Assembly (NCBI RefSeq): GCF_027594865.1
Contig: NZ_CP089391.1
Location: 7,036,501 to 7,100,500 of the forward strand
Origin: Bradyrhizobium xenonodulans
GTDB taxonomy: Bacteria; Pseudomonadota; Alphaproteobacteria; Rhizobiales; Xanthobacteraceae
Direction: 5' to 3'
DNA length: 64,000 bases
The translations under genes and the position numbers were made by a program. Below are positions 1 to 64,000 of the stretch, piece after piece (within the stretch, counting starts at the first letter, position 1; every line of letters begins with the position of its first letter). The notes below the pieces were generated by a model that saw only the letters and a list, made by a program, of their open reading frames with translations, was not told the DNA's origin and did no database searches.

Positions 1-1282
1 TCGACATGGCGGAGAGCGCTTCGTCGACGCCAGCTTTGTTGATGGCAACATCGCGTGTGTGGTCACGGATTGCATCGACAATTCTTGGTGCATTGTCGCC
101 AGGGAACGCATACCATCCTGTTACAAAGGGCAGCGCGCCAACCGCAATTTGCTCGTTGGGATGGTCATTGTAATATTTTCCCAGATACTCCGGCTGCTTG
201 ATCGCGATCGTGTTCGCTGGCGTCGAGCTCAGCATCTGCACCAACAGAGTTTGAATCTTGGGCGTTGTCATGAATTTCATGTACTGCCACACAATCTTCT
301 GCTTTTTGGGATCGGTGGTGTACATCATGATGCCGCGACCACCGATAGGAACCCTACCCTCGGGTGCGACTAAGGGCCATTTCATGGTCTGAATTTCAAA
401 CCGACCTTTAGAGTCTTCCTCGAACTTGGCTAAGAAGGTGTTGGATTGCGTGATCATGCCCATCTGACCGGCGGAGAAGGCTTGAAATGCCTGATCTTGG
501 CTCATGTCGATCATGCCGGTCTGGCCGATCCGACGAATGATATCGAGCGCTCGGCGCCCTTTCGAATCGTTGAACTCAATCTTGGTGTCATCTTCATTCA
601 TCAAATGACCGCCCAGGCCGGTAACCATCGCTTGGTACGTCCAGTTGCCACTTGCGTTATAATCAAAGAATCCACCGATTATGTTGTTGCCGAGGCCGTG
701 GATTTTAACCGCGAGCTCAATGATGCCGTCCCAGTCCGGCGGAAGATGGTCGGGGTCGCCACCGGCGCGACGAACGAGATCCTTATTGAAGAATAGCGTT
801 GGCGTAGAGCTCTCAAGCGGTAAAGCATAAGTAGCTCCCCGAACCTTGGTAGCCTCCATTGAGGCGGGCGTCAGCCCGCTCTCAGCCCAGTCTTTTTCGT
901 CAGCGATGAAGCGATCCAACGGTACTGCCAGACCCCGCCGCGCCATGATAGCCACATGGGAATAACCGTTGAAGGAGACGTCTGGAAGTTCGCCGGTGAC
1001 CGCCAGCCTGAACGTGCGCGTGAGGTGTTCGCCTTCCGTCGCGACCGGCGGTAAGGTAGTGATGTGGGCCTCTGGGTTCTCCGCCTCGAAAAGGCGGGCA
1101 GTCGTTTCAAAGAAGTCCTTGTAGCGGGCGTTGTTGTAGGAAAGCGTCAAAACTCTCGAATCACTCGCCGACGCGGGCGCTGGCGCCACTGCAGAAGCAA
1201 ACGTGATACTTAAACCCAGCAGGCTAGCTATAGACATTCGAGGCAGCGTCATCGGCTTCATGATGAGTCCCGTGCGTTTCAT
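1..1282 (-). CDS. ABC transporter extracellular solute-binding protein, family 1 (3' end outside window)
   Basis: Periplasmic binding component of the importer encoded just upstream on this strand. Translating the minus strand from 1282 gives MKRTGLIMKPMTLPRM, then a hydrophobic signal peptide ending near APASA, then a mature protein with the UgpB/MalE-type pattern: an early FFETTARLFEAENP segment, LPLESSTPTLFFNKDLVRRAG around a quarter of the way in, and WQYMKFMTTP later. The frame is still open at position 1, so the C-terminus is missing. A second start at 1261 has a better-spaced GGGA upstream. The ligand is probably a sugar, glycerol-phosphate or oligosaccharide by family, but nothing here fixes it. 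Confidence 0.85.
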   Translation of the reverse strand, partial: MKRTGLIMKPMTLPRMSIASLLGLSITFASAVAPAPASASDSRVLTLSYNNARYKDFFETTARLFEAENPEAHITTLPPVATEGEHLTRTFRLAVTGELPDVSFNGYSHVAIMARRGLAVPLDRFIADEKDWAESGLTPASMEATKVRGATYALPLESSTPTLFFNKDLVRRAGGDPDHLPPDWDGIIELAVKIHGLGNNIIGGFFDYNASGNWTYQAMVTGLGGHLMNEDDTKIEFNDSKGRRALDIIRRIGQTGMIDMSQDQAFQAFSAGQMGMITQSNTFLAKFEEDSKGRFEIQTMKWPLVAPEGRVPIGGRGIMMYTTDPKKQKIVWQYMKFMTTPKIQTLLVQMLSSTPANTIAIKQPEYLGKYYNDHPNEQIAVGALPFVTGWYAFPGDNAPRIVDAIRDHTRDVAINKAGVDEALSAMS

Positions 1283-1316
1283 GGTCCTGAATAGGATTGT
1301 GGCCAACCGGAAGGGC

Positions 1317-2486
1317 TTAGAGCGGGATCTTTGCTTCCGTTTGTATACTCGCGGCGACGGTGCGAACTGCTTCGGCGAGAACGTCATGAGAGCGGACGTA
1401 GCCGAGGCATATGCGAATCGCTTCCGGCTGAATCTCATCCGGGGGTGCGTAAGGAGCGCCGCCAGATATCGCTATTCCAAGACTTCGAACGCGGCCGATC
1501 ATCCGCTCGGCTGACAAGCCTGTCGGCAAGCGGACCCACAAATGAAGCGCGCCATCGGCAACTGATGTATCGAGGTGCGAGACCAAAGGCCGTACCACAG
1601 TATATCGCCGCCGCATTTCGTCTCGCACAGCATCAATGATGCGCCAAGTTCCGCCATTTTCTATGAGTTGCGTACTGACGGCGGCATTGATTGGGGCGGC
1701 CATCCAGAAGGTCGACCTCACGCCCGGCCAAAAATACGTGTCAGAGAACGTCTCGCTCGGCGTGACGACGTAGGCGACCTTAAGCCCCGAGGCGACACTC
1801 TTGGCTGTGCCCAGCATGTACCAGCCACGTTCAGGCGCCAATGCAGATAACGGAGGTAGCTGAGCCTCGGGAAGCAGACTGTAAATGTCATCTTCAATAA
1901 TCTGCAGATCGTATTTCCGAGCGACGGCGACGATCGCTGCGCGGCGATCTAACGACATCGTTACGGTCGTTGGATTCTGCAGCGTTGACATCGCATACAT
2001 CGCCTTGGGCCGCTTTCGACGGCATAGACTCTCCAGAGCATCTGGCAGCATCCCCTCGCCGTCCATGGCAACGCCATGCGGAACAAAGCCAAATCGCTTG
2101 GATAGTACCAACACCGATGGATAGGTTAGGTCTTCCACGGCCAAGACTTCGCCGCGACCAACGAGCCCTCCCATCAACATGTTGAAAGCGCTTTGCGTGC
2201 CGTTGGTCAACACTACACGGCCCACTTCAGGAATTGCACCTAAACGTCTGCCCGCGAAAAAGGCTCCGGCGGCACGATCGGCGTCTGTTCCCTTCCACCG
2301 ATGGGCCCCTACCATTTCGCTCGGTGTAAAGCGAGCCATCACGGCGTCAAGCGCGGCGCGATACTCAGGATCGAAGACTGCCGGCACCACAGGCGGGTGA
2401 GTACGGCTCATCTCTATAACCAAAGGGTCATGTTCGGACTGAAGATTGTTGCTCGTTTGGCAGTGCCGTCGTTGCATGTTTGGCAT
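1317..2486 (-). CDS. PLP-dependent aminotransferase, MocR-like catalytic domain without HTH
   Basis: Fold-type I aminotransferase of the class I/II group, closest in pattern to the C-terminal domain of MocR/PdxR regulators but with no GntR DNA-binding domain: the first 40 residues are short and unlike winged helix. Visible motifs are LTNGTQSAFNML near 93-104, STLQNPTT near 167-174, IIEDDIY near 196-202 and GTAKSVASGLKVAYV near 226-240, with the Schiff-base lysine at about K229. It lies between the permease genes and the binding-protein gene of an ABC importer, 69 bp after the permease stop and on the same strand, so it probably acts on the imported compound. Start could be internal (M26). Confidence 0.8.
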   Translation of the reverse strand: MPNMQRRHCQTSNNLQSEHDPLVIEMSRTHPPVVPAVFDPEYRAALDAVMARFTPSEMVGAHRWKGTDADRAAGAFFAGRRLGAIPEVGRVVLTNGTQSAFNMLMGGLVGRGEVLAVEDLTYPSVLVLSKRFGFVPHGVAMDGEGMLPDALESLCRRKRPKAMYAMSTLQNPTTVTMSLDRRAAIVAVARKYDLQIIEDDIYSLLPEAQLPPLSALAPERGWYMLGTAKSVASGLKVAYVVTPSETFSDTYFWPGVRSTFWMAAPINAAVSTQLIENGGTWRIIDAVRDEMRRRYTVVRPLVSHLDTSVADGALHLWVRLPTGLSAERMIGRVRSLGIAISGGAPYAPPDEIQPEAIRICLGYVRSHDVLAEAVRTVAASIQTEAKIPL

Positions 2487-2555
2487 GAATTGGATCCTTC
2501 GAGTCGAGAGGAAAGGAGAACAAGCTGGCCGCTAGTTTTTAGGGATATTCATTCG

Positions 2556-3404
2556 CTACTTGACGGCACCTCGTGTCATCCCCTCGACGAACCAATTTTG
2601 TGCGGCGAGAAAGGCCAGGATCATGGGAAGCACAACGAGAGTTGCCGCGGCCATGAGGGGGCCGTAGTCATTGCCGAACTCAACGGTCCTGAAAACCATG
2701 ACGCCGAGCGGCGGCGGCATAAGGCTTTCGGAACGCACCGCGATCAGTGGCCAGAACAGGTCGTTCCAGTGGCTGACCACCGAGAAGATAGAAAAGGCGA
2801 CGATCGCTGGGAGCGCCATTGGCACCATGATCTTCCAGACGATGGTTAGCTCCGAGAGACCGTCGAGGCGCGCCGCGTGGACCACGTCGTCGGGAATGGT
2901 CTTGAAGAATTGCCGGAACAGGAAGATGCCGAAGGGTGAGACCACATACGGGAAGACCAGGGCCACATAAGTGTTGAGGACGCCGAGCTGGTAACCGAGG
3001 ATGAAGAGGGGCAGTGACAGCACCTGTTGCGGCAGGAGCAGGCCGACCAGCACTAGGCGGAAGAGTAGGTCGCGGCCGGGAAAGCGGAGCTTGGCGAACG
3101 CATAGGCACAAGGGGCGCAGACAAGAATTTGTAGCGCCAGGATCATCGCGCAGACTATGAGCCCGTTACCCATGTAGCGCGGCAGCGGCGCTTGCGTTAG
3201 CGCCGTCGTGTAGTTCTCGACTCCGTAGAACTGGGTGGGCCAAAAGGAGAAGCTTGTGCGGAAGATCTCTCCAGGCGGCTTGATCGACAGGGAGATCATC
3301 CACACGAAGGGGACGAGCATTAGGGCGCCGCTGACGAGCAGGACGGCGTGGCGAAGAATAGCAGCCTGAGACAACGGGCCCTTCGGATCTCTGTTGGAGC
3401 TCAT
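2556..3404 (-). CDS. ABC transporter permease, carbohydrate type (MalG/UgpE-like)
   Basis: Inner-membrane permease of about 282 residues with the expected six hydrophobic segments. The cytoplasmic EAA loop that docks on the ATPase is seen as AARLDGLSELTIVWKI near residues 177-192. Its start overlaps the stop of the upstream permease gene by 4 bp (ATGA at 3401-3404), indicating translational coupling. Family knowledge puts it in the CUT1 sugar/polyol importers. Substrate unknown. Confidence 0.9.
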   Translation of the reverse strand: MSSNRDPKGPLSQAAILRHAVLLVSGALMLVPFVWMISLSIKPPGEIFRTSFSFWPTQFYGVENYTTALTQAPLPRYMGNGLIVCAMILALQILVCAPCAYAFAKLRFPGRDLLFRLVLVGLLLPQQVLSLPLFILGYQLGVLNTYVALVFPYVVSPFGIFLFRQFFKTIPDDVVHAARLDGLSELTIVWKIMVPMALPAIVAFSIFSVVSHWNDLFWPLIAVRSESLMPPPLGVMVFRTVEFGNDYGPLMAAATLVVLPMILAFLAAQNWFVEGMTRGAVK

Positions 3405-4366
3405 TGGTAGTGCACCTTCCTGTCAATGAGCTGGACCTGAATGAGAGTGAGTGTTAGGACGATGCCGAGAAAGACGACGGCAACGGCGGCGCCATAACCG
3501 GCACGTAAATACTCGAAGCTCTCGCGGTAGAGGGTGAAGAGCAGTGCTTCGGAAGCGTGATCGGGCCCGCCCTGGGTGAGGATTTGGATAGTATCGAAGG
3601 TCTCGAACGCTCTCAGCGCCACGATAATAACCACGAACATCAAGACCGGCCCGAGCATGGGCAGGGTGACGGTGCGCAGCCGGTCGAGCCAGAGATCCGC
3701 GCCGTCAACGTCGGCCGCATCGTAGAGGTCTTGCGGAATGCTTTTGAGGCCGGCAAGAAAGAGAACCATGGCAAAGCCGAGATTCTGCCAAATACCGATG
3801 ACGGCGAGCACCGGAAGCGCGGTATTCGCATCGCGTAGCCAGTTGGCAGTCGGCAGTCCGACAGCGGACAGCGTCTGGTTGACAAGGCCAATCGTGGGAT
3901 GCAAGAGCGCCTCCCAAGCGATTGCCATGGCCGATAGCGTCGCCATAAAAGGTAGGAAGTGAACGGCACGGTAAAAGGAGCGACAGGATTTTCCGCTTTC
4001 GATTAGAATCGCGATTAGAAGACCGAGGACGACGGTGCCCGGCACGACGATCAGAACGTAGGCGACGGTGTTGACGAGCGAGACCCGGAACCCCTCGTCG
4101 GCGAAGATCTCGCGGAAGTTAGAAAGCCCCACGAAGGACAGCGTCCGCGCACCGAACTGCCAGTCGGTGAGCGCGATGACGAAGACGCTGATCGCCGGCA
4201 AGAAGAACAGGACAAGCAGAAAGATAATCGCCGGTCCGGCCAGCGTCCAAGCGGCCACCGCCTCCGTAAAAGCTCGCCTGCTCGCGGGTGAGATGACGGG
4301 AGATGGCAACGTTCGAACGCCACCGCCTGCGGTGGGATCGCTGGACAAGGTAAAACGCTGGGTCAT
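3401..4366 (-). CDS. ABC transporter permease, carbohydrate type (MalF/UgpA-like)
   Basis: Second permease subunit, 321 residues, with an N-terminal cytoplasmic tail of about 35 residues and then hydrophobic segments starting near residue 40. The EAA motif reads DAADVDGADLWLDRLRTVTLP near 216-236. It overlaps the ATPase gene upstream by 4 bp (4363-4366) and the second permease downstream by 4 bp, so the three genes form a tightly coupled unit transcribed from about 5.6 kb leftwards. Confidence 0.9.
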   Translation of the reverse strand: MTQRFTLSSDPTAGGGVRTLPSPVISPASRRAFTEAVAAWTLAGPAIIFLLVLFFLPAISVFVIALTDWQFGARTLSFVGLSNFREIFADEGFRVSLVNTVAYVLIVVPGTVVLGLLIAILIESGKSCRSFYRAVHFLPFMATLSAMAIAWEALLHPTIGLVNQTLSAVGLPTANWLRDANTALPVLAVIGIWQNLGFAMVLFLAGLKSIPQDLYDAADVDGADLWLDRLRTVTLPMLGPVLMFVVIIVALRAFETFDTIQILTQGGPDHASEALLFTLYRESFEYLRAGYGAAVAVVFLGIVLTLTLIQVQLIDRKVHYQ

Positions 4367-5556
4367 CGAATACTCTCACGGATCGGCGTGATCGACGCCC
4401 TACCAGATTGCGCTTCCCGGCGCAGACGACGTCCGTCGCGGGTAAAGAGCAGCACGCGTTCTGGTCTGACGCCGATATTGAGGGTCTGGCCGAGGACGAT
4501 CTGCGGCGCCCGTTCGGCGAGGAGCCTTGCGATCAACGGATGCTCGGCGCCTGGCAGATCGAGATGCACGAAGAGATCAGAGCCCATGTGCTCGATCATG
4601 CGCACGGAACCAGTCAGCGCGCTCTGCCCTCCGTGCTCGGCGAGATGAAAAGCCTCAGGGCGAATGCCGAGCGTCAAATGTGTACCGGCAAGCGCATCGG
4701 CCTCGATCGCGAGCGTCGATCCGGCCACATCGATGAACCCGCGTTCGCGCACCACGCCATCAAGCATGTTGATTTTAGGCGAACCGATGAATTCGGCCAC
4801 GCGCCGCTCGTCAGGATCGGCATAGATGGTTTGCGGCGGAGCCACCTGCAACAACTCGCCGTCGAGCATCACCGCGACCCGGTCCGACAGCGTCATGGCC
4901 TCGGCCTGGTCATGGGTGACATAGACGAACGTGACTCCGAGCCGCTTGTGCAGCTCCTTGATCTCGGCGCGCATCTGCACGCGCAGCTTGGCATCAAGGT
5001 TGGACAGCGGCTCGTCCATCAGGAACACAGCCGGATGACGCACCATAGCCCGGCCGACCGCCACGCGTTGGCGCTGGCCACCGGAGAGCTGCCCGGGCTT
5101 GCGGGCCAACAGGTGGCCGATGCCGAGAGATTTGGCCGTGCGCGTGACCTCCAGCTCGATATCGGCAGCGATTTGCGATGTTCCTGGCAGTAGGCGCCCG
5201 AAAAAAGGAAACCTCTGGAAGGCTGAGAGCCGGCGCATCCGGAGAGGCAGCGCCATGTTGGAGGCAACCGTCATGTGGGGATATAGCGCATAGGACTGGA
5301 AGACCATGGCCACGTCGCGGCGCTTTGGCCTGGCGTCGTCCACCACCCGCTCACCAATCCGGACCGAGCCTGCATCCTGCACCTCGAGCCCTGCGAGGAC
5401 ACGCAATAACGTCGACTTCCCACAACCCGATGGCCCCAACAGCGTCAGGAACTCACCATCCGCTATCGAGAGCGAAACACCACGCAATACCGGTGTCGAG
5501 CCGTAACTTCTTCGAATGCTATCGATTGATACGGATACCATAGCGATCATTTCCAC
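4363..5556 (-). CDS. ABC transporter ATP-binding protein, MalK/UgpC type
   Basis: ATPase of the importer. Walker A GPSGCGKST at residues 41-49, signature LSGGQ at 157-161, Walker B VFLMDEP at 177-183, and a C-terminal OB/TOBE region ending in a typical GVRPERVLLF segment. It is first in the operon. One oddity is an extra stretch of roughly 20 residues (about 110-130, containing FQRFPFFGRLLPG) between the Q-loop and the signature, where MalK homologues normally have a short helix. Several ATGs lie close together at the start (M1, M3, M6), so the exact N-terminus is uncertain. Confidence 0.92.
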   Translation of the reverse strand: MEMIAMVSVSIDSIRRSYGSTPVLRGVSLSIADGEFLTLLGPSGCGKSTLLRVLAGLEVQDAGSVRIGERVVDDARPKRRDVAMVFQSYALYPHMTVASNMALPLRMRRLSAFQRFPFFGRLLPGTSQIAADIELEVTRTAKSLGIGHLLARKPGQLSGGQRQRVAVGRAMVRHPAVFLMDEPLSNLDAKLRVQMRAEIKELHKRLGVTFVYVTHDQAEAMTLSDRVAVMLDGELLQVAPPQTIYADPDERRVAEFIGSPKINMLDGVVRERGFIDVAGSTLAIEADALAGTHLTLGIRPEAFHLAEHGGQSALTGSVRMIEHMGSDLFVHLDLPGAEHPLIARLLAERAPQIVLGQTLNIGVRPERVLLFTRDGRRLRREAQSGRASITPIRESIR

Positions 5557-6063
5557 TCACTGTGAAGCCTTTGCAGAGCATGGCAGTGAAATCGCGAGCT
5601 CGTTTGAGCATGTTCGCTGACATGCGCGGCTTTAAAGCCTCGAATTACTACTGCTGGATGACACCCATCGAATAAGTCGATGCAAACCCTGTGCGAATGT
5701 GATGATGCGTGGTGACTCGAGACGCTGGAAGAGCACGAAGAGCTTCCATTGGAGTACCGCGTGCATGTGGCAACCGCAGCTGCAACACGTCCGCACACCT
5801 GTCTATTGAGATGCATGAGACCTCGGTCAACGGTCCGATTGCAACGCCCGAAGAGATGACGAACGATTCAAGCTCTGCTGTTGCATCTATGGGCGAACTT
5901 CTCCAACTCGCCGCGGTCGAAGAAGGGCAATATGTTCGATGAGCTCAGGAGAAAAAGGAATAAGCAGGTCATATCGCGTTTCAGCTCTAACACGCTGAAC
6001 GAGCGTCTCGAGCACATGAGCGGAGGGCACGTTCGTTCAATCTTGACGTCGTCGCCCCTAGAC
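5557..6063. other. Intergenic region upstream of the ABC operon; no supported gene
   Basis: About 500 bp between the ABC operon start and the IS66 insertion. It should hold the operon's promoter on the minus strand. Short open frames exist on both strands but none has a recognisable product or a good ribosome binding site. Before the insertion this stretch joined directly to the sequence now at 9232. Confidence 0.5.
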
Positions 6064-6085
6064 GAACATCGGTAACCGGCATGAG
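6064..6085. repeat. IS66 left end: target-site duplication plus inverted repeat
   Basis: 6064-6071 reads GAACATCG and is followed at 6072 by GTAACCGGCATGAG. The same 8 bp occur at 9224-9231 and the reverse complement of the 14-bp terminus at 9210-9223. An 8-bp duplication and a terminus starting GTAA are hallmarks of IS66-family transposition. Confidence 0.92.
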
Positions 6086-6103
6086 CATCCACGTAGGCAG
6101 TAA

Positions 6104-6727
6104 TCAGCCAGGGCGGGCGTAGCGGATCGGCATCCAGTACTGGCGCATGGCCTCGACGACCGCCGGGATATCGGTGTGGGCGTTGCGCAGAAATTCCTTG
6201 GTCTCGGGGCCCTTCCTTGCAGGTCCAAGCAGCGGGCGGCTCTGATCGTCCACACAGTGCAGCAGGATGGGCAGCAGCAGGCCGTGGTTGATGTTGCGGG
6301 TATCGAGCAGCGGCGCCCAAGCCGATAGTCGCGGCTGCATGGCGGCGTGGAATCCCTGGCACCAGGGACGCGCATCGACGTCGCCGTTCGGCTTGCGCGG
6401 ATGGATCGGCTCGAACTTCTTCGCGTTGGTCGAGAGGGTGTTGCTGATGGCGTTGTGGTGCTGCACGACGGCGGAGATCGCCGCGAACTCCACCGTGCCA
6501 CCGTGGTTGAAGGCGTCGACGTCGATGGCCAGCAGCGGACAGATCCAATCGAGCGGGCTGATCGACACCGGGCCGGCCACGATTGCGGCAGTGAAGCCGT
6601 CCAACATCGGCAGGCTGGTGGCGACGGGGCGCCGCTCGGCGCGATCCTGCAGCCATCGCTCGAGCTGCACGAGCGACATGGCGGCAGCCGCCATCGACGA
6701 CGATGCTTTATCGCGACGCCGGCCCAT
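6104..6727 (-). CDS. UPF0149 (YecA-like) family passenger protein of IS66 element
   Basis: About 207 residues from MGRRRDK. The N-terminal third reads VQLERWLQDRAERR, then MLDGFTAAIVAGPV, the usual UPF0149 pattern of a helix followed by a MLDGF..A...GP motif. A later part reads ARPWCQGFHAAM. The gene overlaps the 3' end of tnpC in another frame and lies inside the inverted repeats, so it travels with the element. UPF0149 proteins have no established biochemical role. Start may be further in (MAAAAMSLVQ at 6694). Confidence 0.7.
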   Translation of the reverse strand: MGRRRDKASSSMAAAAMSLVQLERWLQDRAERRPVATSLPMLDGFTAAIVAGPVSISPLDWICPLLAIDVDAFNHGGTVEFAAISAVVQHHNAISNTLSTNAKKFEPIHPRKPNGDVDARPWCQGFHAAMQPRLSAWAPLLDTRNINHGLLLPILLHCVDDQSRPLLGPARKGPETKEFLRNAHTDIPAVVEAMRQYWMPIRYARPG

Positions 6728-8282
6728 GCGGCCACCTGCGTGGGGCGCGCGTGGGCCACCTTCCAGTTCCAAGCCAGCAGATCGCGCAACTGATGGCTCT
6801 TGGTTCGCCCGGAGACGATGCGCTCGAGCACGTCGGCCAGATAGGCCTGCGGGTCGAGTTCGTGGAGTTTTGCCGTGTTGACCAGCGATGCCAGGATCGC
6901 CCAGCTCTCGGCGCCGCCTTCACTGCCGCTGAACAATGAGTTTCGCCTTCCCATTGCAATCGGGCGCATTGAACGCTCGACTGAATTGCTATCACCCTCA
7001 ACGCGGCCGTCGCGGAGAAACAGCGTCAGCCCGTCCCAGTGATTGAGCGCATAGTTGATGGCCTCCGCCAGCTTCGACTGCGAGAATAGCTGGCCAACCA
7101 TTGCTGTCAGCCGCGCCTTGAGCGCCGCCATCAACGGTGCAGTCCTGGTGCGGCGGGCGGCAAGCCGCTGTTCGGCACTGCTGCCGCGGATCTCAGCCTC
7201 GATGGCGTAGACAGCCTGCAGGCGCTCGATCACTTCGTGAGCGAATGGCGACTGCATCGTCTTGTACACCTCGACGAATTTGCGTCGGGCATGCGCCAGA
7301 CAAAAAGCCAGCTGGATGGCGCCGCCATGACCGCGCGCCAGCGCCTTGTAGGCGGCGTAGCCGTCCACTTGCAGAATGCCGGAAAAGCCCGTCAATTGTC
7401 CGGCGATCTCCTCGGTGCCGCGGCCGTCAGCGAACACGTAGGCGACCGCCGGCGGCGCGGGGCCGCCCCATGGCCGGTCATCCATGGCATGCGCCCAGAA
7501 CTGGCAGATGCGGGTGCGATGTCGTCCGGGATCGAGCACCGGCATCGGCGTCTCGTCGCAGAACAGCCGCGGCGAGGCCTGGATCGTCTGCAGTTGCAGC
7601 TCATAGAGGCTCTTGAGCCGCCATGCGGCACGCTTGACCCAGCCGGCCAGTGTCGCGCGGTCGAGATGAACACCCTGACCGGCCAGAATCCGCACCTGCC
7701 GATACAGCGGCAGATACCATGCAAACTTCGACACCACCACGTGGGTCACGAGTGCCGTCGAGGCCATGCCGCTCTCGATCAGTCACGGCTGCACCTTCGC
7801 CTGTACCACACCGTCGGTGCAGCCGCGGCAGCCATATTTGGGACGGATCGTGCGCAGCACCCGCAGGATCGCCGGGATCACGTCCAGCACCTCGCTGACG
7901 TCCTCGCCGATCTTGTGCAGGTGGCCGTCGCAACACGGACACGCCGTCGTGTCGGGCTCGAGCACTTGCTCGTAGCGCGGCAGGTGTTTGGGCAGCGCGC
8001 CGATGTTGCGCCTCGCCTTCTTGCGCGGCTTGCCGGACGGCTTCGTCGCAGCCGCATCGTCGTTGGCCGCGCAGGTGGTGTGACGCCGGTCTCCAGATCG
8101 TCCAGCTCGAGTGCGAGCTGCTCGGCGACGAGCGCCGCAAGCCGCTCCGAACGCTTGCCGAAGATCATCTCCTTCAGCGTCTGCATTGCCACGCGCAACT
8201 TCTCGTTCTCCGCGTCAAGCGCGAGCACCATCTCGGTCAGAGCAGCTGCGTCGGTCGGAAGAGCGTCCGGGCGAATCGCCAT
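6720..8282 (-). pseudogene. tnpC: IS66 transposase (tnpC), frameshifted and interrupted by a stop
   Basis: DDE transposase of the IS66 element. The start at 8282 gives MAIRPDALPTDAAALTEMV and a leucine-zipper-like helix. Near 8070 the frame slips by one base (DLETGVTPPA continues in one frame, NDDAAATKPSGKPRKKARR in another). The next segment holds the zinc-finger-like CPCCDGHLHKIGEDVSEVLD. At about 7785 an in-frame TGA follows VVQAKVQP, and the rest (LIESGMASTALVTHVVVSKF) is in the same frame. The catalytic core (FCDETPMPV, QVDGYAAYKAL, NSVERSMRPIAMGRRN) is intact downstream. The frame then stays open through the passenger gene to 6058, past the IS end, so the normal tnpC stop is unclear. 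Confidence 0.88.
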
Positions 8283-8332
8283 GATCAAAAGATACATCCG
8301 CGCGCCACAGGCTCCAGCGAACTCCTCACCTC

Positions 8333-8686
8333 TCAGCCGACAACGGCTGGCTGCTTCACAGCCTTGGGTGAAACACGGGTCCAATCGAGTCCGTCGAGCA
8401 GCATCGCGAGTTGTGTCGCACTTAGATGCACCACGCCGCCGCGGATCGGCGGCCAGGTGAAGTGTCCCTGGTGCAGCCACTTCGTCACCAGAACCATGCC
8501 GCTGCCGTCCCACGCCAGAAACTTCACTCTGTCTGAACGTTTGGAACGGAACACAAAAATGTCGCCGCAGTAGGGGTTGGCGCGTAGCGCTTCGCTCACC
8601 AGCGCCGACAGCGTGTGCAACGACTTGCGAAAGTCGACCGGCTGGGCCGCCACCACGACCTTGAGCTCGGGCCGCAGCGCTATCAT
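8333..8686 (-). CDS. tnpB: IS66 family accessory protein TnpB
   Basis: About 117 residues from MIALRPELKVVVAAQPVDFRK. It contains the IS66 Orf2 signature: VDFRKSLHTLSALV, then DIFVFRSKRSDRVKFLAWDGSGMVLVTKWL and HFTWPP. Its start overlaps the tnpA stop by 4 bp (8683-8686), as in other IS66 elements. Needed for transposition by family knowledge, mechanism unclear. Confidence 0.9.
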   Translation of the reverse strand: MIALRPELKVVVAAQPVDFRKSLHTLSALVSEALRANPYCGDIFVFRSKRSDRVKFLAWDGSGMVLVTKWLHQGHFTWPPIRGGVVHLSATQLAMLLDGLDWTRVSPKAVKQPAVVG

Positions 8687-9138
8687 CGACCGCCTCTGAG
8701 CACCGACAGCACCATGCAAAGCGTCGCTGCGTCCACTCCCGGCTCAACCCGGATCAGCGCCCCGATCACCTCGATCTCGATCCCACCAAGCTTGGCCCGT
8801 CGCGATACCATTTGCGGCTGCGTCGGCGCCGGTGCGACACTGCCCGGCTCGCCTGCAAGTTCGGCGCCGCGCTCCGCCTCGATCCGAACCGGCACAAAGC
8901 TTGGCGCCTGATCGCCCGCTGCCGCCACGAACTTGTGCCGCCACACCGTGAGCAGCCCGCGGACAACGCCATTGCGGCGCGCGACCTCGGAAATGTTGGC
9001 GCCTTCCTCGAAGCTCTCGGCTACGATCCGTGCCTTCTCTTCCGCCGTCCGCCGCCGCCGCCGGCGCTCCCCGGTGATCAACTCGATACGACGATACGAA
9101 CCGCCTTCCTGCCTGGCATCAAGCATGGCATCTGCCAT
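8683..9138 (-). CDS. tnpA: IS66 family accessory protein TnpA (HTH)
   Basis: IS66 Orf1-type protein. MADAMLDARQEGGSYRRIEL leads into a basic stretch (RRRRRRTAEEKARIVAES) and a helix-turn-helix of the transposase_8 type (ISEVARRNGVVRGLLTVWRHKF), probably recognising the IS ends. The C-terminal part reads GIEIEVIGALIRVEPGVDAATL. An open frame continues upstream to 9192; the internal ATG at 9138 is the start usual for the family. Confidence 0.88.
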   Translation of the reverse strand: MADAMLDARQEGGSYRRIELITGERRRRRRTAEEKARIVAESFEEGANISEVARRNGVVRGLLTVWRHKFVAAAGDQAPSFVPVRIEAERGAELAGEPGSVAPAPTQPQMVSRRAKLGGIEIEVIGALIRVEPGVDAATLCMVLSVLRGGR

Positions 9139-9209
9139 CGATTCACTCCCAACGATCAGCTCATGCCAAGCTGTATCGCAGCCCACGCGCACGACCGCGA
9201 GGTGGGGGC

Positions 9210-9231
9210 CTCATGCCGGTTACGAACATCG
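9210..9231. repeat. IS66 right end: inverted repeat plus target-site duplication
   Basis: CTCATGCCGGTTAC at 9210-9223 is the exact reverse complement of 6072-6085, followed at 9224-9231 by GAACATCG, identical to 6064-6071. Confidence 0.92.
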
Positions 9232-9391
9232 GCATGATTACAGCTAGGCGGGATCTGTCACAAATCGAGCGGCGACCAGGTGGAAGGTTATGAGCTTCGT
9301 CGAAGTGCTATCAGGGATTCTGCTGGGGCAGAACGCCTCACTCACAACTGACAGGAACCGTCTGCAAGGGATAACCAGACGAAAGCAGATA

Positions 9392-9421
9392 AAGGCCTCC
9401 GATGGGCATATCGGAGGCCTT
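9392..9421 (-). terminator. Perfect 12-bp hairpin downstream of the porin gene
   Basis: AAGGCCTCCGAT (9392-9403) pairs with ATCGGAGGCCTT (9410-9421) around a 6-base loop. It lies about 105 bp after the porin stop. On the minus strand it is followed by TATCTGCTTT, only moderately T-rich, so it may be a bidirectional or processing hairpin rather than a strong intrinsic terminator. Confidence 0.65.
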
Positions 9422-9526
9422 CCTTGGAGATATTAGCGTAGAGCTGGCCCTAATAAGAGGCAGCTCAAGTCTTTGTCCGGCTCTACCGTGGAATGACTCA
9501 CTTACTTTCCTTCGCGAGGAGGGACC

Positions 9527-11065
9527 TCACCAATTTCGTTGAGCGCGCAGAAGCATGCTCACTGCGCTCTGGTCCTTGAGTTCATATAGCGCAGCTGGCT
9601 TGGCAATTGTCGCGACCGTCGGCGCAGCAATCGTGCCAGAGTATTTCTGATCAAGGAACGTGGCGGCAATGTCGACTGAGAACGTCAAGTTTTTCACCGG
9701 GGTCCATCGGGTGACGGTACCGACGGCGGCAACGTTCAAGTCGGGGTTGCAGACACCTGTTAGCCTGAGAGCAGCCATGCCAGCGCCACCGCAGATCTGA
9801 GCCTTAGCTCCATTATTGTAGCGGACGGCAGCCCATGCACCGTAGAATCCGGTGCTCCAGTAGGGATTCCAATTGTGGGTGTAACCGCCGCGGAAGCCAT
9901 AAGTCGTGGTCAGCTCAAGATTCGTTCCGCTCGCTGCCGACGTGCCGGAGTAGATGGCATCAGAAATGCCCGCGAAGCCGATGCTCTGGTACGCGTTAGC
10001 TCGACCGGTGCCGCCGTACATCGCCCAAGCAGTCGGGAGGTTTTCCTGGAAGTTGTAGGTGCTTGCCCCGTTGGTGTATACGCCCTGCAAATTGATCGAG
10101 TCACCGGCGCCAGTGGGGATATTCTTGATCGACAAAGCCAACTGAGCAGCCCAACCCCACTTGTCACCAGCATGCCCTGAAGTTTCGGTGGCACCGTAGT
10201 AAGCAGCATGGTTCTCGTGCGCTGCGACTGATGCCTGGAAGAGACCCCACGTCTGGTCAACGCGCACCATGCCGATGATGTCTGGAGCCCGACTGCCACC
10301 GAAACTCTGCGAACCATAAACACCCGTCACGATACCGGCGGCCGTGGCATTTGACGCGTTCCAGATATTTGTCTGGAAATATGCAGTTGGATCCTGCGCC
10401 GAGATCGTCGCCGTGATGCCCTGCCCGAAGTCGGCGGTATAGCTCAACTGGTTGACGCCTGTCGGGTCGCCGCCGCCGCCGGGGAGACCAGAGAAATTGT
10501 TAGCCGGATAAATGGTCCAGGGAGTGCTGAACTGGGAGATAGCCTTACCCATCGTGAAGCCTGCAAACTGGATGAAGGCAAAGAAGACACCGAGCGTACC
10601 ACCCCCGATTCCGTCGCCCGAATAAGATGTGCCGCCCGTTCCGGTGGCAGCGGTGGAGCCGGCGTTCCAAGTGAAAGCCCCCTCGAAGAACGTGCGGAGC
10701 ATGCCGTACTCCGTTGCTGTGCGCGTATCGATGTCCAGGCCAAAGCGCGAACGAGTGGTGTAGTAGTTGCTCAGACGATTATGCGCAGCACCGACCCCGG
10801 ATAGCGAGTTTTGAAAAATACCGTTGCTGGCTAGCACTGAGTCAGCGAGCATGAAACCACTCAGCTTTACGCACGTGTCTGTGCCCGGGATGTAATAGAA
10901 ACCGGCACCATAGAGGGAGCAAACCTTCACGTATTCGACCGCTTTGGCCTTGACGGGAATATCAGCTGCTCGTGCTCCGCCCAAGGCGATTAAGATTGCC
11001 GCCGAAGTCAGCGCGGCCGCTTTTGTGATTCGACGCAGGTTAAAGCGTGTATTCGAGAATTTCAT
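9527..11065 (-). CDS. Outer-membrane porin, alphaproteobacterial Porin_2 family
   Basis: About 512 residues. A basic N-terminus and hydrophobic stretch (AAALTSAAILIALGG) end at GARAAD, a clear signal peptidase site. The mature start DIPVKAKAVEYVKVCSLYG and the following YIPGTDTCVKLSG are the hallmark of Bradyrhizobium/Rhodopseudomonas porins, with the two early cysteines. The remainder is the alternating aromatic/polar sequence of a beta-barrel, and it ends LRAQRNW with a terminal aromatic residue as expected for barrel assembly. A GTG at 11071 is an alternative start; the ATG at 11065 has GGGG five bases upstream. General solute diffusion is the family role. Confidence 0.92.
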   Translation of the reverse strand: MKFSNTRFNLRRITKAAALTSAAILIALGGARAADIPVKAKAVEYVKVCSLYGAGFYYIPGTDTCVKLSGFMLADSVLASNGIFQNSLSGVGAAHNRLSNYYTTRSRFGLDIDTRTATEYGMLRTFFEGAFTWNAGSTAATGTGGTSYSGDGIGGGTLGVFFAFIQFAGFTMGKAISQFSTPWTIYPANNFSGLPGGGGDPTGVNQLSYTADFGQGITATISAQDPTAYFQTNIWNASNATAAGIVTGVYGSQSFGGSRAPDIIGMVRVDQTWGLFQASVAAHENHAAYYGATETSGHAGDKWGWAAQLALSIKNIPTGAGDSINLQGVYTNGASTYNFQENLPTAWAMYGGTGRANAYQSIGFAGISDAIYSGTSAASGTNLELTTTYGFRGGYTHNWNPYWSTGFYGAWAAVRYNNGAKAQICGGAGMAALRLTGVCNPDLNVAAVGTVTRWTPVKNLTFSVDIAATFLDQKYSGTIAAPTVATIAKPAALYELKDQSAVSMLLRAQRNW

Positions 11066-11071
11066 GATCAC

Positions 11072-11785
11072 CCCATCCTCTAGACAAGAATTTGTGCGGG
11101 CGACGCAGTATCGTTGCGAAGCAACTGTTCAGTGACAGACATCGAATCGCGCGATGGGATGTTCTGATTTGATGATGCCGTGAAATTGGACAACATCAAA
11201 TTCGACTTCTCGGCTGAAAGAGCAGCGGCTCCGGATCCAGCAATGACAGCCACGCTCTTGCCGACGCCAGGATGGTCGGTTGCGGTCTCAAGCCATTCGA
11301 AAGCTTCTCGGAGACGGTAGCACTCGCGGCCTTTAGCCTTCGCTGCAGAATTGGGGCCTGTCCGGCACAGCGCCTGAGACCCGCACTTACGATGGCACAA
11401 TCGGTGAGCTGACCGGAAGGTATCGGTGGCAGGCGACTGTATGTCTCGTCGGAACGCCTCACCTGACAGTGCCATCGTCAGGCAAGGTTCACCACCTGTG
11501 CCCGAAGTACGCGAGCACTGAACCTAGTCATCGCCCTCTTTGTCGCCAAAACTCTGGCTTTGGGGACCCGCGCTCTGAGCGCCTACCACAAGCTCTGCCT
11601 TCACGTCCCATTGCTTTCGCTGGCTGACGCAACGTCGAGACGAAGGTTGTATCTGATGAAATGCACCAGATATCGCATTCTTCGATTCTGTTCATTCGCA
11701 AATGCGATGACCGGATTGGTTAGGTCATTTGAGAGCGAGTAGAAGCCATTCTAAACTTCTTCTCCTAAGTTCACAGGTTTCTAGC
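11072..11785. other. Intergenic region between divergent porin and aminotransferase genes
   Basis: About 700 bp. It should contain the porin promoter (minus) and the promoter of the aminotransferase operon (plus). Open frames on the minus strand here (for example 11080-11475) have no recognisable homology, and overlapping alternative frames look equally protein-like, so none is called. Confidence 0.45.
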
Positions 11786-12985
11786 TTGTCCCTCGTTGCA
11801 CAACGGCTCAAGGTCGTCCGCCCCTCCGAAACCAAGGCGATGACGGCGCGCGCCGCCGAATTGCGTGATCAGGGCGTTGATGTGATCACGCTCAGTGCAG
11901 GCGAACCGGATTTCGACACGCCGTCCGCGATCAGCGAAGCCGGCATCCGGGCGATCCTGTACGGCCGGACGAAATACACGCCCGTCCCCGGGATCAGGCC
12001 GCTGCGCGAGGCGATCTGCAATGTCTTCAGCCGCGATCACGGTCTCGATTACGGTATCGACCAGATCACGGTGGGTTGTGGTGCCAAGCAAGTTGTCTTC
12101 AACGCGCTCTTCGCAAGCCTCGATCCGGGCGAGGAGGTGGTGATCCCGACGCCTTGCTGGGTCTCCTATCCCGATATGGTGGCACTCGCTGGTGGGAAGC
12201 CGGTTCTCGTCCCTTGCGATGAATTCCATGGATTCAAGCTGCGTCCCGAGGCGTTGGAGGCGACAATTACACCGCATACCAAATGGCTGATGCTGAACTC
12301 ACCATGTAATCCGACTGGTGCGGTCTACACCCAAGGCGAGTTGGTTGCACTCGCCGCGGTGCTGCGCGGGCATCCCCATGTCCATGTATTGTCCGACGAC
12401 ATCTACGAGAAGCTCACCTACAATGCGGCCTTCGCGACCATGGCCGCGGTCGCGCCGGACCTCTATGAGCGCACACTGACGGTCAACGGCGTGTCCAAGG
12501 CCGACGCCATGACCGGCTGGCGTGTCGGTTACGGCGCGGGACCTTTGTCGCTCATCAAGGCCATGAACCTCGTCCAAGGCCAGACCTCCTCGCACACCAG
12601 CTCGATTTCGCAATATGCCGCCATCGAGGCGCTGTCCGGCGGCAGGAATCACATCAAGGAATTCGCGAGCGCATTTCTTGAGCGTCGCGATCTCGTCGTC
12701 GCCAAGCTGAACCAGGCCGAGGGGCTTTCTTGCCGGGTTCCAGACGGCGCCTTCTACGTTTTCCCCTCCTGCGCGGGCGTCATCAGCAAGCGCACGCCGG
12801 ACGGCAAGGTGATCGAAACCGACACCGATTTCGCCATGTATCTGCTCGACGCCTTTGCGGTGGCCGTCGTGCCCGGGAGCGGTTTCATGGCCTCGCCCTA
12901 TATCCGCATGTCCTATGCTTCGTCGCTTGAGGACCTCACGCGCGCCTGCGACCGCATCATTGCCGCCTGCGCGGCCCTGTCCTGA
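11786..12985 (+). CDS. Class I aminotransferase, aspartate-aminotransferase-like; possible phosphonoalanine transaminase
   Basis: 399 residues from the TTG at 11786 (LSLVAQRLKVVRPSETKAM), the usual start point of AspC-type enzymes; the frame opens further upstream at 11729. Motifs: LSAGEPDFDTP, KYTPVPGI, NSPCNPTG near 172-178, LSDDIYEKL, and the PLP site NGVSKADAMTGWRVGYG with lysine near 238. The next gene, 12 bp downstream, is a phosphonopyruvate-hydrolase-like enzyme, then comes a LysR regulator. In Variovorax Pal2 such a trio (palB, palA, palR) degrades phosphonoalanine, so the substrate here could be phosphonoalanine rather than aspartate. That assignment is inferred from context. Confidence 0.85.
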   Translation: MSLVAQRLKVVRPSETKAMTARAAELRDQGVDVITLSAGEPDFDTPSAISEAGIRAILYGRTKYTPVPGIRPLREAICNVFSRDHGLDYGIDQITVGCGAKQVVFNALFASLDPGEEVVIPTPCWVSYPDMVALAGGKPVLVPCDEFHGFKLRPEALEATITPHTKWLMLNSPCNPTGAVYTQGELVALAAVLRGHPHVHVLSDDIYEKLTYNAAFATMAAVAPDLYERTLTVNGVSKADAMTGWRVGYGAGPLSLIKAMNLVQGQTSSHTSSISQYAAIEALSGGRNHIKEFASAFLERRDLVVAKLNQAEGLSCRVPDGAFYVFPSCAGVISKRTPDGKVIETDTDFAMYLLDAFAVAVVPGSGFMASPYIRMSYASSLEDLTRACDRIIAACAALS

Positions 12986-12997
12986 AAGTTCTCTCCG

Positions 12998-13870
12998 ATG
13001 TCTCCTGCCAAACGCCTTCGCGCCAGCATGGCCGAGTCCGGTCTACTCCACATCATGGCCGCCCATAGCCCATTTTCGGCGATCCTCGCAGAACAAGCCG
13101 GATTCGATGGCCTGTGGGCTTCCGGGTTCGAGCTGTCGGCACTTTATGGGCTGCCGGATATGAGCCTGATCTCGATGACACAGCATCTCGATATGCTGCG
13201 GGCGATCGCCGGGCGCGCAACGCTACCGATCGTGGCCGATATCGATACGGGCTACGGCAATGCGATCAATGTCATCCATGCCATCGGCGAATACGAGCGG
13301 GCCGGCGCCAGCGCCGTTGTCATCGAGGACAAGACTTTTCCGAAAGTCACCAGCCTTGTTGCCGGCGGCCGCCAGGAACTGCTGCGCATTGAGGAGTTTC
13401 AAGGCAAGATCGAGGCTGCGGTTGCGACAAGGCGGGACCCGAATTTTCTGATCATCGCCCGCACCGAAGCCCTGATCGCAGGCCTTGGCGAAGCGGAAGC
13501 CCTCGATCGCGCGAAAGCTTATGTAAAGGCTGGGGCCGACATGATCCTGATCCATTCGAAAAAGAAGGATCCGTCCGAGATCGAAAGTTTCTCGCGGGCG
13601 TGGACTGGAGCGGTGCCGCTTGTGATTGTGCCGAACGCCTACCCGGATCTCGACGCCGATCGCGTCAAGGCGCTCCGCAACATACGCATGATGATCTACG
13701 GCAATTATGGCATCCGCGCTGCTGCAACTGCCATGCAGGAGACCTTCCGCCGGATCATCGCCGACGGTGGCGTCCAGAACGTCCACAAGGACATTCTGCC
13801 TGTGGAGGAGATCTTCAGACTTCAAAAGATGGACGAGGTTAAGGCCGCTGAAGCTCGGTTCCTCCGCTGA
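12998..13870 (+). CDS. palA: Phosphonopyruvate hydrolase-like enzyme (PEP mutase/isocitrate lyase superfamily)
   Basis: 290-residue TIM-barrel enzyme. The metal/substrate loop DIDTGYGN is at 81-88 and the superfamily signature EDKTFPKVTSL at 110-120. The residue at 118 is threonine, as recalled for the Variovorax phosphonopyruvate hydrolase, whereas PEP mutase has asparagine there. Together with WASGFELSA near 40-48 and RQELLRIEEFQGKI near 125-138, this favours hydrolysis of phosphonopyruvate to pyruvate and phosphate. It sits 12 bp after the transaminase gene that could supply phosphonopyruvate. PEP mutase or another carbon-phosphorus or lyase activity remains possible. Confidence 0.82.
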   Translation: MSPAKRLRASMAESGLLHIMAAHSPFSAILAEQAGFDGLWASGFELSALYGLPDMSLISMTQHLDMLRAIAGRATLPIVADIDTGYGNAINVIHAIGEYERAGASAVVIEDKTFPKVTSLVAGGRQELLRIEEFQGKIEAAVATRRDPNFLIIARTEALIAGLGEAEALDRAKAYVKAGADMILIHSKKKDPSEIESFSRAWTGAVPLVIVPNAYPDLDADRVKALRNIRMMIYGNYGIRAAATAMQETFRRIIADGGVQNVHKDILPVEEIFRLQKMDEVKAAEARFLR

Positions 13871-14231
13871 ACGCAGCATTCCCGCCGCAACCATCGAGAT
13901 TTTCGATGCGGTAAGTGACGTCCGATCGCCTGTCAGGCGATCATGAGGCCGATACTGGGTGGGGCAACTTCCAGGAGAGGCATCTCCGGCCAATCGTCCC
14001 GGCGGCTTTAAGATGCGGCTCCGAGAGGGACCGTCGATTGACGTGTTGAGCCCACCGGTACGGGTCGCACTGGCTCTTAAGCCGCGCATGTTTTGTGCGC
14101 GAAAGGCCATTGACGAGCAGCAATCCGGCAACAAACATCAAATAGGCTAGAAGCATCGAATTGGAATATCTTCGGTTGGTAATGCCCACCGTGAAATCAG
14201 CGGACATCCCCAGAACCCACCGGAATAGAAG
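13871..14231. other. Intergenic region before the LysR gene; no supported gene
   Basis: 360 bp. It probably carries the promoter of the LysR gene. A short minus-strand frame with one hydrophobic stretch lies at 13941-14207, but it has no recognisable family and no good ribosome binding site. Confidence 0.4.
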
Positions 14232-15140
14232 ATGGCCAACGACAACGATGAAGTGCCTATCAACGCGATTCGTGTGTTCGTGGCGATCGCGCGAGAAGGA
14301 AGCGTCACGCGCGCGGCCAGCGCGTTGGGAGTGACACAGAGCTCGGTCAGCCGCTATCTCGCCGTGCTGCAGGAATATCTGGGGACAGACCTCATCGCAA
14401 GACGCGGGAAACGAAGCGAATTGACGGAGTTCGGAAGGCTTTTTGCGAACACGGTCGCCGAACCATTGGACACAGTGTGCTTCACCGCAAAACGGATGCG
14501 CCGGCGGACGCGCCCAAGCGCCAATCGGATTGTGGTGCGCACGTCGCTTTCGACGTTCGCCTACTCGCTTCTGATACCGAATCTGCAGGCATTTTCCGCT
14601 GAGATGGGCGGCGTCATCGTGGATGTCACGAGTTCGCTATCTCAGCCGACATCGTCGGACGACTACGATGTTTTGATTACTCGCGATCTTTCCATGATCG
14701 AACCGGCCGATGATTGGGAGGTCTACAACGAGCAACTCGTCTGCGTAGGCTCGCCAAGTCACGTGAATGGCAAGAACCTCTCGATCGTTCGCTCGATGCC
14801 AATTCTGAACATCACGTCGCGGCCCGACATACTGCCCACCTGGCTGCGGGCAATGAGCCTGACCTTTGCAGACGTCAAGACGGGCGCGCGATACGATCAC
14901 AATTACCTTGCTCTGCCGGCGGTCATGACGGGAAAATGCCTTCTGGTGGCGCCCGAAATTGTTGTCAGCGATTTGGTGCGCGGAGGCGTTCTGCACGTGG
15001 TACCGGGGTCACGGACTGGCAGCGGCATGCAATATCGCGCCTACGCCGTCGACCGCAGCGACAATTCTGAAATCTCTCGGGCTTTTTGCCGGTGGCTCGT
15101 CCGTCTTTGCAAAAAGGCCGCCCTCCTCGAAGCCGCCTGA
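14232..15140 (+). CDS. LysR-family transcriptional regulator
   Basis: 302 residues. The N-terminal winged helix-turn-helix is clear: INAIRVFVAIAREGSVTRAASALGV followed by TQSSVSRYLAVLQEYLG, roughly residues 10-52, then the RRGKRSELTEFGRLF wing. The C-terminal two-thirds is the effector-binding fold. It lies on the same strand as, and 361 bp after, the transaminase/phosphonopyruvate hydrolase pair, so it is the likely regulator of that pair (PalR-like role by context). The inducer is unknown. Confidence 0.88.
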   Translation: MANDNDEVPINAIRVFVAIAREGSVTRAASALGVTQSSVSRYLAVLQEYLGTDLIARRGKRSELTEFGRLFANTVAEPLDTVCFTAKRMRRRTRPSANRIVVRTSLSTFAYSLLIPNLQAFSAEMGGVIVDVTSSLSQPTSSDDYDVLITRDLSMIEPADDWEVYNEQLVCVGSPSHVNGKNLSIVRSMPILNITSRPDILPTWLRAMSLTFADVKTGARYDHNYLALPAVMTGKCLLVAPEIVVSDLVRGGVLHVVPGSRTGSGMQYRAYAVDRSDNSEISRAFCRWLVRLCKKAALLEAA

Positions 15141-15334
15141 CATCGCGTGAGCAATCGCGGCTCCTCTCAAGTAACAGACCCGCGCTATTGAGACCGCTCT
15201 TCCTCGAAACCACAGCGGCAGCCCTATCGAGCGGTTGAGGGGAACCATCATCACCGCCGTTATCTGGCCGGCCCCACTAAGTCCAGGACCCGACGGAAAC
15301 GGCTTACCAGCGCGATTTCCGAGCGTCACCGACT
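15141..15334. other. Short spacer after the LysR gene
   Basis: No gene, repeat or terminator could be supported here. Confidence 0.3.
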
Positions 15335-15589
15335 CTAAAGCTTGGGCGGAAGAGAGCGCCGCGCGCGAGCCTGTTGATTAGTCTGGATCATTCGCTCCGA
15401 GAGCTGCGAATGGTAGGGCGCGCTCAGCAGGATCAAGAAGAGCGCCCGGTCGGCTTCATAGCGAGCAGCGGATCGGCTGCTTCTTGAACCAGTCATGACC
15501 AGCGTGCCTCCCGTCGTGCGGACCGACCACACCCACCTTCGTCTGCGCTGTTCCAAGATAACTTCGAAGATTGAAAATCGATCAGACAT
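15335..15589 (-). CDS. Small conserved-looking protein of unknown function (84 aa)
   Basis: Reads MSDRFSIFEVILEQRRRRWVW, then SVRTTGGTLVMTGSRSSRSAARYEADRALFLILLSAP. The opening FEV...RRRRWVWSVRT.GG..V..G resembles the short beta-rich unit of YegP/DUF1508-type proteins, and similar small proteins are remembered from Bradyrhizobium genomes, but this is not certain. It stands alone on the minus strand. Confidence 0.5.
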   Translation of the reverse strand: MSDRFSIFEVILEQRRRRWVWSVRTTGGTLVMTGSRSSRSAARYEADRALFLILLSAPYHSQLSERMIQTNQQARARRSLPPKL

Positions 15590-15825
15590 GTCATCAGCCC
15601 CTCAACAGATAACGTCCCCCCGTAGTCTGCACGTCTGCATCATAGCCAAACCTGTGCGGTGCCGGCCCTCTTCCGCTCTACTGGCTTTACGCGCACTCGG
15701 TGTGGGTTCTCGGAAAGCTTTGATGGACCGCTTCGATGGGCCAATTCCTTGACCCAAACCTCTTTCGACGGCGAACCCCGCGCTCTGGTGGACGATGCTC
15801 ATGTCGTCATTTCGGCATGCAGGTC

Positions 15826-16593
15826 TTAAGATACGGAAAGTCGGTAAAGGGCGGCAGGCGTCTCGCCGAGGATCCGCCCTCGGGCGTCCTCGTCTGGGAC
15901 GAGTTCCTCAAGCCACTCAAATGCCTGGGCATAGGATGGCACGTAGGCGTGGGCGGCTGCGACGTGCGGCCACTCCGAGCCCCAGAGCAGCTGTTTCGGC
16001 CCGAGCTCCTCTAGCATCCTGCCCGCAGCTGCTTGGGCCCAGGCGTCTGGGACGCGTCCGATCCCCGACAGCTTCACCCACACCTCGGCGCCCTTCGCAA
16101 GCGCCAGCAGCCGCTCCAGGCGCGGATCCCAGGCAGGATCGCGAGCGTTGTCGGCAAGTCCGAAGCCTCGGAATACCAGGCGATGTCCGTCTGCCAGAAG
16201 CAGCTCAGCCAGAGGCTCACGCCCTTCGATGCCGCCGGACACCTCCAGGTGCAAGCCCAGCTGAAGAGCAGTCTCGAAGGACTCTGCCAGTGGATCCGGA
16301 TCGTCGAAGGTCACTGCCAAACCAGCAGCACCCGATCGACCCCACGCCTCCAGGACTTCTGGCTCGAGAGGTTGCACAAGGGGCGGAATGAGCCTCACCG
16401 GCATTCTGACCCGGCTGGCCTGAGCGAAGAGCTCCGTGGGGTCATCGTTCAAAAAGGCGGGTTGGACCAGGACCAGCCCGGTGACCGCGCAGTCGCGCGC
16501 AGCGTCTTCCAGCTGTTGCAAGGAGCCGTCGATGACAGGCACGGCCCGCCGGCTCTCTCGGCGGAAGACGTGGACCTCGCAGTCGATCCTCAT
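15826..16593 (-). CDS. Amidohydrolase-2 family metal-dependent hydrolase
   Basis: 255 residues from the ATG at 16593 (MRIDCEVHVFRRESRRAVPV). The C-terminal part shows the family pattern: KLSGIGRVPDAWAQ, LLWGSEWPH (conserved SDWPH-type metal site) and ILGETPAALYRL at the end. The N-terminal metal pair, usually D-x-H-x-H, is here DCEVH, so one histidine may be missing and activity is uncertain. The start overlaps the stop of a small gene upstream by 4 bp (16590-16593). Relatives act on lactones or decarboxylate aromatic acids; substrate unknown. Confidence 0.75.
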   Translation of the reverse strand: MRIDCEVHVFRRESRRAVPVIDGSLQQLEDAARDCAVTGLVLVQPAFLNDDPTELFAQASRVRMPVRLIPPLVQPLEPEVLEAWGRSGAAGLAVTFDDPDPLAESFETALQLGLHLEVSGGIEGREPLAELLLADGHRLVFRGFGLADNARDPAWDPRLERLLALAKGAEVWVKLSGIGRVPDAWAQAAAGRMLEELGPKQLLWGSEWPHVAAAHAYVPSYAQAFEWLEELVPDEDARGRILGETPAALYRLSVS

Positions 16594-16844
16594 GACGTGC
16601 CCTCGCCGCAAAGCACGGCCGGCAGAGCGGCCGCAAGCCCGCATTCTGCCCAGAAAAGCAGGTGCTCGATAGCTGCGCAGCGGGCGCATCGATTCTCCAG
16701 CTTCTGCTCAAGCACAGGGGCGGGTGATGTCCCGATGAAGATCTCGGCGTGGTGCTCGACTGCGAAGAGGTTTCCGACAGAGCCGAGCCCTGAGACGGAA
16801 AGCTCGCGCGGCAAGACAAATACCCGGTCGGAGTGGACGCTCAT
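16590..16844 (-). CDS. Small protein of unknown function coupled to the amidohydrolase (84 aa)
   Basis: Begins MSVHSDRVFVLPREL and ends LCGEGTS with a 4-bp ATGA overlap into the amidohydrolase gene, which is the main support for it being real. It has a C-A-R-C pair near residue 53 and a hydrophobic C-terminal stretch (LLFWAECGLAAALPAVL) that could be a membrane anchor or amphipathic helix. No family recognised. Confidence 0.5.
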   Translation of the reverse strand: MSVHSDRVFVLPRELSVSGLGSVGNLFAVEHHAEIFIGTSPAPVLEQKLENRCARCAAIEHLLFWAECGLAAALPAVLCGEGTS

Positions 16845-16969
16845 TTGGCTATTTCCTCAGCGAGGCAAATTACCCTGTCGAACTTTCAAATAGGAATAGC
16901 AGTTTATTGTCATACGAAGCCGTAAGGCAGGAGGACAAATGACGCACAAATTAAGCGCTTCTGCCGCTG

Positions 16970-17134
16970 TTACGCAGGATTCCTGACAGATGCCCCCTTT
17001 ATTAATATCAGTTCGTCAATCTCCGCCGGGCTAAGCCGAGAGCCGATGGTCTGCCGCTGCATTCGCGGCGCGCTTCGTACTAACACTTGATCTGCTTCTT
17101 CCGGCGTCGTTATCTCTATGGCGAACTTACACAC
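16970..17134 (-). CDS. Possible short peptide downstream of a sigma54-type promoter
   Basis: From the GTG at 17134 the frame reads VCKFAIEITTPEEADQV, then LVRSAPRMQRQTIGSRLSPAEIDELILIKGASV, ending at 16970. Composition is protein-like (charged helix, no low complexity), but the untranslated leader from the predicted promoter would be only about 11 nt and no family is recognised. It may simply be leader RNA for the genes at 16844 and 16593. Confidence 0.25.
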   Translation of the reverse strand: MCKFAIEITTPEEADQVLVRSAPRMQRQTIGSRLSPAEIDELILIKGASVRNPA

Positions 17135-17155
17135 GTTGGTTTTCCAGAGCGAGAA

Positions 17156-17172
17156 TGCAATCCGAGTGCCAA
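17156..17172 (-). promoter_or_regulatory. Sigma54 (RpoN) -24/-12 promoter, perfect consensus match
   Basis: Read on the minus strand: TTGGCACTCGGATTGCA, i.e. TGGCAC-N5-TTGCA with exactly ten bases between GG and GC. It points towards the small gene at 16844 and the amidohydrolase. No TGT-N10-ACA activator site was seen in the 150 bp upstream, so the activator, if any, is unknown. Confidence 0.55.
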
Positions 17173-18511
17173 ATTCTCGCGAGGACGGATGCCCCGCCAT
17201 CTGCAGTTCTCATACCAGACACGATCGCATGGATGCCGTTCCATACTTTGGCATTGCCGATGAGAAGACCGATCGACGGTTTCCACTTGAGACCGCCGAG
17301 TTCTCATCGGTTGCTGGGCGGATGCCGTTACCGCGGTCGTAAGATCATCGGGCCGGCCCGGCTTCGGATCATCAAGCTTATTCGTAGCAGCACGACTATG
17401 TGTGCGAGGCTTCCCACGTCGCTTTGCAATATCGACGATCGGGGCGATCACATTGGCGATTGGCAAACGCACCCTGACGCGATTTGCGGCAGCCTCAGTG
17501 GTACAGATCGACGAGTCATTCGCCGTCTGATCAAATCTCGCAAAGCCTGCATTTCCCGGGGTTGGAACTGTGAGAGGAGCAAGTCTCATACCAATTGAGG
17601 CGATCGTGAGAATCCGGCGTTGGTAAGGTTGCGGGGCTTGCTGAGGCTGGGTGCGCGATTCGTAGTAAGACTTCTGACACATGTCAGAGATGCGACGGCG
17701 CGGCTCCGATGCATGTCACGCGTGAACTCAAACAAGACCGAGCAAAGCCACTACCGCGGCTACTGCGTGCTGGGGTTGTCTCCCGTCTAAGAGGATTGAG
17801 GGCGTTGGAAGCCCGAGCCGCGGTTGCCGATTGGGTCGGCTCCTTGGCAGTGCCGTCTCGCGTGACGTGGGCCTCTTCCCGATTCTGGTCGTGAGAGGCC
17901 TGGATACGCCAGAAAGCAGGGCAGCTGATGGCGTTCGATCCTCCAACGGCAGATCGAGAAGTGCTGAGAGCGCCGCAAACGCGTCGATGCCGACAACGGC
18001 TGAGCTGTCAAAAGCTCCGCGTCAGCGGTCGAACATCCATGCCGGAAATTTCAGCCAACGATCCGATAGCGACCCATCCAGCGTCCCGCGAAAAAACGAC
18101 ATCAGCAGCCTTGTCGACAGCCCCATGAACGCAAACTCGGCAACCACACCAAGGATGATGCCGATAAAGAACCTCACGAAAAACGATCCTGTGGGCGTTC
18201 TCAAACGTCGTTGTACAAGGGCCGCGGTGTCCGTACTCCAGCCTTGACGGCACTACGCCCGATTAGACCAACTTCATCACCCTGCCTCAGGGCGCACGAA
18301 AAATCTGTTCAGACAAACGGAGTCAGCACTGTCGATCAAGCGAGACGGCCGCGCATTCCATCCCAAGGCGAAACTTCCGGGAGGATCGCTTCTCGCCAGT
18401 TCGTCAACTCCTTGACGCGCGACACGGGCGGCTCAAGACTGGATCCAGCCAGCCACACCGTACCACGCAGCAATGAAGACCCCGATCTTCCAAGCCGGCA
18501 TCTCTGCCACC
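17173..18511. other. Gene-poor stretch; no clearly supported gene
   Basis: About 1.3 kb. Open frames exist on both strands, the longest on the minus strand at 17116-17682 (188 codons), which contains the sigma54-type promoter and shows no recognisable domain. Overlapping frames look equally plausible. The only other candidate is the small membrane protein at 18022-18204. Probably decayed DNA. Confidence 0.4.
18022..18204 (-). CDS. Possible small membrane protein (60 aa)
   Basis: MRTPTGSFFVRFFIGIILGV followed by VAEFAFMGLSTRLLMSFFRG gives one or two transmembrane segments with a basic N-terminus, then a short polar tail ending FPAWMFDR. No homologue recognised. Alternative frames cross the same stretch, so this is tentative. 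Confidence 0.3.
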   Translation of the reverse strand: MRTPTGSFFVRFFIGIILGVVAEFAFMGLSTRLLMSFFRGTLDGSLSDRWLKFPAWMFDR

Positions 18512-19273
18512 TTAGGACTTTCGAAGCCATGCATTTGGAGCACAAGTAAGATTGCTCCCGAACGCGTCGGTGTAGTAAGTATCGATTAAGAATCCAGATT
18601 GCTCGACCAACTGCAAGCCATCAATAATCTCTTTATCTGCGTTCATAGGATTGTCTTCAATTACATAGTAATCTCCTGACGCCAAAAAGTGGTTTAGGTA
18701 AGAAAATATCGAAAAGATTTGTACGTGCGCGTCATCGATCACAAGCCACGGATGAGGCAGCCTCTTCAGCAGGTTTTCGTCGAAGTTGGCAACGTCCGAA
18801 AGGTCAACCTGATGAAAGGTAAGAAGTGGATGTTTTGCATTTTCATGGATACATTTGCTGTTCAAATCAAATGAGTGAACTTCACCTGGTTTTTCGCAAA
18901 GTACCGACAGATGATCAGCGAACCACAGTCCGCTGCCACCTTGAAGCGAACCGAGTTCTAAGATTGTCCTCGGCTGAAGTTCCCAGATAAGTCTCGTATA
19001 CAGAGCCAGATCAAAAGGGGTCTTGACATTCATTAACCCTTTATACGTCAACGCTAAGACTCCAACCTTTGTGGAGCGATTGGGAAAAATCTTCGGGTGA
19101 AGGGACGATGTCCATCCTCGTGCCGATGGCCTTGCAAAACGGTCGGAGCGGTCAGCATTGACAACGCTACTTAGTGCGATTGCCCAACCAAGATTTCCCT
19201 CCGGCGTTAGTTGATCGGGGTAGTTCTTGTGGGCGGTCTCCGAAAAAGCCTTGTATCCCGAAGCGAGTCTCAT
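18512..19273 (-). CDS. CmcI/cephalosporin hydroxylase-family SAM-binding protein
   Basis: 253 residues from the ATG at 19273, which has GGAG upstream (GGAGATAAGACCC). A longer start at 19312 is possible. The Rossmann glycine motif reads ILELGSLQGGSGLWFADHL, followed by VHSFDLNSK, HPWLVIDDAH and DYYVIEDNPMN, a pattern typical of the CmcI family (a methyltransferase fold that includes antibiotic-biosynthesis enzymes). It stands alone on the minus strand. A weak -24/-12 element lies upstream. Family members usually modify small molecules; substrate unknown. Confidence 0.75.
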   Translation of the reverse strand: MRLASGYKAFSETAHKNYPDQLTPEGNLGWAIALSSVVNADRSDRFARPSARGWTSSLHPKIFPNRSTKVGVLALTYKGLMNVKTPFDLALYTRLIWELQPRTILELGSLQGGSGLWFADHLSVLCEKPGEVHSFDLNSKCIHENAKHPLLTFHQVDLSDVANFDENLLKRLPHPWLVIDDAHVQIFSIFSYLNHFLASGDYYVIEDNPMNADKEIIDGLQLVEQSGFLIDTYYTDAFGSNLTCAPNAWLRKS

Positions 19274-19413
19274 GGGTCTTATCTCCGTGCTGCGCCCGTC
19301 ATGGGCTCTCATGGGCAGTTCGATCGGCCGCTAGAAACTAATTAAACCACTGCTAACTTGCTTGGGCAGCTACCAAATCAAACAGGGCTTAAGCGACTGA
19401 GAGGCATCCTTGT

Positions 19414-19430
19414 CGCACCACCGCTGCCAG
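19414..19430 (-). promoter_or_regulatory. Weak sigma54-like element upstream of the CmcI-like gene
   Basis: On the minus strand CTGGCAGCGGTGGTGCG has GG and GC separated by ten bases, with TGGCA and TGC conserved. It lies about 140 bp before the start at 19273. No TGT-N10-ACA site was found 80-150 bp upstream, so this may be chance. Confidence 0.3.
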
Positions 19431-20056
19431 CAACTGCAAACTAGATGGCTCTACACTCGTGGTGAGCGTGGCATTCTTTTGTGGCTGTACAGCAGCTTCC
19501 CCGCTTCAGCAGGCTCCTCGTGCGGCTCTCAGAGCAGATTAATCTCGATCAGCGTCACCGAACGGGCGGAAAGCATGCTCGCCTGGCGAACGATCGACGT
19601 TACCTGCTGTTGGCGCCGCGAAGCTCATAGTCTCGGCGATGATCTCCAGTTCAATGGTAGCCTTCGGCACCTCCTTCGACGAGAGTGGTGCGCGCACGCT
19701 TCTTCGCCAGCACCAACCAGCGTACCTTGCCGAAGTTCATGTTTTCTGTAGCCGTCCAGGAGGGATGCGGGGTAATCGCCTGGCATGCGCTCGAACCAGA
19801 CGCGCTGCGGCTCCGATAGACTTTTGTGTTGCGTCCGCCCAGAACATGTCCTCTTTCGAGATGACGGCTTGCGCATTTCCGGCTGACAACTAACTCTAGC
19901 CACGCGCGCATGTTTTTCGATCTTTTTTCAAAATCGGCCATCGGAGTTTCCAGTGTCAATATTTTATAGTGGCAAGGGCTACCTAGCTCAGGAGACTCGC
20001 TTGAGGTCCGCCGGAAAGAAGACCGAGGTCGCTTGGGCTGCCACGTCTTGCGCCGT
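19431..20056. other. Gene-poor stretch; no clearly supported gene
   Basis: About 600 bp. A minus-strand frame at 19651-19959 has no recognised family and competes with another frame. It may be remnant DNA belonging to the decayed SDR region that follows. Confidence 0.35.
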
Positions 20057-20640
20057 TTAATGCCCTTTAAGGCGGAAGCCCTCGGTTGTCAGCATCTTCA
20101 CCTCTGCGATCTCTTGGCCGGAGAGGATCTTACCCGAATGATCTGCAGCCAAGTCGGACGCCATGAAGAGTACGCCAGGAGCGACATTCTCGGGCAGCAT
20201 GACAGGATCAGGTTCGCGATCCCGCAGGCCTGGAATGTCCACCCACATCCTCGTGGCCGCGTTTGGCGCCAAGCCCATGACGCCGGGTACTTGCGGCCCT
20301 CGATGGAAAGCACCCGCACCAAGCCATAAATGCCGGCCCTAGCGGCCGTAGTTCGATTGACCGAATTCCCGAACAACGCCGACGTTGACGACGTCATGAT
20401 TATTACGCCTAGCCGGCCGTTGTCGTTCAGCCATTTCCACACTGGCAGCGTGCAGCAGTAAGCTCCTTTCAGGCGGGCCTTGACGACGGGATCCCAATCC
20501 TTCTCGGAGGTGCTGACATGCAGGCATTACGGATCATGATGTCGCCTTTTCCGAAGGCGTCAAGCGCTGTCCTGAAGATGTTCTCGCTGCCAGCAAACGA
20601 ACTCTCTCCAGATTCCTCGTATCCATCCGAGCTAGGCCGC
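20057..20640 (-). pseudogene. Short-chain dehydrogenase/reductase, multiply frameshifted
   Basis: Fragments in different minus-strand frames line up with one SDR: FRTALDAFGKGDIMIRNA (cofactor/NNAG region), KARLKGAYCCTLPVWKWLND, VIIMTSSTSALFGN (active-site serine region), RTTAARAGIYGLVRVLSIEG (YxxxK region, tyrosine-lysine pair not clean) and APNAATRMW then FMASDLAADHSGKIL at the C-terminus. The pattern resembles the SDR domain of multifunctional hydroxyacyl-CoA dehydrogenases. The upstream end is cut by the IS66 element starting near 20650. Confidence 0.75.
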
Positions 20641-20650
20641 GGACAGGAGC

Positions 20651-20893
20651 TCACCGATTCCACCGCTTGAGGAGTTCGGGGTCCTCCTTGTGCATCCTGA
20701 TGAGCTCCGTCAGGTTTTCGATGCCGAAGTCGGTGAACGCCATGACCTGGTCGTCACCTATGCCGTAAACCCAGATGACGCCATCCTCTGTGTCCATTCC
20801 GTTGGCCACGTCCCGGAGCCAGTCTTGGTCTTCGCCGAGGTCTTTTGCGACGCGAGCGATGGTGAAGACGGCGTGAACCTTGTTGACGTGCAT
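20651..20893 (-). CDS. IS66 passenger small protein (80 aa), unknown function
   Basis: MHVNKVHAVFTIARVAKDLG, then EDQDWLRDVANGMDTEDGVIWVYGIGDDQVMAFTDFGIENLTELI. It follows the tnpC stop by only 2 bp on the same strand and is acidic and well-formed. Similar small ORFs are remembered next to rhizobial IS66 tnpC genes. No function known. Confidence 0.65.
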   Translation of the reverse strand: MHVNKVHAVFTIARVAKDLGEDQDWLRDVANGMDTEDGVIWVYGIGDDQVMAFTDFGIENLTELIRMHKEDPELLKRWNR

Positions 20894-20895
20894 GG

Positions 20896-22545
20896 CTACG
20901 CCGCCTGGGCGGAGGACCTTGACGCAGGAGGCGTCCAGTTCCAGGGCAACAACTCGTGCAGGCGGTTCTGCGGCATGTCGGCGATGCGCGCGAAGACGTC
21001 GGCAAGCCAGGCTTTCGGGTCGATGTCGTTGAGACGCGCCGTCATGATAAGCGTGGCCATCACGGCAGCCCGCTCGGCGCCGCGATCAGAACCGGCGAAC
21101 AACCATGCCTTTCTTCCCAGAGCAAAACCGCGCAACGCTCGCTCTGCTGCATTGTTCGTCATGCAGATCCTTCCGTCGTGGACAAGGCGGGCAAAGCCCT
21201 CCCAACGGTTGAGCAGATAGTTGATCGGCTTAATCACGTTGGACGAACGCGAGAGCCGGGCAGATTCCGCCCGGAGCCAAGCCTCAAGGTCGGTCAGCAG
21301 TGGCGCGCTTCTCTCCCGACGGATCCGCAGCCGCTCCTCAGCATTCAACCCGTAGATCTCGCGCTCGATCTCGAACAGCTGGTCAATTCGACGAACCGCT
21401 TCCAGCGCGATCGGCGAGATCGCCGTCGCCGACCGTCCGCGGCGCGCGTTCTGGGCGATATCGGCCAGTTCGAAGAACGCCCTCCGGCCGTGCGCCCAGC
21501 AGAAGGCGGGCGTGGCAGGCGACGCCTTGCGCCCGGGATCGAAGAGAGCGTTGAACCCGCTATAGGCATCGACCTGCAGGATCCCAGCGAAGTTCTGAAG
21601 ATGCCGCGCGGGATGCTCGCCGCGCCGATCACGTGAGGAGTAGAACAGCGCCGCCGGTGGATCTCGCCCGCCGAATGGCCGATCGTCGCGAACATAGGTC
21701 CAAATCCGGCCGGTATCTGCTTTCCCTTTCGCCAGGATCGCGATCTTGGTGTCGTCACCGTGGAGCCTGTCGGCGGAGAGCACATAGGCTTCGATCAGTT
21801 CAAAGATCGGCCTGGTCGCAAAGGCTCCCGCGCCCACCTGGTCCGCCAGCGTGGAGACCGACAGGTCGATCCCTTCGCATTTGAAGCGCTGGCTCTGTCG
21901 ATTTAGCGGCTGATGCTGACCAAATTTGTCGAACAGGATCGTTGCCAGAAGCTGGGGTCCGATATAGCCCCGCGGCGTGGCATGGAACGGCGCCGGCGGC
22001 TGCGTGATCGCCTCGCAATCCCGGCAACTGAACTTCTCCCGCACTGTGTCGATCACCTTGAACCGGCGTGGGATCTCCTCCAGCGTCGAGGTCACGCTTT
22101 CGCCGAGCTTCGACAGTCGCGCCGACCCGCAGCAGCGACACTGCGTCGGGGCCGGCAGCACCACGCGCTCCCGCTCGATATCATCGGGAAAGGGCTGGCG
22201 CACCGGCCGCCTGCGCTCAAACGAACGCACCGTCTGCGTCTTCCCGGCCGCCTTCTCGGCAGCGAGTTCATCTTCAGTCGCGGCCGCCTCGAGTTCCTCA
22301 AGCTCAAGCTCCAACTGATCGAGCAGCCGCGCCGACCGCTCGGAGCGCGCGCCATATATCGTGCGTCGTAGCTTCTCGATCTCGAGCTTGAGATGGGCAA
22401 TCAGCGCTTCGGTGCTCGATTGCTTCGCCTGGGCATTGGCCGCTTCAGCAAGTCTGGCTTCCGCCGCAAGCCTGGCCGTGCGCTCGGCTAGGATCATTGC
22501 ATGCGCGGCGGCAAGATCGGGCGGCAGGTCGGCGCTGGAGTCCAT
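20896..22545 (-). CDS. tnpC: IS66 family transposase TnpC, full length
   Basis: 549 residues. N-terminal coiled region (MILAERTARLAAEARLAEAA), basic helix (LRRTIYGARSERSARLLDQL), zinc-binding segment CRCCGSARLSKLGE, then KFSCRDCEAITQPPAPFHATPRG, and the DDE core with LHGDDTKIAIL, ILQVDAYSGFNALF and TNNAAERALRGFALGRKAW. No frameshift seen. Confidence 0.92.
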   Translation of the reverse strand: MDSSADLPPDLAAAHAMILAERTARLAAEARLAEAANAQAKQSSTEALIAHLKLEIEKLRRTIYGARSERSARLLDQLELELEELEAAATEDELAAEKAAGKTQTVRSFERRRPVRQPFPDDIERERVVLPAPTQCRCCGSARLSKLGESVTSTLEEIPRRFKVIDTVREKFSCRDCEAITQPPAPFHATPRGYIGPQLLATILFDKFGQHQPLNRQSQRFKCEGIDLSVSTLADQVGAGAFATRPIFELIEAYVLSADRLHGDDTKIAILAKGKADTGRIWTYVRDDRPFGGRDPPAALFYSSRDRRGEHPARHLQNFAGILQVDAYSGFNALFDPGRKASPATPAFCWAHGRRAFFELADIAQNARRGRSATAISPIALEAVRRIDQLFEIEREIYGLNAEERLRIRRERSAPLLTDLEAWLRAESARLSRSSNVIKPINYLLNRWEGFARLVHDGRICMTNNAAERALRGFALGRKAWLFAGSDRGAERAAVMATLIMTARLNDIDPKAWLADVFARIADMPQNRLHELLPWNWTPPASRSSAQAA

Positions 22546-22590
22546 AGCCAGATGGAATCACATTCGCTGCCAAACTCAAATGACAAAGTC

Positions 22591-22938
22591 TCAGCCCACG
22601 CTGGTCGGACGCCAGGCCTCTTGGGGATTGCGCCAGTCGATGCCGGACAAGAGATAACTCATCTGCGCCTGCGAGATCGACACAACGCCATCCGCCAGCG
22701 ACGGCCATATAAAACGGCCTCTCTCCAATTTTTTTGTAAACAGGCATGCTCCCTGGCCGTCATGCCAGATCACTTTCAATAAATCACCCCTGCGTCCGCG
22801 GAAGCAGAACAAATGACCACTCAGCGGATCGCGGCGCAGCACCTCTTGCACCTGCAACGACAATGAGGCGAAGCCTTTGCGCATGTCGGTGTGGCCCGTC
22901 GCCAGCCACACCCGAACTCCCGTAGGAACCGGAATCAT
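22591..22938 (-). CDS. tnpB: IS66 family accessory protein TnpB
   Basis: 115 residues: [70 protein letters not shown]. Canonical IS66 Orf2. Start overlaps the tnpA stop by 4 bp (22935-22938). Confidence 0.92.
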
Positions 22939-23342
22939 CGCGAATCCAAAACCTCGATGATCCGGCGAAGCGCCTCAACGTCGACGCCCGCATCGACAAT
23001 GACCCGCCGCCTGCCGGTTAGCTCGATCTCGATCCGACGCTCCGTCGAATGTGCGGTCGCGCTCTCCGATGGCGCCGCCACCGACGCAGCGGGCACCCCA
23101 TCGGCCACAACTGCCTTGACAAAGCCAGTCCCGGATTTGGTCCGGGTCGCCGCGAAGGCTCTTCGCCAAGTCACCAACAGAGAACGCGACAAGCCGTATC
23201 GCCGCGCTGTCGCCGCAACCAGGCGCGGCTCCGATAGGCTCTCCAAAACAATCCGCGCCTTCTCTTCCTCAGACCAACGCCGCCGCCGGCCTGTATCAAC
23301 CACTTCCAGTCGATACACCGTACTGATCGTATGGCTGTCCAT
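22935..23342 (-). CDS. tnpA: IS66 family accessory protein TnpA (HTH)
   Basis: From the ATG at 23342 ([20 protein letters not shown]) it shows [20 protein letters not shown] and the helix-turn-helix [20 protein letters not shown], then a variable linker and [23 protein letters not shown]. Typical IS66 Orf1. Confidence 0.9.
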
Positions 23343-23413
23343 ACGTACAGTTCTCAACCATCAGGCCAACCCGCCGCAAGGCGTCTCCCCTCGGAGGCTT
23401 ACGATTCCTCGTA

Positions 23414-24035
23414 AACAGGCACGCCCCCAAGGCCATCCTGCCAGATCACCTTCCGCGCGGAAGCAGAACAAATGACCACTCAGCGGATCGCGGCGCAGCA
23501 CCTCTTGCACCTACAACGACAATGAGGCGAAGCCTTTGCGCATGTCGGTGTGGCCTGTCGCCGGCGACACCCGAACTCCCGTAGGAACCGGAATCATCGC
23601 GGATCTCGAGCCTCGATGATCCGGCGAAGCGCCTCAACGTCGACGCCCGCAGCCAACTCGATCTTAATCCGAGGCTTCGTCGAATAGGTTGTCGCGCTCT
23701 CCGATGAGGCCGCCTCCGATGCCACGGGCGCGCTCTCGGCCACGACTGTCCTGACAAAGCCAGCCTCGGATTTGGTCCGGTTCGCCGCGAAGGCTCTTCG
23801 CCAAGTCACCAGCAGAGAACGCGAGAAGCCGTATGGCCGCGCTGTCGCCGAAACCAACCGCGGCTCGAACAGGCTCTCCAAAACAATCCGCGCCTTCTCC
23901 TGCTCAGACCAACGCCGCTGCCGGCCTGTCTCCACCACTTCTAATCGATTCAGCGCTGATCGTATGGCTGTCCATATGTACAGTTCTCAACCATCAGGCG
24001 AGTTTGTCGCAAGGTGTCTTTCCTCGGAGGCTTAC
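23414..24035 (-). mobile_element. Partial second IS66 end, direct tandem with the preceding copy
   Basis: 23414-24035 repeats 22735-23402 in the same orientation. It contains a nearly complete tnpA ([40 protein letters not shown]) missing the GRRRVIVD segment, and the 5' part of tnpB with an internal deletion near 23455 and an in-frame TAG where the other copy has CAG (SLSL stop). It ends TCCTCGGAGGCTTAC at 24021-24035, matching the terminus at 23402. A decayed copy or failed one-ended event. Confidence 0.8.
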
Positions 24036-24126
24036 GATGCGTCCCAACTTGACGGCCCTCCAGGCGCCGGTCGTGATTTGATTTCGAGCAGACGCCGAGC
24101 GAGGAGCCCGATCCGTGGGAAAACCG

Positions 24127-24817
24127 TTAGATCCGCATCCACGGAGCGGTCCTGGGCGCTCGGAGTGCGATCCAATCAGGATCCGACCACGACCGCTCTA
24201 TTTCAAAGCTGAACAAAGGGATCAGATAGTCCCGTATGATGATCGTGACGTGAGCTTCGCTGGCCTCATCCTCGGTCAACTGCCCGGCCTCGTTGGCATT
24301 CGCATATTGAGCCGTGGTCTGGATCAAATGTTTCCTTCCGAAGCAAAACCTCACATCATCGAAAAGGAACAGAGCGCCAGGCCTCAACAGCCGTTACTGC
24401 TGCGATGGCAACTAACTGCCAGATCGACATAGATTGAATGGCTACGTCGAGATAGATGATGTCGACAATCTCTCGATGTCACGCCAACCTGATCAGGTTG
24501 AACAGGTATGTTCCTGACGGATTTCCCAGAAATGTGATGTTTCGATCGCCGATGCCGGCCGCGGCCAGGTCGGCCTGGCGTTGGGCGCAGACATGTTCGA
24601 AGTCCAAGCCTACATAGCGGATGTCGAACTCATCGATGGTCCTGAACCGCTCCTCCCTGAACGTCGGTCCTACGCCGATCTCCAGAAAGCTGCACCCAGG
24701 ATTCTGTCGAAGGATCTGGACCAGCCGAGCATGAACCGACTGCCTGTACGCCCGGTAGTCGCTGGGCAGAGGATGGCTACCGTCAAATAGGACGTCGTAA
24801 CGAGCACTATTCATCAA
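24127..24817 (-). pseudogene. Class I SAM-dependent methyltransferase, interrupted
   Basis: The start at 24817 is MMNSARYDVLFDGSHPLPSD, with a Rossmann motif GCSFLEIGVGPTFREERF and YVGLDFEH. An in-frame TGA at 24479-24481 follows NLIRLA; the same frame continues with HREIVDIIYLDVAIQS, the expected D-I-I-Y-L-D strand. The frame then shifts to RPGALFLFDDVRFCFGRKHL and runs to 24127. The combined length fits a Methyltransf_24-type enzyme of about 230 residues. It follows the Gfo/Idh-type gene on the same strand, so it was probably the last gene of the radical-SAM operon. Confidence 0.75.
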
Positions 24818-24977
24818 TTGTCTCGCAATTGGTCAGAACATACATCTGGCATGCCGTACGCTGGGCCAAGTGCCTCCCCTTCCCGGTCACGAGCAACGAT
24901 GGCCAATGTCGGACCGTTTCCAGGCGAACACTGCAAGCCCAGAATGCCAAAGTGCGTTGAAGTCGAAGCAACGCCAT

Positions 24978-26384
24978 TCATGCCTGTACTTTACTGACTG
25001 CGCGTAATGGGGCCGCTTGATCTCTGTTCGCTCCATCCGTCGTGACCGCCGCCAAGTAGTGAGCAAAGAGCGATATCGGCCGGGTGTGCGACTCAAGGGA
25101 ACTCTTGCCGCTCCGCCCTGCCAACCAGTCGTCAAACAGCCTTTTGCGACCTGTGCGAAGGTCGGCGTTTCGGACAAGCGTGTCCCGCGCGGGATAAAGC
25201 CGTTCGCGTAAGGCTGCGCCGCCGAGGAAACCGGCATTCCGCCAAAGCGTGATGTGCGCCTCCCTTCTCAGTTGCGGATGAGCTTCCGTGCTCAAATGTG
25301 CGCGCTTGAAGATCCTGGCCTCGATCGCTGCGAAGGGACCGATATTCAAGCGGATGGTCTCGGACCCGTACCGTCCGTTCTTGTCGTAAACATCGGCTGG
25401 CAGTTGCCGCCAATTGCGAAGCGACACGCTGGTCTGCAGAAGGTCGAGCCGAAACAGGCAGACGGTCTCACGGCTTCCGGCACGCCTTGCGGCTCCGGAC
25501 GAGACAATATCCGTCTCACCCCAGAACGGTGGCGCGGGAAACAGTCGAGCGACTGGCGCGTCGCCGAGAAGCCTGCTCACCGGATCCGGGCCAATCTGCC
25601 CGACCTGGTCGGCGGCGGTCGCCCGATGGACATCCAACTCGACCGTCAGCCTCCCGAAGTGGTCCTCATTGTGAGCCAGAAGACCGGCGAGAATGTCAAT
25701 GTAGTGATAACCGGAATGACAAAGCATTCCGTAGCCGTAGCGGTAAGGATGGTCCTCCCGGGAGAGGATCTCCTCCTCCGTATTCCACACTCCCGCGTGA
25801 TGTTCGATACCAATATAGGTGACCGGCGTGCCAAGGTTTCGGGAGGCGCGGCGCGCATAGCGTCCAATCAATTCGTACACTGCGTTGTAGCGGCGCGGCG
25901 TCATGACCACGCAACGGCCGCCAGTCCGAACGCAGATCTCCTTGAGCTCGGCTAACGCACCGACCAGCCGGTCCGCGGCAGGGCGTCCATCCGCCCCCAT
26001 GGGAAGAACGATGGGCTTGTCGACCAGGCAATCAAGTCCAAGTCTAAGCGCCGCGCGCAGGTAGCCCAAATGAGCCTTGGGTTCGGTCGAGACGATCACT
26101 TTCGCGCCTGGACGTGCCAGAGCCGTCAGGACGTCCTCCCCATGGCCGGAATACCAGATCGCCCGTCGCCGGAGATCGGGTACCCATGAGACGCTCGCCG
26201 GCCTGCAGGTGCGGGGCCGGAAAAAGGCATCCACATCGCCTCGCACGCTGTCGAGCTCGACGACATGGAAGGCCGATGCTCGGCCGCTGGAGACGGCATC
26301 CTCGATCAGAGGAATATATTTCGCCCGGGCATAAGCACCGAGACCGACGAGAATGATATCTCCCCGCATGCGCCTTCTGATCAC
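24978..26384 (-). CDS. Gfo/Idh/MocA-like NAD(P)-binding protein
   Basis: 468 residues, longer than the usual 330-400. The Rossmann start is IILVGLGAYARAKYIPLIE (residues about 10-28). KVIVSTEPKAHLGYLRAALR and LDCLVDKPIVLP supply the family's E/D-K-P motif. EHHAGVWNTEEEILSRED and LCHSGYHYIDILAG (S-G-x-H-x-x-D) fit the catalytic-domain pattern. The last roughly 120 residues have no recognised domain. It lies 145 bp downstream of a radical SAM gene on the same strand and upstream of a broken methyltransferase. The start is ambiguous: M6 at 26369 has AGAAGG three bases upstream. Predicted to oxidise or reduce a sugar-, amino-acid- or imine-type substrate. Confidence 0.72.
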   Translation of the reverse strand: MIRRRMRGDIILVGLGAYARAKYIPLIEDAVSSGRASAFHVVELDSVRGDVDAFFRPRTCRPASVSWVPDLRRRAIWYSGHGEDVLTALARPGAKVIVSTEPKAHLGYLRAALRLGLDCLVDKPIVLPMGADGRPAADRLVGALAELKEICVRTGGRCVVMTPRRYNAVYELIGRYARRASRNLGTPVTYIGIEHHAGVWNTEEEILSREDHPYRYGYGMLCHSGYHYIDILAGLLAHNEDHFGRLTVELDVHRATAADQVGQIGPDPVSRLLGDAPVARLFPAPPFWGETDIVSSGAARRAGSRETVCLFRLDLLQTSVSLRNWRQLPADVYDKNGRYGSETIRLNIGPFAAIEARIFKRAHLSTEAHPQLRREAHITLWRNAGFLGGAALRERLYPARDTLVRNADLRTGRKRLFDDWLAGRSGKSSLESHTRPISLFAHYLAAVTTDGANRDQAAPLRAVSKVQA

Positions 26385-26529
26385 TCTCTCACTTTTGCCT
26401 CATCAGCACTTCGGACTTGATGAGGGCAGACACTGGGCCGGTCCGACGGACGCTGACAAGGTGGGATACTGCCTTCCTCGCGCACCGAGTACCGCCGATA
26501 TGGAGGCTTTTCGTTCATCGATCGCTTGG

Positions 26530-27558
26530 TCATGCGCAGGCGAGCGCACGGTTCTCGACATTCTTCAAGAGGGCGAGCTGACTCGGGCATTGGCCGCAGC
26601 CGCTGTTCGCCCGAAATTTCTCCAAAGCCGGCGAGCTACGCCAAACCTTCTCCAGGTCGAACTCCGGCGATCGGATATTGCCGAGGAGGAACTCGCGGCT
26701 ATCGGGATCACCGACGACGAAGGAACAGGGATACAAATCGCCGTTTGCAGAGAGGTAGACCGCGGTGGCACCACAGTCGCATTCGGTATATCTGACGTTT
26801 GGCCGTGGCTGCGACGTATCGATGAAAATCGGCGGCGGCAGTTCGAGGCGTGCTGAGCTGGGCTCTGCAGCAATCCCCATCAGGGCTTCCTGCAGCTCTC
26901 GAATTTCGTCAGCCGAGCCCAAGAGCGCATCCTCATTGCCGAGGGCAACGCCCGAGGCGAACATCGGCTTGACCCTGAAGGAGTAGACGCCGATTGACGA
27001 CAGGAGCCGGTAGGCGTCGAGCGCCTCACCGATGTTGTGCCGGTTGGCAGTCATCCTGGCCTGCACCAAGGCCCCGCAATTGGCCGCCTCAGCCATCTGC
27101 CGGAGCGCAGAATCGTAAACACCCGCTTTGCCCCGGAAGCGGTCCACCGTGTTTCGCTTCGCGCCGTCAAAGCTGAACTGGAACGTCAGGTTCTCGCGAT
27201 CGTCAAAGAACGAGGCGACGTCATAAATTGGCACCTGTCCGAGCCCCCCTGTGTTCAGTTGCACGTGAAGGCCTCGCTTGTTCGCATGGGCCATCACGGC
27301 TGCCGTGCGCGGAAACACGCGCTTGAGAAGCGGCTCGCCACCCGTCAAAGAGACTTTTCTCAGCGAATATTTGTCGACGAGAAGGTCGACGAACTCCGTC
27401 ATCTCCTCGATAGATAGTTGTGATGGCTCCAAAAGCTGCTTGTATTGATCCCGATACTCTTCAGGAACATAGCAATGCTCGCAATGAAGATTGCAGTAGA
27501 AAGATACGCAAATTCTCGTATGGTTGAAGACAATGGGCAGCGGATGGTCGCTTGGCAT
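26530..27558 (-). CDS. Radical SAM/SPASM domain protein
   Basis: 342 residues. The [4Fe-4S]-SAM motif is C22-NLH-C26-EH-C29, followed by SLTGGEPLLKRVF (GGE motif) and LTFQFSFDGAKRNTVDRFRG. The C-terminal SPASM region has cysteines at about 260, 262, 278, 321 and 324 (CDCGATAVYL, LYPCSF, SGCGQCPSQ), enough for an auxiliary cluster. It has a strong AGGAGG ribosome site, and upstream lie a -24/-12 promoter and a NifA-type site. Such enzymes modify peptides or small molecules. No obvious precursor peptide gene was seen next to it, and its operon partners are a Gfo/Idh-type protein and a (broken) methyltransferase, which fits small-molecule biosynthesis. Confidence 0.88.
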   Translation of the reverse strand: MPSDHPLPIVFNHTRICVSFYCNLHCEHCYVPEEYRDQYKQLLEPSQLSIEEMTEFVDLLVDKYSLRKVSLTGGEPLLKRVFPRTAAVMAHANKRGLHVQLNTGGLGQVPIYDVASFFDDRENLTFQFSFDGAKRNTVDRFRGKAGVYDSALRQMAEAANCGALVQARMTANRHNIGEALDAYRLLSSIGVYSFRVKPMFASGVALGNEDALLGSADEIRELQEALMGIAAEPSSARLELPPPIFIDTSQPRPNVRYTECDCGATAVYLSANGDLYPCSFVVGDPDSREFLLGNIRSPEFDLEKVWRSSPALEKFRANSGCGQCPSQLALLKNVENRALACA

Positions 27559-27591
27559 GGCATCCTCCTAGCTCTCTCCCAGAAAGGTTGC

Positions 27592-27607
27592 AGCAGGATT
27601 TATGCCA
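27592..27607 (-). promoter_or_regulatory. Sigma54 -24/-12 promoter of the radical SAM operon
   Basis: On the minus strand TGGCATAAATCCTGC, GG and GC ten bases apart. The predicted transcript start near 27581 lies about 23 nt before the radical SAM ATG, which has AGGAGG. Two mismatches to TGGCAC-N5-TTGC. Confidence 0.65.
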
Positions 27608-27688
27608 GTGCGACGCGCCGAATCTCCGACGACTTTGAGGGGGCAATGTCGCGCTCCAAACAGCTTGGCGGATTCTAGACATCAGGTC

Positions 27689-27704
27689 TGTTTGGTTTCG
27701 GACA
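27689..27704 (-). promoter_or_regulatory. NifA-type upstream activator site for the radical SAM operon
   Basis: TGTTTGGTTTCGGACA is a perfect TGT-N10-ACA, about 83 bp upstream of the -24 element. The motif alone is expected by chance every few kb; its spacing to a -24/-12 promoter is what supports it. Confidence 0.65.
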
Positions 27705-27981
27705 TACGCACGCCCACTGCCCGCAGACGCCAAGCCGATTCAACTTACTTCCAGATAGGCCACCCAGCCACAGGGGCATCAATCACCGTCGCATCCGTTG
27801 CAATGAGCATTTTATTTCCCATCCGTAGAAGTCGCGCATCATTCACTCCCACCAACCGCAACGCATCACCCTGCTGAGTCGAGCGCGGCCTGCAACCGGC
27901 GCTTGGGGCGCAGTTCTTGTTGATGTACGGTACGCACCCGGCCAGCACCCCAGGTAGGCGCGATCTTCGGGTGAAGATCAC
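27705..27981. other. Spacer between the radical SAM promoter and IS66 remnant
   Basis: A minus-strand frame (27745-27981) contains GDALRLVGVNDARLLRMGNK and similar but has no recognised family. Probably remnant DNA. Confidence 0.3.
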
Positions 27982-29560
27982 TCAGGCGGCAAGGGCGCCC
28001 TTGTGCTGCTGGTTCGCCTTCCAACTCCAGGGCAGAAGGTCGGCGACTTTGTTGGCGGGATAAATCGGGGAGCCGGGCCAGCACGTCCGCAAGCCAGGCT
28101 TGGGGATCGACGTCGTTCATCTTGCAGGTCTCGACAAGCGTTTAGACGGCGGCGGCACGATGGCCGCCGGCATCTGAACCGGCAAAGGTCTGCTTTTTTC
28201 CTCCGACCGCCACACCGCGCAAGGCCCGTTCGGCCTCGTTGTTGGTGAGACAGACGCGGCGGTCATCGAGGAAGCGGGTGAACGCTGCCCAGCGGTTGAG
28301 GAGATAGTTGATCGCCTTCGCAGTGTCGTTGCTTGATGAGAGCAAGGCGCGCTGCTGGCGCATCCAGATTTCGAGATCGACGATCTGCTTCGATTTTTCA
28401 CGGCGCAGGGCAAGCCGTTGTTCCTGTGTTTGTCCGTTGACGGCGCGCTCGATCTCAAACAGTTCATCGATGCGCCGCACCGCTTCGGTCGCAATCGGGG
28501 CCTTTCCCGATTTCGCCACGGAAGAACTTTCAGCGGCCATGGCACCAGCACGCTGCCTCAAGGATCGGCGCTGGTTTCCGATTGGCTCTGTAGAGATCGT
28601 TGTAGCCGTTGAAGGCATCGGCCTGCATCAGACCAACGTAGCCAGCAAGATGGCCGGATGCTCTCCAGCCCGGTTGCGCGAGTAATAGAACAATGCCGCC
28701 GGCGGATCGGTGCCGGCAAATGGCCGGTCATCGCGAATATACATCCAGATCCGCGCGACCATGGCCTTCACTTTCGCCAGCATCGCGACCGTGGTGTCGT
28801 CGGCATGAATGCGTTCCGCGCGCATGACGTGCGTCCGGATGGCCTCAATAAGAGGCTCAAGCGCCACCGCGCAGGCGCCGACCCGATCTTCCAGCGTCGA
28901 GACATCGATCGCGATGCCCTCGCATAGGTCTTGCTCTGACGGTTCAGCGGCTGGTGCAGAAGGAACTTGTTCACCAGAACCATCGCCATGAGGCTTGGCC
29001 CGGCAAAACCGCGCGGGATCGGATGCGAGGGCACCGGCGCCTCGGTGATGGCCTCGCAATCGCGGCAGGAGCATTTCTCGCGGACGCGCTCGATGATCTT
29101 CCAGCGTCGCGGCTCGCATTCCAGGGTTTTCGAGACGACCTCGCCGAGCTTGTGCAGCCGCGCACTGCCGCACTTGCCGCACGCGCAAGGTCTAGGTTCA
29201 AATGATCCTTTCGATCGGCGGGTTGTCCGGCAGCGGACGTCGCGGCGGCTGCGGATTGCGTGCGCTTCTCTGGAGCGGCCTGTGGTGCAGCGATCTCGGC
29301 CTTGGTTTGCTGTTCGGCCTGCGTCTCTTCGAGATCCTCGATGGCGAGCTCGAGCTGCTCGACCAGCAGCTTGCCGCGCTCGGAGGATTGCCCGAACTGC
29401 TCGCGCCGCGCCTTGGCCAGCATCAGCTTCAGTCGTTCGGTCTCCAGCTGGCCGACGGTGACTTCGCTCTTCTCCTAGTGTCGGCTGCTCGCGCTGTGCA
29501 AGGATCATCGCATGCGCGGCGGCAAGGTCGGCGGGAAGCGGATCGGAGGGCGTCGTTACG
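27982..29560 (-). pseudogene. tnpC: IS66 transposase tnpC, several frameshifts
   Basis: Recognisable pieces in different frames: LAKARREQFGQSSERGKLLV and LAIEDLEETQAEQQTKAEI (N-terminal helices), KCGSARLHKLGEVVSKTLE, EKCSCRDCEAITEAPVPSHP, RIHADDTTVAMLAKVKAM, RIWMYIRDDRPFAGTDPPA, then RAINGQ-type middle, RRVCLTNNEAERALRGVAVG, a stop after GGHRAAAV, and KMNDVDPQAWLADVLARL with the true C-terminus IYPANKVADLLPWSWK in another frame ending at 27982. Confidence 0.85.
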
Positions 29561-29639
29561 ACGACGAACCAACCATATTCGCCGCAAAAAAACGCGCCCG
29601 GTTTCCGCTGTGAGCCAAAAAGCACAGCTTAACCGGAAG

Positions 29640-30365
29640 CCTTTCGTCGCCAGGTTGCCTGCGGCGTCTGGCAATCAATTCCGGACAAAAGATAGGACAA
29701 TTGCGCAACGCTGATGGTGACAACACCGTCGGCCAGCGAGGGTCACAGAGAGCGACCACGCTCCAGCCTTTTCGTGAACAGGCAGGCATCCCGGCCATCA
29801 TGCCAAATTACTTTTGATGAGACCGCGGCGGCCCCTAAAAACATAAAGGCCGCCAGCATGCGGATCACGCTTCAAGCTCTCCTGAACCAGCCGCGCCAAG
29901 CTTGGGAATCGAAGTCGCATATCGGTATGGCGCGTCGCGAGCCACACCCGCACATTGCCCGGAATGGCAATCATCGGCGCTCCAGCACGTCGAGAACCCG
30001 AGCCAGCGGCTCCGCATCAACTTACACATCCCCCCGGATACTTCGCCGGTTGCCAAGATCGATCTCGATCAGTCCGGTCCCGGCTGCCGGCACCACCGCA
30101 TCCGCCCGTCATTCTCCGACGGCAGCTTCGCGTTTTCCCCGCCCGTTTTCGCCGCCGCGGTAATCTGCACCAGCGCAAAACATGGCTTGATCTTTTCAAC
30201 CCCGTTCGGGCTTGTCGACGCGAGGTGAACGCCACGCTCGCAGCGGCACCGTTGCCGCGAGCGACTTCCGTCACCTTGGCGCCCAGCGCTTCCTCGACAA
30301 TCCGCGCCTTTCGTTCCCGCGACCAACGTCGCCGCCCGCTCCAGCCGGGCATACTCGACACGCAT
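29640..30365 (-). pseudogene. IS66 tnpA and tnpB remnants
   Basis: tnpB pieces on the minus strand: [52 protein letters not shown], with stops between them. tnpA piece: GRRRWSRERKARIVEEALGAKVTEVARGNG at about 30330-30240, then frameshifted. Confidence 0.75.
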
Positions 30366-30899
30366 CGCCTGATGACCTTAAAGCTAGCCTTAAGGTCACC
30401 CGCTTCGCGAAATAATCCGCGTCACACAAGGACGGTGCTCGTCGGAACCGTACGATGTACGCGCGTTATTGCGCTGCAACTCTGATCGTCCTCGTACTCC
30501 TGCAAACTAGAGTAGGCGATATGTTTGAAACGAACCGCACATTCCATCGCTCTCAGATTTCGTGAACTCATTGACGTTGTCAGCGCGTTCACAGGGACGT
30601 TGTCAAACGCACGAATTTGCTTCGTCAAGCAAGGCGCCAGATTGCGTGAGTGCACGCCGATCGCTGAAACCTGAAACAAAGAGCATAGACAGCACGGTAG
30701 ATTCCAGATCGCGATGGACGGACGGCCTCAAAAGGCGATCGCTATGCCAGTGATCGCATGCCGCCACTCCGCCTCCTCGCGCCGGCGGTCCGGCAACCGG
30801 AACAGCATGTCATCGCGTCTTCAACGGGTGAAGATTCTAGGCGTATAAATCCGCATTATTCACCGATGACTGGTCTCACAAGCTCTGCGAAAGTTGAGT
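30366..30899. other. Gene-poor stretch with an isolated NifA-type motif
   Basis: No gene supported. A perfect TGT-N10-ACA (TGTCAGCGCGTTCACA) lies at 30578-30593, but no -24/-12 promoter or gene start is suitably placed on either strand, so it is probably a chance match. Confidence 0.35.
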
Positions 30900-31439
30900 T
30901 CATGGTTCTATAAGCCTTTGGAGAACCAGAATGTCGTAGTTTGCCCCGTTACCGGGAAACGCTCCGGGTAGACATCCCGCGACCGAGAGTCCACATTTGC
31001 GTTCTGCAAAAGAAATTACGTTCGGGATATCTGCAAATATCATTCCTAAGATGCAGTGTAGATTGGCCGTACTTGCTCGGCTTAGAACAGCGTGCGCAAG
31101 AGCGGATCCAACTCCTTTACGACGAAACGCCCCTTGAACATAGAGCGACATCTCCGCTGTCTGCCTCAACCCTTCATTGTCATGGTGCCTAGTGAGTGCG
31201 GTCCATCCAATCACGCTGCCATTGCTCAGACAGGAGTAGGCCACAAATGAGGGACGACGCGCAAATAAAAATTCATTCATTTCCGGGACGCTCCACGGGC
31301 GTCTTCCTTGCGTCGATTCTCTATTCCGACATGCGGCGTTATAGATGTCTGTTACTTCGGGTAGATCAGTTGTTTGCAACCGGCGCACTTCATACTGCAT
31401 ATCTGGCCTTTCAATCTTCTGTGGCATCGGATCAGGCAT
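30900..31439 (-). CDS. GNAT N-acetyltransferase, phosphinothricin-acetyltransferase-like
   Basis: 179 residues, or about 166 from the internal ATG at 31400 (MQYEVRRLQ). The start of the domain YEVRRLQTTDLPEVTDIYNAAC matches the PAT pattern (IR.A...D...I..IYN). The acetyl-CoA loop is AEMSLYVQGAFRRKGVGSAL (R-x-x-G-x-G). PAT-like enzymes acetylate amino groups of amino-acid analogues. It faces a second GNAT of the same type at 31958 on the opposite strand. Confidence 0.82.
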   Translation of the reverse strand: MPDPMPQKIERPDMQYEVRRLQTTDLPEVTDIYNAACRNRESTQGRRPWSVPEMNEFLFARRPSFVAYSCLSNGSVIGWTALTRHHDNEGLRQTAEMSLYVQGAFRRKGVGSALAHAVLSRASTANLHCILGMIFADIPNVISFAERKCGLSVAGCLPGAFPGNGANYDILVLQRLIEP

Positions 31440-31957
31440 GAGGCAGCGATATACCTGACGTACCGTCCAAAAGAGGAAACGCTGCTACCGACCACCGCAT
31501 CCTCTTTAGTCAGCTATTGATCAATAACGTTCTTTTCACAAGGCGAGCCAAGCAACACCACCCAGGTTCCCTTCGAGAAGCGATCGCAGTTTTCGCCTAC
31601 AGGCTCGTTGATTAGCGAGTTCCATCGTGGCGACTTGCGTGCGTTATGCCGGTCTCCCATGTGGTGAACTGTGCTGCAGTTGGTGATCAGAGAGCGACAC
31701 CGGTGCAGGGGCCGACCCACTTTCTCAAGAAAAGATACGAAAGGCTATCGCACAAGGGACAAGAACTACCAGAGCTTGTAGCTTGCATAGACAGTCAAAA
31801 TACTCGCATTGATAAGCACACTTTCGCTGACGCTGCTCCCTTCCACTGCGGCAGCTGACGTCTGGCTGCCCATGTTTGATCGAAATGTTCGACAGACGCG
31901 CGTAGCTGCATCAGTGTACTCCACGATTGCAACGGACTTTCGAACAACTGGTGCCTG
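31440..31957. other. Intergenic region between two divergent GNAT genes
   Basis: 518 bp that should hold both promoters. A poor -24/-12-like string (TGGCGACTTGCGTGC near 31627) points towards the plus-strand GNAT but has no activator site upstream. No gene supported. Confidence 0.4.
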
Positions 31958-32452
31958 ATGGTGATTCGACGCGCTAAATACCCAGATGCTGAAGACATCG
32001 CAAAAATCTACAATCAAGCGATGGCACCCGGCGTCTTTGCTATGAGTCGAGTGTCGCCCGAAACTCGCACCGAACGGCTGGATTGGCTTAGGGAGCATAA
32101 AGACCCCTACCCCGCTTTCGTTTATCAGCACGAGAGCGGGAAAGTGATCGCATGGTGTTCCCTGAATACACTTTCGATGCGTCCTGAGTATATGGAGCTC
32201 TCCGAAGTGTCGTTTTACGTTGATGAACAACACCAGAGAAGAGGCATCGGAAGGCTGATGCTTGCGCATTTGATTAACACGGCCAACACTTTTGGACTAC
32301 GTGCCCTGTTGGGCCGTACCCTTGAAAGAAATGTCGGAGCGACCAAGAATTTCCATTCGTTCGGGTTTGTACGTGTCGTGACGCTACGCGAACTTTCGCT
32401 CATTCGAGGTGAATGGCACAATGACGTATGGCTGTGGAAACAGTTGCGATGA
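31958..32452 (+). CDS. GNAT N-acetyltransferase, phosphinothricin-acetyltransferase-like
   Basis: 164 residues. MVIRRAKYPDAEDIAKIYNQ, then SRVSPETRTERLDWLREH (the S-x-E-x-R segment typical of PAT enzymes), acetyl-CoA loop VSFYVDEQHQRRGIGRLML, and LLGRTLERNVGATKNFHSFGF at the C-terminal end. Same family as the GNAT at 30900-31439, although the two proteins are only distantly similar. Likely N-acetylates an amino-acid-like metabolite, for self-protection or as a biosynthetic step. Confidence 0.85.
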   Translation: MVIRRAKYPDAEDIAKIYNQAMAPGVFAMSRVSPETRTERLDWLREHKDPYPAFVYQHESGKVIAWCSLNTLSMRPEYMELSEVSFYVDEQHQRRGIGRLMLAHLINTANTFGLRALLGRTLERNVGATKNFHSFGFVRVVTLRELSLIRGEWHNDVWLWKQLR

Positions 32453-32499
32453 CTGTCCGACTACGACCGCTTGTGCGTGCAACATCGATACCGAAGACT

Positions 32500-33010
32500 G
32501 CGCGCAGAGCTGAATCCGGAAATCTGGACGGGTAATAAGTGGCGGTTCTACAGCGGACAATTGTCCGGCCAAATGAAGATAGACGATGAGCAGACGAGCC
32601 TGCCGGCATCACGCATCGGTATTCAAGGCGAAGATGGCGTTAGCGCGATCAAGGGCGAGATGGCGCTGGCCCAGTTGGCTGAACATTTTGACGTGCACCC
32701 GAACCAGATCACGAAAAGGAAGATCCAGCTTCGGAGCGTTTTGGTGCTGATGGTGGCAACAGAACAAGGGAGCCCGCGGTGGATGTGAAAACGCTGCATG
32801 CCATGACCGGGAAGCTGGCACTGGGAACGATTTGTTAGAAAGGGCGTGCTCAGGGATGCTGGCCTGCTGAGCGCCGATTCGTGAGCACCCGGTTGAGCGC
32901 CCATCCGCCACATTGCGTACCACCAGGTCCAAAGCCGGGCACAAGGCTATCCGTATCTGCTGCGTGGGATGGAGATCGCGCGCCCGAACTAAGTCTGCGC
33001 GACGGACCTA
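32500..33010 (+). mobile_element. IS3-family remnant (orfA and orfB pieces)
   Basis: Related to the longer element at 40.85-41.98 kb. Recognisable parts: a terminal segment near 32530 (ATAAGTGG, GACGATGAGCAGACGAGC), orfA residues GEMALAQLAEHFDVHPNQIT near 32660-32720, and an orfB scrap GYPYLLRGMEIARPN near 32945-32995. All frames are broken. Confidence 0.75.
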
Positions 33011-33149
33011 CCTACACACCCATTGCGTGCTGTCCCGCGAGCCAACTCTGGCAGAGGCTTCACCTCTGGACACAGAGTTACCGCTAGATGCGCGGGCCAC
33101 CTCGATCTTCAGGCCACAAGCGATTTTGTCAGGTCAACTATATGGTCGT

Positions 33150-33165
33150 TGTCTCGCTTCGGACA
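33150..33165 (+). promoter_or_regulatory. NifA-type upstream activator site for the ATP-grasp gene
   Basis: TGTCTCGCTTCGGACA is a perfect TGT-N10-ACA, 96 bp before the -24 element at 33261. Confidence 0.72.
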
Positions 33166-33260
33166 ACGGTGCGAGTCTTGTTCGATCTAAGCCATGGCGG
33201 ACTTCAGTGGGAGGTGGCCTTTTGGAACGAGCTCAATAACCTTCTGAGCCAGGAAAACCT

Positions 33261-33276
33261 TGGCACGCGCGTTGCA
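33261..33276 (+). promoter_or_regulatory. Sigma54 -24/-12 promoter of the ATP-grasp gene
   Basis: TGGCACGCGCGTTGCA matches TGGCAC-N5-TTGCA at every fixed position. Predicted start of transcription near 33288, about 157 nt before the ATP-grasp ATG. Confidence 0.82.
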
Positions 33277-33319
33277 GCCTGCGCTGTGCGGCACTAGCCG
33301 ATATCTCAGTCCAAACTGG

Positions 33320-33445
33320 ATGGCTGACAACGGCTGTCGTGGTGCTGGCTTAAGTTACTTCGATAGTGGAGCTATCTTCGCGCTCTGGAACACAGATGAG
33401 GCTTCTCGATACTTGAGCTCGGAATTGGCCTCCAGGAGAATCTGA
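33320..33445 (+). CDS. Possible 41-codon leader ORF overlapping the ATP-grasp start
   Basis: Inside the predicted leader an ATG at 33320 opens MADNGCRGAGLSYFDSGAIF, then ALWNTDEASRYLSSELASRRI, with the stop codon TGATG overlapping the ATP-grasp ATG. This could be a translational-coupling leader. A precursor-peptide role is conceivable but unsupported, because the ligase looks GshB-like rather than like the peptide-modifying grasp ligases. Confidence 0.3.
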   Translation: MADNGCRGAGLSYFDSGAIFALWNTDEASRYLSSELASRRI

Positions 33446-34443
33446 TGAGATTGCTGATACTCACCAACACACTCGACTGTTTAGGCGAGAACGACGCGCC
33501 GATCAGTAACGCGTTTCGCCGGCTGGGTTGCGAAGTCGTTTTCGGAGAATTGAATTCTATTTCGGCGGACGATTATCGCTTTTCCACAAGAGGAGCCTTG
33601 GTGCCTCAAAATGCCGAGCCATATCATCCCGGCGCCTCGGCAGAAGGAAAACGAAATGCCTATTTTCTCGACGAATGCCAATTGGTCTGGGTCATGAACC
33701 ATCCTCAAGATCGTGTATCCCTTGACATTTGGCAGATGCTTTGGTTGGCCTCTCAGCACACCTCCTTCGTTAACAGCGTCGAAGGCTTGATGTTTCTTAC
33801 TCCAAAACATGCATTGGGGTACGTCGTGCCCAAGGCAAACAGAGCTCTATCATATATATCGAACGATTTTTCGTTGCTATGGGATCGTTACCAACGAACT
33901 TCAGATCAATGGTGGGTGGCCAAACCGCCAAATTCCACTTGCGGGCAAAACGTCTTTCTACTGACCCCAAAAGGACCAAATGTCCGAGCAATCCTGCAAT
34001 GCCTTACCGGAAATACGGCTGCGCACAAAGACAGCTACGGCGAACTAGGCGGCTTCAAAGCTGACTATACCGTTCTTCAGGAGTATATTCCGGAAGTGGT
34101 CCGCGGCGAGAAGCGTGTCCTCGTCGCTTGCGGAGAGGCGGTTGCTTGGCACGGTCGGCTCGGGCATCCAGACGATCACAGGTCCAACATCGTGCTTGGA
34201 GGAAAACCCGTTCCGGCGGACCTGCATCAAGACGAGATTGGACTGGCCGAGTCGATCGGTCGAAAGCTGATGGCACATGGAATCAACTTCGCGGGGATAG
34301 ACATGGCCTATCCTTATATTATCGAAATAAACCTTGTAAATCCGGGAGGGCTGTACGACTTGCAGCTTGCTTCTGGAGTAGACCGTTCGGACAAAGTTGC
34401 TGAGCTAATCATCGCTCACTTCACGAAGGATTCGTCTTCATGA
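33445..34443 (+). CDS. ATP-grasp carboxylate-amine ligase, glutathione-synthetase (GshB)-like
   Basis: 332 residues. The N-terminal substrate domain begins MRLLILTNTLDCLGENDAPI. The ATP-grasp part shows WWVAKPPNSTCGQNVFLLTP, DYTVLQEYIPEVVRGEKRVL, and the GshB-type block RSNIVLGGKPVPADL, then INFAGIDMAYPYIIEINLVN with the metal-binding E-I-N. Members join a carboxylate to an amine using ATP through an acyl phosphate. It is driven by a perfect -24/-12 promoter with a NifA-type site and is bracketed by inverted remnants of one IS3 element. The absence of a gamma-glutamylcysteine ligase nearby argues against glutathione synthesis. Confidence 0.85.
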   Translation: MRLLILTNTLDCLGENDAPISNAFRRLGCEVVFGELNSISADDYRFSTRGALVPQNAEPYHPGASAEGKRNAYFLDECQLVWVMNHPQDRVSLDIWQMLWLASQHTSFVNSVEGLMFLTPKHALGYVVPKANRALSYISNDFSLLWDRYQRTSDQWWVAKPPNSTCGQNVFLLTPKGPNVRAILQCLTGNTAAHKDSYGELGGFKADYTVLQEYIPEVVRGEKRVLVACGEAVAWHGRLGHPDDHRSNIVLGGKPVPADLHQDEIGLAESIGRKLMAHGINFAGIDMAYPYIIEINLVNPGGLYDLQLASGVDRSDKVAELIIAHFTKDSSS

Positions 34444-34570
34444 AAGCCGGCGTGGTTCCAGCGTGCTCGTCTCGTCATCGCATCTCGTAATTCGCGGGTC
34501 AATCTTGCCGGCCGTCAGGCAGAAGCTCCATTTAGCGCGCTGTGCAAAATTCCGGAGCCGGCACTTTCAG
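34444..34570 (-). mobile_element. IS3-family terminal fragment, inverted relative to 32.5 and 40.9 kb
   Basis: The stretch is close to the reverse complement of about 40850-40970: shared blocks include GTGGTTCC.GCGTGCTCGTCT, CAATCTTGCC, GCCGTCAGGCAGAA and CGGAGCCGGC. It contains the IS end and the first codons of orfA only. It starts immediately after the ATP-grasp stop codon. Confidence 0.75.
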
Positions 34571-35189
34571 CGGCGCCGCCGGCCAGAGGACGAGAAGCTC
34601 GAGTTCGTTCTGAAGTCACTTCCGGCGGCGCTCCAGTTTGCCCGGAGAATCGCTGCTTCAGTATTCATGCGACGCACTCAACACGCGCAGGACTCTCCAA
34701 ATGCACAAGAAGGCCGCGGCTAGGGCGCTCGGCCCACGCTACGCGCTTACCAGCCTAGTTACGGACTTCAGTCGAGTCCATTATATCTTTGCCACTCAGA
34801 TTGGTATCGCTCCAGCCGACGCCGACGTTCAAAATGAACCTTCCAACTGTCAGAGGCGTTTTAGCGCAGACCGACAGCCCGATATCCTGCCACAGGATCC
34901 GACCAGATCCGGCCGTGCTCCGATGGCGCGATCAAGATTGAGTTTACGGCTGGGACGGCGCGCATCACTGCTGCAATCATGTAACGAAGCTGAAGGTTGC
35001 CGTTACAGACTTTCCGGGATGAACGGCCAATGATCCAGTTCCGTAAAGCGTGCGGTGTGGATTGCGACCGGTCACACCAGCACGCAGGAGGGTTTGCATG
35101 CTGCGAGGCAAACCATTGTTCTTTCTTTGGGTCCTATAAATACTTCGCGATCCAACCTCATGCTGTCGTGCTTGTCTACGCGGTCGCAA
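34571..35189. other. Gene-poor spacer between convergent genes
   Basis: No supported gene. The ATP-grasp and transaminase genes converge here, so terminators are expected, but no strong hairpin with a T-run was found by eye. Confidence 0.35.
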
Positions 35190-36491
35190 TCAACAGTTGT
35201 TGCTTCGTACTCCAGTCAATGTTTCGATCAATGATTTCTCGAATATTTCCAGGCCTTGATTTAACGTCTCCAGGTCGATCGTGAGCGCGGGGAAAAACTT
35301 CACGACTTGATCGTCGGGCCCGCATCGTTCGACAATCAATCCCCGCTCAAATGCCCTTCTTGCAGTTGCTGCTGCGAGTTCGGTCTTTCGGCAATCGAAC
35401 CCCACTGCCATACCACGGCCTCGTACGGAAAAACCGTTTCCGTGCTCGGACGCAATGGCCTCAAGTCGGTCTAGCAATAGCGCTCCCATGCGGCGAACCT
35501 CCTCCGAGAAACTTGGGCAGCGCCAGTATGCATTTATGGCGGCGGTTGCAGACACTAGTGCGAGGTTGTTCCCCCGAAACGTGCCGGTGTGTTCTCCTGG
35601 TTCCCATACGTCCAGTTCCTCTCTGATCAACAACATTGATAACGGTAGACCGTACCCGCTTAGCGACTTCGACAGCACGATGACATCAGGCGACAACGCC
35701 GCAAACTCGAAGCTGAAGAATTCTCCTGTGCGTCCAGAACCCATTTGAATGTCGTCGACTATGAAGACGGCGCCTACATCCTTTGCTATCGCCTGGATCG
35801 ACTGCAACCACTCCTTGCTCGCTACATTGATACCACCTTCGCCCTGCACTGTTTCGACCAAAATAGCCGCCGGAGCGTCGATTCCACTGCCGCCGTCCAT
35901 CAACAACTTTCGTACGTACTCAGCCGTATCGACGCCTGGGCCCAAATAACCGTCGTAAGGCATGAAAGTTGTGCCAGACAGTGAAACTCCGCTGACTTTT
36001 CGATAAAAGCGGTTGCCTGTTGCGGCTATCGCTCCCAAGCTCAAGCCATGATACCCTCGAGTAAACGAGATGATATTTTGACGCCCTGTGACTTTCCGCG
36101 CGAGCTTTAAAGCTCCCTCAATTGCATTAGCCCCCGTTGGCCCCGTGAACTGGTAACGATACCGCATCCCCCGGCTCTCGAGTACGAAAGAATTGAAAGT
36201 CTCCATAAATTCGATTTTAGCAGGAGTTGCCATGTCAAGCCCATGAATCATGGCATCTGACGACAGATACTCGGTAACAGCAACTTTGATAGCGTGATTG
36301 TTGTGGCCGTAATTGAGCGCACCAGCACCGGAGAAGAAGTCAACCATCTGTCGACCATTCTCGGTCAACATGATGGAGCCGCGCGCACGACTGAAAACAG
36401 CAGGAAACGAACGTGAGTACGATCGGACCTTGGATTCGAGTTCTTCAACAGCGTGCAACTTACGTGCTTCGATACCAATCGCCTCGCCCAT
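35190..36491 (-). CDS. Class III aminotransferase, EctB-like diaminobutyrate-2-oxoglutarate transaminase
   Basis: 433 residues. Motifs: FSGAGALNYGHNN near 53-65, FTGPTGANAIEGALKLAR near 115-132, TRGYHGLSLGA, VETVQGEGGIN, VDDIQMGSGRTGEFF near 245-259, and the PLP site LSKSLSGYGLPLSMLLIR with lysine 275, followed by EPGEHTGTFRGNN. This combination is specific to the EctB/diaminobutyrate transaminase branch. Strong AGGAGG ribosome site. It would make 2,4-diaminobutyrate from aspartate semialdehyde and an amino donor. No ectC was seen, so ectoine synthesis in this window is unlikely and diaminobutyrate may feed another product. Confidence 0.87.
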   Translation of the reverse strand: MGEAIGIEARKLHAVEELESKVRSYSRSFPAVFSRARGSIMLTENGRQMVDFFSGAGALNYGHNNHAIKVAVTEYLSSDAMIHGLDMATPAKIEFMETFNSFVLESRGMRYRYQFTGPTGANAIEGALKLARKVTGRQNIISFTRGYHGLSLGAIAATGNRFYRKVSGVSLSGTTFMPYDGYLGPGVDTAEYVRKLLMDGGSGIDAPAAILVETVQGEGGINVASKEWLQSIQAIAKDVGAVFIVDDIQMGSGRTGEFFSFEFAALSPDVIVLSKSLSGYGLPLSMLLIREELDVWEPGEHTGTFRGNNLALVSATAAINAYWRCPSFSEEVRRMGALLLDRLEAIASEHGNGFSVRGRGMAVGFDCRKTELAAATARRAFERGLIVERCGPDDQVVKFFPALTIDLETLNQGLEIFEKSLIETLTGVRSNNC

Positions 36492-37027
36492 TGGTAGCCT
36501 CCTTAGCCATGGTGATTAACTCCGCACCGTTCTCCGGTTGGCCGGGTGCGAGACGGTTGCACAAGAACCGAGAGCGGTGAAGCTACCAAAACGCCTAGTC
36601 TCTGAGGGAGCGCCCACTGCGTACCCGCGACGCCGCCCGAGTGACATCGACCACCGTACTTCCTAAGTCAGCATGGAAGAACGCAATTTCTCCGCGCGCG
36701 TGGTCGTTTCGCGGGTGGTACACTGGGATGGCGTCCCTGCTAAAATGCTGTCCTGTGCTGACGCCCTATTTGATGTAGTAGCTGTCCAGGGCAAGCGGCC
36801 ACTGGTTTAATTAGCTTACGGCCCGTTTGTCTTCCGAAATTCATTCGGCCTGACGCACCTAAGCTTCTGTGGGCACAAACGGCTGCATAGAAAGTGAATC
36901 AACACATCGGCTCGTTGCCTTGAAAGGTGCCGCATGAGTAGACTCTTTCGGAACACCGCACGCATGCCCGGGAACGGCCAGCCGTATTATCCGGCACTAT
37001 TGTAATGTAGCCCATACGGCAGATCCT
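36492..37027. other. Divergent promoter region of the transaminase and AONS-like genes
   Basis: 536 bp with no supported gene. A near -24/-12 string (TGTGGGCACAAACGGCTGCA near 36869) has 11 rather than 10 bases between GG and GC, and no TGT-N10-ACA was found, so sigma54 control is not claimed here. Confidence 0.4.
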
Positions 37028-38185
37028 ATGGCCATCGATGGACGTTATGCGCCCACACGCCCGATTACTTGCGATAAGGGGCCGCAGGCTTCTCAGCAGG
37101 CAATTGATTTCGTGCAATGCTCTTACCTGGGCCTCGACAGCCATCCGTTGGTCGTCGCTGGAGCGATCGAAGCAATTGAGGTGCAACGGTCATCACATTG
37201 GTCCTGCGCCCGAAAGCATCTCATCTCCAATCTTCTTGAACAACTGGAAGAGACCCTCTCCGAGATGTTTTGCGTACGTGCTATACTTTCCTCCAGTCTG
37301 CTGCTCGCCAACTTAGGAGCGATCCGCATCCTTGCTTCCGGCCGGCTGACAGGCGGAAGAAAGCCGATTGTTGTGTTTGATTGCTTGTTGCACGGCTCTC
37401 TGGTCTGTTACAAGTCGATCGTCGCTGACGAAACCCGCGTGGAAACAATTGGCCACAATGACATCGGCGCTCTCGAACGATTGTGCCGCGAGAATCCCGC
37501 GGTGGTCTATGTATGTGACGATATTTACTCGCAAAGAGGACATTCGCTACTAACTGAATTGCGTCAGCTTCAGGAACGCTATGGGCTGTTTCTCCATATC
37601 AGCGACGCTCACGGCGTATCGATCTTTGGACGACAAGGCGAAGGGCTTGCTCGCTCTCAGTTTCCGGAAATGCTCGGCGATCGAACATGCATAGCGGCCT
37701 CGCTGGCCGAGGGATTCGGTGCATCTGGCGGCCTGTTGATGCTCGGAACAAGCGCACACGAGGCCTTATTTCGACAGTTCTCCACTATCGAAGGGTTTTC
37801 AGAGGCTCCCAATCTGGCCGCAGTTGGCGCGGCACTTGGGTCGTGCACAATTCACCGCTCGGAAGAACTGGGCGAGCGGCAACGGCGACTGGCCCAACGT
37901 ATCCGCCTCTTTGATGATCGCCTTGCAACCGCCGAGCAAGGCAATTCACTTCCGATTAGAACGATCACCGTTGGGGAGGAGGCCGACGCGATTGGCGCCG
38001 CCAGACGGCTTCTCGACAGCGGTTTCTGTACTTCAGTGAAGATCGTCCCAACGCTGGAGGGCGGAACGGCCGGAATTAGAGTGGCTATTTCGTCCGAGCA
38101 CCAGGCTACCGACATTGAGCGGCTGTGCAATGGCATTTTGGACGCAGTCGTCGAAACAACGGGAAAGCCCTACCCTCTGAGATGA
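37028..38185 (+). CDS. Alpha-oxoamine synthase (AONS/KBL/SPT)-like protein lacking the PLP lysine
   Basis: 385 residues with the fold-type I pattern of 8-amino-7-oxononanoate synthases: FVQCSYLGLDSHPLV, SSLLLANLGAIR, DCLLHGSLV, VYVCDDIYSQRGH, then HISDAHGVSIFGRQGEGL with the PLP-stacking D193-A-H195. Where family members have T-x-S-K-A-x-G, this protein has ASLAEGFGASGGLLML, so the Schiff-base lysine is replaced by E228. The reading frame is otherwise clean. Either it is a non-catalytic partner, as SPTLC1 is for SPTLC2, or it uses PLP differently or not at all. It precedes a CoA-ligase gene on the same strand. No good ribosome site was seen. Confidence 0.8.
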   Translation: MAIDGRYAPTRPITCDKGPQASQQAIDFVQCSYLGLDSHPLVVAGAIEAIEVQRSSHWSCARKHLISNLLEQLEETLSEMFCVRAILSSSLLLANLGAIRILASGRLTGGRKPIVVFDCLLHGSLVCYKSIVADETRVETIGHNDIGALERLCRENPAVVYVCDDIYSQRGHSLLTELRQLQERYGLFLHISDAHGVSIFGRQGEGLARSQFPEMLGDRTCIAASLAEGFGASGGLLMLGTSAHEALFRQFSTIEGFSEAPNLAAVGAALGSCTIHRSEELGERQRRLAQRIRLFDDRLATAEQGNSLPIRTITVGEEADAIGAARRLLDSGFCTSVKIVPTLEGGTAGIRVAISSEHQATDIERLCNGILDAVVETTGKPYPLR

Positions 38186-39068
38186 TCCATGTTTAGGCAT
38201 CGATGTAATTAGCTGCAGGCGACAGTAGAATGCATTCGCGGAAGAGGCCAAGATTGTGGGTTGACCAGCATTCGAGTCATTGCAAGTGAAACGGAACTAC
38301 CCACGACCGAAATACGGTTCAATCCTAGTCGAGTGGTGCCGTCCTCAAGATCTCGACGGCCGTCTCTACGCCTGGCGCAAGCCCGGTAAGGGTTCGTGCG
38401 ACCTCCTATGCCGTAAAAGCGGTTTCTCAAGCATGAGGAAATCTATCTCAAAGCTAGGCCGACTAAGAGGCCAAGGCAGGAACCACAACCTGGATCGCTT
38501 TCTACAATGGTCTCGGCTTCACCGGGCACAGCTCCCTTGGGAAGGCACGCCGAGATAACCCCGCCTGCGGTCGCGGATAGGCTATGATTGGCACTGCGGA
38601 CAATGCTCGTCGGCCACTTCTACATACACATGGCGACGACTCGGCCTTCGTTTGCGAACGCGCCTAATTACTTCAGGCTGCTAGCTCTCCTGCGAATCAG
38701 TATCGGCTACGCCAGGCGCCTCTTTAAAATAGGAAACACAATTATCTCACCAGAGTAGGTAGTTCGCCGACTTGTCTAAATGGGGTACGAACAAAAAGTA
38801 CTCTCGTTTGAAGGACGACTGATCGCCAGGACAGGCGAACCAATGAGCAGCATTGGTCAATTCTTGGGAGCGTCAAACGTGTGAGCCACCTCTCAAAAAC
38901 TGCAATAACGACGGCAATCTAATCACGAGCCGCGCATCCTAAACTAGGTGCGCGCTGCCCATATCGAGCAGTCCGCAACGGCCGCGCCCAATCGACATGG
39001 TGGCCTCAGGAAGTGTTGCCGTCGTTCCAAAGCGGGTCTTTTTCTCTCTAAGCCTCGAGGTTTTTCCC
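38186..39068. other. Spacer with a possible small IS3 orfB scrap
   Basis: About 880 bp without a supported gene. At 38480-38580 the plus strand reads TTTWIAFYNGLGFTGHSSLG, resembling the YN..RPH..LG C-terminus of IS3-type orfB transposases. The rest shows nothing recognisable and no convincing promoter for the downstream ligase gene. Confidence 0.35.
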
Positions 39069-40724
39069 ATGATAATGCGCCCAGCAAAAATGAATACAGA
39101 CTCGAAGGAGCGTGCCGCAAGTGCATTGCGTAAAGTCGAGGCGCTGGAAGCCGCTTATAAGACCATCACCATCGGTCAGTTGGTTTCAATGCGGGCAAAG
39201 ACGCACGGATCGACCATAGCAATCGATGTCTTCGAGCGCGGTGAACGCGCGACGTATATGGAGATGGACCGATCATCTAACAAATATGCGAATGCGTTGC
39301 GTGCACTCGGCGTTCGCAAAGGGGATCGCATCGGTGTGATGCTTCCCAATCGCATCGAGTATCCGATCCTGTGGTTCGCGATCGCGAAGCTTGGTGCAGT
39401 CATGGTTCCGATCAACATGCGGTACACGCGAAGGGAGATTGAGTATGTTCTCAGCGATACACAGGCCAGGTTCGCCGTTGTGGACCAAGGGGTATGGTCA
39501 GTGTTCTCGTCTATGGAGCCTTGGCCCCAAAACCTTGCCAAGGAAAGGGTAGTTCTCGCGGGACAGCCTTCCTGCAGGATATCCAATACTATCGCTGGAT
39601 TACTCGAGGGCACCGACGACTCGTTGGTCGAGGAGGATGTCGGCCCTGACGATTTGTTGAACATTCAATATACGTCCGGGACAACCGGTTTTCCCAAAGG
39701 ATGCATGTTGACCCATGACTACTGGGGCGTGTTTTCGTATCAAGGGATGTGCTGGGACGACGGGCCGTACCAAAGATATCTGTCTGCGCAGCCATTCTTC
39801 TATGTCGATCCGCCGGTGCATCTTCTGAGATCGTATCGACAGGGCGGCACGCTCTACCTAGCTCCTCAACTTAGCGCGACACGCTTCTTTTGTTGGGTCA
39901 AGCAGCATCGCATAGAGTGGTGTCAGATTCCCGAGTTGATAGCGCGCGAGGCGGAGGCCGCCAACGAAGACGGGGCGACCTGCTTGAAGCAAATCCTGAA
40001 TTGGGGCTGGAGCCCTGATACAGTGCGCCAATTCCGGAAACGATTTCGAGTGCGGACCGAGGAAGCGTACGGGATGACGGAGATCGGTTTCGCCACACGA
40101 ATGACTAACCAGCTTGACGAGTTGGCATGTTCAGGTTCGGTGGGGATACGCGCGCCATTTCGGTCGCTGCGGCTAATGAACGAGGATGGCAACTCCACTC
40201 GAATCGGCGAAGTCGGTGAACTGTGGGTAACCGGGCGCGGGATCCTCAAGGGCTATTGGAATGCCCCGGAAGCAAATGCCGCTTCGTTTGAAGGCGAATG
40301 GTTTAAGACTGGTGATCTGATGCGTCGCGATGAGCTTGGGTGTTATTGGCTCGTGGGGCGCACGAAGGACATGATCCGCCGCTCAAGTGAGAACATCGCT
40401 GCAAGAGAGGTCGAGGCGGTCATTCGCGAAATTCCCGAGATCGCGGACGTGGCCGCCGTGCCGGTTCGCGATTCGAAGCGAGGAGAGGAAGTCAAGATTT
40501 TCGTCGAACTGAGAGGAGACGTCGCGTCAGAGAGTCTAACCATAGAGCGCATTATCGATCATGCGCGCGCGCACCTTGCGGCGTTTAAGGTGCCTCGGTA
40601 CATTGCCTTTACGCAGACGCTTCCTAGAGCCATCTCCAGCAATAAAGTGCTCAAACGTGAACTGATGGCCGCCGGTGATCCACTTTCTGGGGCTTATGAC
40701 ACCAAAGAGAAGCGCTGGTTGTGA
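39069..40724 (+). CDS. AMP-dependent acyl-CoA synthetase/ligase (CaiC-like)
   Basis: 551 residues from the ATG at 39069, preceded by CGAGG at suitable spacing; the frame opens further upstream at 38997. Core motifs of the ANL superfamily: YTSGTTGFPKGCMLTHDYWG (P-loop), EAYGMTEIGFATRM, WFKTGDLMRRDELGCYWLVGR, and the hinge KDMIRRSSENIAAREVEAVI. A catalytic lysine lies near the C-terminus in SSNKVLKREL. The organisation resembles CaiC-type ligases acting on small or betaine-like carboxylates. It may activate the acyl substrate for the neighbouring AONS-like protein or for the GNATs; the substrate is unknown. Confidence 0.88.
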   Translation: MIMRPAKMNTDSKERAASALRKVEALEAAYKTITIGQLVSMRAKTHGSTIAIDVFERGERATYMEMDRSSNKYANALRALGVRKGDRIGVMLPNRIEYPILWFAIAKLGAVMVPINMRYTRREIEYVLSDTQARFAVVDQGVWSVFSSMEPWPQNLAKERVVLAGQPSCRISNTIAGLLEGTDDSLVEEDVGPDDLLNIQYTSGTTGFPKGCMLTHDYWGVFSYQGMCWDDGPYQRYLSAQPFFYVDPPVHLLRSYRQGGTLYLAPQLSATRFFCWVKQHRIEWCQIPELIAREAEAANEDGATCLKQILNWGWSPDTVRQFRKRFRVRTEEAYGMTEIGFATRMTNQLDELACSGSVGIRAPFRSLRLMNEDGNSTRIGEVGELWVTGRGILKGYWNAPEANAASFEGEWFKTGDLMRRDELGCYWLVGRTKDMIRRSSENIAAREVEAVIREIPEIADVAAVPVRDSKRGEEVKIFVELRGDVASESLTIERIIDHARAHLAAFKVPRYIAFTQTLPRAISSNKVLKRELMAAGDPLSGAYDTKEKRWL

Positions 40725-40944
40725 AACCGATTAACACGCTTGTTCTCGCACGTATGCACTCTCCACTTGCTATCGGAAGCGAGCAGGTTTGACGAGGCGT
40801 CAACTTTCCAAGACGCCCGACAACTGCCATCAAAGTAGGTAGCTGTCGATCCATAACAGAGCCGGCTCCGCAAATCTGAACAGGGCGATAAGTGGAGTTT
40901 CTGCCTGACGGCGGGCAAGATTGGCCCGCGAATCAGGAGAGACG

Positions 40945-41258
40945 ATGAGCAGACGAGCACGCCGGAACCACACCCCGGCTTTCAAGGCGAAGGTGGCGCC
41001 TGCGCCGTCAAGGGCGATCGAACTCTGGCTCAATTGGCGGAGCAGTTCGACGTGCATCCCAATCAGATCACGTCGTGGAAAGCCCAGCTTGAGGGCGGGG
41101 CCGCCGATGTGTTCGGGCCAGGGGGCGGCAGCGCCGCGGCGGCGTTACCCGCCATCGATGTGAAGTCGCAGCACGCCAAGATCGGCGAGCTGACGCTGGA
41201 GAACGATTTTTTAGAGGGCGCGCTCACCAAGGCCGGATTGCTGAGCGCAAGACGATGA
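40945..41258 (+). pseudogene. IS3 orfA (HTH), frameshifted
   Basis: Starts MSRRARRNHTPAFKAKVA, slips frame near 41000, then TLAQLAEQFDVHPNQITSWK and LTLENDFLEGALTKAGLLSARR. Overlaps orfB by 4 bp (ATGA at 41255), where a programmed frameshift would normally act. Confidence 0.8.
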
Positions 41259-41760
41259 TCGACCGTGAGCACGATCTGTCGATCACCAGGCAGGCGGAAG
41301 TTTTGAAGATCAGCCGCAGCAGCGTCTATTATCTGCCGCGTCCGGTGTCGCCCGACGACATCGCGACAATGCGACGGCTCGACCGGTTGCATCTGGAGTT
41401 CCCGTTCGCCGGTTCGCGGATGTTGAGAGGCCTGCTGGCTGCCGAGGGGTGCAAGATCGGCCGCCGGCATGTCAAAACGCTGATGCGGCGGATGGGGGTA
41501 GAGGCGCTGTACCGCCGTCCGCGCACTACCAAGCCTGAGCCTGGGCGCAAGATCTATCCGTATCTGCTACGCGGCATGGAGATCACACGCCCGAACCAGG
41601 TCTGGGCGATGGATATCACCTAACTCCCGATGGCGCGCGGCTTCGTGTACCTCGCTGTCGTGCTGGACTGGGCGACCCTCCGGGTTCCGTCGTGGCGGCT
41701 GTCGATCACGATGGAGGCGGCGTTCACCGACGTGCTTGTCAACAACGGCATTGCGATCAG
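41255..41760 (+). pseudogene. IS3 orfB (DDE transposase), nonsense mutation and 3' deletion
   Basis: MIDREHDLSITRQAEVLKIS, VYYLPRPVSPDDIATMRRLD, PFAGSRMLRGLLAAEG, RPNQVWAMDIT, then TAA at 41621 where TAY (tyrosine) is expected, followed in frame by LPMARGFVYLAVVLDWATLR. The first catalytic aspartate is present; the other two acidic residues are lost in the deleted 3' part. Confidence 0.85.
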
Positions 41761-42018
41761 CATACCGTCCTGGAGTCGCGGCCTGGCTTGCTCGCGTGGC
41801 AAGCGAAGCCCGCAAGACACAGAACAAAGCCCCCACGATCTGCGAATGCATTCATGCCCGATGGCGGAACTGGGACCTCAGGCAATTGACCGTGCGCGGC
41901 ATCGAGAAGGTCCGTGCCGTCGTGCTCTGATACGCCATCACCAACAACTGCACCGCCTCGCAAAAGCATAGATCACAGAAGCATATCCGATGACCTGACC
42001 CGCTGGCTTCGACATCAA

Positions 42019-42036
42019 AGGGGCATTAACGCCCCT
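42019..42036. terminator. Possible hairpin after the IS3 element
   Basis: AGGGGC (42019-42024) pairs with GCCCCT (42031-42036) around ATTAAC. No T-run follows on either side, so terminator function is uncertain. Confidence 0.3.
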
Positions 42037-42214
42037 CGGTCTCGAATGCCGAACTAAAAACGATTTGGCTCACAGGCGCCACGATCACACAGAACTCCGA
42101 AGATGAGATTGGTTGGGCCATCACTCATTTCCGGCCCTTCAAGGCACAGCTTAATCGTATCGTCTTGCGGTCAAGCTCGGAACGAGCGTATCGGCACCCC
42201 GATTCGATAGTCAT

Positions 42215-43000
42215 TTATCGAACCAAGTGCAAGCCGGCGTCCATGCGTACACACTCACCAGTCATATGGCTCGAAGCGGAACTCGCCAAAAAATGGACGA
42301 GGTGCGCGATGTCCATGGCACTAGAGACGATCTTCAGCGCGGCCTTCTCAGTTATCGCATCTCGGACTTCCTTGGCCCGCGCTTCGCCACATCCCTTGGC
42401 ATACCAAGACGTGTCAATATAGCCTGGACAAACTGTGTTGACGCGGATAGCGGGCGCGAGGGCTTTGGCCAGCGACAAGGTCATGACGTTCAGCGCACCC
42501 TTGCTCGCGACATACGCTAACGACGACCCATCGCCGTTTATTCCTGCGACTGAGGAGATGTTGACCACCGCGGCTGTAACGCCGCAGGCTTGGACGTTGG
42601 CTTCCAACAACGATCGTGCCGCACGAATCATTTGATATGGCCCGATGGTGTTTACCGCGTAAATCTGCTGAAAGTCATCAGCCGATAATCCCTCCAGAGT
42701 ATGATGCGGCACGTGTTTGGTGATGCCGGCGTTATTGATAAGTACATCGAGCTTTCCCCAACTAGCCGCAGCGGCAACTATCCTGTTGCAATCCTGATCA
42801 CGCGACACGTCGCCCTGCACAACCAAGACCTCAGCGGCGCCAGCATTGCGGCACGCTTCGGCGGTCGCTTCGGCATCTTTTCGGTTACTGGAATAGTTGA
42901 TCACAAGGCGGGCACCGTCCGCGGCAAGTAGACGCGCACTTGCGGCCCCAAGTCCCGACGCCGAACCCGTCACAATCGCACACAAGTCATACTCTGCCAT
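42215..43000 (-). CDS. Short-chain dehydrogenase/reductase (3-oxoacyl-ACP reductase-like)
   Basis: 261 residues from the ATG at 43000, preceded by GAGGG. Classical SDR: cofactor loop VTGSASGLGAASARLL, LDVLINNAGITKH, catalytic serine in VNISSVAGINGDGSS, tyrosine/lysine in YVASKGALNVMTLSLAKAL, then VNTVCPGYIDTSW. LVINYSS after beta-2 suggests NADP preference, as in FabG-type enzymes. It lies alone on the minus strand between IS debris. It could reduce a beta-keto intermediate in the proposed pathway. Confidence 0.88.
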   Translation of the reverse strand: MAEYDLCAIVTGSASGLGAASARLLAADGARLVINYSSNRKDAEATAEACRNAGAAEVLVVQGDVSRDQDCNRIVAAAASWGKLDVLINNAGITKHVPHHTLEGLSADDFQQIYAVNTIGPYQMIRAARSLLEANVQACGVTAAVVNISSVAGINGDGSSLAYVASKGALNVMTLSLAKALAPAIRVNTVCPGYIDTSWYAKGCGEARAKEVRDAITEKAALKIVSSAMDIAHLVHFLASSASSHMTGECVRMDAGLHLVR

Positions 43001-43015
43001 CGTTGATGCCCTCAT

Positions 43016-43465
43016 CGCGCAAGCTTTCGGTTAATTCGGCGCCCGAATAGCGGGCTCGCCATCATCATGCGCCGAAGTAACTCTCTTTGTGTATCTGTCG
43101 GCTTTTCGCTCGCTCGAAGCAAAGCTAAAGCATTGCCACGCAGCTTTGCAGCTACCGAATTAAATAGGATGTAGCACCTCAGGGTATAGGATGTACCAAT
43201 GGTGCTGTGTCGCGCCCAAACCGTTCCGATGGACCAAAACCGCCGATGAGTTGAGAGCCCGGATCGGGCTGACCTGGGACGTCGCCATTTTCCAACCCGC
43301 CACTCTGGATTACCGTCCTTGTAACGCATGCCATGACTGGGTAATGTGCTGGTACTCCGCCCGATTGCGCAGCATCGCCTGGATCTTCTCGAGGTCTCTC
43401 ATCGATTAGCCTAGGTACTTTTCCTTCACCACAGTCCTCCAGGTTCGTTCCACGACACGGGGATT
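43016..43465. other. Upstream region of the SDR gene
   Basis: No supported gene. A minus-strand frame (43012-43329) ends with a 4-bp overlap on an alternative SDR start but has no recognised family. A weak -24/-12-like string (TGGCAATGCTTTAGC on the minus strand near 43124-43138) lies inside it. Confidence 0.35.
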
Positions 43466-44330
43466 CTAGTGGCCACTGTCCCGTTGTTTGGGATACCTTC
43501 TGCCAAGTCCTGCCATAGACAAGGCGCCTACATAAGCCGGGTTCTTAAGGACATCATCGCTGCCGATAGTTGCCATGGCGGTCGCTGCGAGGCGAGTGCC
43601 AGGCCGTGGTAAGCAAAGGTCCGCATCACGTGCGCGCCCATCCACACCTTCAAGAGGTCTCGAACAGCAGCAACAGTGTGCCGGTACTTCGAGACTGGCG
43701 TCCTTGATGAGCACTTCAGAAGGATCGCGAACGAGAGGGCAAGTCGCTCCGTTCCGATTTCGCCAGGAACCGCTCGTCATCTGGTTCTTGATAATGTGCA
43801 ATTCCAACTCTGAGATCGTGCCCTTCAGGCCGAGCGGCAGGTCGGCCATTGTCGGCTCTACGACGTCCGCTTCTTCGAAGGTGGCCAGGTCATCGTCACT
43901 CTTTATGGGTATATTCCGATGCCATGACTCGAGCGCCCTGGCTGGCGGGCTCCGCAACTGAGTTGACGACAGCGAAGCGCGGTTGATCCAACAGATTTGG
44001 GGTTGCCGCATCTTAGGACAATCCATATGCGGTTCCCTTACCCGAGAGCGGGTGCTGATCAATGGGCCTACGGCTTGTGATCGCCGCGGCAGCAGTCGCC
44101 TGCGCAAGCTCGGCAACACTGTGGCCGCACACTAGAAGTGACGCCGAGCCGGCGGAAGGTGACCGAGAGTATTCAGGAGAGGTTCTCGTACCGCCATTGC
44201 GAGAGGCTCAGTCAAGCCCCCGGCGCCCTAGCCAGCATCGACCGCTGAGTCGCAGGCCGAGCACTACGCATTGTCGATCATCACGGATGCCGTGAGATCA
44301 GTCTGTGCGGGGGGCGCTCGATCCTGCGCC
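43466..44330 (-). pseudogene. Serine recombinase (large resolvase/invertase family), decayed
   Basis: Minus-strand pieces match the recombinase domain of large serine recombinases: LPLGLKGTISELELHIIKNQ (normally GLKGTMSE.ELH), LVRDPSEVLIKDASLEV, and DDVLKNPAYVGALSMAGLGRR (LKNPAYaGafvyGr). The N-terminal resolvase part is present only as scraps around 44150-44300 with stops. A relic of an integrating or inverting element. Confidence 0.7.
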
Positions 44331-44579
44331 TGGCAAGGCCCATGTGATGGCCGCCGATCGCTTTCGACGCGATGTTTCGACACCGCCGGTGCTGCCGAGG
44401 AAGGACAGACACAGACCGATGCCGGGATTTACGCCCGGCAGCGATACTCTACTACTCACGTGACTGAGCATCGCCGTGTGCATCTGGACCGCTATGCCGG
44501 CATCCTGCACGCCAACGCGGATGACGGCCCGAGCTCCTTGCAGCTGGAATCAGCGACTGACTTATCATCTGCGCTCTAG

Positions 44580-44816
44580 TCAACTCTCAAGGTTAACAAT
44601 TGAACGGATTGCATGAGCATGCCACCAATTGGTAGGCGTCAGGTTTGCCAAAAAGCTCCTCGCGGAGTTCGCGATGTCAATCGACCAGTTATTGTCGCCA
44701 GCGGTCATTAACAATGCTTTTAGCTTGTCTGCCTGGACCAACAGCGATCGGCGCCGATCGCATTTTGCGTCGAACTCGTCAATTGCATACTCGGCCGTCA
44801 AGCTAATGCTACTCAT
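44580..44816 (-). CDS. Small hypothetical protein (78 aa)
   Basis: MSSISLTAEYAIDEFDAKCD, then RRRSLLVQADKLKALLMTAGDNNWSIDIANSARSFLANL. Composition is that of a helical soluble protein and the GC pattern is lower than in the IS debris around it. No family recognised and no clear ribosome site, so coding status is uncertain. Confidence 0.4.
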   Translation of the reverse strand: MSSISLTAEYAIDEFDAKCDRRRSLLVQADKLKALLMTAGDNNWSIDIANSARSFLANLTPTNWWHAHAIRSIVNLES

Positions 44817-44926
44817 GCTTCACCGATGTCGCAAATGCCAACCGTCAAGGCGCTCTCGACCCAGAAGAGCGGCTGCTTCCCCGAACATATCTTCCGAAAC
44901 GCGCTTCAGCCCAAAGGACGACAGCC

Positions 44927-45925
44927 ATGACTACACTTTACGAGAATGGCAGATTGCCCAGTACCCTATCTTCCCGGCTGACGCTCCCCCTGATCGCCGC
45001 GCCCATGGCCGATGTCTCGGGGGTGGACCTTGTGACTACCGTCTGCCGTTCGGGAATCATCGGCGCGTTTCCCACCACCAACGCCCGATCGGTTGAGGAG
45101 CTCGATCAATGGCTAGCCCGGATTGAACATGATCTCGCAAAGTTGGACCAGCCTGTCGCGCCGCACTGCCCAACACTCATGATCCGTCACCGACGGTTCA
45201 AGGATGATCTTGCCTGTATTGTACGTCACAGGGTGGAAATTGCCATCACCAGCGTGGGATCGCCGGCTGCTGCAGTCGATGCCTTGCACGAAATCGGCTG
45301 TCTCGTGCTCGCCGATATTGCCTCGCTGCACCATGCTGAGAAAGCCATCGAAGCCGGAGCGGACGGCTTGATTTTGCTGGCCGCCGGCGCGGGAGGCCAT
45401 ACCGGGTGGGCCAATCCGTTTGCGTTTGTTCGCTCAGTCCGCGCCATATTCGATGGTCCAATTGTACTTGCCGGCGGCATCACAGATGGCATTTCACTAG
45501 CGGCAGCGCAGATGCTTGGCTGCGATCTCGCTTGCATGGGTACTCGCTTCATCGCCACCAGGGAAAGCATGGCTAGCGCCACCTATCGGCAGATGTTGCT
45601 CGAAAGCACGCTTGATGACATCATCTTAACCAGCGCATTTTGGGGACTCAATGCGAACGTGCTGCGGAGTTCAATTGTCGCGGTAGGTCTCGATCCTTCA
45701 AAACTTGACGAGTCAGTGTCCGAAAGGCATGCAATGCAAAGATGTGGCAGTATCAGGTCTGGCGAAGGTCCGCCGCGTTGGGACAATATCTGGTGTGCTG
45801 GTCATTCAGTGTCGGGGGTGCGCTCAATCATGGGTGCTGCCGACCTCGTCAAGGAAATCGCAGGAGAGTACGAGGCGGCACTGGCGAACGCCGTTTGCAC
45901 GCGTATGTGGCCAGCACAACGCTAA
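44927..45925 (+). CDS. Nitronate monooxygenase-like FMN protein (2-nitropropane dioxygenase family)
   Basis: 332 residues, start supported by AAAGGAC eight bases upstream. TIM-barrel FMN enzyme pattern: LPLIAAPMADVSGVDLVTTV, GIIGAFPTTNARS, VLADIASLHHAEKAIEAGAD, LLAAGAGGHTGWANPFAFV (154-160 is GAGGHTG) and PIVLAGGITDGISLAAAQML, MGTRFIATRES. Family members oxidise nitronates, but many act as other flavin oxidoreductases or enoyl reductases (FabK-like). In this setting it could act on a nitro or nitronate intermediate; this is a guess. Confidence 0.85.
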   Translation: MTTLYENGRLPSTLSSRLTLPLIAAPMADVSGVDLVTTVCRSGIIGAFPTTNARSVEELDQWLARIEHDLAKLDQPVAPHCPTLMIRHRRFKDDLACIVRHRVEIAITSVGSPAAAVDALHEIGCLVLADIASLHHAEKAIEAGADGLILLAAGAGGHTGWANPFAFVRSVRAIFDGPIVLAGGITDGISLAAAQMLGCDLACMGTRFIATRESMASATYRQMLLESTLDDIILTSAFWGLNANVLRSSIVAVGLDPSKLDESVSERHAMQRCGSIRSGEGPPRWDNIWCAGHSVSGVRSIMGAADLVKEIAGEYEAALANAVCTRMWPAQR

Positions 45926-46662
45926 AGTGTAAGTCCCCTCTAGGGCCTTGGGCAAACATTTCGAACGTGCATTTGGGCGCGAGATAGCCCGACTGGTGGT
46001 CGAGGTCGCATCTAGGTGGTTTAGCAGCCACGAGGTACCCTCGGGAAAACGGCGCGCCAAGTAGACGGACCCTAAAGTGATTTTCTGCGTTGCCGACGTC
46101 CGAACCGGCTCATCGCTTCTCGTTTCCTGCATCTCAGAGCGATCGACGGAGTCCGCCAATGAGGCACGTTGTTCGATGAGGGTATAGGAAGCGGATGCCT
46201 GTTCTTTTGAAGAGATCTCGGCTCTGTTCGCGTTGCACGATATAGTCGGGCTGCACCCGTCTGTGCTTACACGAATAGGCTCCAAGCCGCTAAACCTTTT
46301 TGTGCGTCTGGCGCGGGACCTGCGGAAAAATATCGATGGCGACAATGGGCACCGAACTCCGTGAGGAACGGCAATTTACAAATGGAAGAGGTTCTCAGCA
46401 TGGCTAGTCCGGCGATCGCTAAACCGAGCGGCAGACAAAGAGCAGCGCGAGGAGTGCGGCCTCCGCTGAGGCAATCTCGTTGCGCATACCTCACTCAGGG
46501 GAGCGTTTCCGTCGGGCCATGACATGGATACGGCTGCCCCCGTGGACAGCGTTCGATCGCGCAGGGAAGGCGAACATAATCCTTGCTCGGCCGCAGCGGC
46601 CCGCTGACCTCAAGTTCTTTCCAGAGGCCCTCGATCGGTAATCAGCATCGCGTTGCCTCGGC
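45926..46662. other. Spacer between convergent NMO-like and KamA-like genes
   Basis: About 740 bp. Long minus-strand frames overlap the end of the NMO-like gene but have no recognisable product. Terminators for the two convergent genes are expected but not obvious. Confidence 0.35.
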
Positions 46663-47715
46663 TCATCCTTCGGGCAAATCGTCCAACCAGCAGGCATTCT
46701 CGACGTACGGCCGGGAAAATATCTTTCCAATCTTTTCGGGAGCCTTATTTTGATGATATCGCATGTACACCCGGCCATCATCTCCCAGGTCCAGGATCTC
46801 GATTTTTCCTGTGCAATGCGACATAATGTATTTGAATGTTTTTTGGATACCGCTGAGACGTTGGTTGATGCTGCGCGTAATCTCTATTCCACGACGCAAT
46901 GCAACCTGAAAGTGTGACGCGCCCTTCACTGGCCTGCCCTGAAAAAGATAGTAAGGGCGCACTCCAATTTGGTGACATCTTGCGAATGTCGCCGCCAAGA
47001 TCTCGGGATCATCGTTGACTTTCGCAAGGAGCACGGACTGATTGAGGAACTGCACTTCCTGTGCACGCAAAGAACGAATTCTGCGTTCTGCGTCGACCGA
47101 GATCTCACCGATGTGATCGAAATGTGTGACGATTGTCGCTGTCTTGCCTGTTTGATGGATTCTTTGGAACAAAGACGAAAGAGCGGAATCCTCGAACCGC
47201 TTGGGCTCATAGGCAACCATTTTTGTGCCGAATCGAATGGAATCCAGATGTGCGATTGGCAGCAAGTGATCAACAATCTCATTGAGCTTGGCGGTGCTGA
47301 GCACGAACGGGTCCCCTCCCGATAGCAGCACGTTCGTCATCTCGGGATGCCGGCCGATATATTGCGCAACCTGAGCGAAATCAGGCGCAATTTCATCAGA
47401 GTCCTTACCGACCATGCGCTTGCGAAAGCAGTACCGGCAATATGAAGCGCAACGGTTCGTTACTAGCAACAACCCGGTCTGAGCGTACTTATGCTGGAGA
47501 CCAGGCACGACCGTGTTGGCGTGCTCCCCGCTCGTATCTAAGCTGCCGGGACTCTCGAACTCCTCAAGTGACGGCTCCACAACCCGTCTAAGCTGCTCGT
47601 AGTAACCACTTTTGGTAATTTGTTTGCTATAGAAACTTGTGACGTGATGACGCGTGATGTTGTTGGCCTGCAGCTCACCCTCGGTAACGGCGCGCGTCCC
47701 TTCGATAAATTTCAT
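46663..47715 (-). CDS. KamA-family radical SAM aminomutase
   Basis: 350 residues. HANTVVPGLQHKYAQTGLLL leads to the SAM-cluster motif C89-ASY-C93-RY-C96-FRKR, then NVLLSGGDPFVLSTAKLNEI, FLNQSVLLAKVNDDPEILA and PYYLFQGRPVKGASHFQV, the diagnostic KamA/EpmB pattern. The PLP lysine is probably in SHCTGKIEILDL, replacing the PGGGGK of lysine 2,3-aminomutase. The C-terminal cysteine cluster that binds zinc in clostridial enzymes is absent. Expected to move an alpha-amino group to the beta position of lysine or a related amino acid; the substrate is open. No EF-P or epmA gene lies nearby, so EpmB function is less likely. Confidence 0.87.
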   Translation of the reverse strand: MKFIEGTRAVTEGELQANNITRHHVTSFYSKQITKSGYYEQLRRVVEPSLEEFESPGSLDTSGEHANTVVPGLQHKYAQTGLLLVTNRCASYCRYCFRKRMVGKDSDEIAPDFAQVAQYIGRHPEMTNVLLSGGDPFVLSTAKLNEIVDHLLPIAHLDSIRFGTKMVAYEPKRFEDSALSSLFQRIHQTGKTATIVTHFDHIGEISVDAERRIRSLRAQEVQFLNQSVLLAKVNDDPEILAATFARCHQIGVRPYYLFQGRPVKGASHFQVALRRGIEITRSINQRLSGIQKTFKYIMSHCTGKIEILDLGDDGRVYMRYHQNKAPEKIGKIFSRPYVENACWLDDLPEG

Positions 47716-48221
47716 GACCTGTCCTCTAGGATGCCGAATTGGCTATAGTTGTCGCTGCGGCTACCTGGCTGCTATCGTGACGAACTGACTCCATAGCCGG
47801 CTGGCGAGATAGTCGGCTGGCGAGCTATTCGCCAATGGTACAGCATCACTAATGTGCGGAAACCTACCTACTTTGGTGAGAAATATAGGACTCGATATTG
47901 AGGAGGTAGTGTTTGGAAGCGAGCATAGAACGGAGGAAAAGAGTTCCGGAACGGTAGCACGGCCGGTTCGCACGCTTGCGAAACTGTCGGCGGCTAGGTC
48001 CGACGGACCGGCCGCACGCTAATCACCAACAAGGCGGCGCGCAATGTAAGGTCATCAATGTGCGCTATCAAGAAGGGACACGCCTGAGATCAGGATGCAG
48101 AGATGCCGCTCTATTTCACCCGCGATTCCGGAATGATGTCACCCGTCATTGAGAGATTGTCGCGCCCAACATTCCTGAATAGTGTCGCTTCGGGGTAACT
48201 AATAGGCCTCTTCTGGCTCCG
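47716..48221. other. Upstream region of the KamA-like gene
   Basis: No gene supported. On the minus strand TTGGCGAATAGCTCGCC (near 47823-47839) has GG and GC ten bases apart but poor -24 and -12 cores, and no TGT-N10-ACA lies upstream, so sigma54 control is only a possibility. Confidence 0.4.
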
Positions 48222-48521
48222 CTACGATCCCGCCTTTCGGCCTTGCAAGGGGAACCACGAGGAGGGCTGCGATGCGCCCTGTGCGAACAGCCGAGTTTCC
48301 AGCGACGGATCGCTAACGTCATCGGGCAACGGCCAGGTTAGCCCCGATGCGCGAGTAACAACGTGTCGCAGAGCGGTACTGAGCTTCGGTGGATCGCGCG
48401 CAAAAGCCCAAGCATGTCGGCGGCGGCAAGCTATCGTCGACCATGCCAGCGATGGCGCGTCGATAGTGATTTGACCGGCGCACCGGCGGAAGGTGCGGTG
48501 GTGCACCGCCCGAGCAGTCAA
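48222..48521 (-). pseudogene. IS21-family istA N-terminal remnant
   Basis: The minus strand reads LSTALRHVVTRASGLTWPLP, then DDVSDPSLETRLFAQG, matching the rA..AGL.WPLPe.lsD..LE..LF block of IstA transposases. Only this part is recognisable. Confidence 0.5.
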
Positions 48522-49218
48522 CGATCGATCAACAGGACCACTTGGCCGACCCTTCGCCTTGCCCTGCGGCCGTCGTGGCCTGGCGGGCAGAACGCGCTGC
48601 TGTAATGCTTCGCCACGCCTGTAGCTGCGATTGATCCCAAGATCGCAAAGCCGACCTTGATCACTTCGACTTTGGTATTGTCACGCACCAGCAGCGCCAC
48701 GCTGCTGACAGCCTCAAGGCGATCCGATCAGCCAGCCTCGGTGTCCAGGCGACCGCTGTCCATCCTACAGTAGAGTAGATCGCGAGCGAGCTTGGCGGGA
48801 CCGCTATTCGCGGTCCTGAGAGTTGTCGCCTAATCGGTCGCTCTATTTGAGCCGGATCATCCACTCGGCGATCCCTGGAATACATGCTCAAACGCTGGAG
48901 AGCGCTCACCTGCTTCCTTCGACGGCCGTATCTGTCTTTCGAACGACGCCGCCGAACGCGGCGTGAGCGGAATCGCCCTGGGGCGGAAATCCTGGTTGTT
49001 TCGCGGTCCGATCGCGGACGGCAATCGTCCAGCATTGATGTAAAGCCTCATCGTCTCGATCAAGATGAACCACGTCGAAAACGGCCAGGCTGACGTCCGG
49101 CTCGCATCGCGGCACGTCCAGTCCAAAGCGCTCGACGAACTCCTTCCGCGGATTTGGCCGACCATGGCGCGTCCACCACCACCGCTCGCGCCCCGCGCTT
49201 TCATAAACCCGCGCCCGC
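48522..49218. other. Gene-poor stretch before the BKACE gene
   Basis: About 700 bp. Minus-strand text such as DVSLAVFDVVHLDRDDEALHQ is protein-like but no family was recognised and frames conflict. Probably decayed DNA. Confidence 0.35.
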
Positions 49219-50118
49219 TCAGTTGTGGACTCTCAACGCGAGTTTCTGGCGCACCTCGTCTGCGCTCATTACCCGCACGCCCATCCTTACGAGAATTTCC
49301 ACAGCCCGCCGGACGAGCGCGGCGTTAGTCGCGAGCTGCCCGCGCGAGAGATAGAGATTGTCTTCTAGCCCTACCCGTACGTTTGCGCCGACCAACGGAG
49401 CCAACGCCGCATATGGAAGCTGCATCCGCCCGATCGAAAAGGCCGAGTAGATTGCTTGAGGCGGAATCCGGTGCACCAGCGTCATGAGCGTGGTCAGATC
49501 GTCAGGTGCGCCGTACCGAATTCCCATGCACAGCTGGATCAAGGCGGGATCCTCGATTACCCCCTCCTCGACTAAATCGCGCACTAGCACCAACTGACCG
49601 GTATCGAATACCTCGAGTTCCGGACGCACGCCTAGCTCCTTCACACGTGCGGCCATCACGCGTAGCGTCCCCGCGGTGTTGACCATGATGTATTGGCTGC
49701 GCGCGCCCCAATTCATCGTCCCGCAATCCAGAGTGCAGATTTCTGGACGCAACTCCTCTACATGCACCAGTCGCTCAAGCGCACCCGCCATATCCGTCCC
49801 CGCGGGGTTCGGCGGCAGAGGAGACTGCGGTTCACCTAGCACGAGGTCTCCGCCCATCCCGGCGGTCAGGTTAATCACCGGATTCACGTCCGACTTTCGA
49901 ATCCGCTGCACCACCGCCCTATATAGGGCCGGATCTCGGGCGCCGCGCCGGGTTTCAAGATCACGCACGTGAATGTGAACCACTGCCGCGCCTTCCCGTG
50001 CCGCTTCAATAGCCGAATCGGCGATCTGCTCCGGGGTCACCGGCACATGCGGGCTGTGCTCCACCGAACTTCCAGACCCTGTGACCGCACAGGTGATAAA
50101 CACCTCAGAAATCATCAT
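49219..50118 (-). CDS. Beta-keto acid cleavage enzyme (BKACE, DUF849; Kce-like)
   Basis: 299 residues from the ATG at 50118, which has AAGGAGA six bases upstream. MMISEVFITCAVTGSGSSVE is the usual start. VVHIHVRDLETR supplies the zinc-binding H-x-H, followed by NPVINLTAGMGGD, ICTLDCGTMNWG, PELEVFDTGQL and NVRVGLEDNLYLSRGQLATN (E-D-N motif). The founding member cleaves 3-keto-5-aminohexanoate with acetyl-CoA in lysine fermentation; others accept various beta-keto acids. A nearly perfect -24/-12 promoter lies upstream. A KamA-family aminomutase is 1.5 kb away, which makes an amino-keto-acid substrate attractive. Confidence 0.88.
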   Translation of the reverse strand: MMISEVFITCAVTGSGSSVEHSPHVPVTPEQIADSAIEAAREGAAVVHIHVRDLETRRGARDPALYRAVVQRIRKSDVNPVINLTAGMGGDLVLGEPQSPLPPNPAGTDMAGALERLVHVEELRPEICTLDCGTMNWGARSQYIMVNTAGTLRVMAARVKELGVRPELEVFDTGQLVLVRDLVEEGVIEDPALIQLCMGIRYGAPDDLTTLMTLVHRIPPQAIYSAFSIGRMQLPYAALAPLVGANVRVGLEDNLYLSRGQLATNAALVRRAVEILVRMGVRVMSADEVRQKLALRVHN

Positions 50119-50283
50119 GAACTTCTCCTTTGCCCAGCACCACACCAGACCGCACGAACAATCGCTCCGCCTTCTAATTCACCCTCTTCGCCTCCAGACA
50201 TAAGCAGCACGACATAAACAGAAACAGCCGCGGCTATCGATGGGCGCAACTGCAACCTAGTCGCGGCCGCATTCATCATTCAA

Positions 50284-50298
50284 GCAATCGACGTGCCG
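50284..50298 (-). promoter_or_regulatory. Sigma54 -24/-12 promoter of the BKACE gene
   Basis: On the minus strand CGGCACGTCGATTGCT: only the first T of TGGCAC-N5-TTGC differs, and GG to GC spacing is exactly ten. Predicted transcript start near 50272, about 150 nt before the ATG. Confidence 0.75.
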
Positions 50299-50552
50299 TT
50301 TACGGAATCCCTGCCCGGTTTGCCAATGAGAGAAACAGACGTTTAGCAAACAGCCTGGACGCGAAGCTTCGGCTCCGATCGGTGCGGCCAGCGACTGGCC
50401 TCGATACGAGAGCCTCTTCACCCCACCTTTGAGCTAGCCCGTCGCCGTATTCGCCCGCAGTGCAGCAGCATCTCCTCGCGCTCCGGTGCTACGCCAGATT
50501 CAATGTTGGACGCACGACTCGCTCGCCAGTTGGCGCGCCATCGCCACATCTT

Positions 50553-50568
50553 TGTCATCACGCATACA
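50553..50568 (+). promoter_or_regulatory. NifA-type upstream activator site 1 in the divergent region
   Basis: TGTCATCACGCATACA, perfect TGT-N10-ACA, 118 bp before the plus-strand -24 element at 50686 and about 255 bp from the minus-strand promoter at 50297. Confidence 0.7.
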
Positions 50569-50586
50569 AATGACTACTGATTCAAT

Positions 50587-50602
50587 TGTCCAGTTTCTGA
50601 CA
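50587..50602 (+). promoter_or_regulatory. NifA-type upstream activator site 2 in the divergent region
   Basis: TGTCCAGTTTCTGACA, a second perfect TGT-N10-ACA, 84 bp before the -24 element at 50686. Its centre lies 34 bp from that of site 1, about three helical turns. Confidence 0.7.
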
Positions 50603-50685
50603 CCGTACGATAATCGTCGAGCGAGGTCGCCCACTTCCGGCGCGCCAATGTTCGGGCTCAGACGCTTAGTGTGCGTAGATGCTGC

Positions 50686-50700
50686 TGGCACGTTCATTGC
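50686..50700 (+). promoter_or_regulatory. Sigma54 -24/-12 promoter of the CoA-ligase alpha-like gene
   Basis: TGGCACGTTCATTGC matches TGGCAC-N5-TTGC at every fixed base. Predicted transcript start near 50712, 25 nt before the GTG start, with GGAGAGGAG between. Confidence 0.85.
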
Positions 50701-50736
50701 CAATCAAATGCTATAACTGCCGGAGAGGAGCGCTGA

Positions 50737-52191
50737 GTGCATTCAGAAACGCAGCATTTGGATAACTTCAAAATGTCCGGCGGAAAACGGACTCTGAGAT
50801 CTCTCTTCGAACCGCAGGGAGTTGCCGTGATTGGTGCTTCGCCGAAGCCGAGCCTTGCCAAAAGCATCCTTAACAACGTTGTCTCCTTCGGATTCGACGG
50901 AAACATTGCTGCTGTGAACCCAAACTATACGAGCATTGATGACATCGATTGTTACAAGTCCATCGCAGACGTTCCGTTTCAGGTCGATCTGGCCGTGTTA
51001 TGCGTTCGAGCCGAGAAAGTTCTCTCTGTGTTAGAGGAATGCAAGCGAAAGTCGGTGGGAGCCGCGCAGATCATCTCTAGCGGTTTCGCGGAACTCGACT
51101 CGGAGGAGGGTCGCGCAAGGCAACAACAAGTTCAGCGCTGGGCCGAAGAGTCGTCCACAACAATTGTTATCGGGCCCAACACATACGGGGTCATTAATCT
51201 GCACCGGCCAATAGTTGCCGTTGGCGACAGCAAGATCGCCAAGGTAGTCGCGGGATGCGTTAGTGGCGTCTTTCAGAGCGGTCAGATGGTTACCATGATG
51301 CACCCGTTGATGAGCAGAGGCATTGGGATTAGCAAGATCGTGACGACTGGCAACGAAGTCAGCGCAACAACAGCCGAACTAATCAACTTCTTCGCTGACG
51401 ATCCCCAAACAGCTGTCATCGTCAGTTATTGCGAAGGCATTAACGATCCAGAATGCTTTGCCATTGCCTGTAAACGCGCGCGGAAACAAGGCAAGCCGAT
51501 TATCATGTTGCGCGTCGGGGCACATCCCGAGGTGCAAGAGGGCATCAGTCGACATACGGCGACACGAGGCGCGGACAGCTACAGACAAGACATCCGTTTC
51601 CTGGAAGATCTGGGTGTGATTGCCGTTCATTCAGTCGAGGACTTAATCGAAACCGTCGTAGCTTTCAACGCCTGTCCTAAACCGCAGGGCAATCGCATCG
51701 CTTTTGTAAGTTTTTCTGGGGGAATGGGCAATATAGTGGCCGATTCGATCCTATCGACGCCGGGGCTGAAGCTCGCTTCCTTTTCCCATCGGTTGCGCGA
51801 AGAGCTGGCGGACGTGCTTCCGAGATTCGCGAACGCCTTTAATCCCCTAGATCTGAGTGCTCAGAGCGCATTTGATGCCAAGATTCTGACGAGTTGCATA
51901 GAAGTACTCGGACAGAGCGATGAGTTTGACATCCTTCTCTGGGGCAAGGACTTGCCGATGAGCATCGAGGACAATTCCGCGGTTGGTCTCGCACTGAGGA
52001 AGCTAATGGCACAACATCCTAGAATCGTTGTCATTCCCATGTCGCAGATGAATGGAATCTGTCAAGGCGGGGAGATCGATGGAAGCCCGCCCATGTTCGC
52101 TGGCCGAGCCCTCTTGCAAGGCACTGCCGGCTCGATTCGAGCTTTAGGCAAAGTAATCGGGTGGCATGGGGCAAGTTCGATAACTGCGTAA
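50737..52191 (+). CDS. CoA-binding protein, ADP-forming acyl-CoA synthetase alpha-subunit type
   Basis: 484 residues from the GTG at 50737, supported by GGAGAGGAG; M13 is an alternative. The CoA-binding Rossmann part reads PQGVAVIGASPKPSLAKSIL and FDGNIAAVNPNY. The succinyl-CoA-ligase-like flavodoxin part is IGPNTYGVINL, VFQSGQMVTMMHPLMSRGIG and KIVTTGNEVSATTAELINFF. The phosphohistidine candidate lies in SRHTATRGADSYRQD near 270. The ATP-grasp beta domain of full acyl-CoA synthetases is absent and no beta-subunit gene adjoins, so it needs a partner or does something else with a CoA thioester. It is divergent from the BKACE gene and shares its regulatory region. Confidence 0.85.
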   Translation: MHSETQHLDNFKMSGGKRTLRSLFEPQGVAVIGASPKPSLAKSILNNVVSFGFDGNIAAVNPNYTSIDDIDCYKSIADVPFQVDLAVLCVRAEKVLSVLEECKRKSVGAAQIISSGFAELDSEEGRARQQQVQRWAEESSTTIVIGPNTYGVINLHRPIVAVGDSKIAKVVAGCVSGVFQSGQMVTMMHPLMSRGIGISKIVTTGNEVSATTAELINFFADDPQTAVIVSYCEGINDPECFAIACKRARKQGKPIIMLRVGAHPEVQEGISRHTATRGADSYRQDIRFLEDLGVIAVHSVEDLIETVVAFNACPKPQGNRIAFVSFSGGMGNIVADSILSTPGLKLASFSHRLREELADVLPRFANAFNPLDLSAQSAFDAKILTSCIEVLGQSDEFDILLWGKDLPMSIEDNSAVGLALRKLMAQHPRIVVIPMSQMNGICQGGEIDGSPPMFAGRALLQGTAGSIRALGKVIGWHGASSITA

Positions 52192-52240
52192 ATGAAGATT
52201 ACCTTGGAGGCGCCGCACCAAGCTTGAGTGACCTAACGCC
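52192..52240. other. Junction into IS graveyard
   Basis: Short spacer after the CoA-ligase stop; nothing recognised. Confidence 0.3.
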
Positions 52241-52640
52241 CTATTCAGTCGCTCGAAAAGACCTGACTAGTCGTCGGTGAAGAACTCGGACTCCTGAGGT
52301 GAATTGCGATCGAGCGGCAAGCTGGATGAGGATTTGGAGCAGCAAGAGCACCAGCCACTGGATGAGGCGGCGGAAGTTCAGCCTGCGGCGCCGAGAACGG
52401 CGTTGTGGCATAGCCGCCAGAGATAGTTTCGGCCCATCCGATGTTCGGATTTGAGATGCCGATGACGGGTTCGACGGCCGGGCGACGGCGAAGATCACGC
52501 CCAATCTGTTGGGTTACGCGCCTGAATGAACACACTGAACTTGTATTCGGCTGGTGCATTGTGGCCGCGATAGCCTTTGTCGAGAACGAGACGCTCGATG
52601 ATGTTGCCGGTGAGCGCCTCTATGGTAAGGCCGTATGTCC
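52241..52640 (-). pseudogene. IS5-family transposase C-terminal remnant
   Basis: Minus-strand pieces in different frames: IIERLVLDKGYRGHNAP, RDLRRRPAVEPVIG, a scrap of HLKSEHRMGRNYL, then LNFRRLIQWLVLLLLQILIQ. These line up with the C-terminal YREK region of IS5-type DDE transposases. The N-terminal half is missing. Confidence 0.75.
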
Positions 52641-52729
52641 GCCTCTTCCGGTGAGGTGGCTCGCCCTACACTGCGCGTCCGAGGGTTGTCGGGCGTACCG
52701 AGCCGATCCTCATCACAGGAGGACGAGCC

Positions 52730-53645
52730 GTGGCAGATTATAGGGAAGCATTTGTCGGAATCGGCGTCGCGAAGCTAAAAAACGCCATCGCGATCGCGGA
52801 AACAGGCCGGGAAGGAGAGGTTCGCTTCTTCGAGGTCGACGCGTCGGCGACCGGCATGCGCCGGGTCGTTGAACGGATCGCCAGCCGGTTTGATGGTACG
52901 CGCCGGCGAGCTGACGGCGGTAATGAAGGCCACGAAGCGATGCGCGATCTCGTCCACGCCCGAGCGGCGGCGGTTGAGGCGCTGCGGGTCCACCGCCAAC
53001 AGGTGAGCGCCTTCATGCTCAAGCACGGGCTCATCTATCCCCGCAAGAAGGGATGGACGATGCGCTATCTGCGCTGGCTTCAGGAACAGCAGTTCGATCA
53101 TCCCGCGCATCAGATCGCGGTCCAGGAAATGGTCGAAGCGGTTCGCATCGCCAGGGAGCGGATCGAACGTCTGGAGCGCACGATCGAAGAGTTCGTCTCG
53201 GCCTGCTCTTTGGAGCCGCTCGTGCGGGCGCTTCAAACACTGCAAGGTATCGATCTAATTGTCGCAGTGACATTTGCCACCGAGGTTGGTGACGTGAGCC
53301 GTTTTGAGACCTCACGTCAGCTCATGGGCTATCTCGGCCTGGTGCCGGGCGAGCGATCGACCGGGGAGACGGTCAGGCGTGGCGGCATCACTAAGGCCCG
53401 TTGCGTTCGCCACATGCGGTCGAGAGCGCCTGGACGTATCGGCATCCGCCGAAGATCGGAAAGACAAAGCTATATCGGCTCGAGCAGGCATCGCCAGCGG
53501 CGCGAGAGATCGCATGGAAGGCGCAGACCCGCCTGACTGCTCGCTACCGAAAGCTCGCTTCACGACGGTAGTCTGCACTGCTATCGCCCGTGAACTGGTC
53601 GGCTTCATGCGGGCGGTCGCCAGGCAAGTACAATCAGCCTGATCA
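52730..53645 (+). pseudogene. IS110-family transposase, internally deleted and frameshifted
   Basis: MADYREAFVGIGVAKLKNAI starts the RuvC-like DEDD domain, although the usual first aspartate (VDVAK) is glycine here (IGVAK). After RIASRFDG the segment carrying K-T-D-x-x-D-A is deleted and the text resumes at EGHEAMRDLVHARAAAVEAL. YPRKKGWTMRYLRWLQ and the transposase_20 domain (LQTLQGIDLIVAVTFATEVG, YLGLVPGERSTGE) follow, then the frame shifts near 53400. Confidence 0.82.
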
Positions 53646-53965
53646 GGCCCTCTCATCATCGCGCATTTGCGGAGGCGGGACAACGGTAGAGGGAATGCCC
53701 GTCAGACGTGTCAATTGGCCCTCTAATTGCGGTTTGTTGTCAAGCTACCATTCTTCCTCTCTCCAGTGACATGCCGGTAGCGATTGCTCCGTCGGAGCTG
53801 GTCAGGTTGCGGAGACGGAGCGATCGCGGATGGCGAGACGATTGCCTAGTGGGATTGGCAATCGACGTCGTTGGCGGCTTCAACGGGGTGGGTTGATGTC
53901 GTAGCTGGGGTCATGGTCCTTTCCGAGGTCGCGAGCGCCTCATGATGATGTCCGGATCGGGCGCC

Positions 53966-55120
53966 TCAACGTTTGCAGCGGAGTGCGGTCGAACCGCCAC
54001 CAGCCGAGTGACCGAGGTCACCACGACCACCGTCCCAGCGGGACATCGCCAGTCCGGCGGACCGGACCAGGAACTTGCGAGCAAATATCAGATTGGCTTC
54101 GGCTGGCCCCAGTCGAACGATGTGCCATCGACCCAGATGCAGTGGAGAATCACGGCGATCTTTCGGGCGATGGCGACCTTTGCCTTCTTCATGCCGATCC
54201 GCTTGGCGAGCTTGCTTCATGCCCCAGGGCTTTAGGGAAGACCACTTTTTGGTTCGATAAAGAAGGACAGTGGCAGCCTCGAACAAGTAAGTTCGGAGAA
54301 GCCGGTCGCCCCATCGAGATATCTTTCCGTTGGTGTCGGTTTCGCCGGATTGGCTGCGCCTCGGCGTAAGGCCTAGGTAGGCGCCGACCGCCGAAGCCGA
54401 TCGGAAGCGCGAGGGGTCATCGATCGTGTGGCGGAACGTTAGGGCCGTCACGACACCGACCCCCGGGACCGTCATCAGGCGACGCGTCGTCTCGTCCAGC
54501 TTTGCCAACCGGCGGACCTCGTTGTCGAACTTACCTTGTTGTTGACAAACGTTCTCATGGATCGAGAGCAGCGGCGATATCACGCTGAGAAGCAAATGAT
54601 TGACGCCCAAGAGTTCGCTGACCTGGTTGCGGAACTGTTGGCCGATCGCGCGAGGGAATAGCAATCCACATTCCTTGATCAAGCTGCGAACCAGGTTCTC
54701 GATGTCTCGGCGCATGGACACTAGCCGAGATCTGGCGACAAGGATCGCTCGGATCTTCTTGCTTTCCTCACTTTTGACTTTGACCTCTCGATACCATCCA
54801 ACCCGCACCAGTTCGGCAAGGCCTCGCGCATCATTCTGATCGCTCTTATTCATTCGGACCGACAAAGCTGCGTGCGCATGCCGAGCGTCGACGCAGACCA
54901 CCGGCAGCTCAACCCTGCGGAGTTCATGCCATAGCCAACTCGCCATCGCACCGGTCTCGAAGCCGATACGCTCGGCATGACGCGCATGTTTACTAAGCAG
55001 GTCAGTCAAGGCACCAGGATTAGACTTGGCTTTTCCTTCGAAGATTACTTGACCAGTCTCTTTGACAACGCACACAGCGGTTTCTCTCTGTGAGACATCC
55101 AGCCCGACGTACTGCTTCAT
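53966..55120 (-). pseudogene. IS110-family transposase, intact except for a 4-bp duplication
   Basis: [40 protein letters not shown] and [51 protein letters not shown] are canonical IS110 motifs (D8 and the later acidic residues present). After LKPWGMK the frame slips: GCTTGCTT at 54210-54217 is a tandem duplication of GCTT. Without it the protein would continue [20 protein letters not shown] and stop at 54088. The extra C-terminal residues down to 53966 are therefore out of frame. Confidence 0.88.
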
Positions 55121-55295
55121 GGTAGCTCCTTCGAATCATTTGATTGCGAGGGCTCAACGATATCGGAGCTTGTCTGCCACGAGCGCCGACCGCAATTACG
55201 TCATCGTTTGCAAATTTGACCCCGCATTGCCTCACTAAAAATGTTACCGGACAACTTCCCTGTCGAGTCTGGGGCGGAGCTGCCGAATCAGTTCG

Positions 55296-56237
55296 GTGGC
55301 GGCCATGGCAGGGAAGATCAGCATGCGCGCAAAGCGCGAGATCACATCCGCGCTGGCCGAGCGTTATCGGTCGAGCGGGCGGCTCGAGAAGGGACGGATC
55401 CTAGACGAGCTGTGCGCCGTTACGGGCTGGCATCGCAAGCATGCGGTACGTGCACTTCGGCCACGCGAGACAGTTGGGCCGGACAAGGTCGAGGCACCGC
55501 AAGAGCGCAGGCGTAGATATGGCGCGACGGTCAAGGACGCGATGACAGCGCTGTGGGAGGCGTCGGATCGGGTGTGCGGTAAGCGGCTCAAGGTGATGAT
55601 CCCGACCTTGCTGCCTGCTGCTCTCGAGCAACATGGCCGATTGCAGCTTGGCCAGTCGGACCGTGATCGTGTTCTGGCCATCAGCGCCGCCACCATCGAT
55701 CGCCTGCTCGTCGATGTGAAGATCGCAGCGAGCGGCGGCAGGCGGCGCCGTGCCGGATTCTATTCGGCAATCCGGCGCGAGGTCCCGATCCGCACGTTCA
55801 ATGACTGGAACAGCCCGGTGCCCGGCTTCTGCGAGGTCGATATGGTCGCCCGTGGCGGCACGTCGGTGGCTGGCTCGTTCATCCAAACCCTGACGATGGT
55901 CAATGTCGCCACCGGCTGGACGGAGTGTCTACCGCTGCTGACGCGGGAAGGTTCGCTGGTCGTCGAGGCGATCAGCCGCGCACAGAGCCTGTTCCCGTGG
56001 CTGTTGCGCGACGTGGACTTCGACAACGACAGCGCCTTCATGAACGATGTCGTCGTGCCATGGTGTCGCGAACAGAAGCTCGAAGTGACGCGCTCGCGCG
56101 CGTACGAGAAGAACGATCAGGCGTTCGTCGAGCAGAAGAATGGTGCCGTCGTCCGCCGCCTCATGGGCTATGGCCGCTTCGATGGTGTCGAGACGGCGCG
56201 TATGATGGGGCGGCTCTATGCGGCGGCACGCCTCTAG
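55296..56237 (+). pseudogene. DDE integrase-core transposase (ISNCY-like), C-terminally truncated
   Basis: 313 codons. N-terminal HTH region (EITSALAERYRSSGRLEKGR, LDELCAVTGWHRKHAVRAL), then an rve-type core: FCEVDMVARGGTSVAGSFIQ with the first Asp, DVDFDNDSAFMNDVVVPWC with the second, and EKNDQAFVEQKNGAVVRRL with the Glu. It stops just after LYAAARL, where relatives continue for 100 or more residues, so the 3' end is lost. Confidence 0.8.
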
Positions 56238-57508
56238 TCGCCGGAAGACTCTCCTCCGGTCCTCAACCCGTCACGGCCAACGCCGCTCCACTCTTACTCT
56301 CTTGCATCGTCGAGCGCCGGCGCCACGAAATTTCGCTCCCACCGCAGCTTCCGTCAGGGATGAAAGCCCGAAGGGTGAAAACCCGGCAGACCGCCGGGGT
56401 TTCAGCGAAGCCGACAGCCCGGTCCCGAAGGGAGACGCCCCTACAGGAGATGTCGGGTCCTGCCGCGCCTATAGCAAGCTCTCCTCATCAGCGCGTGAGC
56501 AACATCAGGATCATCAGTTCTGGCTCCGTTCGGCGATTAGATGAAGGACCTGTTCGCGATCACGACTGCTGGCGCGAGCGCATCGAAACCCGCGCAAAGG
56601 CCGGTCCCTACTTTGACCTGAGAACGAAAGTGAGGCGGCTCAAGACCGCCGAAGAATATGATCGGATGGCCGAACGATCGAAGCATTTGGGAAACGACGG
56701 ACGCTGAAAGAGTAAGGCCGGAAATGACAGCGACGAAGTAAACGACTGCGAGACGAATAGCAGCGGTTTGCTGATCGATCATGACGTTTAGTGGTCGGAC
56801 TACTCGTCAGCCCCGGTTGACCTGACGTCCGGAACTCGAGCAAAATCCCCGTTACGGCCCTCATCGACTTGGCAACTTCGTCGGGATGCGCTTCTGCCAA
56901 GTGCGTGGCGGACGCGGTCACATCGATCGTTGCTGCAGGACCGGCTCCATGGCACCTCAGTGACAAGATCATACTTCGCGAGGCGAGCGCTATCGGGTCT
57001 ATGGGCATATCGGGCTGACCTTCCGCCGCCATCCGGCCGCCGTCTCGCGTGCGGAGGTCATCAAGCGCAGGGCGGTTCGGTGTTGTGGCAGTTGGGGCGG
57101 CAGAGGGGATTGGTCCATGATTTCGTCCGACTTCTGTTGACGGGCGTTATTCTCTCGGCCTCCAACCCGTCGCGAAAAACTGCCGCCACCCTCTCACTCT
57201 CATTTTCGAGGCGACCGGCGAGGGCTTCACGCTGCCTCCTGCTCCGTTCTCTCGGTCGTCATGTCGACGACCACTTCCGGCAAGTGTTCGAGAGCCATAC
57301 CAACAAGAGCCTGTCGCATGGAATCGAGATGCTTTTTTAACATCGCTGCGCGGCCAATCCGGCGGCATCGACCTCAAGGTTCATCCGAAGCTCGAAGATC
57401 TGAGCCGGCCTTTGCTTCGGTCAAAGCCGCGGTGTCGACACAAAGGATGCACCGCTACCTAGAAACAAAAACTCCAAGGCCAGGCGGCCCATTAGAGCGC
57501 AGGAAGCG
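56238..57508. other. Gene-poor stretch after the IS graveyard
   Basis: About 1.3 kb. Both strands carry short frames: a plus-strand scrap ending RTKVRRLKTAEEYDRMAERS near 56600-56700 and a minus-strand hydrophobic frame at 56537-56782. They overlap each other, and neither has a recognised family. No complete gene is supported. Confidence 0.4.
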
Positions 57509-58795
57509 TTAGCCGCGGCTCAGGTAGTCGAAGGCTGAGAGCGCATGCGTGCGCACGACGTGCAGAAATTCTTCGATCTCACAGTACTCGTCGTGTGACC
57601 CCATCCCGTGTGGCCGCGGCCCATAGACATAGGCTGGGATTCCCCGATGGCGCCAAAGCCTGGCATCGGTGCCTCCCAAGCCGACAGTTGGGGTGGGACG
57701 GGGATGACCGAGCGCTTCGACGTTCGCCTGGATAATGCCCACCATTTCATGCCCCGGATCGCACCAAGATGGTTCCGAGCCGCCGATCTCGCGCCATGTC
57801 GCCTCGGGAAACCGTTCCGCAATTTCCGCGATGCGCGGCAGCAAATCGGTCTTGCTCATGCCTATCGGCAGACGGAAATCCGCTTCGAAGGCACAGCTCG
57901 ACGGAATCATATTCACCTTCACGCCACCCCGGATGGTGCCGATATTCAGAGTCACATTGGCGACCAGATCGCCAGCGCCCAAGCCTAACATGCGGTCCAT
58001 AGTGGGGCGCCCGAGGTCGACAGCGCGCCGAATGTTATCTGAGAGCTGTCCGCGAAGCTCCGTCAGCGCCTCGAGCTCCGCAGCGATTTGCATGGCAATT
58101 TTGGTGGCGCTCTTCGTCATGTGAACATAGGCGGCGTGGGCCCCGAGAGTCCGCACAGTGAACTCGATCCAGAGTGGCCCACGCTCGCCGAAGCGGATGG
58201 ACTCTGGACCGCTTGGCTCCCCGTTGAGCAGACAGTCTCCACGCACTTCGGGATGATGCTCCAGGAGATGGCGCGCGCCCCATGGCCCGAACGTCTCCTC
58301 GTCCGAGACGATGGTGAGGGTCAGACGTCCGGCAATCTTGCCACGCAACTGCGAGAGTAAAGCATACGTCGCGATCAAAGCCGTACTGCCGGCCTTCATG
58401 TCGGCAGCACTGCGTCCGTATACGCGGCCATCAATTCGTTGGCCTCCCCAAGGATCTCGACTCCACCCCGCGCCATCATCAGCGACCGGAAACACATCCA
58501 TATGGCCATTAAGCACCAGATGGCGTCCGGCGCGGGCCCCTTCGAAGCTCGCGACGAGATTCGGCATCTCCGGATGTGGCGAGATCTCCCGATAACTCAA
58601 CCCCAGTTCATCCAGATAGCGCTTAACATAAGCGCAGGTCGAACGGGTGTCGCCGGGCGGGTTAGGACCTCGTTCTAGAATGAAGCCTTGAAGGAAGGTG
58701 ACGTAATGGTCGCGGTTTTCGTCGATCCAAGCGAGGATCTGCCTGTGTATGTCGGTCACGTTGGCCTGAGCCTTCGAATGAGTTGCTGGAAACAA
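57509..58795 (-). CDS. M20-family amidohydrolase/deacetylase (ArgE/DapE type)
   Basis: 428 residues. Zinc-site motifs: HLVLNGHMDVFPVADDGAGW (H-x-D), YGRSAADMKAGS (bridging D), TIVSDEETFGPWGARHLLEH (E-E), LNGEPSGPESIRFGERGPLW and LGGTDARLWRHRGIPAYVYG near the C-terminus. The dimerisation domain lies between (IGTIRGGVKVNMIPSSCAFE). Cleaves an N-acyl or peptide bond of an amino-acid derivative. It follows an EhuABCD-like importer on the same strand after a gap of 388 bp, so it may process the imported compound. Confidence 0.9.
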   Translation of the reverse strand: MFPATHSKAQANVTDIHRQILAWIDENRDHYVTFLQGFILERGPNPPGDTRSTCAYVKRYLDELGLSYREISPHPEMPNLVASFEGARAGRHLVLNGHMDVFPVADDGAGWSRDPWGGQRIDGRVYGRSAADMKAGSTALIATYALLSQLRGKIAGRLTLTIVSDEETFGPWGARHLLEHHPEVRGDCLLNGEPSGPESIRFGERGPLWIEFTVRTLGAHAAYVHMTKSATKIAMQIAAELEALTELRGQLSDNIRRAVDLGRPTMDRMLGLGAGDLVANVTLNIGTIRGGVKVNMIPSSCAFEADFRLPIGMSKTDLLPRIAEIAERFPEATWREIGGSEPSWCDPGHEMVGIIQANVEALGHPRPTPTVGLGGTDARLWRHRGIPAYVYGPRPHGMGSHDEYCEIEEFLHVVRTHALSAFDYLSRG

Positions 58796-59183
58796 CGAGG
58801 TAGGCGCATGAAAATGGAGGGTAAAGTGTCCGGTGCATTTCTCTTAGTGCGCTAGTTCAACAAACCGGCGTGGACCGTCGTGTTATGTACCCCGCCTTCG
58901 CGCGGTCCGTTAGCGATAGGATCGGCGGGAGTGCCCTATCCGCAGGCTTGCCGAGCAATGATAGCGCATATTTGGTCGGCGCTGGGCTTGCCTCGGCGAA
59001 TGGGCCAATATGAGCGGCTTCAGCCTGTCATTATAGCTCAGTGCGGCAGCATAATCGCCACGTAGACATGCGGTCTGAAATGCCGCGCAAAGTCGAGGTG
59101 CCACATTTGATGACACCGAGATGCAGCCACGTTGGGCGGATCGGTGCGGAAGACTTTGGCGATCAAAGCTGAGGAGAGATGCC
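58796..59183. other. Spacer between the importer ATPase and the M20 gene
   Basis: 388 bp without a supported gene; may hold a separate promoter for the M20 gene or a leader. No clear hairpin was seen. Confidence 0.35.
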
Positions 59184-60032
59184 TCAATGGGACAGGACCG
59201 CGCGAAGGAATTGCCGAGTTCTTTCGTTCTGCGGATCCGTGAAGATCTGCTCTGGAGATCCTGTCTCCACAATCCGCCCGTCGGCCATGAACATCACACG
59301 GTCCGCGACATCGCGAGCGAAGTTCATTTCATGCGTGACGATCAGCATCGTCATTCCAGTGTCCCGGGCGAGTTGCCGGACGACGTTCAGTACCTCCCCG
59401 ATGAGCTCCGGGTCCAGCGCAGAAGTGATTTCATCAAAGAGCATGATCCGCGGTCGCAGCGCAAGAGCACGCGCGATCGCGACCCGCTGCTGTTGACCTC
59501 CAGATAGCTGGCGCGGGAAGGAACTCGCCTTTTCCGCGAGGCCGACGGCTTGGAGAAGCTGCATCGCCTGCGCCTCTGCTTCCGTTCGCTCCATCCCAAG
59601 CACTTGCACAGGCGCCTCGATGATGTTCGCCATGACCGTCATATGAGGAAAGAGATTGAACTGCTGGAACACCATTCCAATCTGCCGCCGCACCTCTCTG
59701 ATGTGCGCTGGACGATCAGGCACGAGCTTTCCCCCAACCCGCCGCAGCCCAAGCAGTTCGCCGTTGACCTCGATCGTCCCACTGGTCGGCGTCTCGAGCG
59801 TCATGAGAAGGCGAAGGATCGTCGTCTTCCCCGAGCCGCTTGGTCCGATGAGCGCCAGCTTCTCCCCCGCGGCGACGTCGAAGCTCACATCCTGCAGCAC
59901 TTTGATCTCGCCGAAACTCTTCGAGATCGAGGTGAAACGGACCGACGGAGGATCAGCTATCTTGGCGTTCGCGGTCACGAGGAGGGTGTCCTGGAGCTGA
60001 GATTCGTTTTCCGACACGTCAGACAGCGGCAT
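59184..60032 (-). CDS. ehuA: Amino-acid/ectoine-type ABC transporter ATP-binding protein (EhuA-like)
   Basis: 282 residues from [12 protein letters not shown] at 60032. Walker [41 protein letters not shown], signature [15 protein letters not shown], Walker [15 protein letters not shown]. The wording [20 protein letters not shown] and EAPVQVLGM is closer to EhuA of the ectoine importer than to GlnQ. Its start lies inside the 3' end of the upstream permease gene, as expected of a coupled operon. Confidence 0.88.
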
Positions 60033-60672
60033 AGCGCCTCTCCACAAAGCGGACGAGCTCAGCCGCTATCAGGCTCATCACCAGGTACAGGGCACCTACC
60101 AGCGCAATAGGCTCGTAATAGCGGAACGAGAGGCTTGCCTCATTGAGCGCCGTGCCCAGCATGTCCTGGACCGAGATCACGGCGAGATAGGGGACCGACT
60201 TGATGGTGCCGATGAGATAGTTCCCGAGCGGAGGGACGACCTTGCGCGCAGCCTGGGGCAGGATGATCCTCATCCACGTCCTGCGCGGATCCAGACCGAT
60301 AGCGATCGCCGCCTCCCACTGTGTTCGTGGTACCGCTTCGATGCCGGCTCGATAGACTTCAGAGGTGAATGTCGCGAGATGCAGGCCGAGAACGGCTACG
60401 CCGGTGACCTCGGCGCTGAGAACGATCCCATACTGCGGCAGGATGAAGAACGGCACATAGAGCTGGATCAACGGAGGCGTCGTTCGAATGAAACTCGTAA
60501 ATTGGTCGACCGCGTGTGCCAGCGCCGGTGTCAGTGCCAGCCGCACGACCGCCAAGATGAGACCGCCGACAAGAGCGACGGCATAGATGGCGAGCCCCAG
60601 CTTGATGGTCACGACAGCGCCACGCAGGATGGCGGGCAGGATCTCCCATGCATAGCCCCAGTCGAAGGTCAT
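60019..60672 (-). CDS. ehuD: Amino-acid/ectoine-type ABC transporter permease (EhuD-like)
   Basis: 217 residues from the ATG at 60672, which overlaps the stop of the previous permease by 4 bp (ATGA). Starts MTFDWGYAWEILPAILRGAV. HisM/GlnP-type permease with about five hydrophobic segments, FIRTTPPLIQLYVPFFILP and the EAA loop WEAAIAIGLDPRRTWMRIIL PQAARKVVPP. Polar amino-acid or ectoine uptake by family. Confidence 0.88.
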   Translation of the reverse strand: MTFDWGYAWEILPAILRGAVVTIKLGLAIYAVALVGGLILAVVRLALTPALAHAVDQFTSFIRTTPPLIQLYVPFFILPQYGIVLSAEVTGVAVLGLHLATFTSEVYRAGIEAVPRTQWEAAIAIGLDPRRTWMRIILPQAARKVVPPLGNYLIGTIKSVPYLAVISVQDMLGTALNEASLSFRYYEPIALVGALYLVMSLIAAELVRFVERRYAAV

Positions 60673-61364
60673 ATGGGCCGCTCCGTTGCGAGGTCGCTCA
60701 GACCTCCCGCGATCAGACGCGTCCTCCGTTCGAGATGCCGCGTCAAACTCCGGAGCGGCAGAGCAAGGATGAAGTACGTGAACAGGAGCGCCGTGTAGAC
60801 GTCCAGCGCGTGTCCGCGCTGTTCGACGAACAGATTCCCCGCGAAGGTCAGGTCTGTCAGGGCGATCAGTGACACGAGGGAGGTGGCCTTCAACATCTCG
60901 ATAAGCTCGTTGCCGAAGGGCGGGAGCATCAGCGGAATCGCCTGCGGGAGCACGATCCGTCTCAGCGTCTGCCAACCCGTCAGGCCGAGCGCGACCGCGG
61001 CGTCGCGCTGCCCGCGATCGATGGCGACGATGCCCGCTCGAACAACCTGCGATCCGTACGCCCCCAGGTTCAGCCCGAGCCCGACCACGCCGACCATGAG
61101 AGGACTCAGGCGGAGGCCGAGCAGCGGCAGCACGTAGAACATCACGAAGAGCTGGACGAGGGCGGAGGTCCCGCGGAACGTCTCGATGTAGACCCGCGCG
61201 AGCCATCTCACCGGCCGCCACGGAGCAAGCTGTGCCGTGCCTGCCACGAACGCGACGCACAGCGCCACGAGCGAGGCCAGCACCGTGACCTCGATCGTGA
61301 TGAAGAGGCTTTTCGACAGCGCGGATGCGATGTCACGCCACAGGCCGAGATCCTCTAGTTGCAC
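60669..61364 (-). CDS. ehuC: Amino-acid/ectoine-type ABC transporter permease (EhuC-like)
   Basis: 231 residues. MQLEDLGLWRDIASALSKSL, ETFRGTSALVQLFVMFYVLP and the EAA loop QRDAAVALGLTGWQTLRRIV. It overlaps the binding-protein gene upstream by 10 bp and the second permease downstream by 4 bp. The FRGTSALVQL wording is typical of the EhuC branch. Confidence 0.88.
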   Translation of the reverse strand: MQLEDLGLWRDIASALSKSLFITIEVTVLASLVALCVAFVAGTAQLAPWRPVRWLARVYIETFRGTSALVQLFVMFYVLPLLGLRLSPLMVGVVGLGLNLGAYGSQVVRAGIVAIDRGQRDAAVALGLTGWQTLRRIVLPQAIPLMLPPFGNELIEMLKATSLVSLIALTDLTFAGNLFVEQRGHALDVYTALLFTYFILALPLRSLTRHLERRTRLIAGGLSDLATERPI

Positions 61365-62290
61365 AGGGCGGCAGCCGTGGTCTTCGGCACCTCGTTTTCA
61401 CCCAAGCCGTATCTTCCCAAGAGGACTAGGAGCTGGCCGGACGATTTCAGCTTCGCCAATTCTTTGTTGTACGCATCCCGAAAGTCGGTGTCTTGCGGCC
61501 TGAACGCCACCGCGGAGTGGTACTTGATCGTGTTGCCCGACGCGTCGACGGGATCGGCGTCGACAATCTCGAGGTTGGGGTTCGGGTTGTTCTTGAGGTA
61601 CTCGACCTGCACCAGCTTGCCCGCCGACGTGAAGTCGGCACGACCGGCAGCCACGGCGGCGTTGCTGCCGAACTGCTGGAACTGGAGGATCCGCGAGTCG
61701 GGTATGCCGAGGGCCTTTGCCATATTGATGTCGGAAGACCCCGTTCCGGTGGCGAAGATGGCCTCGGTCCGGACCACGTCGGCCCAGCTATGGAGCTTCT
61801 TCGGATTGCCCTTTCTCACGATGAAGGCGCCGCCGGTCCACGCGGCGGGGTCGCCGAAGGCAACTTGTGAGCAGCGCTGTTTGGTAATGACTAACCCCGC
61901 CGCCACCGCGTCGAACTGACCTGCGTTAAGACCCGGGATCAGAGACCCGAAAGCCGTCTGCACGGGTTCGAGATTCGTAATGCCCAGCGATTGCATACAG
62001 GCTCGTAACACATCGACGTCAATACCGGTCGGCTTTCCGTCCGCGCCAAGGTACCCAAATCCAGCCAGACCGGCGATGCCGACCTTGATGCTTTTCGAGG
62101 CGATGGCCTTGCCCAGCGTGGTGTTGGGATTAGCCGGGACCGCTCCTTCGGCTGAAGCAATCTTTGATCGCGCGACTGCCGTAATAGCCATAGCTGCAGC
62201 GGCACCCCGCAAAATGCCCCGGCGATTAAACTGGCCAACCAAATCTATGCACTGCGGCCTCTCTTGAGGCGCTGGACGCTCGTTGTCCAT
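61355..62290 (-). CDS. ehuB: Amino-acid/ectoine-type ABC transporter substrate-binding protein (EhuB-like)
   Basis: 311 residues, start supported by AAGGAG seven bases upstream. The N-terminus contains NRRGILRGAAAAMAITAVA, a possible twin-arginine signal. The mature SBP_bac_3 domain shows GYLGADGKPTGIDVDVLRAC, FGSLIPGLNAGQFDAVAAGL, ATGTGSSDINMAKALG and ENEVP near the end. First gene of the importer operon. Ectoine, hydroxyectoine or a polar amino acid is the likely ligand; sequence alone cannot decide. Confidence 0.87.
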   Translation of the reverse strand: MDNERPAPQERPQCIDLVGQFNRRGILRGAAAAMAITAVARSKIASAEGAVPANPNTTLGKAIASKSIKVGIAGLAGFGYLGADGKPTGIDVDVLRACMQSLGITNLEPVQTAFGSLIPGLNAGQFDAVAAGLVITKQRCSQVAFGDPAAWTGGAFIVRKGNPKKLHSWADVVRTEAIFATGTGSSDINMAKALGIPDSRILQFQQFGSNAAVAAGRADFTSAGKLVQVEYLKNNPNPNLEIVDADPVDASGNTIKYHSAVAFRPQDTDFRDAYNKELAKLKSSGQLLVLLGRYGLGENEVPKTTAAALCN

Positions 62291-63268
62291 GACGATCTCC
62301 TTCCCCGCTAGCCCGTCGAACGCGAGCGTAAAACTGAGGCATCATAAAAAAAGTCAGAGATGAATAACTGCATTGACCTGCGCTAAATGCTTGAAATCTG
62401 CCTCTCGCAGCTCCTTATTGAAGGATTTGAACGAGATTGTGCTCGCCGGACCAATCGGACGCGCAAAGCTGTAGCTTGCGCGCGTTGATCCTCATGAGGA
62501 CGGTTCTCGTTGCGAAAGGCACTAGGTGATCGTTGCAGTCGTGCTCTAATCTAGTCTAGGCGCTGTTGCCTCTGGCGCGCGCCGCAGTCAGCCCTTTTGG
62601 CTCTCCCCAAAGCCGATTGGAGGGTCATGAATTGCCAGCACCTGCTCCTTTGACCGCTTCTAAATTCGCCGCGAGCGTTCAGGATCGATCCGTTTTCTAG
62701 GTCTTTTTGGCTTCGTTGCTATCCTCAGACTCATACCAATTCGCGGTTTGCGGCACGGCCATTCGCTGCATGACGGGATCGCGATCCATTCGTTGTGTAA
62801 AACGGCCGGCACATTGCTTACCGCAGAGTATCCAGGGTTTCCGAATTGCGCTGCGCCGGACTAATCGATCTCCACGAGACCGACAGCCGTGCCCCGCTTG
62901 AATATGCCCATGAACAATTACGGAGGCAAAGAAGGACGCTGCTTTCTGTTGCGCTCGGATCTGGCGGCATTTGTGCGGTTCAGGAACCGCCACGCAAAGT
63001 GCGAGACGACGTCGCTCAAAAAACGGTGCGCCGAATGAGTTTGTTCAGCTCGCAGTATCGCTCCGAAGCGCGCAGCAATCCGGCGCCAGGAAGCCCCTCG
63101 TCAGTGAAATTCTGCTGCGGGTAACCGGTAGCATCAATGATGACGTTAGAACCGGTCGGGCCTCGAACGGGGGCCTCCAAGGCAGATGGCTTCGTGTGTT
63201 CAGATCCTTCGCTTCGGTCATTGAATCGTCCCGCCCCGGCGCCGGTTGATCCGATAGAACGGCGAAAG
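62291..63268. other. Spacer between divergent importer and MFS genes
   Basis: About 980 bp. The importer promoter (minus) should lie at the left. Around 63180-62900 the minus strand reads SNVIIDATGYPQQNFTDEGL, then GLLRASERYCELNKLIRRTV, which looks like the tail of a flavin-dependent oxidoreductase, but stops interrupt it; probably a remnant. Confidence 0.4.
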
Positions 63269-64000
63269 ATGGAGTGCGCAGAGCCGAGCGCGCTAGACCT
63301 TGCGAAGCCCCTCGACCCAGGCAGGGCAGATCACATTACCGCGCCCTTGCGCCACCGCACCTTCCGGCGCATCTGGATTACGAGTCTGGTCTCAAATCTA
63401 GGCAGTCTGGTGCAAGGGGTCGGCGTGGCGTGGGCGATGACCGAAATGTCATCATCGGCGGACAAGGTAGCCCTCGTCCAAACTGCCCTCGGATTGCCAG
63501 TGATGCTGATCGCAATTCCGGCGGGTGCGATAGCGGATCTGCATGATCGACGCATCGTGGCATTCATTTCACTCGGTATTGCCTTGTCTGCAACGACCAC
63601 GTTGACGGTGCTCGCTTCGCTGGGGCTGCTCACACCGGACCTCTTGCTCGCGCTCTGCTTTGCAGCGGGCTGTGGCACCGCGATGTTGGGGCCCGCGTGG
63701 CAAGCGGCGGTCAGCGAACAGGTGCCCGAGCAAGCTCTGCCGGCCGCCGTCGCGCTTAATGGAATCAGCTACAACATCGCGCGAAGCGTAGGCCCGGCAA
63801 TCGGGGGCATCATTGTGGCGACTGCAGGGACCGTTGCAGCGTTCGCACTCAATGCGGTGTCCTTTCTGCCGCTGATCGCCGCTCTCTATTTATGGAAGCG
63901 CGTGGCCGAACGGTCGCGCTTGCCGCCGGAACGGCTCGGCCATGCCATTGTTTTAGGCGTCCGGTACATCGCCAATTCGCCCTCCATCACGATCGTGTTG
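63269..64000 (+). CDS. MFS transporter, EntS-like exporter family (3' end outside window)
   Basis: From the ATG at 63269 (MECAEPSALDLAKPLDPGRA) the frame stays open to the window edge, 244 codons. LRHRTFRRIWITSLVSNLGS begins the first membrane segment. The A motif between helices 2 and 3 is IPAGAIADLHDRRIV, and later parts read FAAGCGTAMLGPAWQAAVSE, GISYNIARSVGPAIGGIIVA and FLPLIAALYLWKR. This matches the MFS_3 group that includes the enterobactin exporter EntS. It may export a small molecule, possibly made by the enzymes to its left; that link is conjecture. Confidence 0.87.
   Translation, partial: MECAEPSALDLAKPLDPGRADHITAPLRHRTFRRIWITSLVSNLGSLVQGVGVAWAMTEMSSSADKVALVQTALGLPVMLIAIPAGAIADLHDRRIVAFISLGIALSATTTLTVLASLGLLTPDLLLALCFAAGCGTAMLGPAWQAAVSEQVPEQALPAAVALNGISYNIARSVGPAIGGIIVATAGTVAAFALNAVSFLPLIAALYLWKRVAERSRLPPERLGHAIVLGVRYIANSPSITIVL

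Follow-up and report, generated by a model that had tools for sequence, protein, structure and literature searches.

The window analysed here, a 64,000-nucleotide stretch of Bradyrhizobium xenonodulans DNA, carries 14 genes of the set, 13 of them intact enzyme genes and one frameshifted, in the 28 kb from position 24127 to 52191, which lie between nodA and nifH. The enzyme set that the original prediction placed in this span was recovered, and its claim that NRPS and PKS genes are absent also held, with zero such domains in a Pfam scan of 40 window ORFs. The frameshifted gene (24130-24814, minus strand) was recognized by blastx, in two frames, as a homologue of a 222-aa protein through ORFs of loci L085, L082, and L105. 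It had been called a methyltransferase, a label that is not supported, as the intact homologue in L085 matches no Pfam family. Beside it lie genes for a Gfo/Idh-like oxidoreductase (24978-26384, minus) and a radical SAM/SPASM protein (26530-27558, minus; PF04055 and PF13186). The former itself matched neither Pfam nor NCBIfam models; some of its Bradyrhizobium relatives, at 73-91%, are named predicted dehydrogenase, and PF01408 was found in only 1, a distant one, among the 43 Gfo-like relatives listed. Two GNAT genes follow, one ArsN1/PAT-like by model matches below cut-off (30900-31439, minus) and one identified by Pfam (31958-32452, plus). Orthologues of the first occur in loci L096 (81%), L067, L075, and L087 (55%), and of the second in L096 (80%), L056 (87%), and L067 and L075 (51-59%). 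The neighboring ATP-grasp ligase (33445-34443, plus; PF02955) is GshB-like, scores below glutathione synthase cut-offs, and has named relatives at 60% or above that all come from Bradyrhizobium or Mesorhizobium.

An EctB-type diaminobutyrate:2-oxoglutarate transaminase is encoded at 35190-36491 (minus) and passes the cut-off of the ectoine-pathway model TIGR02407 (591.8 bits versus 552.2). For the remaining ectoine functions, the EctC family PF06339 was unmatched in this genome, as it was in control genomes searched in the same way; of the EctA candidates, the GNAT at 30900 matches only ArsN1/PAT models, and the GNAT at 31958 was compared with Pfam alone. The next gene encodes, by profile and alignment, an AONS-like protein of the PRK07505 subfamily (37028-38185, plus) in which E228 replaces the PLP lysine. 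Of 100 aligned rows, 91 have lysine there, as do 82 of the 89 distinct sequences, and the best solved relative keeps it. The acyl-CoA condensation suggested originally is not supported for this protein, given the missing lysine.

The rest of the span encodes an AMP-dependent acyl-CoA ligase, ACS (38997-40724, plus; PF00501 and PF13193), an SDR oxidoreductase (42215-43015, minus; PF13561), an NMO/FabK-like FMN protein (44927-45925, plus; PF03060), a KamA-like radical SAM aminomutase (46663-47715, minus), a beta-keto acid cleavage enzyme, BKACE (49219-50145, minus; PF05853), and the alpha part only of an NDP-forming acyl-CoA ligase (50737-52191, plus; PF13607 and PF13380, with TIGR02717 below cut-off), which has orthologues in L096, L067, and L087. 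The NMO protein belongs to a closer clade, present at 65-78% in 15 other genomes and separate from a commoner paralogue at 54-58%. The KamA-like protein scores below the cut-offs of the KamA-family NCBIfam models and has the radical SAM cysteine motif, aligned to C125/C129/C132 of 2a5h. In all 25 aligned rows (23 distinct sequences) its Arg261 takes the position of Asp293, the residue of lysine 2,3-aminomutase that binds the lysine side chain. IS66 and IS3-like remnants lie in gaps at 28.1-29.6, 40.9-41.8, and 48.9-49.2 kb; in the gaps at about 34.4-35.2, 36.5-37.0, 38.2-39.0, and 45.9-46.7 kb, blastx matched only the window's own ORFs.

Outside the span, a CmcI-type methyltransferase gene (18512-19312, minus; PF04989) is likely a further member of the set. 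It lies upstream of consecutive BKACE, SDR, ACS, and AONS genes in Bradyrhizobium sp. 62B (locus L180; 76%) and adjoins AONS in L105 (69%). With the exception of this methyltransferase and of AONS, the set genes gave dN/dS values of 0.08-0.29, which establishes that they are under purifying selection; constraint on AONS is weaker, at 0.35-0.40 versus its two nearest relatives.

Several of the genes had been predicted to be under sigma54/NifA control. A sigma54 -24/-12 site with zero mismatches to the consensus used precedes the ATP-grasp gene (33261-33276, plus), with a NifA-type upstream site, TGT-N10-ACA, found by motif search at 33150-33165 (plus). The BKACE gene is preceded by a site with one mismatch (50283-50298, minus) that has no NifA-type site at the usual distance. 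The CoA-ligase alpha gene has a one-mismatch site (50686-50701, plus), upstream of which two NifA-type sites from the motif search (50553 and 50587, within 50553-50602, plus) separate it from BKACE. A weak sigma54-like site with three mismatches at 27592-27607 (minus) has two TGT-N10-ACA motifs upstream (27647 and 27689); apart from it, the other genes of the span are without a sigma54 site. In relatives, counting sites with at most one mismatch, all four ATP-grasp upstream regions have both a sigma54 site and a NifA-type upstream site, and 16 of 20 BKACE regions have a sigma54 site, accompanied by an upstream site in 7 of those 16. For CoA-ligase alpha, 1 of 4 regions qualifies, and L067 and L087 show two-mismatch sites with an upstream site. 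The count was 0/17 for EctB, 0/44 for AONS, 0/9 for SDR, 0/7 for NMO, 1/23 for ACS, and 0/2 for radical SAM. The predicted control is supported by such sites at the ATP-grasp, BKACE, and CoA-ligase alpha genes and is not supported for EctB, AONS, SDR, NMO, and ACS; going by these motifs, NifA-type switches would cover part of the set.

We surveyed 146 genomes of the genus, 85 of them NodA-positive, calling orthologues at set thresholds. Full-length NodA was present in every carrier of KamA (26/26), EctB (53/53), BKACE (20/20), and ACS (24/24), and in 32 of 33 AONS carriers. AONS was found in 19 of the 20 BKACE genomes, and in all 12 genomes with both on one contig the distance between them was within 23 kb, in varying gene order. 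On five single-contig chromosomes they were 3-12 kb apart, with the nearest AONS 51-139 kb from NodA. Bradyrhizobium sp. CSS354 (L096) holds seven window genes within 13 kb at 75-93% identity; L056 has the order BKACE-ACS-AONS-EctB-GshB, and L059/L060 the order AONS-EctB-BKACE-ACS-SDR-NMO. SDR lies within 6 kb of BKACE at 8 of 20 mapped BKACE places. The Gfo/Idh-like gene adjoins AONS in L103 and L105 and is partial in L110, and the radical SAM/SPASM gene has an orthologue in L105 (95%) after AONS-FabG-CoA-transferase and no plasmid match at 1e-30. The expectation that these genes co-occur in related genomes was largely borne out, and a core (AONS, BKACE, ACS, SDR, and EctB) co-localizes in other Bradyrhizobium symbiosis regions to a degree that joint NodA presence does not account for.

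Several genes of the set can also be found apart from this core. All 13 genes occur together in no mapped relative. KamA and the radical SAM/Gfo pair are separable modules that recombine with other partners; KamA elsewhere neighbors GGT, 7TM, and ligase genes, or MaoC, thioesterase, and peptidase genes. The ATP-grasp gene was matched in three genomes (G112, G047, and G141), all without AONS and BKACE at the thresholds used, and three NodA-negative genomes carry the closer NMO clade, which in two genomes lies megabases from NodA. That all the genes form one pathway, as originally proposed, is plausible. It is also conceivable, and in our judgment unlikely, that horizontal transfer and transposons brought independent nodule modules (KamA; radical SAM/Gfo; BKACE-SDR-ACS-AONS; GNAT-GshB; EctB) together in one permissive region, with no product common to them all. 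The separable genes and the IS debris inside the window would fit such a history, as would the distribution of EctB, whose 53 genomes include 19 with BKACE and 31 with AONS. Against it, the five core genes remain neighbors despite many changes of order and strand.

We instead favor, with a probability of about 0.5, a symbiosis-region metabolic set, broken by transposons here, whose role in nodules is to make or remodel small molecules derived from amino acids. We infer the enzyme activities, their direction, the order of steps, the action of NifA, and the product as follows. NifA and sigma54 would activate the promoters of the ATP-grasp, BKACE, and CoA-ligase genes at the onset of nitrogen fixation. 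EctB would convert aspartate semialdehyde to 2,4-diaminobutyrate (DABA), and KamA may yield a beta-amino acid. The acyl-CoA ligase, BKACE, and SDR could carry a chain from a beta-keto to a beta-hydroxy (carnitine-like) amino acid as a CoA ester. The GshB-like ATP-grasp enzyme would couple a carboxylate to an amine, and the GNATs would acetylate. That the set acts on or produces a small molecule in nodules is probable.

The flow might also run the other way. Bacteroids could degrade host compounds, such as carnitine-like beta-hydroxy-gamma-amino acids, homoserine or DABA, and other nonprotein amino acids, by way of CoA esters that BKACE would help to cleave, which we regard as possible and rather doubtful. 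The window BKACE is 62% identical to its counterpart in an operon of Agrobacterium pAt that also encodes carnitine 3-dehydrogenase and ABC-type uptake; this operon, the only nonsymbiotic one with BKACE that was inspected, is catabolic. At 9 of 20 mapped Bradyrhizobium BKACE places, a carnitine-3-dehydrogenase-like gene is found no more than 6 kb away, joined at two of them (the second copy in L080, and L086) by an ABC gene. In other Hyphomicrobiales, the genes near AONS relatives include an uptake ABC system, a HemL-like PLP enzyme, a TPP enzyme, and FabG, and in Bradyrhizobium sp. 187 an ABC transporter sits between the ATP-grasp and ACS genes. However, no transporter was found among the scanned window ORFs inside the span, and the window BKACE differs from the pAt gene in having a sigma54 promoter and no carnitine 3-dehydrogenase in view. 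The sigma54 site is absent at both ABC-adjacent BKACE copies and present at 16 of the 18 others, a split from which two separate kinds of BKACE appear to exist. The ATP-grasp ligase and the two GNATs would favor synthesis over breakdown, and the diaminobutyrate aminotransferase Dat (C189) of Rhizobium leguminosarum UPM791 is reported to work towards DABA (PMC10228743).

Dat is strongly induced in pea nodules and forms DABA there, and DABA formation in nodules by EctB-type enzymes is thus already published (PMC10228743). Like the window EctB, Dat is an EctB-type enzyme of a symbiont; it differs in being tied to homoserine use and pantothenate, and that paper's account of Dat describes no BKACE/ACS/GshB/AONS cluster with it (PMC10228743). 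DABA or homoserine relieves R. leguminosarum pantothenate auxotrophy (PMC10228743), which would fit a role in which EctB-derived DABA and KamA feed beta-alanine for bacteroid CoA, with the CoA enzymes as consumers. In Bradyrhizobium sp. 187, panD and EctB are about 8 kb apart, and in Mesorhizobium AR10 the distance between panD and KamA is about 3 kb. We consider this role very improbable, because it leaves the ATP-grasp ligase, GNATs, BKACE, and radical SAM/SPASM genes unexplained, and the scanned window ORFs include no panD.

The favored metabolic set also finds likenesses in symbiotic-plasmid or island EctB genes that are NifA-dependent in nodules. In a Paraburkholderia phymatum nifA mutant, ectB and a GNAT gene two locus numbers away lose expression, and DABA is reduced (PMC8305402). 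In Mesorhizobium loti R7A, msi260 gave 1339 units with nifA2 versus 5 without; its authors thought direct NifA action unlikely, and msi260 mutants fix nitrogen normally (Fix+) (PMC3538637). These genes, compared here by function and not as proven orthologues of the window EctB, differ in being reported singly in those accounts, with no cluster or product proposed (PMC8305402, PMC3538637).

Our searches of open-access literature turned up no paper that treats this cluster as one unit. We put forward, tentatively, that it represents an undescribed nodule-specific, NifA-linked Bradyrhizobium metabolite pathway without NRPS or PKS here, in which the ATP-grasp enzyme might join DABA with a beta-amino acid and with a beta-keto or beta-hydroxy amino acid made by BKACE, the AONS relative without its PLP lysine might serve in a new role, and the product might be rhizopine-like. 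Many nodule-induced symbiosis-island genes are of unknown use, and an enzyme set with a conserved core and partial NifA control makes for a testable pathway. Its carriers include a peanut symbiont (sp. 62B). The set could reveal a metabolite passed among bacteroids, host, and free-living kin, and cluster finders based on NRPS and PKS would miss it.

The rhizopine (mos) genes of Sinorhizobium meliloti make a small molecule in nodules under NifA-type control. The putative NifA/sigma54-type promoters at 33261 and 50686 (plus), and the one at 50298 (minus) that lacks an upstream site at the usual distance, would resemble that control. However, none of the 13 enzymes matches mosABC-type families in Pfam; the window is without a mos-type gene set, and its product would differ. 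A KamA-L-amino-acid-ligase-EctB cluster on the accessoryA plasmid of S. meliloti M270 differs from the window in having an amino-acid-kinase-family gene, ASADH, and two L-amino-acid ligases, with nothing matching BKACE, ACS, or AONS across the 25 kb examined, and resembles it in its KamA (82%) and EctB (59%).

The window spans positions 7036501-7100500 of a single 8.28 Mb contig, on which the only match covering the whole NifH profile is ~160 kb to the right and nodA is ~87 kb to the left, placing it within the symbiosis region. No tRNA genes were found in the window. Of 13 intact enzyme genes between positions 24127 and 52191, NCBIfam and Pfam scans named 12. These included a radical SAM/SPASM protein, two GNATs, a GshB-like ATP-grasp ligase (33445-34443, +), an acyl-CoA ligase (ACS; 38997-40724, +), an SDR, an NMO/FabK-like protein, and a beta-keto acid cleavage enzyme (BKACE; 49219-50145, -), along with the diaminobutyrate transaminase EctB (35190-36491, -), which exceeded its NCBIfam equivalog cut-off, and an AONS-like protein (37028-38185, +), over the cut-off of PRK07505. 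A KamA-like protein (46663-47715, -) fell under NCBIfam cut-offs, and the NDP-forming CoA ligase is represented by its alpha part only. The thirteenth, a Gfo/Idh-like gene, matched no model, and some of its relatives carry the name predicted dehydrogenase. A further gene at 24130-24814 is broken across two frames, one intact homologue matching no Pfam family, and IS66 and IS3-like remnants occupy some of the intergenic gaps. Pairwise dN/dS was 0.08 to 0.29 for the compared genes (one SDR pair yielded no value), except for AONS and for a CmcI-type methyltransferase gene outside this span (18512-19312, -; 0.16 to 0.36).

The original prediction was that these enzymes may form a nitrogen-fixation-coupled biosynthetic island. 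Single-protein searches over the same 146 genomes of the genus, one per species, identified KamA in 26, AONS in 33, EctB in 53, BKACE in 20, and ACS in 24 (E thresholds of 1e-60, 1e-90, 1e-150, 1e-80, and 1e-200, respectively). NodA, scored by full-length match only (85 genomes kept from 94 with any match), was present in 85/146 and in every genome positive for any of the five proteins but one AONS genome. Within the NodA-positive set, and with kinship ignored in the counts, 19 genomes were common to the 32 AONS and 20 BKACE carriers (Fisher p 1.3e-9), 15 to the 20 BKACE and 24 ACS carriers, and 31 to the 32 AONS and 53 EctB carriers. Draft contigs can hide linkage in such counts; AONS and BKACE were 3 to 23 kb apart in all 12 genomes having both on one contig. 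Five of those 12 are single-contig chromosomes, and there the nearest AONS was 51 to 139 kb from NodA. Based on co-occurrence and distance, we rejected the idea that the AONS/BKACE/ACS/EctB core is a random assembly of unrelated genes of the island.

The proposed grouping is supported for this core. KamA was more loosely associated, lying within 30 kb of BKACE in 4/7 same-contig cases, of AONS in 3/6, and of EctB in 1/6. NMO was positive in 124/146 genomes because it has a common paralogue; its closer clade (65% or more, a limit set after inspecting the list and excluding a partial 71% match in genome G109) comprises 16 genomes, including the window's own, three of them NodA-negative. DNA matches to the ATP-grasp gene, scored in no more than the top two candidate regions of each genome, also appeared in three genomes without AONS or BKACE (G112, G047, and G141). 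CoA-ligase alpha was found in few genomes (fetched loci L096, L067, and L087 and one G133 contig), with no match on plasmids at 1e-60.

Core gene order and strand vary among the fetched stretches of relatives. The closest, Bradyrhizobium sp. CSS354 (L096), carries GNATa, GNATb, GshB, AONS, ACS, BKACE, and the CoA ligase at 75-93% identity in 13 kb. G052 has BKACE-ACS-AONS-EctB-GshB plus one GNAT, and G117 has AONS-EctB-BKACE-ACS-SDR-NMO over about 21 kb. In sp. 62B, which came from peanut nodules, plasmid p1 carries a CmcI methyltransferase and a TauD-type dioxygenase followed by BKACE-SDR-ACS-AONS on one strand. L105 and L103 show AONS-FabG-CoA-transferase and then a rSAM/Gfo pair (the L103 rSAM match spans 66%). 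G124 and G080 (also L119 and L152) share a compact operon composed of CoA-transferase III, EctB, enoyl-CoA hydratase, a 236-aa protein, in some cases a HemL-like PLP enzyme, AONS, FabG, and a second CoA-transferase III. The window's genome yielded no orthologue of the tandem CoA-transferase (best match, 32%) and, in a search run without a positive control, none of the conserved 236-aa protein, whose predicted structure was of very low confidence (mean pLDDT 39.8). As the core genes are regrouped in relatives' loci, the window holds one variant within a family of related clusters. In a first survey around KamA (20 fetched and five plasmid stretches), the families in at least four loci held only KamA and an ABC ATPase among the window enzymes; this cut-off masked the adjacency of KamA and BKACE in G143, G076, and G133. 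We also noted EctB fused with enoyl-CoA hydratase in one 748-aa frame (L059 8606-10849, in G117), the two being separate neighbours in L074 and L094.

Control by sigma54 and NifA had been proposed for several of these genes. We scored upstream regions with what we take to be the consensus patterns, namely, TGGCACGN4TTGCW for sigma54 (GG and GC fixed, at most one mismatch) and TGT-N9-11-ACA at 60-220 for the NifA-type upstream site (UAS). Counts are restricted to matches covering >80% with no less than 50% identity, and identical 200-base upstream ends were collapsed into a single row (leaving 20/22 rows for BKACE). The binomial background was taken from the same loci, in which sigma54-type sites are ~5x denser than in a Markov control. 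PMC3538637 prints the NifA site as TGT-N10-AGA. Sigma54 sites precede GshB (4/4 upstreams, all with a UAS) and BKACE (16/20, seven with a UAS). By contrast, there were EctB (0/17), AONS (0/44), SDR (0/9), NMO (0/7), the GNATs (0/5 and 0/2), rSAM (0/2), and Gfo (0/3), which had no sigma54 site at this stringency; FabG and the 236-aa gene also had none (0/19 each). Other counts were 1/4 for the CoA ligase, 2/20 for KamA, 2/3 for the outside methyltransferase, and 1/23 for ACS and, among neighbour genes, 7/36 for CoA-transferase III, 3/6 for a thioesterase, 2/12 for a carnitine-dehydrogenase-like gene, 1/6 for TauD, 1/8 for MaoC, and 3/3 for a lone condensation domain upstream of KamA. This stand-alone NRPS domain, which has a sigma54 site free of mismatches as well as a NifA-type site, precedes KamA and BKACE in three genomes (L052 7972, L053 7951, and L095 10685). 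Of the four BKACE places lacking a sigma54 site, two (L080 and L086, in G034 and G108) have both a carnitine-3-dehydrogenase-like gene and an ABC gene as neighbours; the site is present at 16 of the remaining 18 places. This suggests two kinds of BKACE locus, the L080 and L086 copies being perhaps ordinary carnitine loci beside a recruited paralogue.

The window AONS has Glu at the expected position of the PLP lysine, as do L096 and G052, with Asn in four further genomes. The lysine is missing in 9/100 aligned rows (7/89 distinct sequences), kept in 91/100, and retained in the best solved relative. Open frames with Glu or Asn occur in seven genomes (the window, L096, L056, L131, L111, L077, and L089). 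AONS dN/dS was 0.35-0.40 versus L096 and L056 and 0.14-0.30 versus others. Judged from sequence, the window protein is either decaying or in another role, so the acyl-CoA condensation originally suggested cannot be assumed. Several Hyphomicrobiales carry AONS relatives at ~50% identity (L132-L175), many near an uptake ABC system, GntR, a HemL-like PLP enzyme, a TPP enzyme, and FabG, a recurring set that looks like a catabolic system.

KamA keeps its radical SAM cysteines and has Arg at the position of LAM Asp293 in 25/25 rows. In LAM (lysine 2,3-aminomutase), the side chain of lysine is bound by Asp293, a position occupied by Lys in glutamate aminomutase; the Arg thus makes an acidic substrate more likely than lysine. 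Lysine fermentation, with KamA beside Kce, was rejected, as the scanned ORFs contained no further pathway gene and the lysine-binding Asp is missing.

EctB would supply 2,4-diaminobutyrate (DABA), and its counterpart is described in PMC10228743 as producing DABA in pea nodules. By family-level likeness, relatives of the window EctB can depend on NifA. M. loti msi260 falls from 1339 to 5 units upon nifA2 loss in PMC3538637, where a table places it under NifA promoters, the text lists it without one, and direct activation is called unlikely. P. phymatum ectB was down by log2 7.58 in a nifA mutant, and expression of a GNAT gene two locus numbers away also fell (PMC8305402). We rejected an ordinary ectoine locus, as EctB stands alone; an ectoine synthase (EctC) search of the genome gave zero matches, with control genomes likewise silent. 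Positions 57509-62290 hold an M20 deacylase and parts of an ABC transporter resembling the ectoine-type Ehu system, with EhuB and EhuD exceeding NCBIfam cut-offs. On S. meliloti M270 accessoryA (L006 4817-14382), KamA lies amid EctB, aspartate-semialdehyde dehydrogenase, an amino-acid kinase, and two L-amino-acid ligases. This set resembles a pathway to DABA or beta-amino-acid dipeptides and is separate from the window cluster. EctB is also close to KamA in L179, and match positions place both within a few kb on several Rhizobium/Sinorhizobium plasmids.

ACS, BKACE, and SDR could together handle a beta-keto/beta-hydroxy amino acid chain as its CoA ester, in either direction. The one non-symbiotic BKACE operon inspected belongs to the carnitine type. 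For the ATP-grasp ligase, the named relatives at ≥60% come from Bradyrhizobium and Mesorhizobium. Five more distant ones (32-37%) are on Streptomyces and Pantoea plasmids, and each of the two inspected has another ATP-grasp gene, a PLP enzyme, and an MFS transporter next to it, an arrangement like that of small-peptide pathways. We favour synthesis over catabolism, although not strongly.

Elsewhere in the window, an aspartate aminotransferase adjoins a PEP-mutase-family gene (11729-13870), and a LysR gene is located at 14232. Plasmid p_1 of M. loti 582 (L185) shows this pair, likewise next to a LysR gene. Strong dependence on NifA2 in nodules is described for M. loti R7A genes that bear the names aatA and pepM (PMC3538637). 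At the left edge (1317-5556) are an aminotransferase and a MalK/TOBE-type ABC transporter.

No publication on this cluster was found among the open-access papers searched, subscription papers being outside the scope. Single genes are already known, namely, Dat, NifA-dependent ectB, and the KamA and GGT genes bll8232 and bll8231, which are named among soybean nodule DEGs in PMC8632152.
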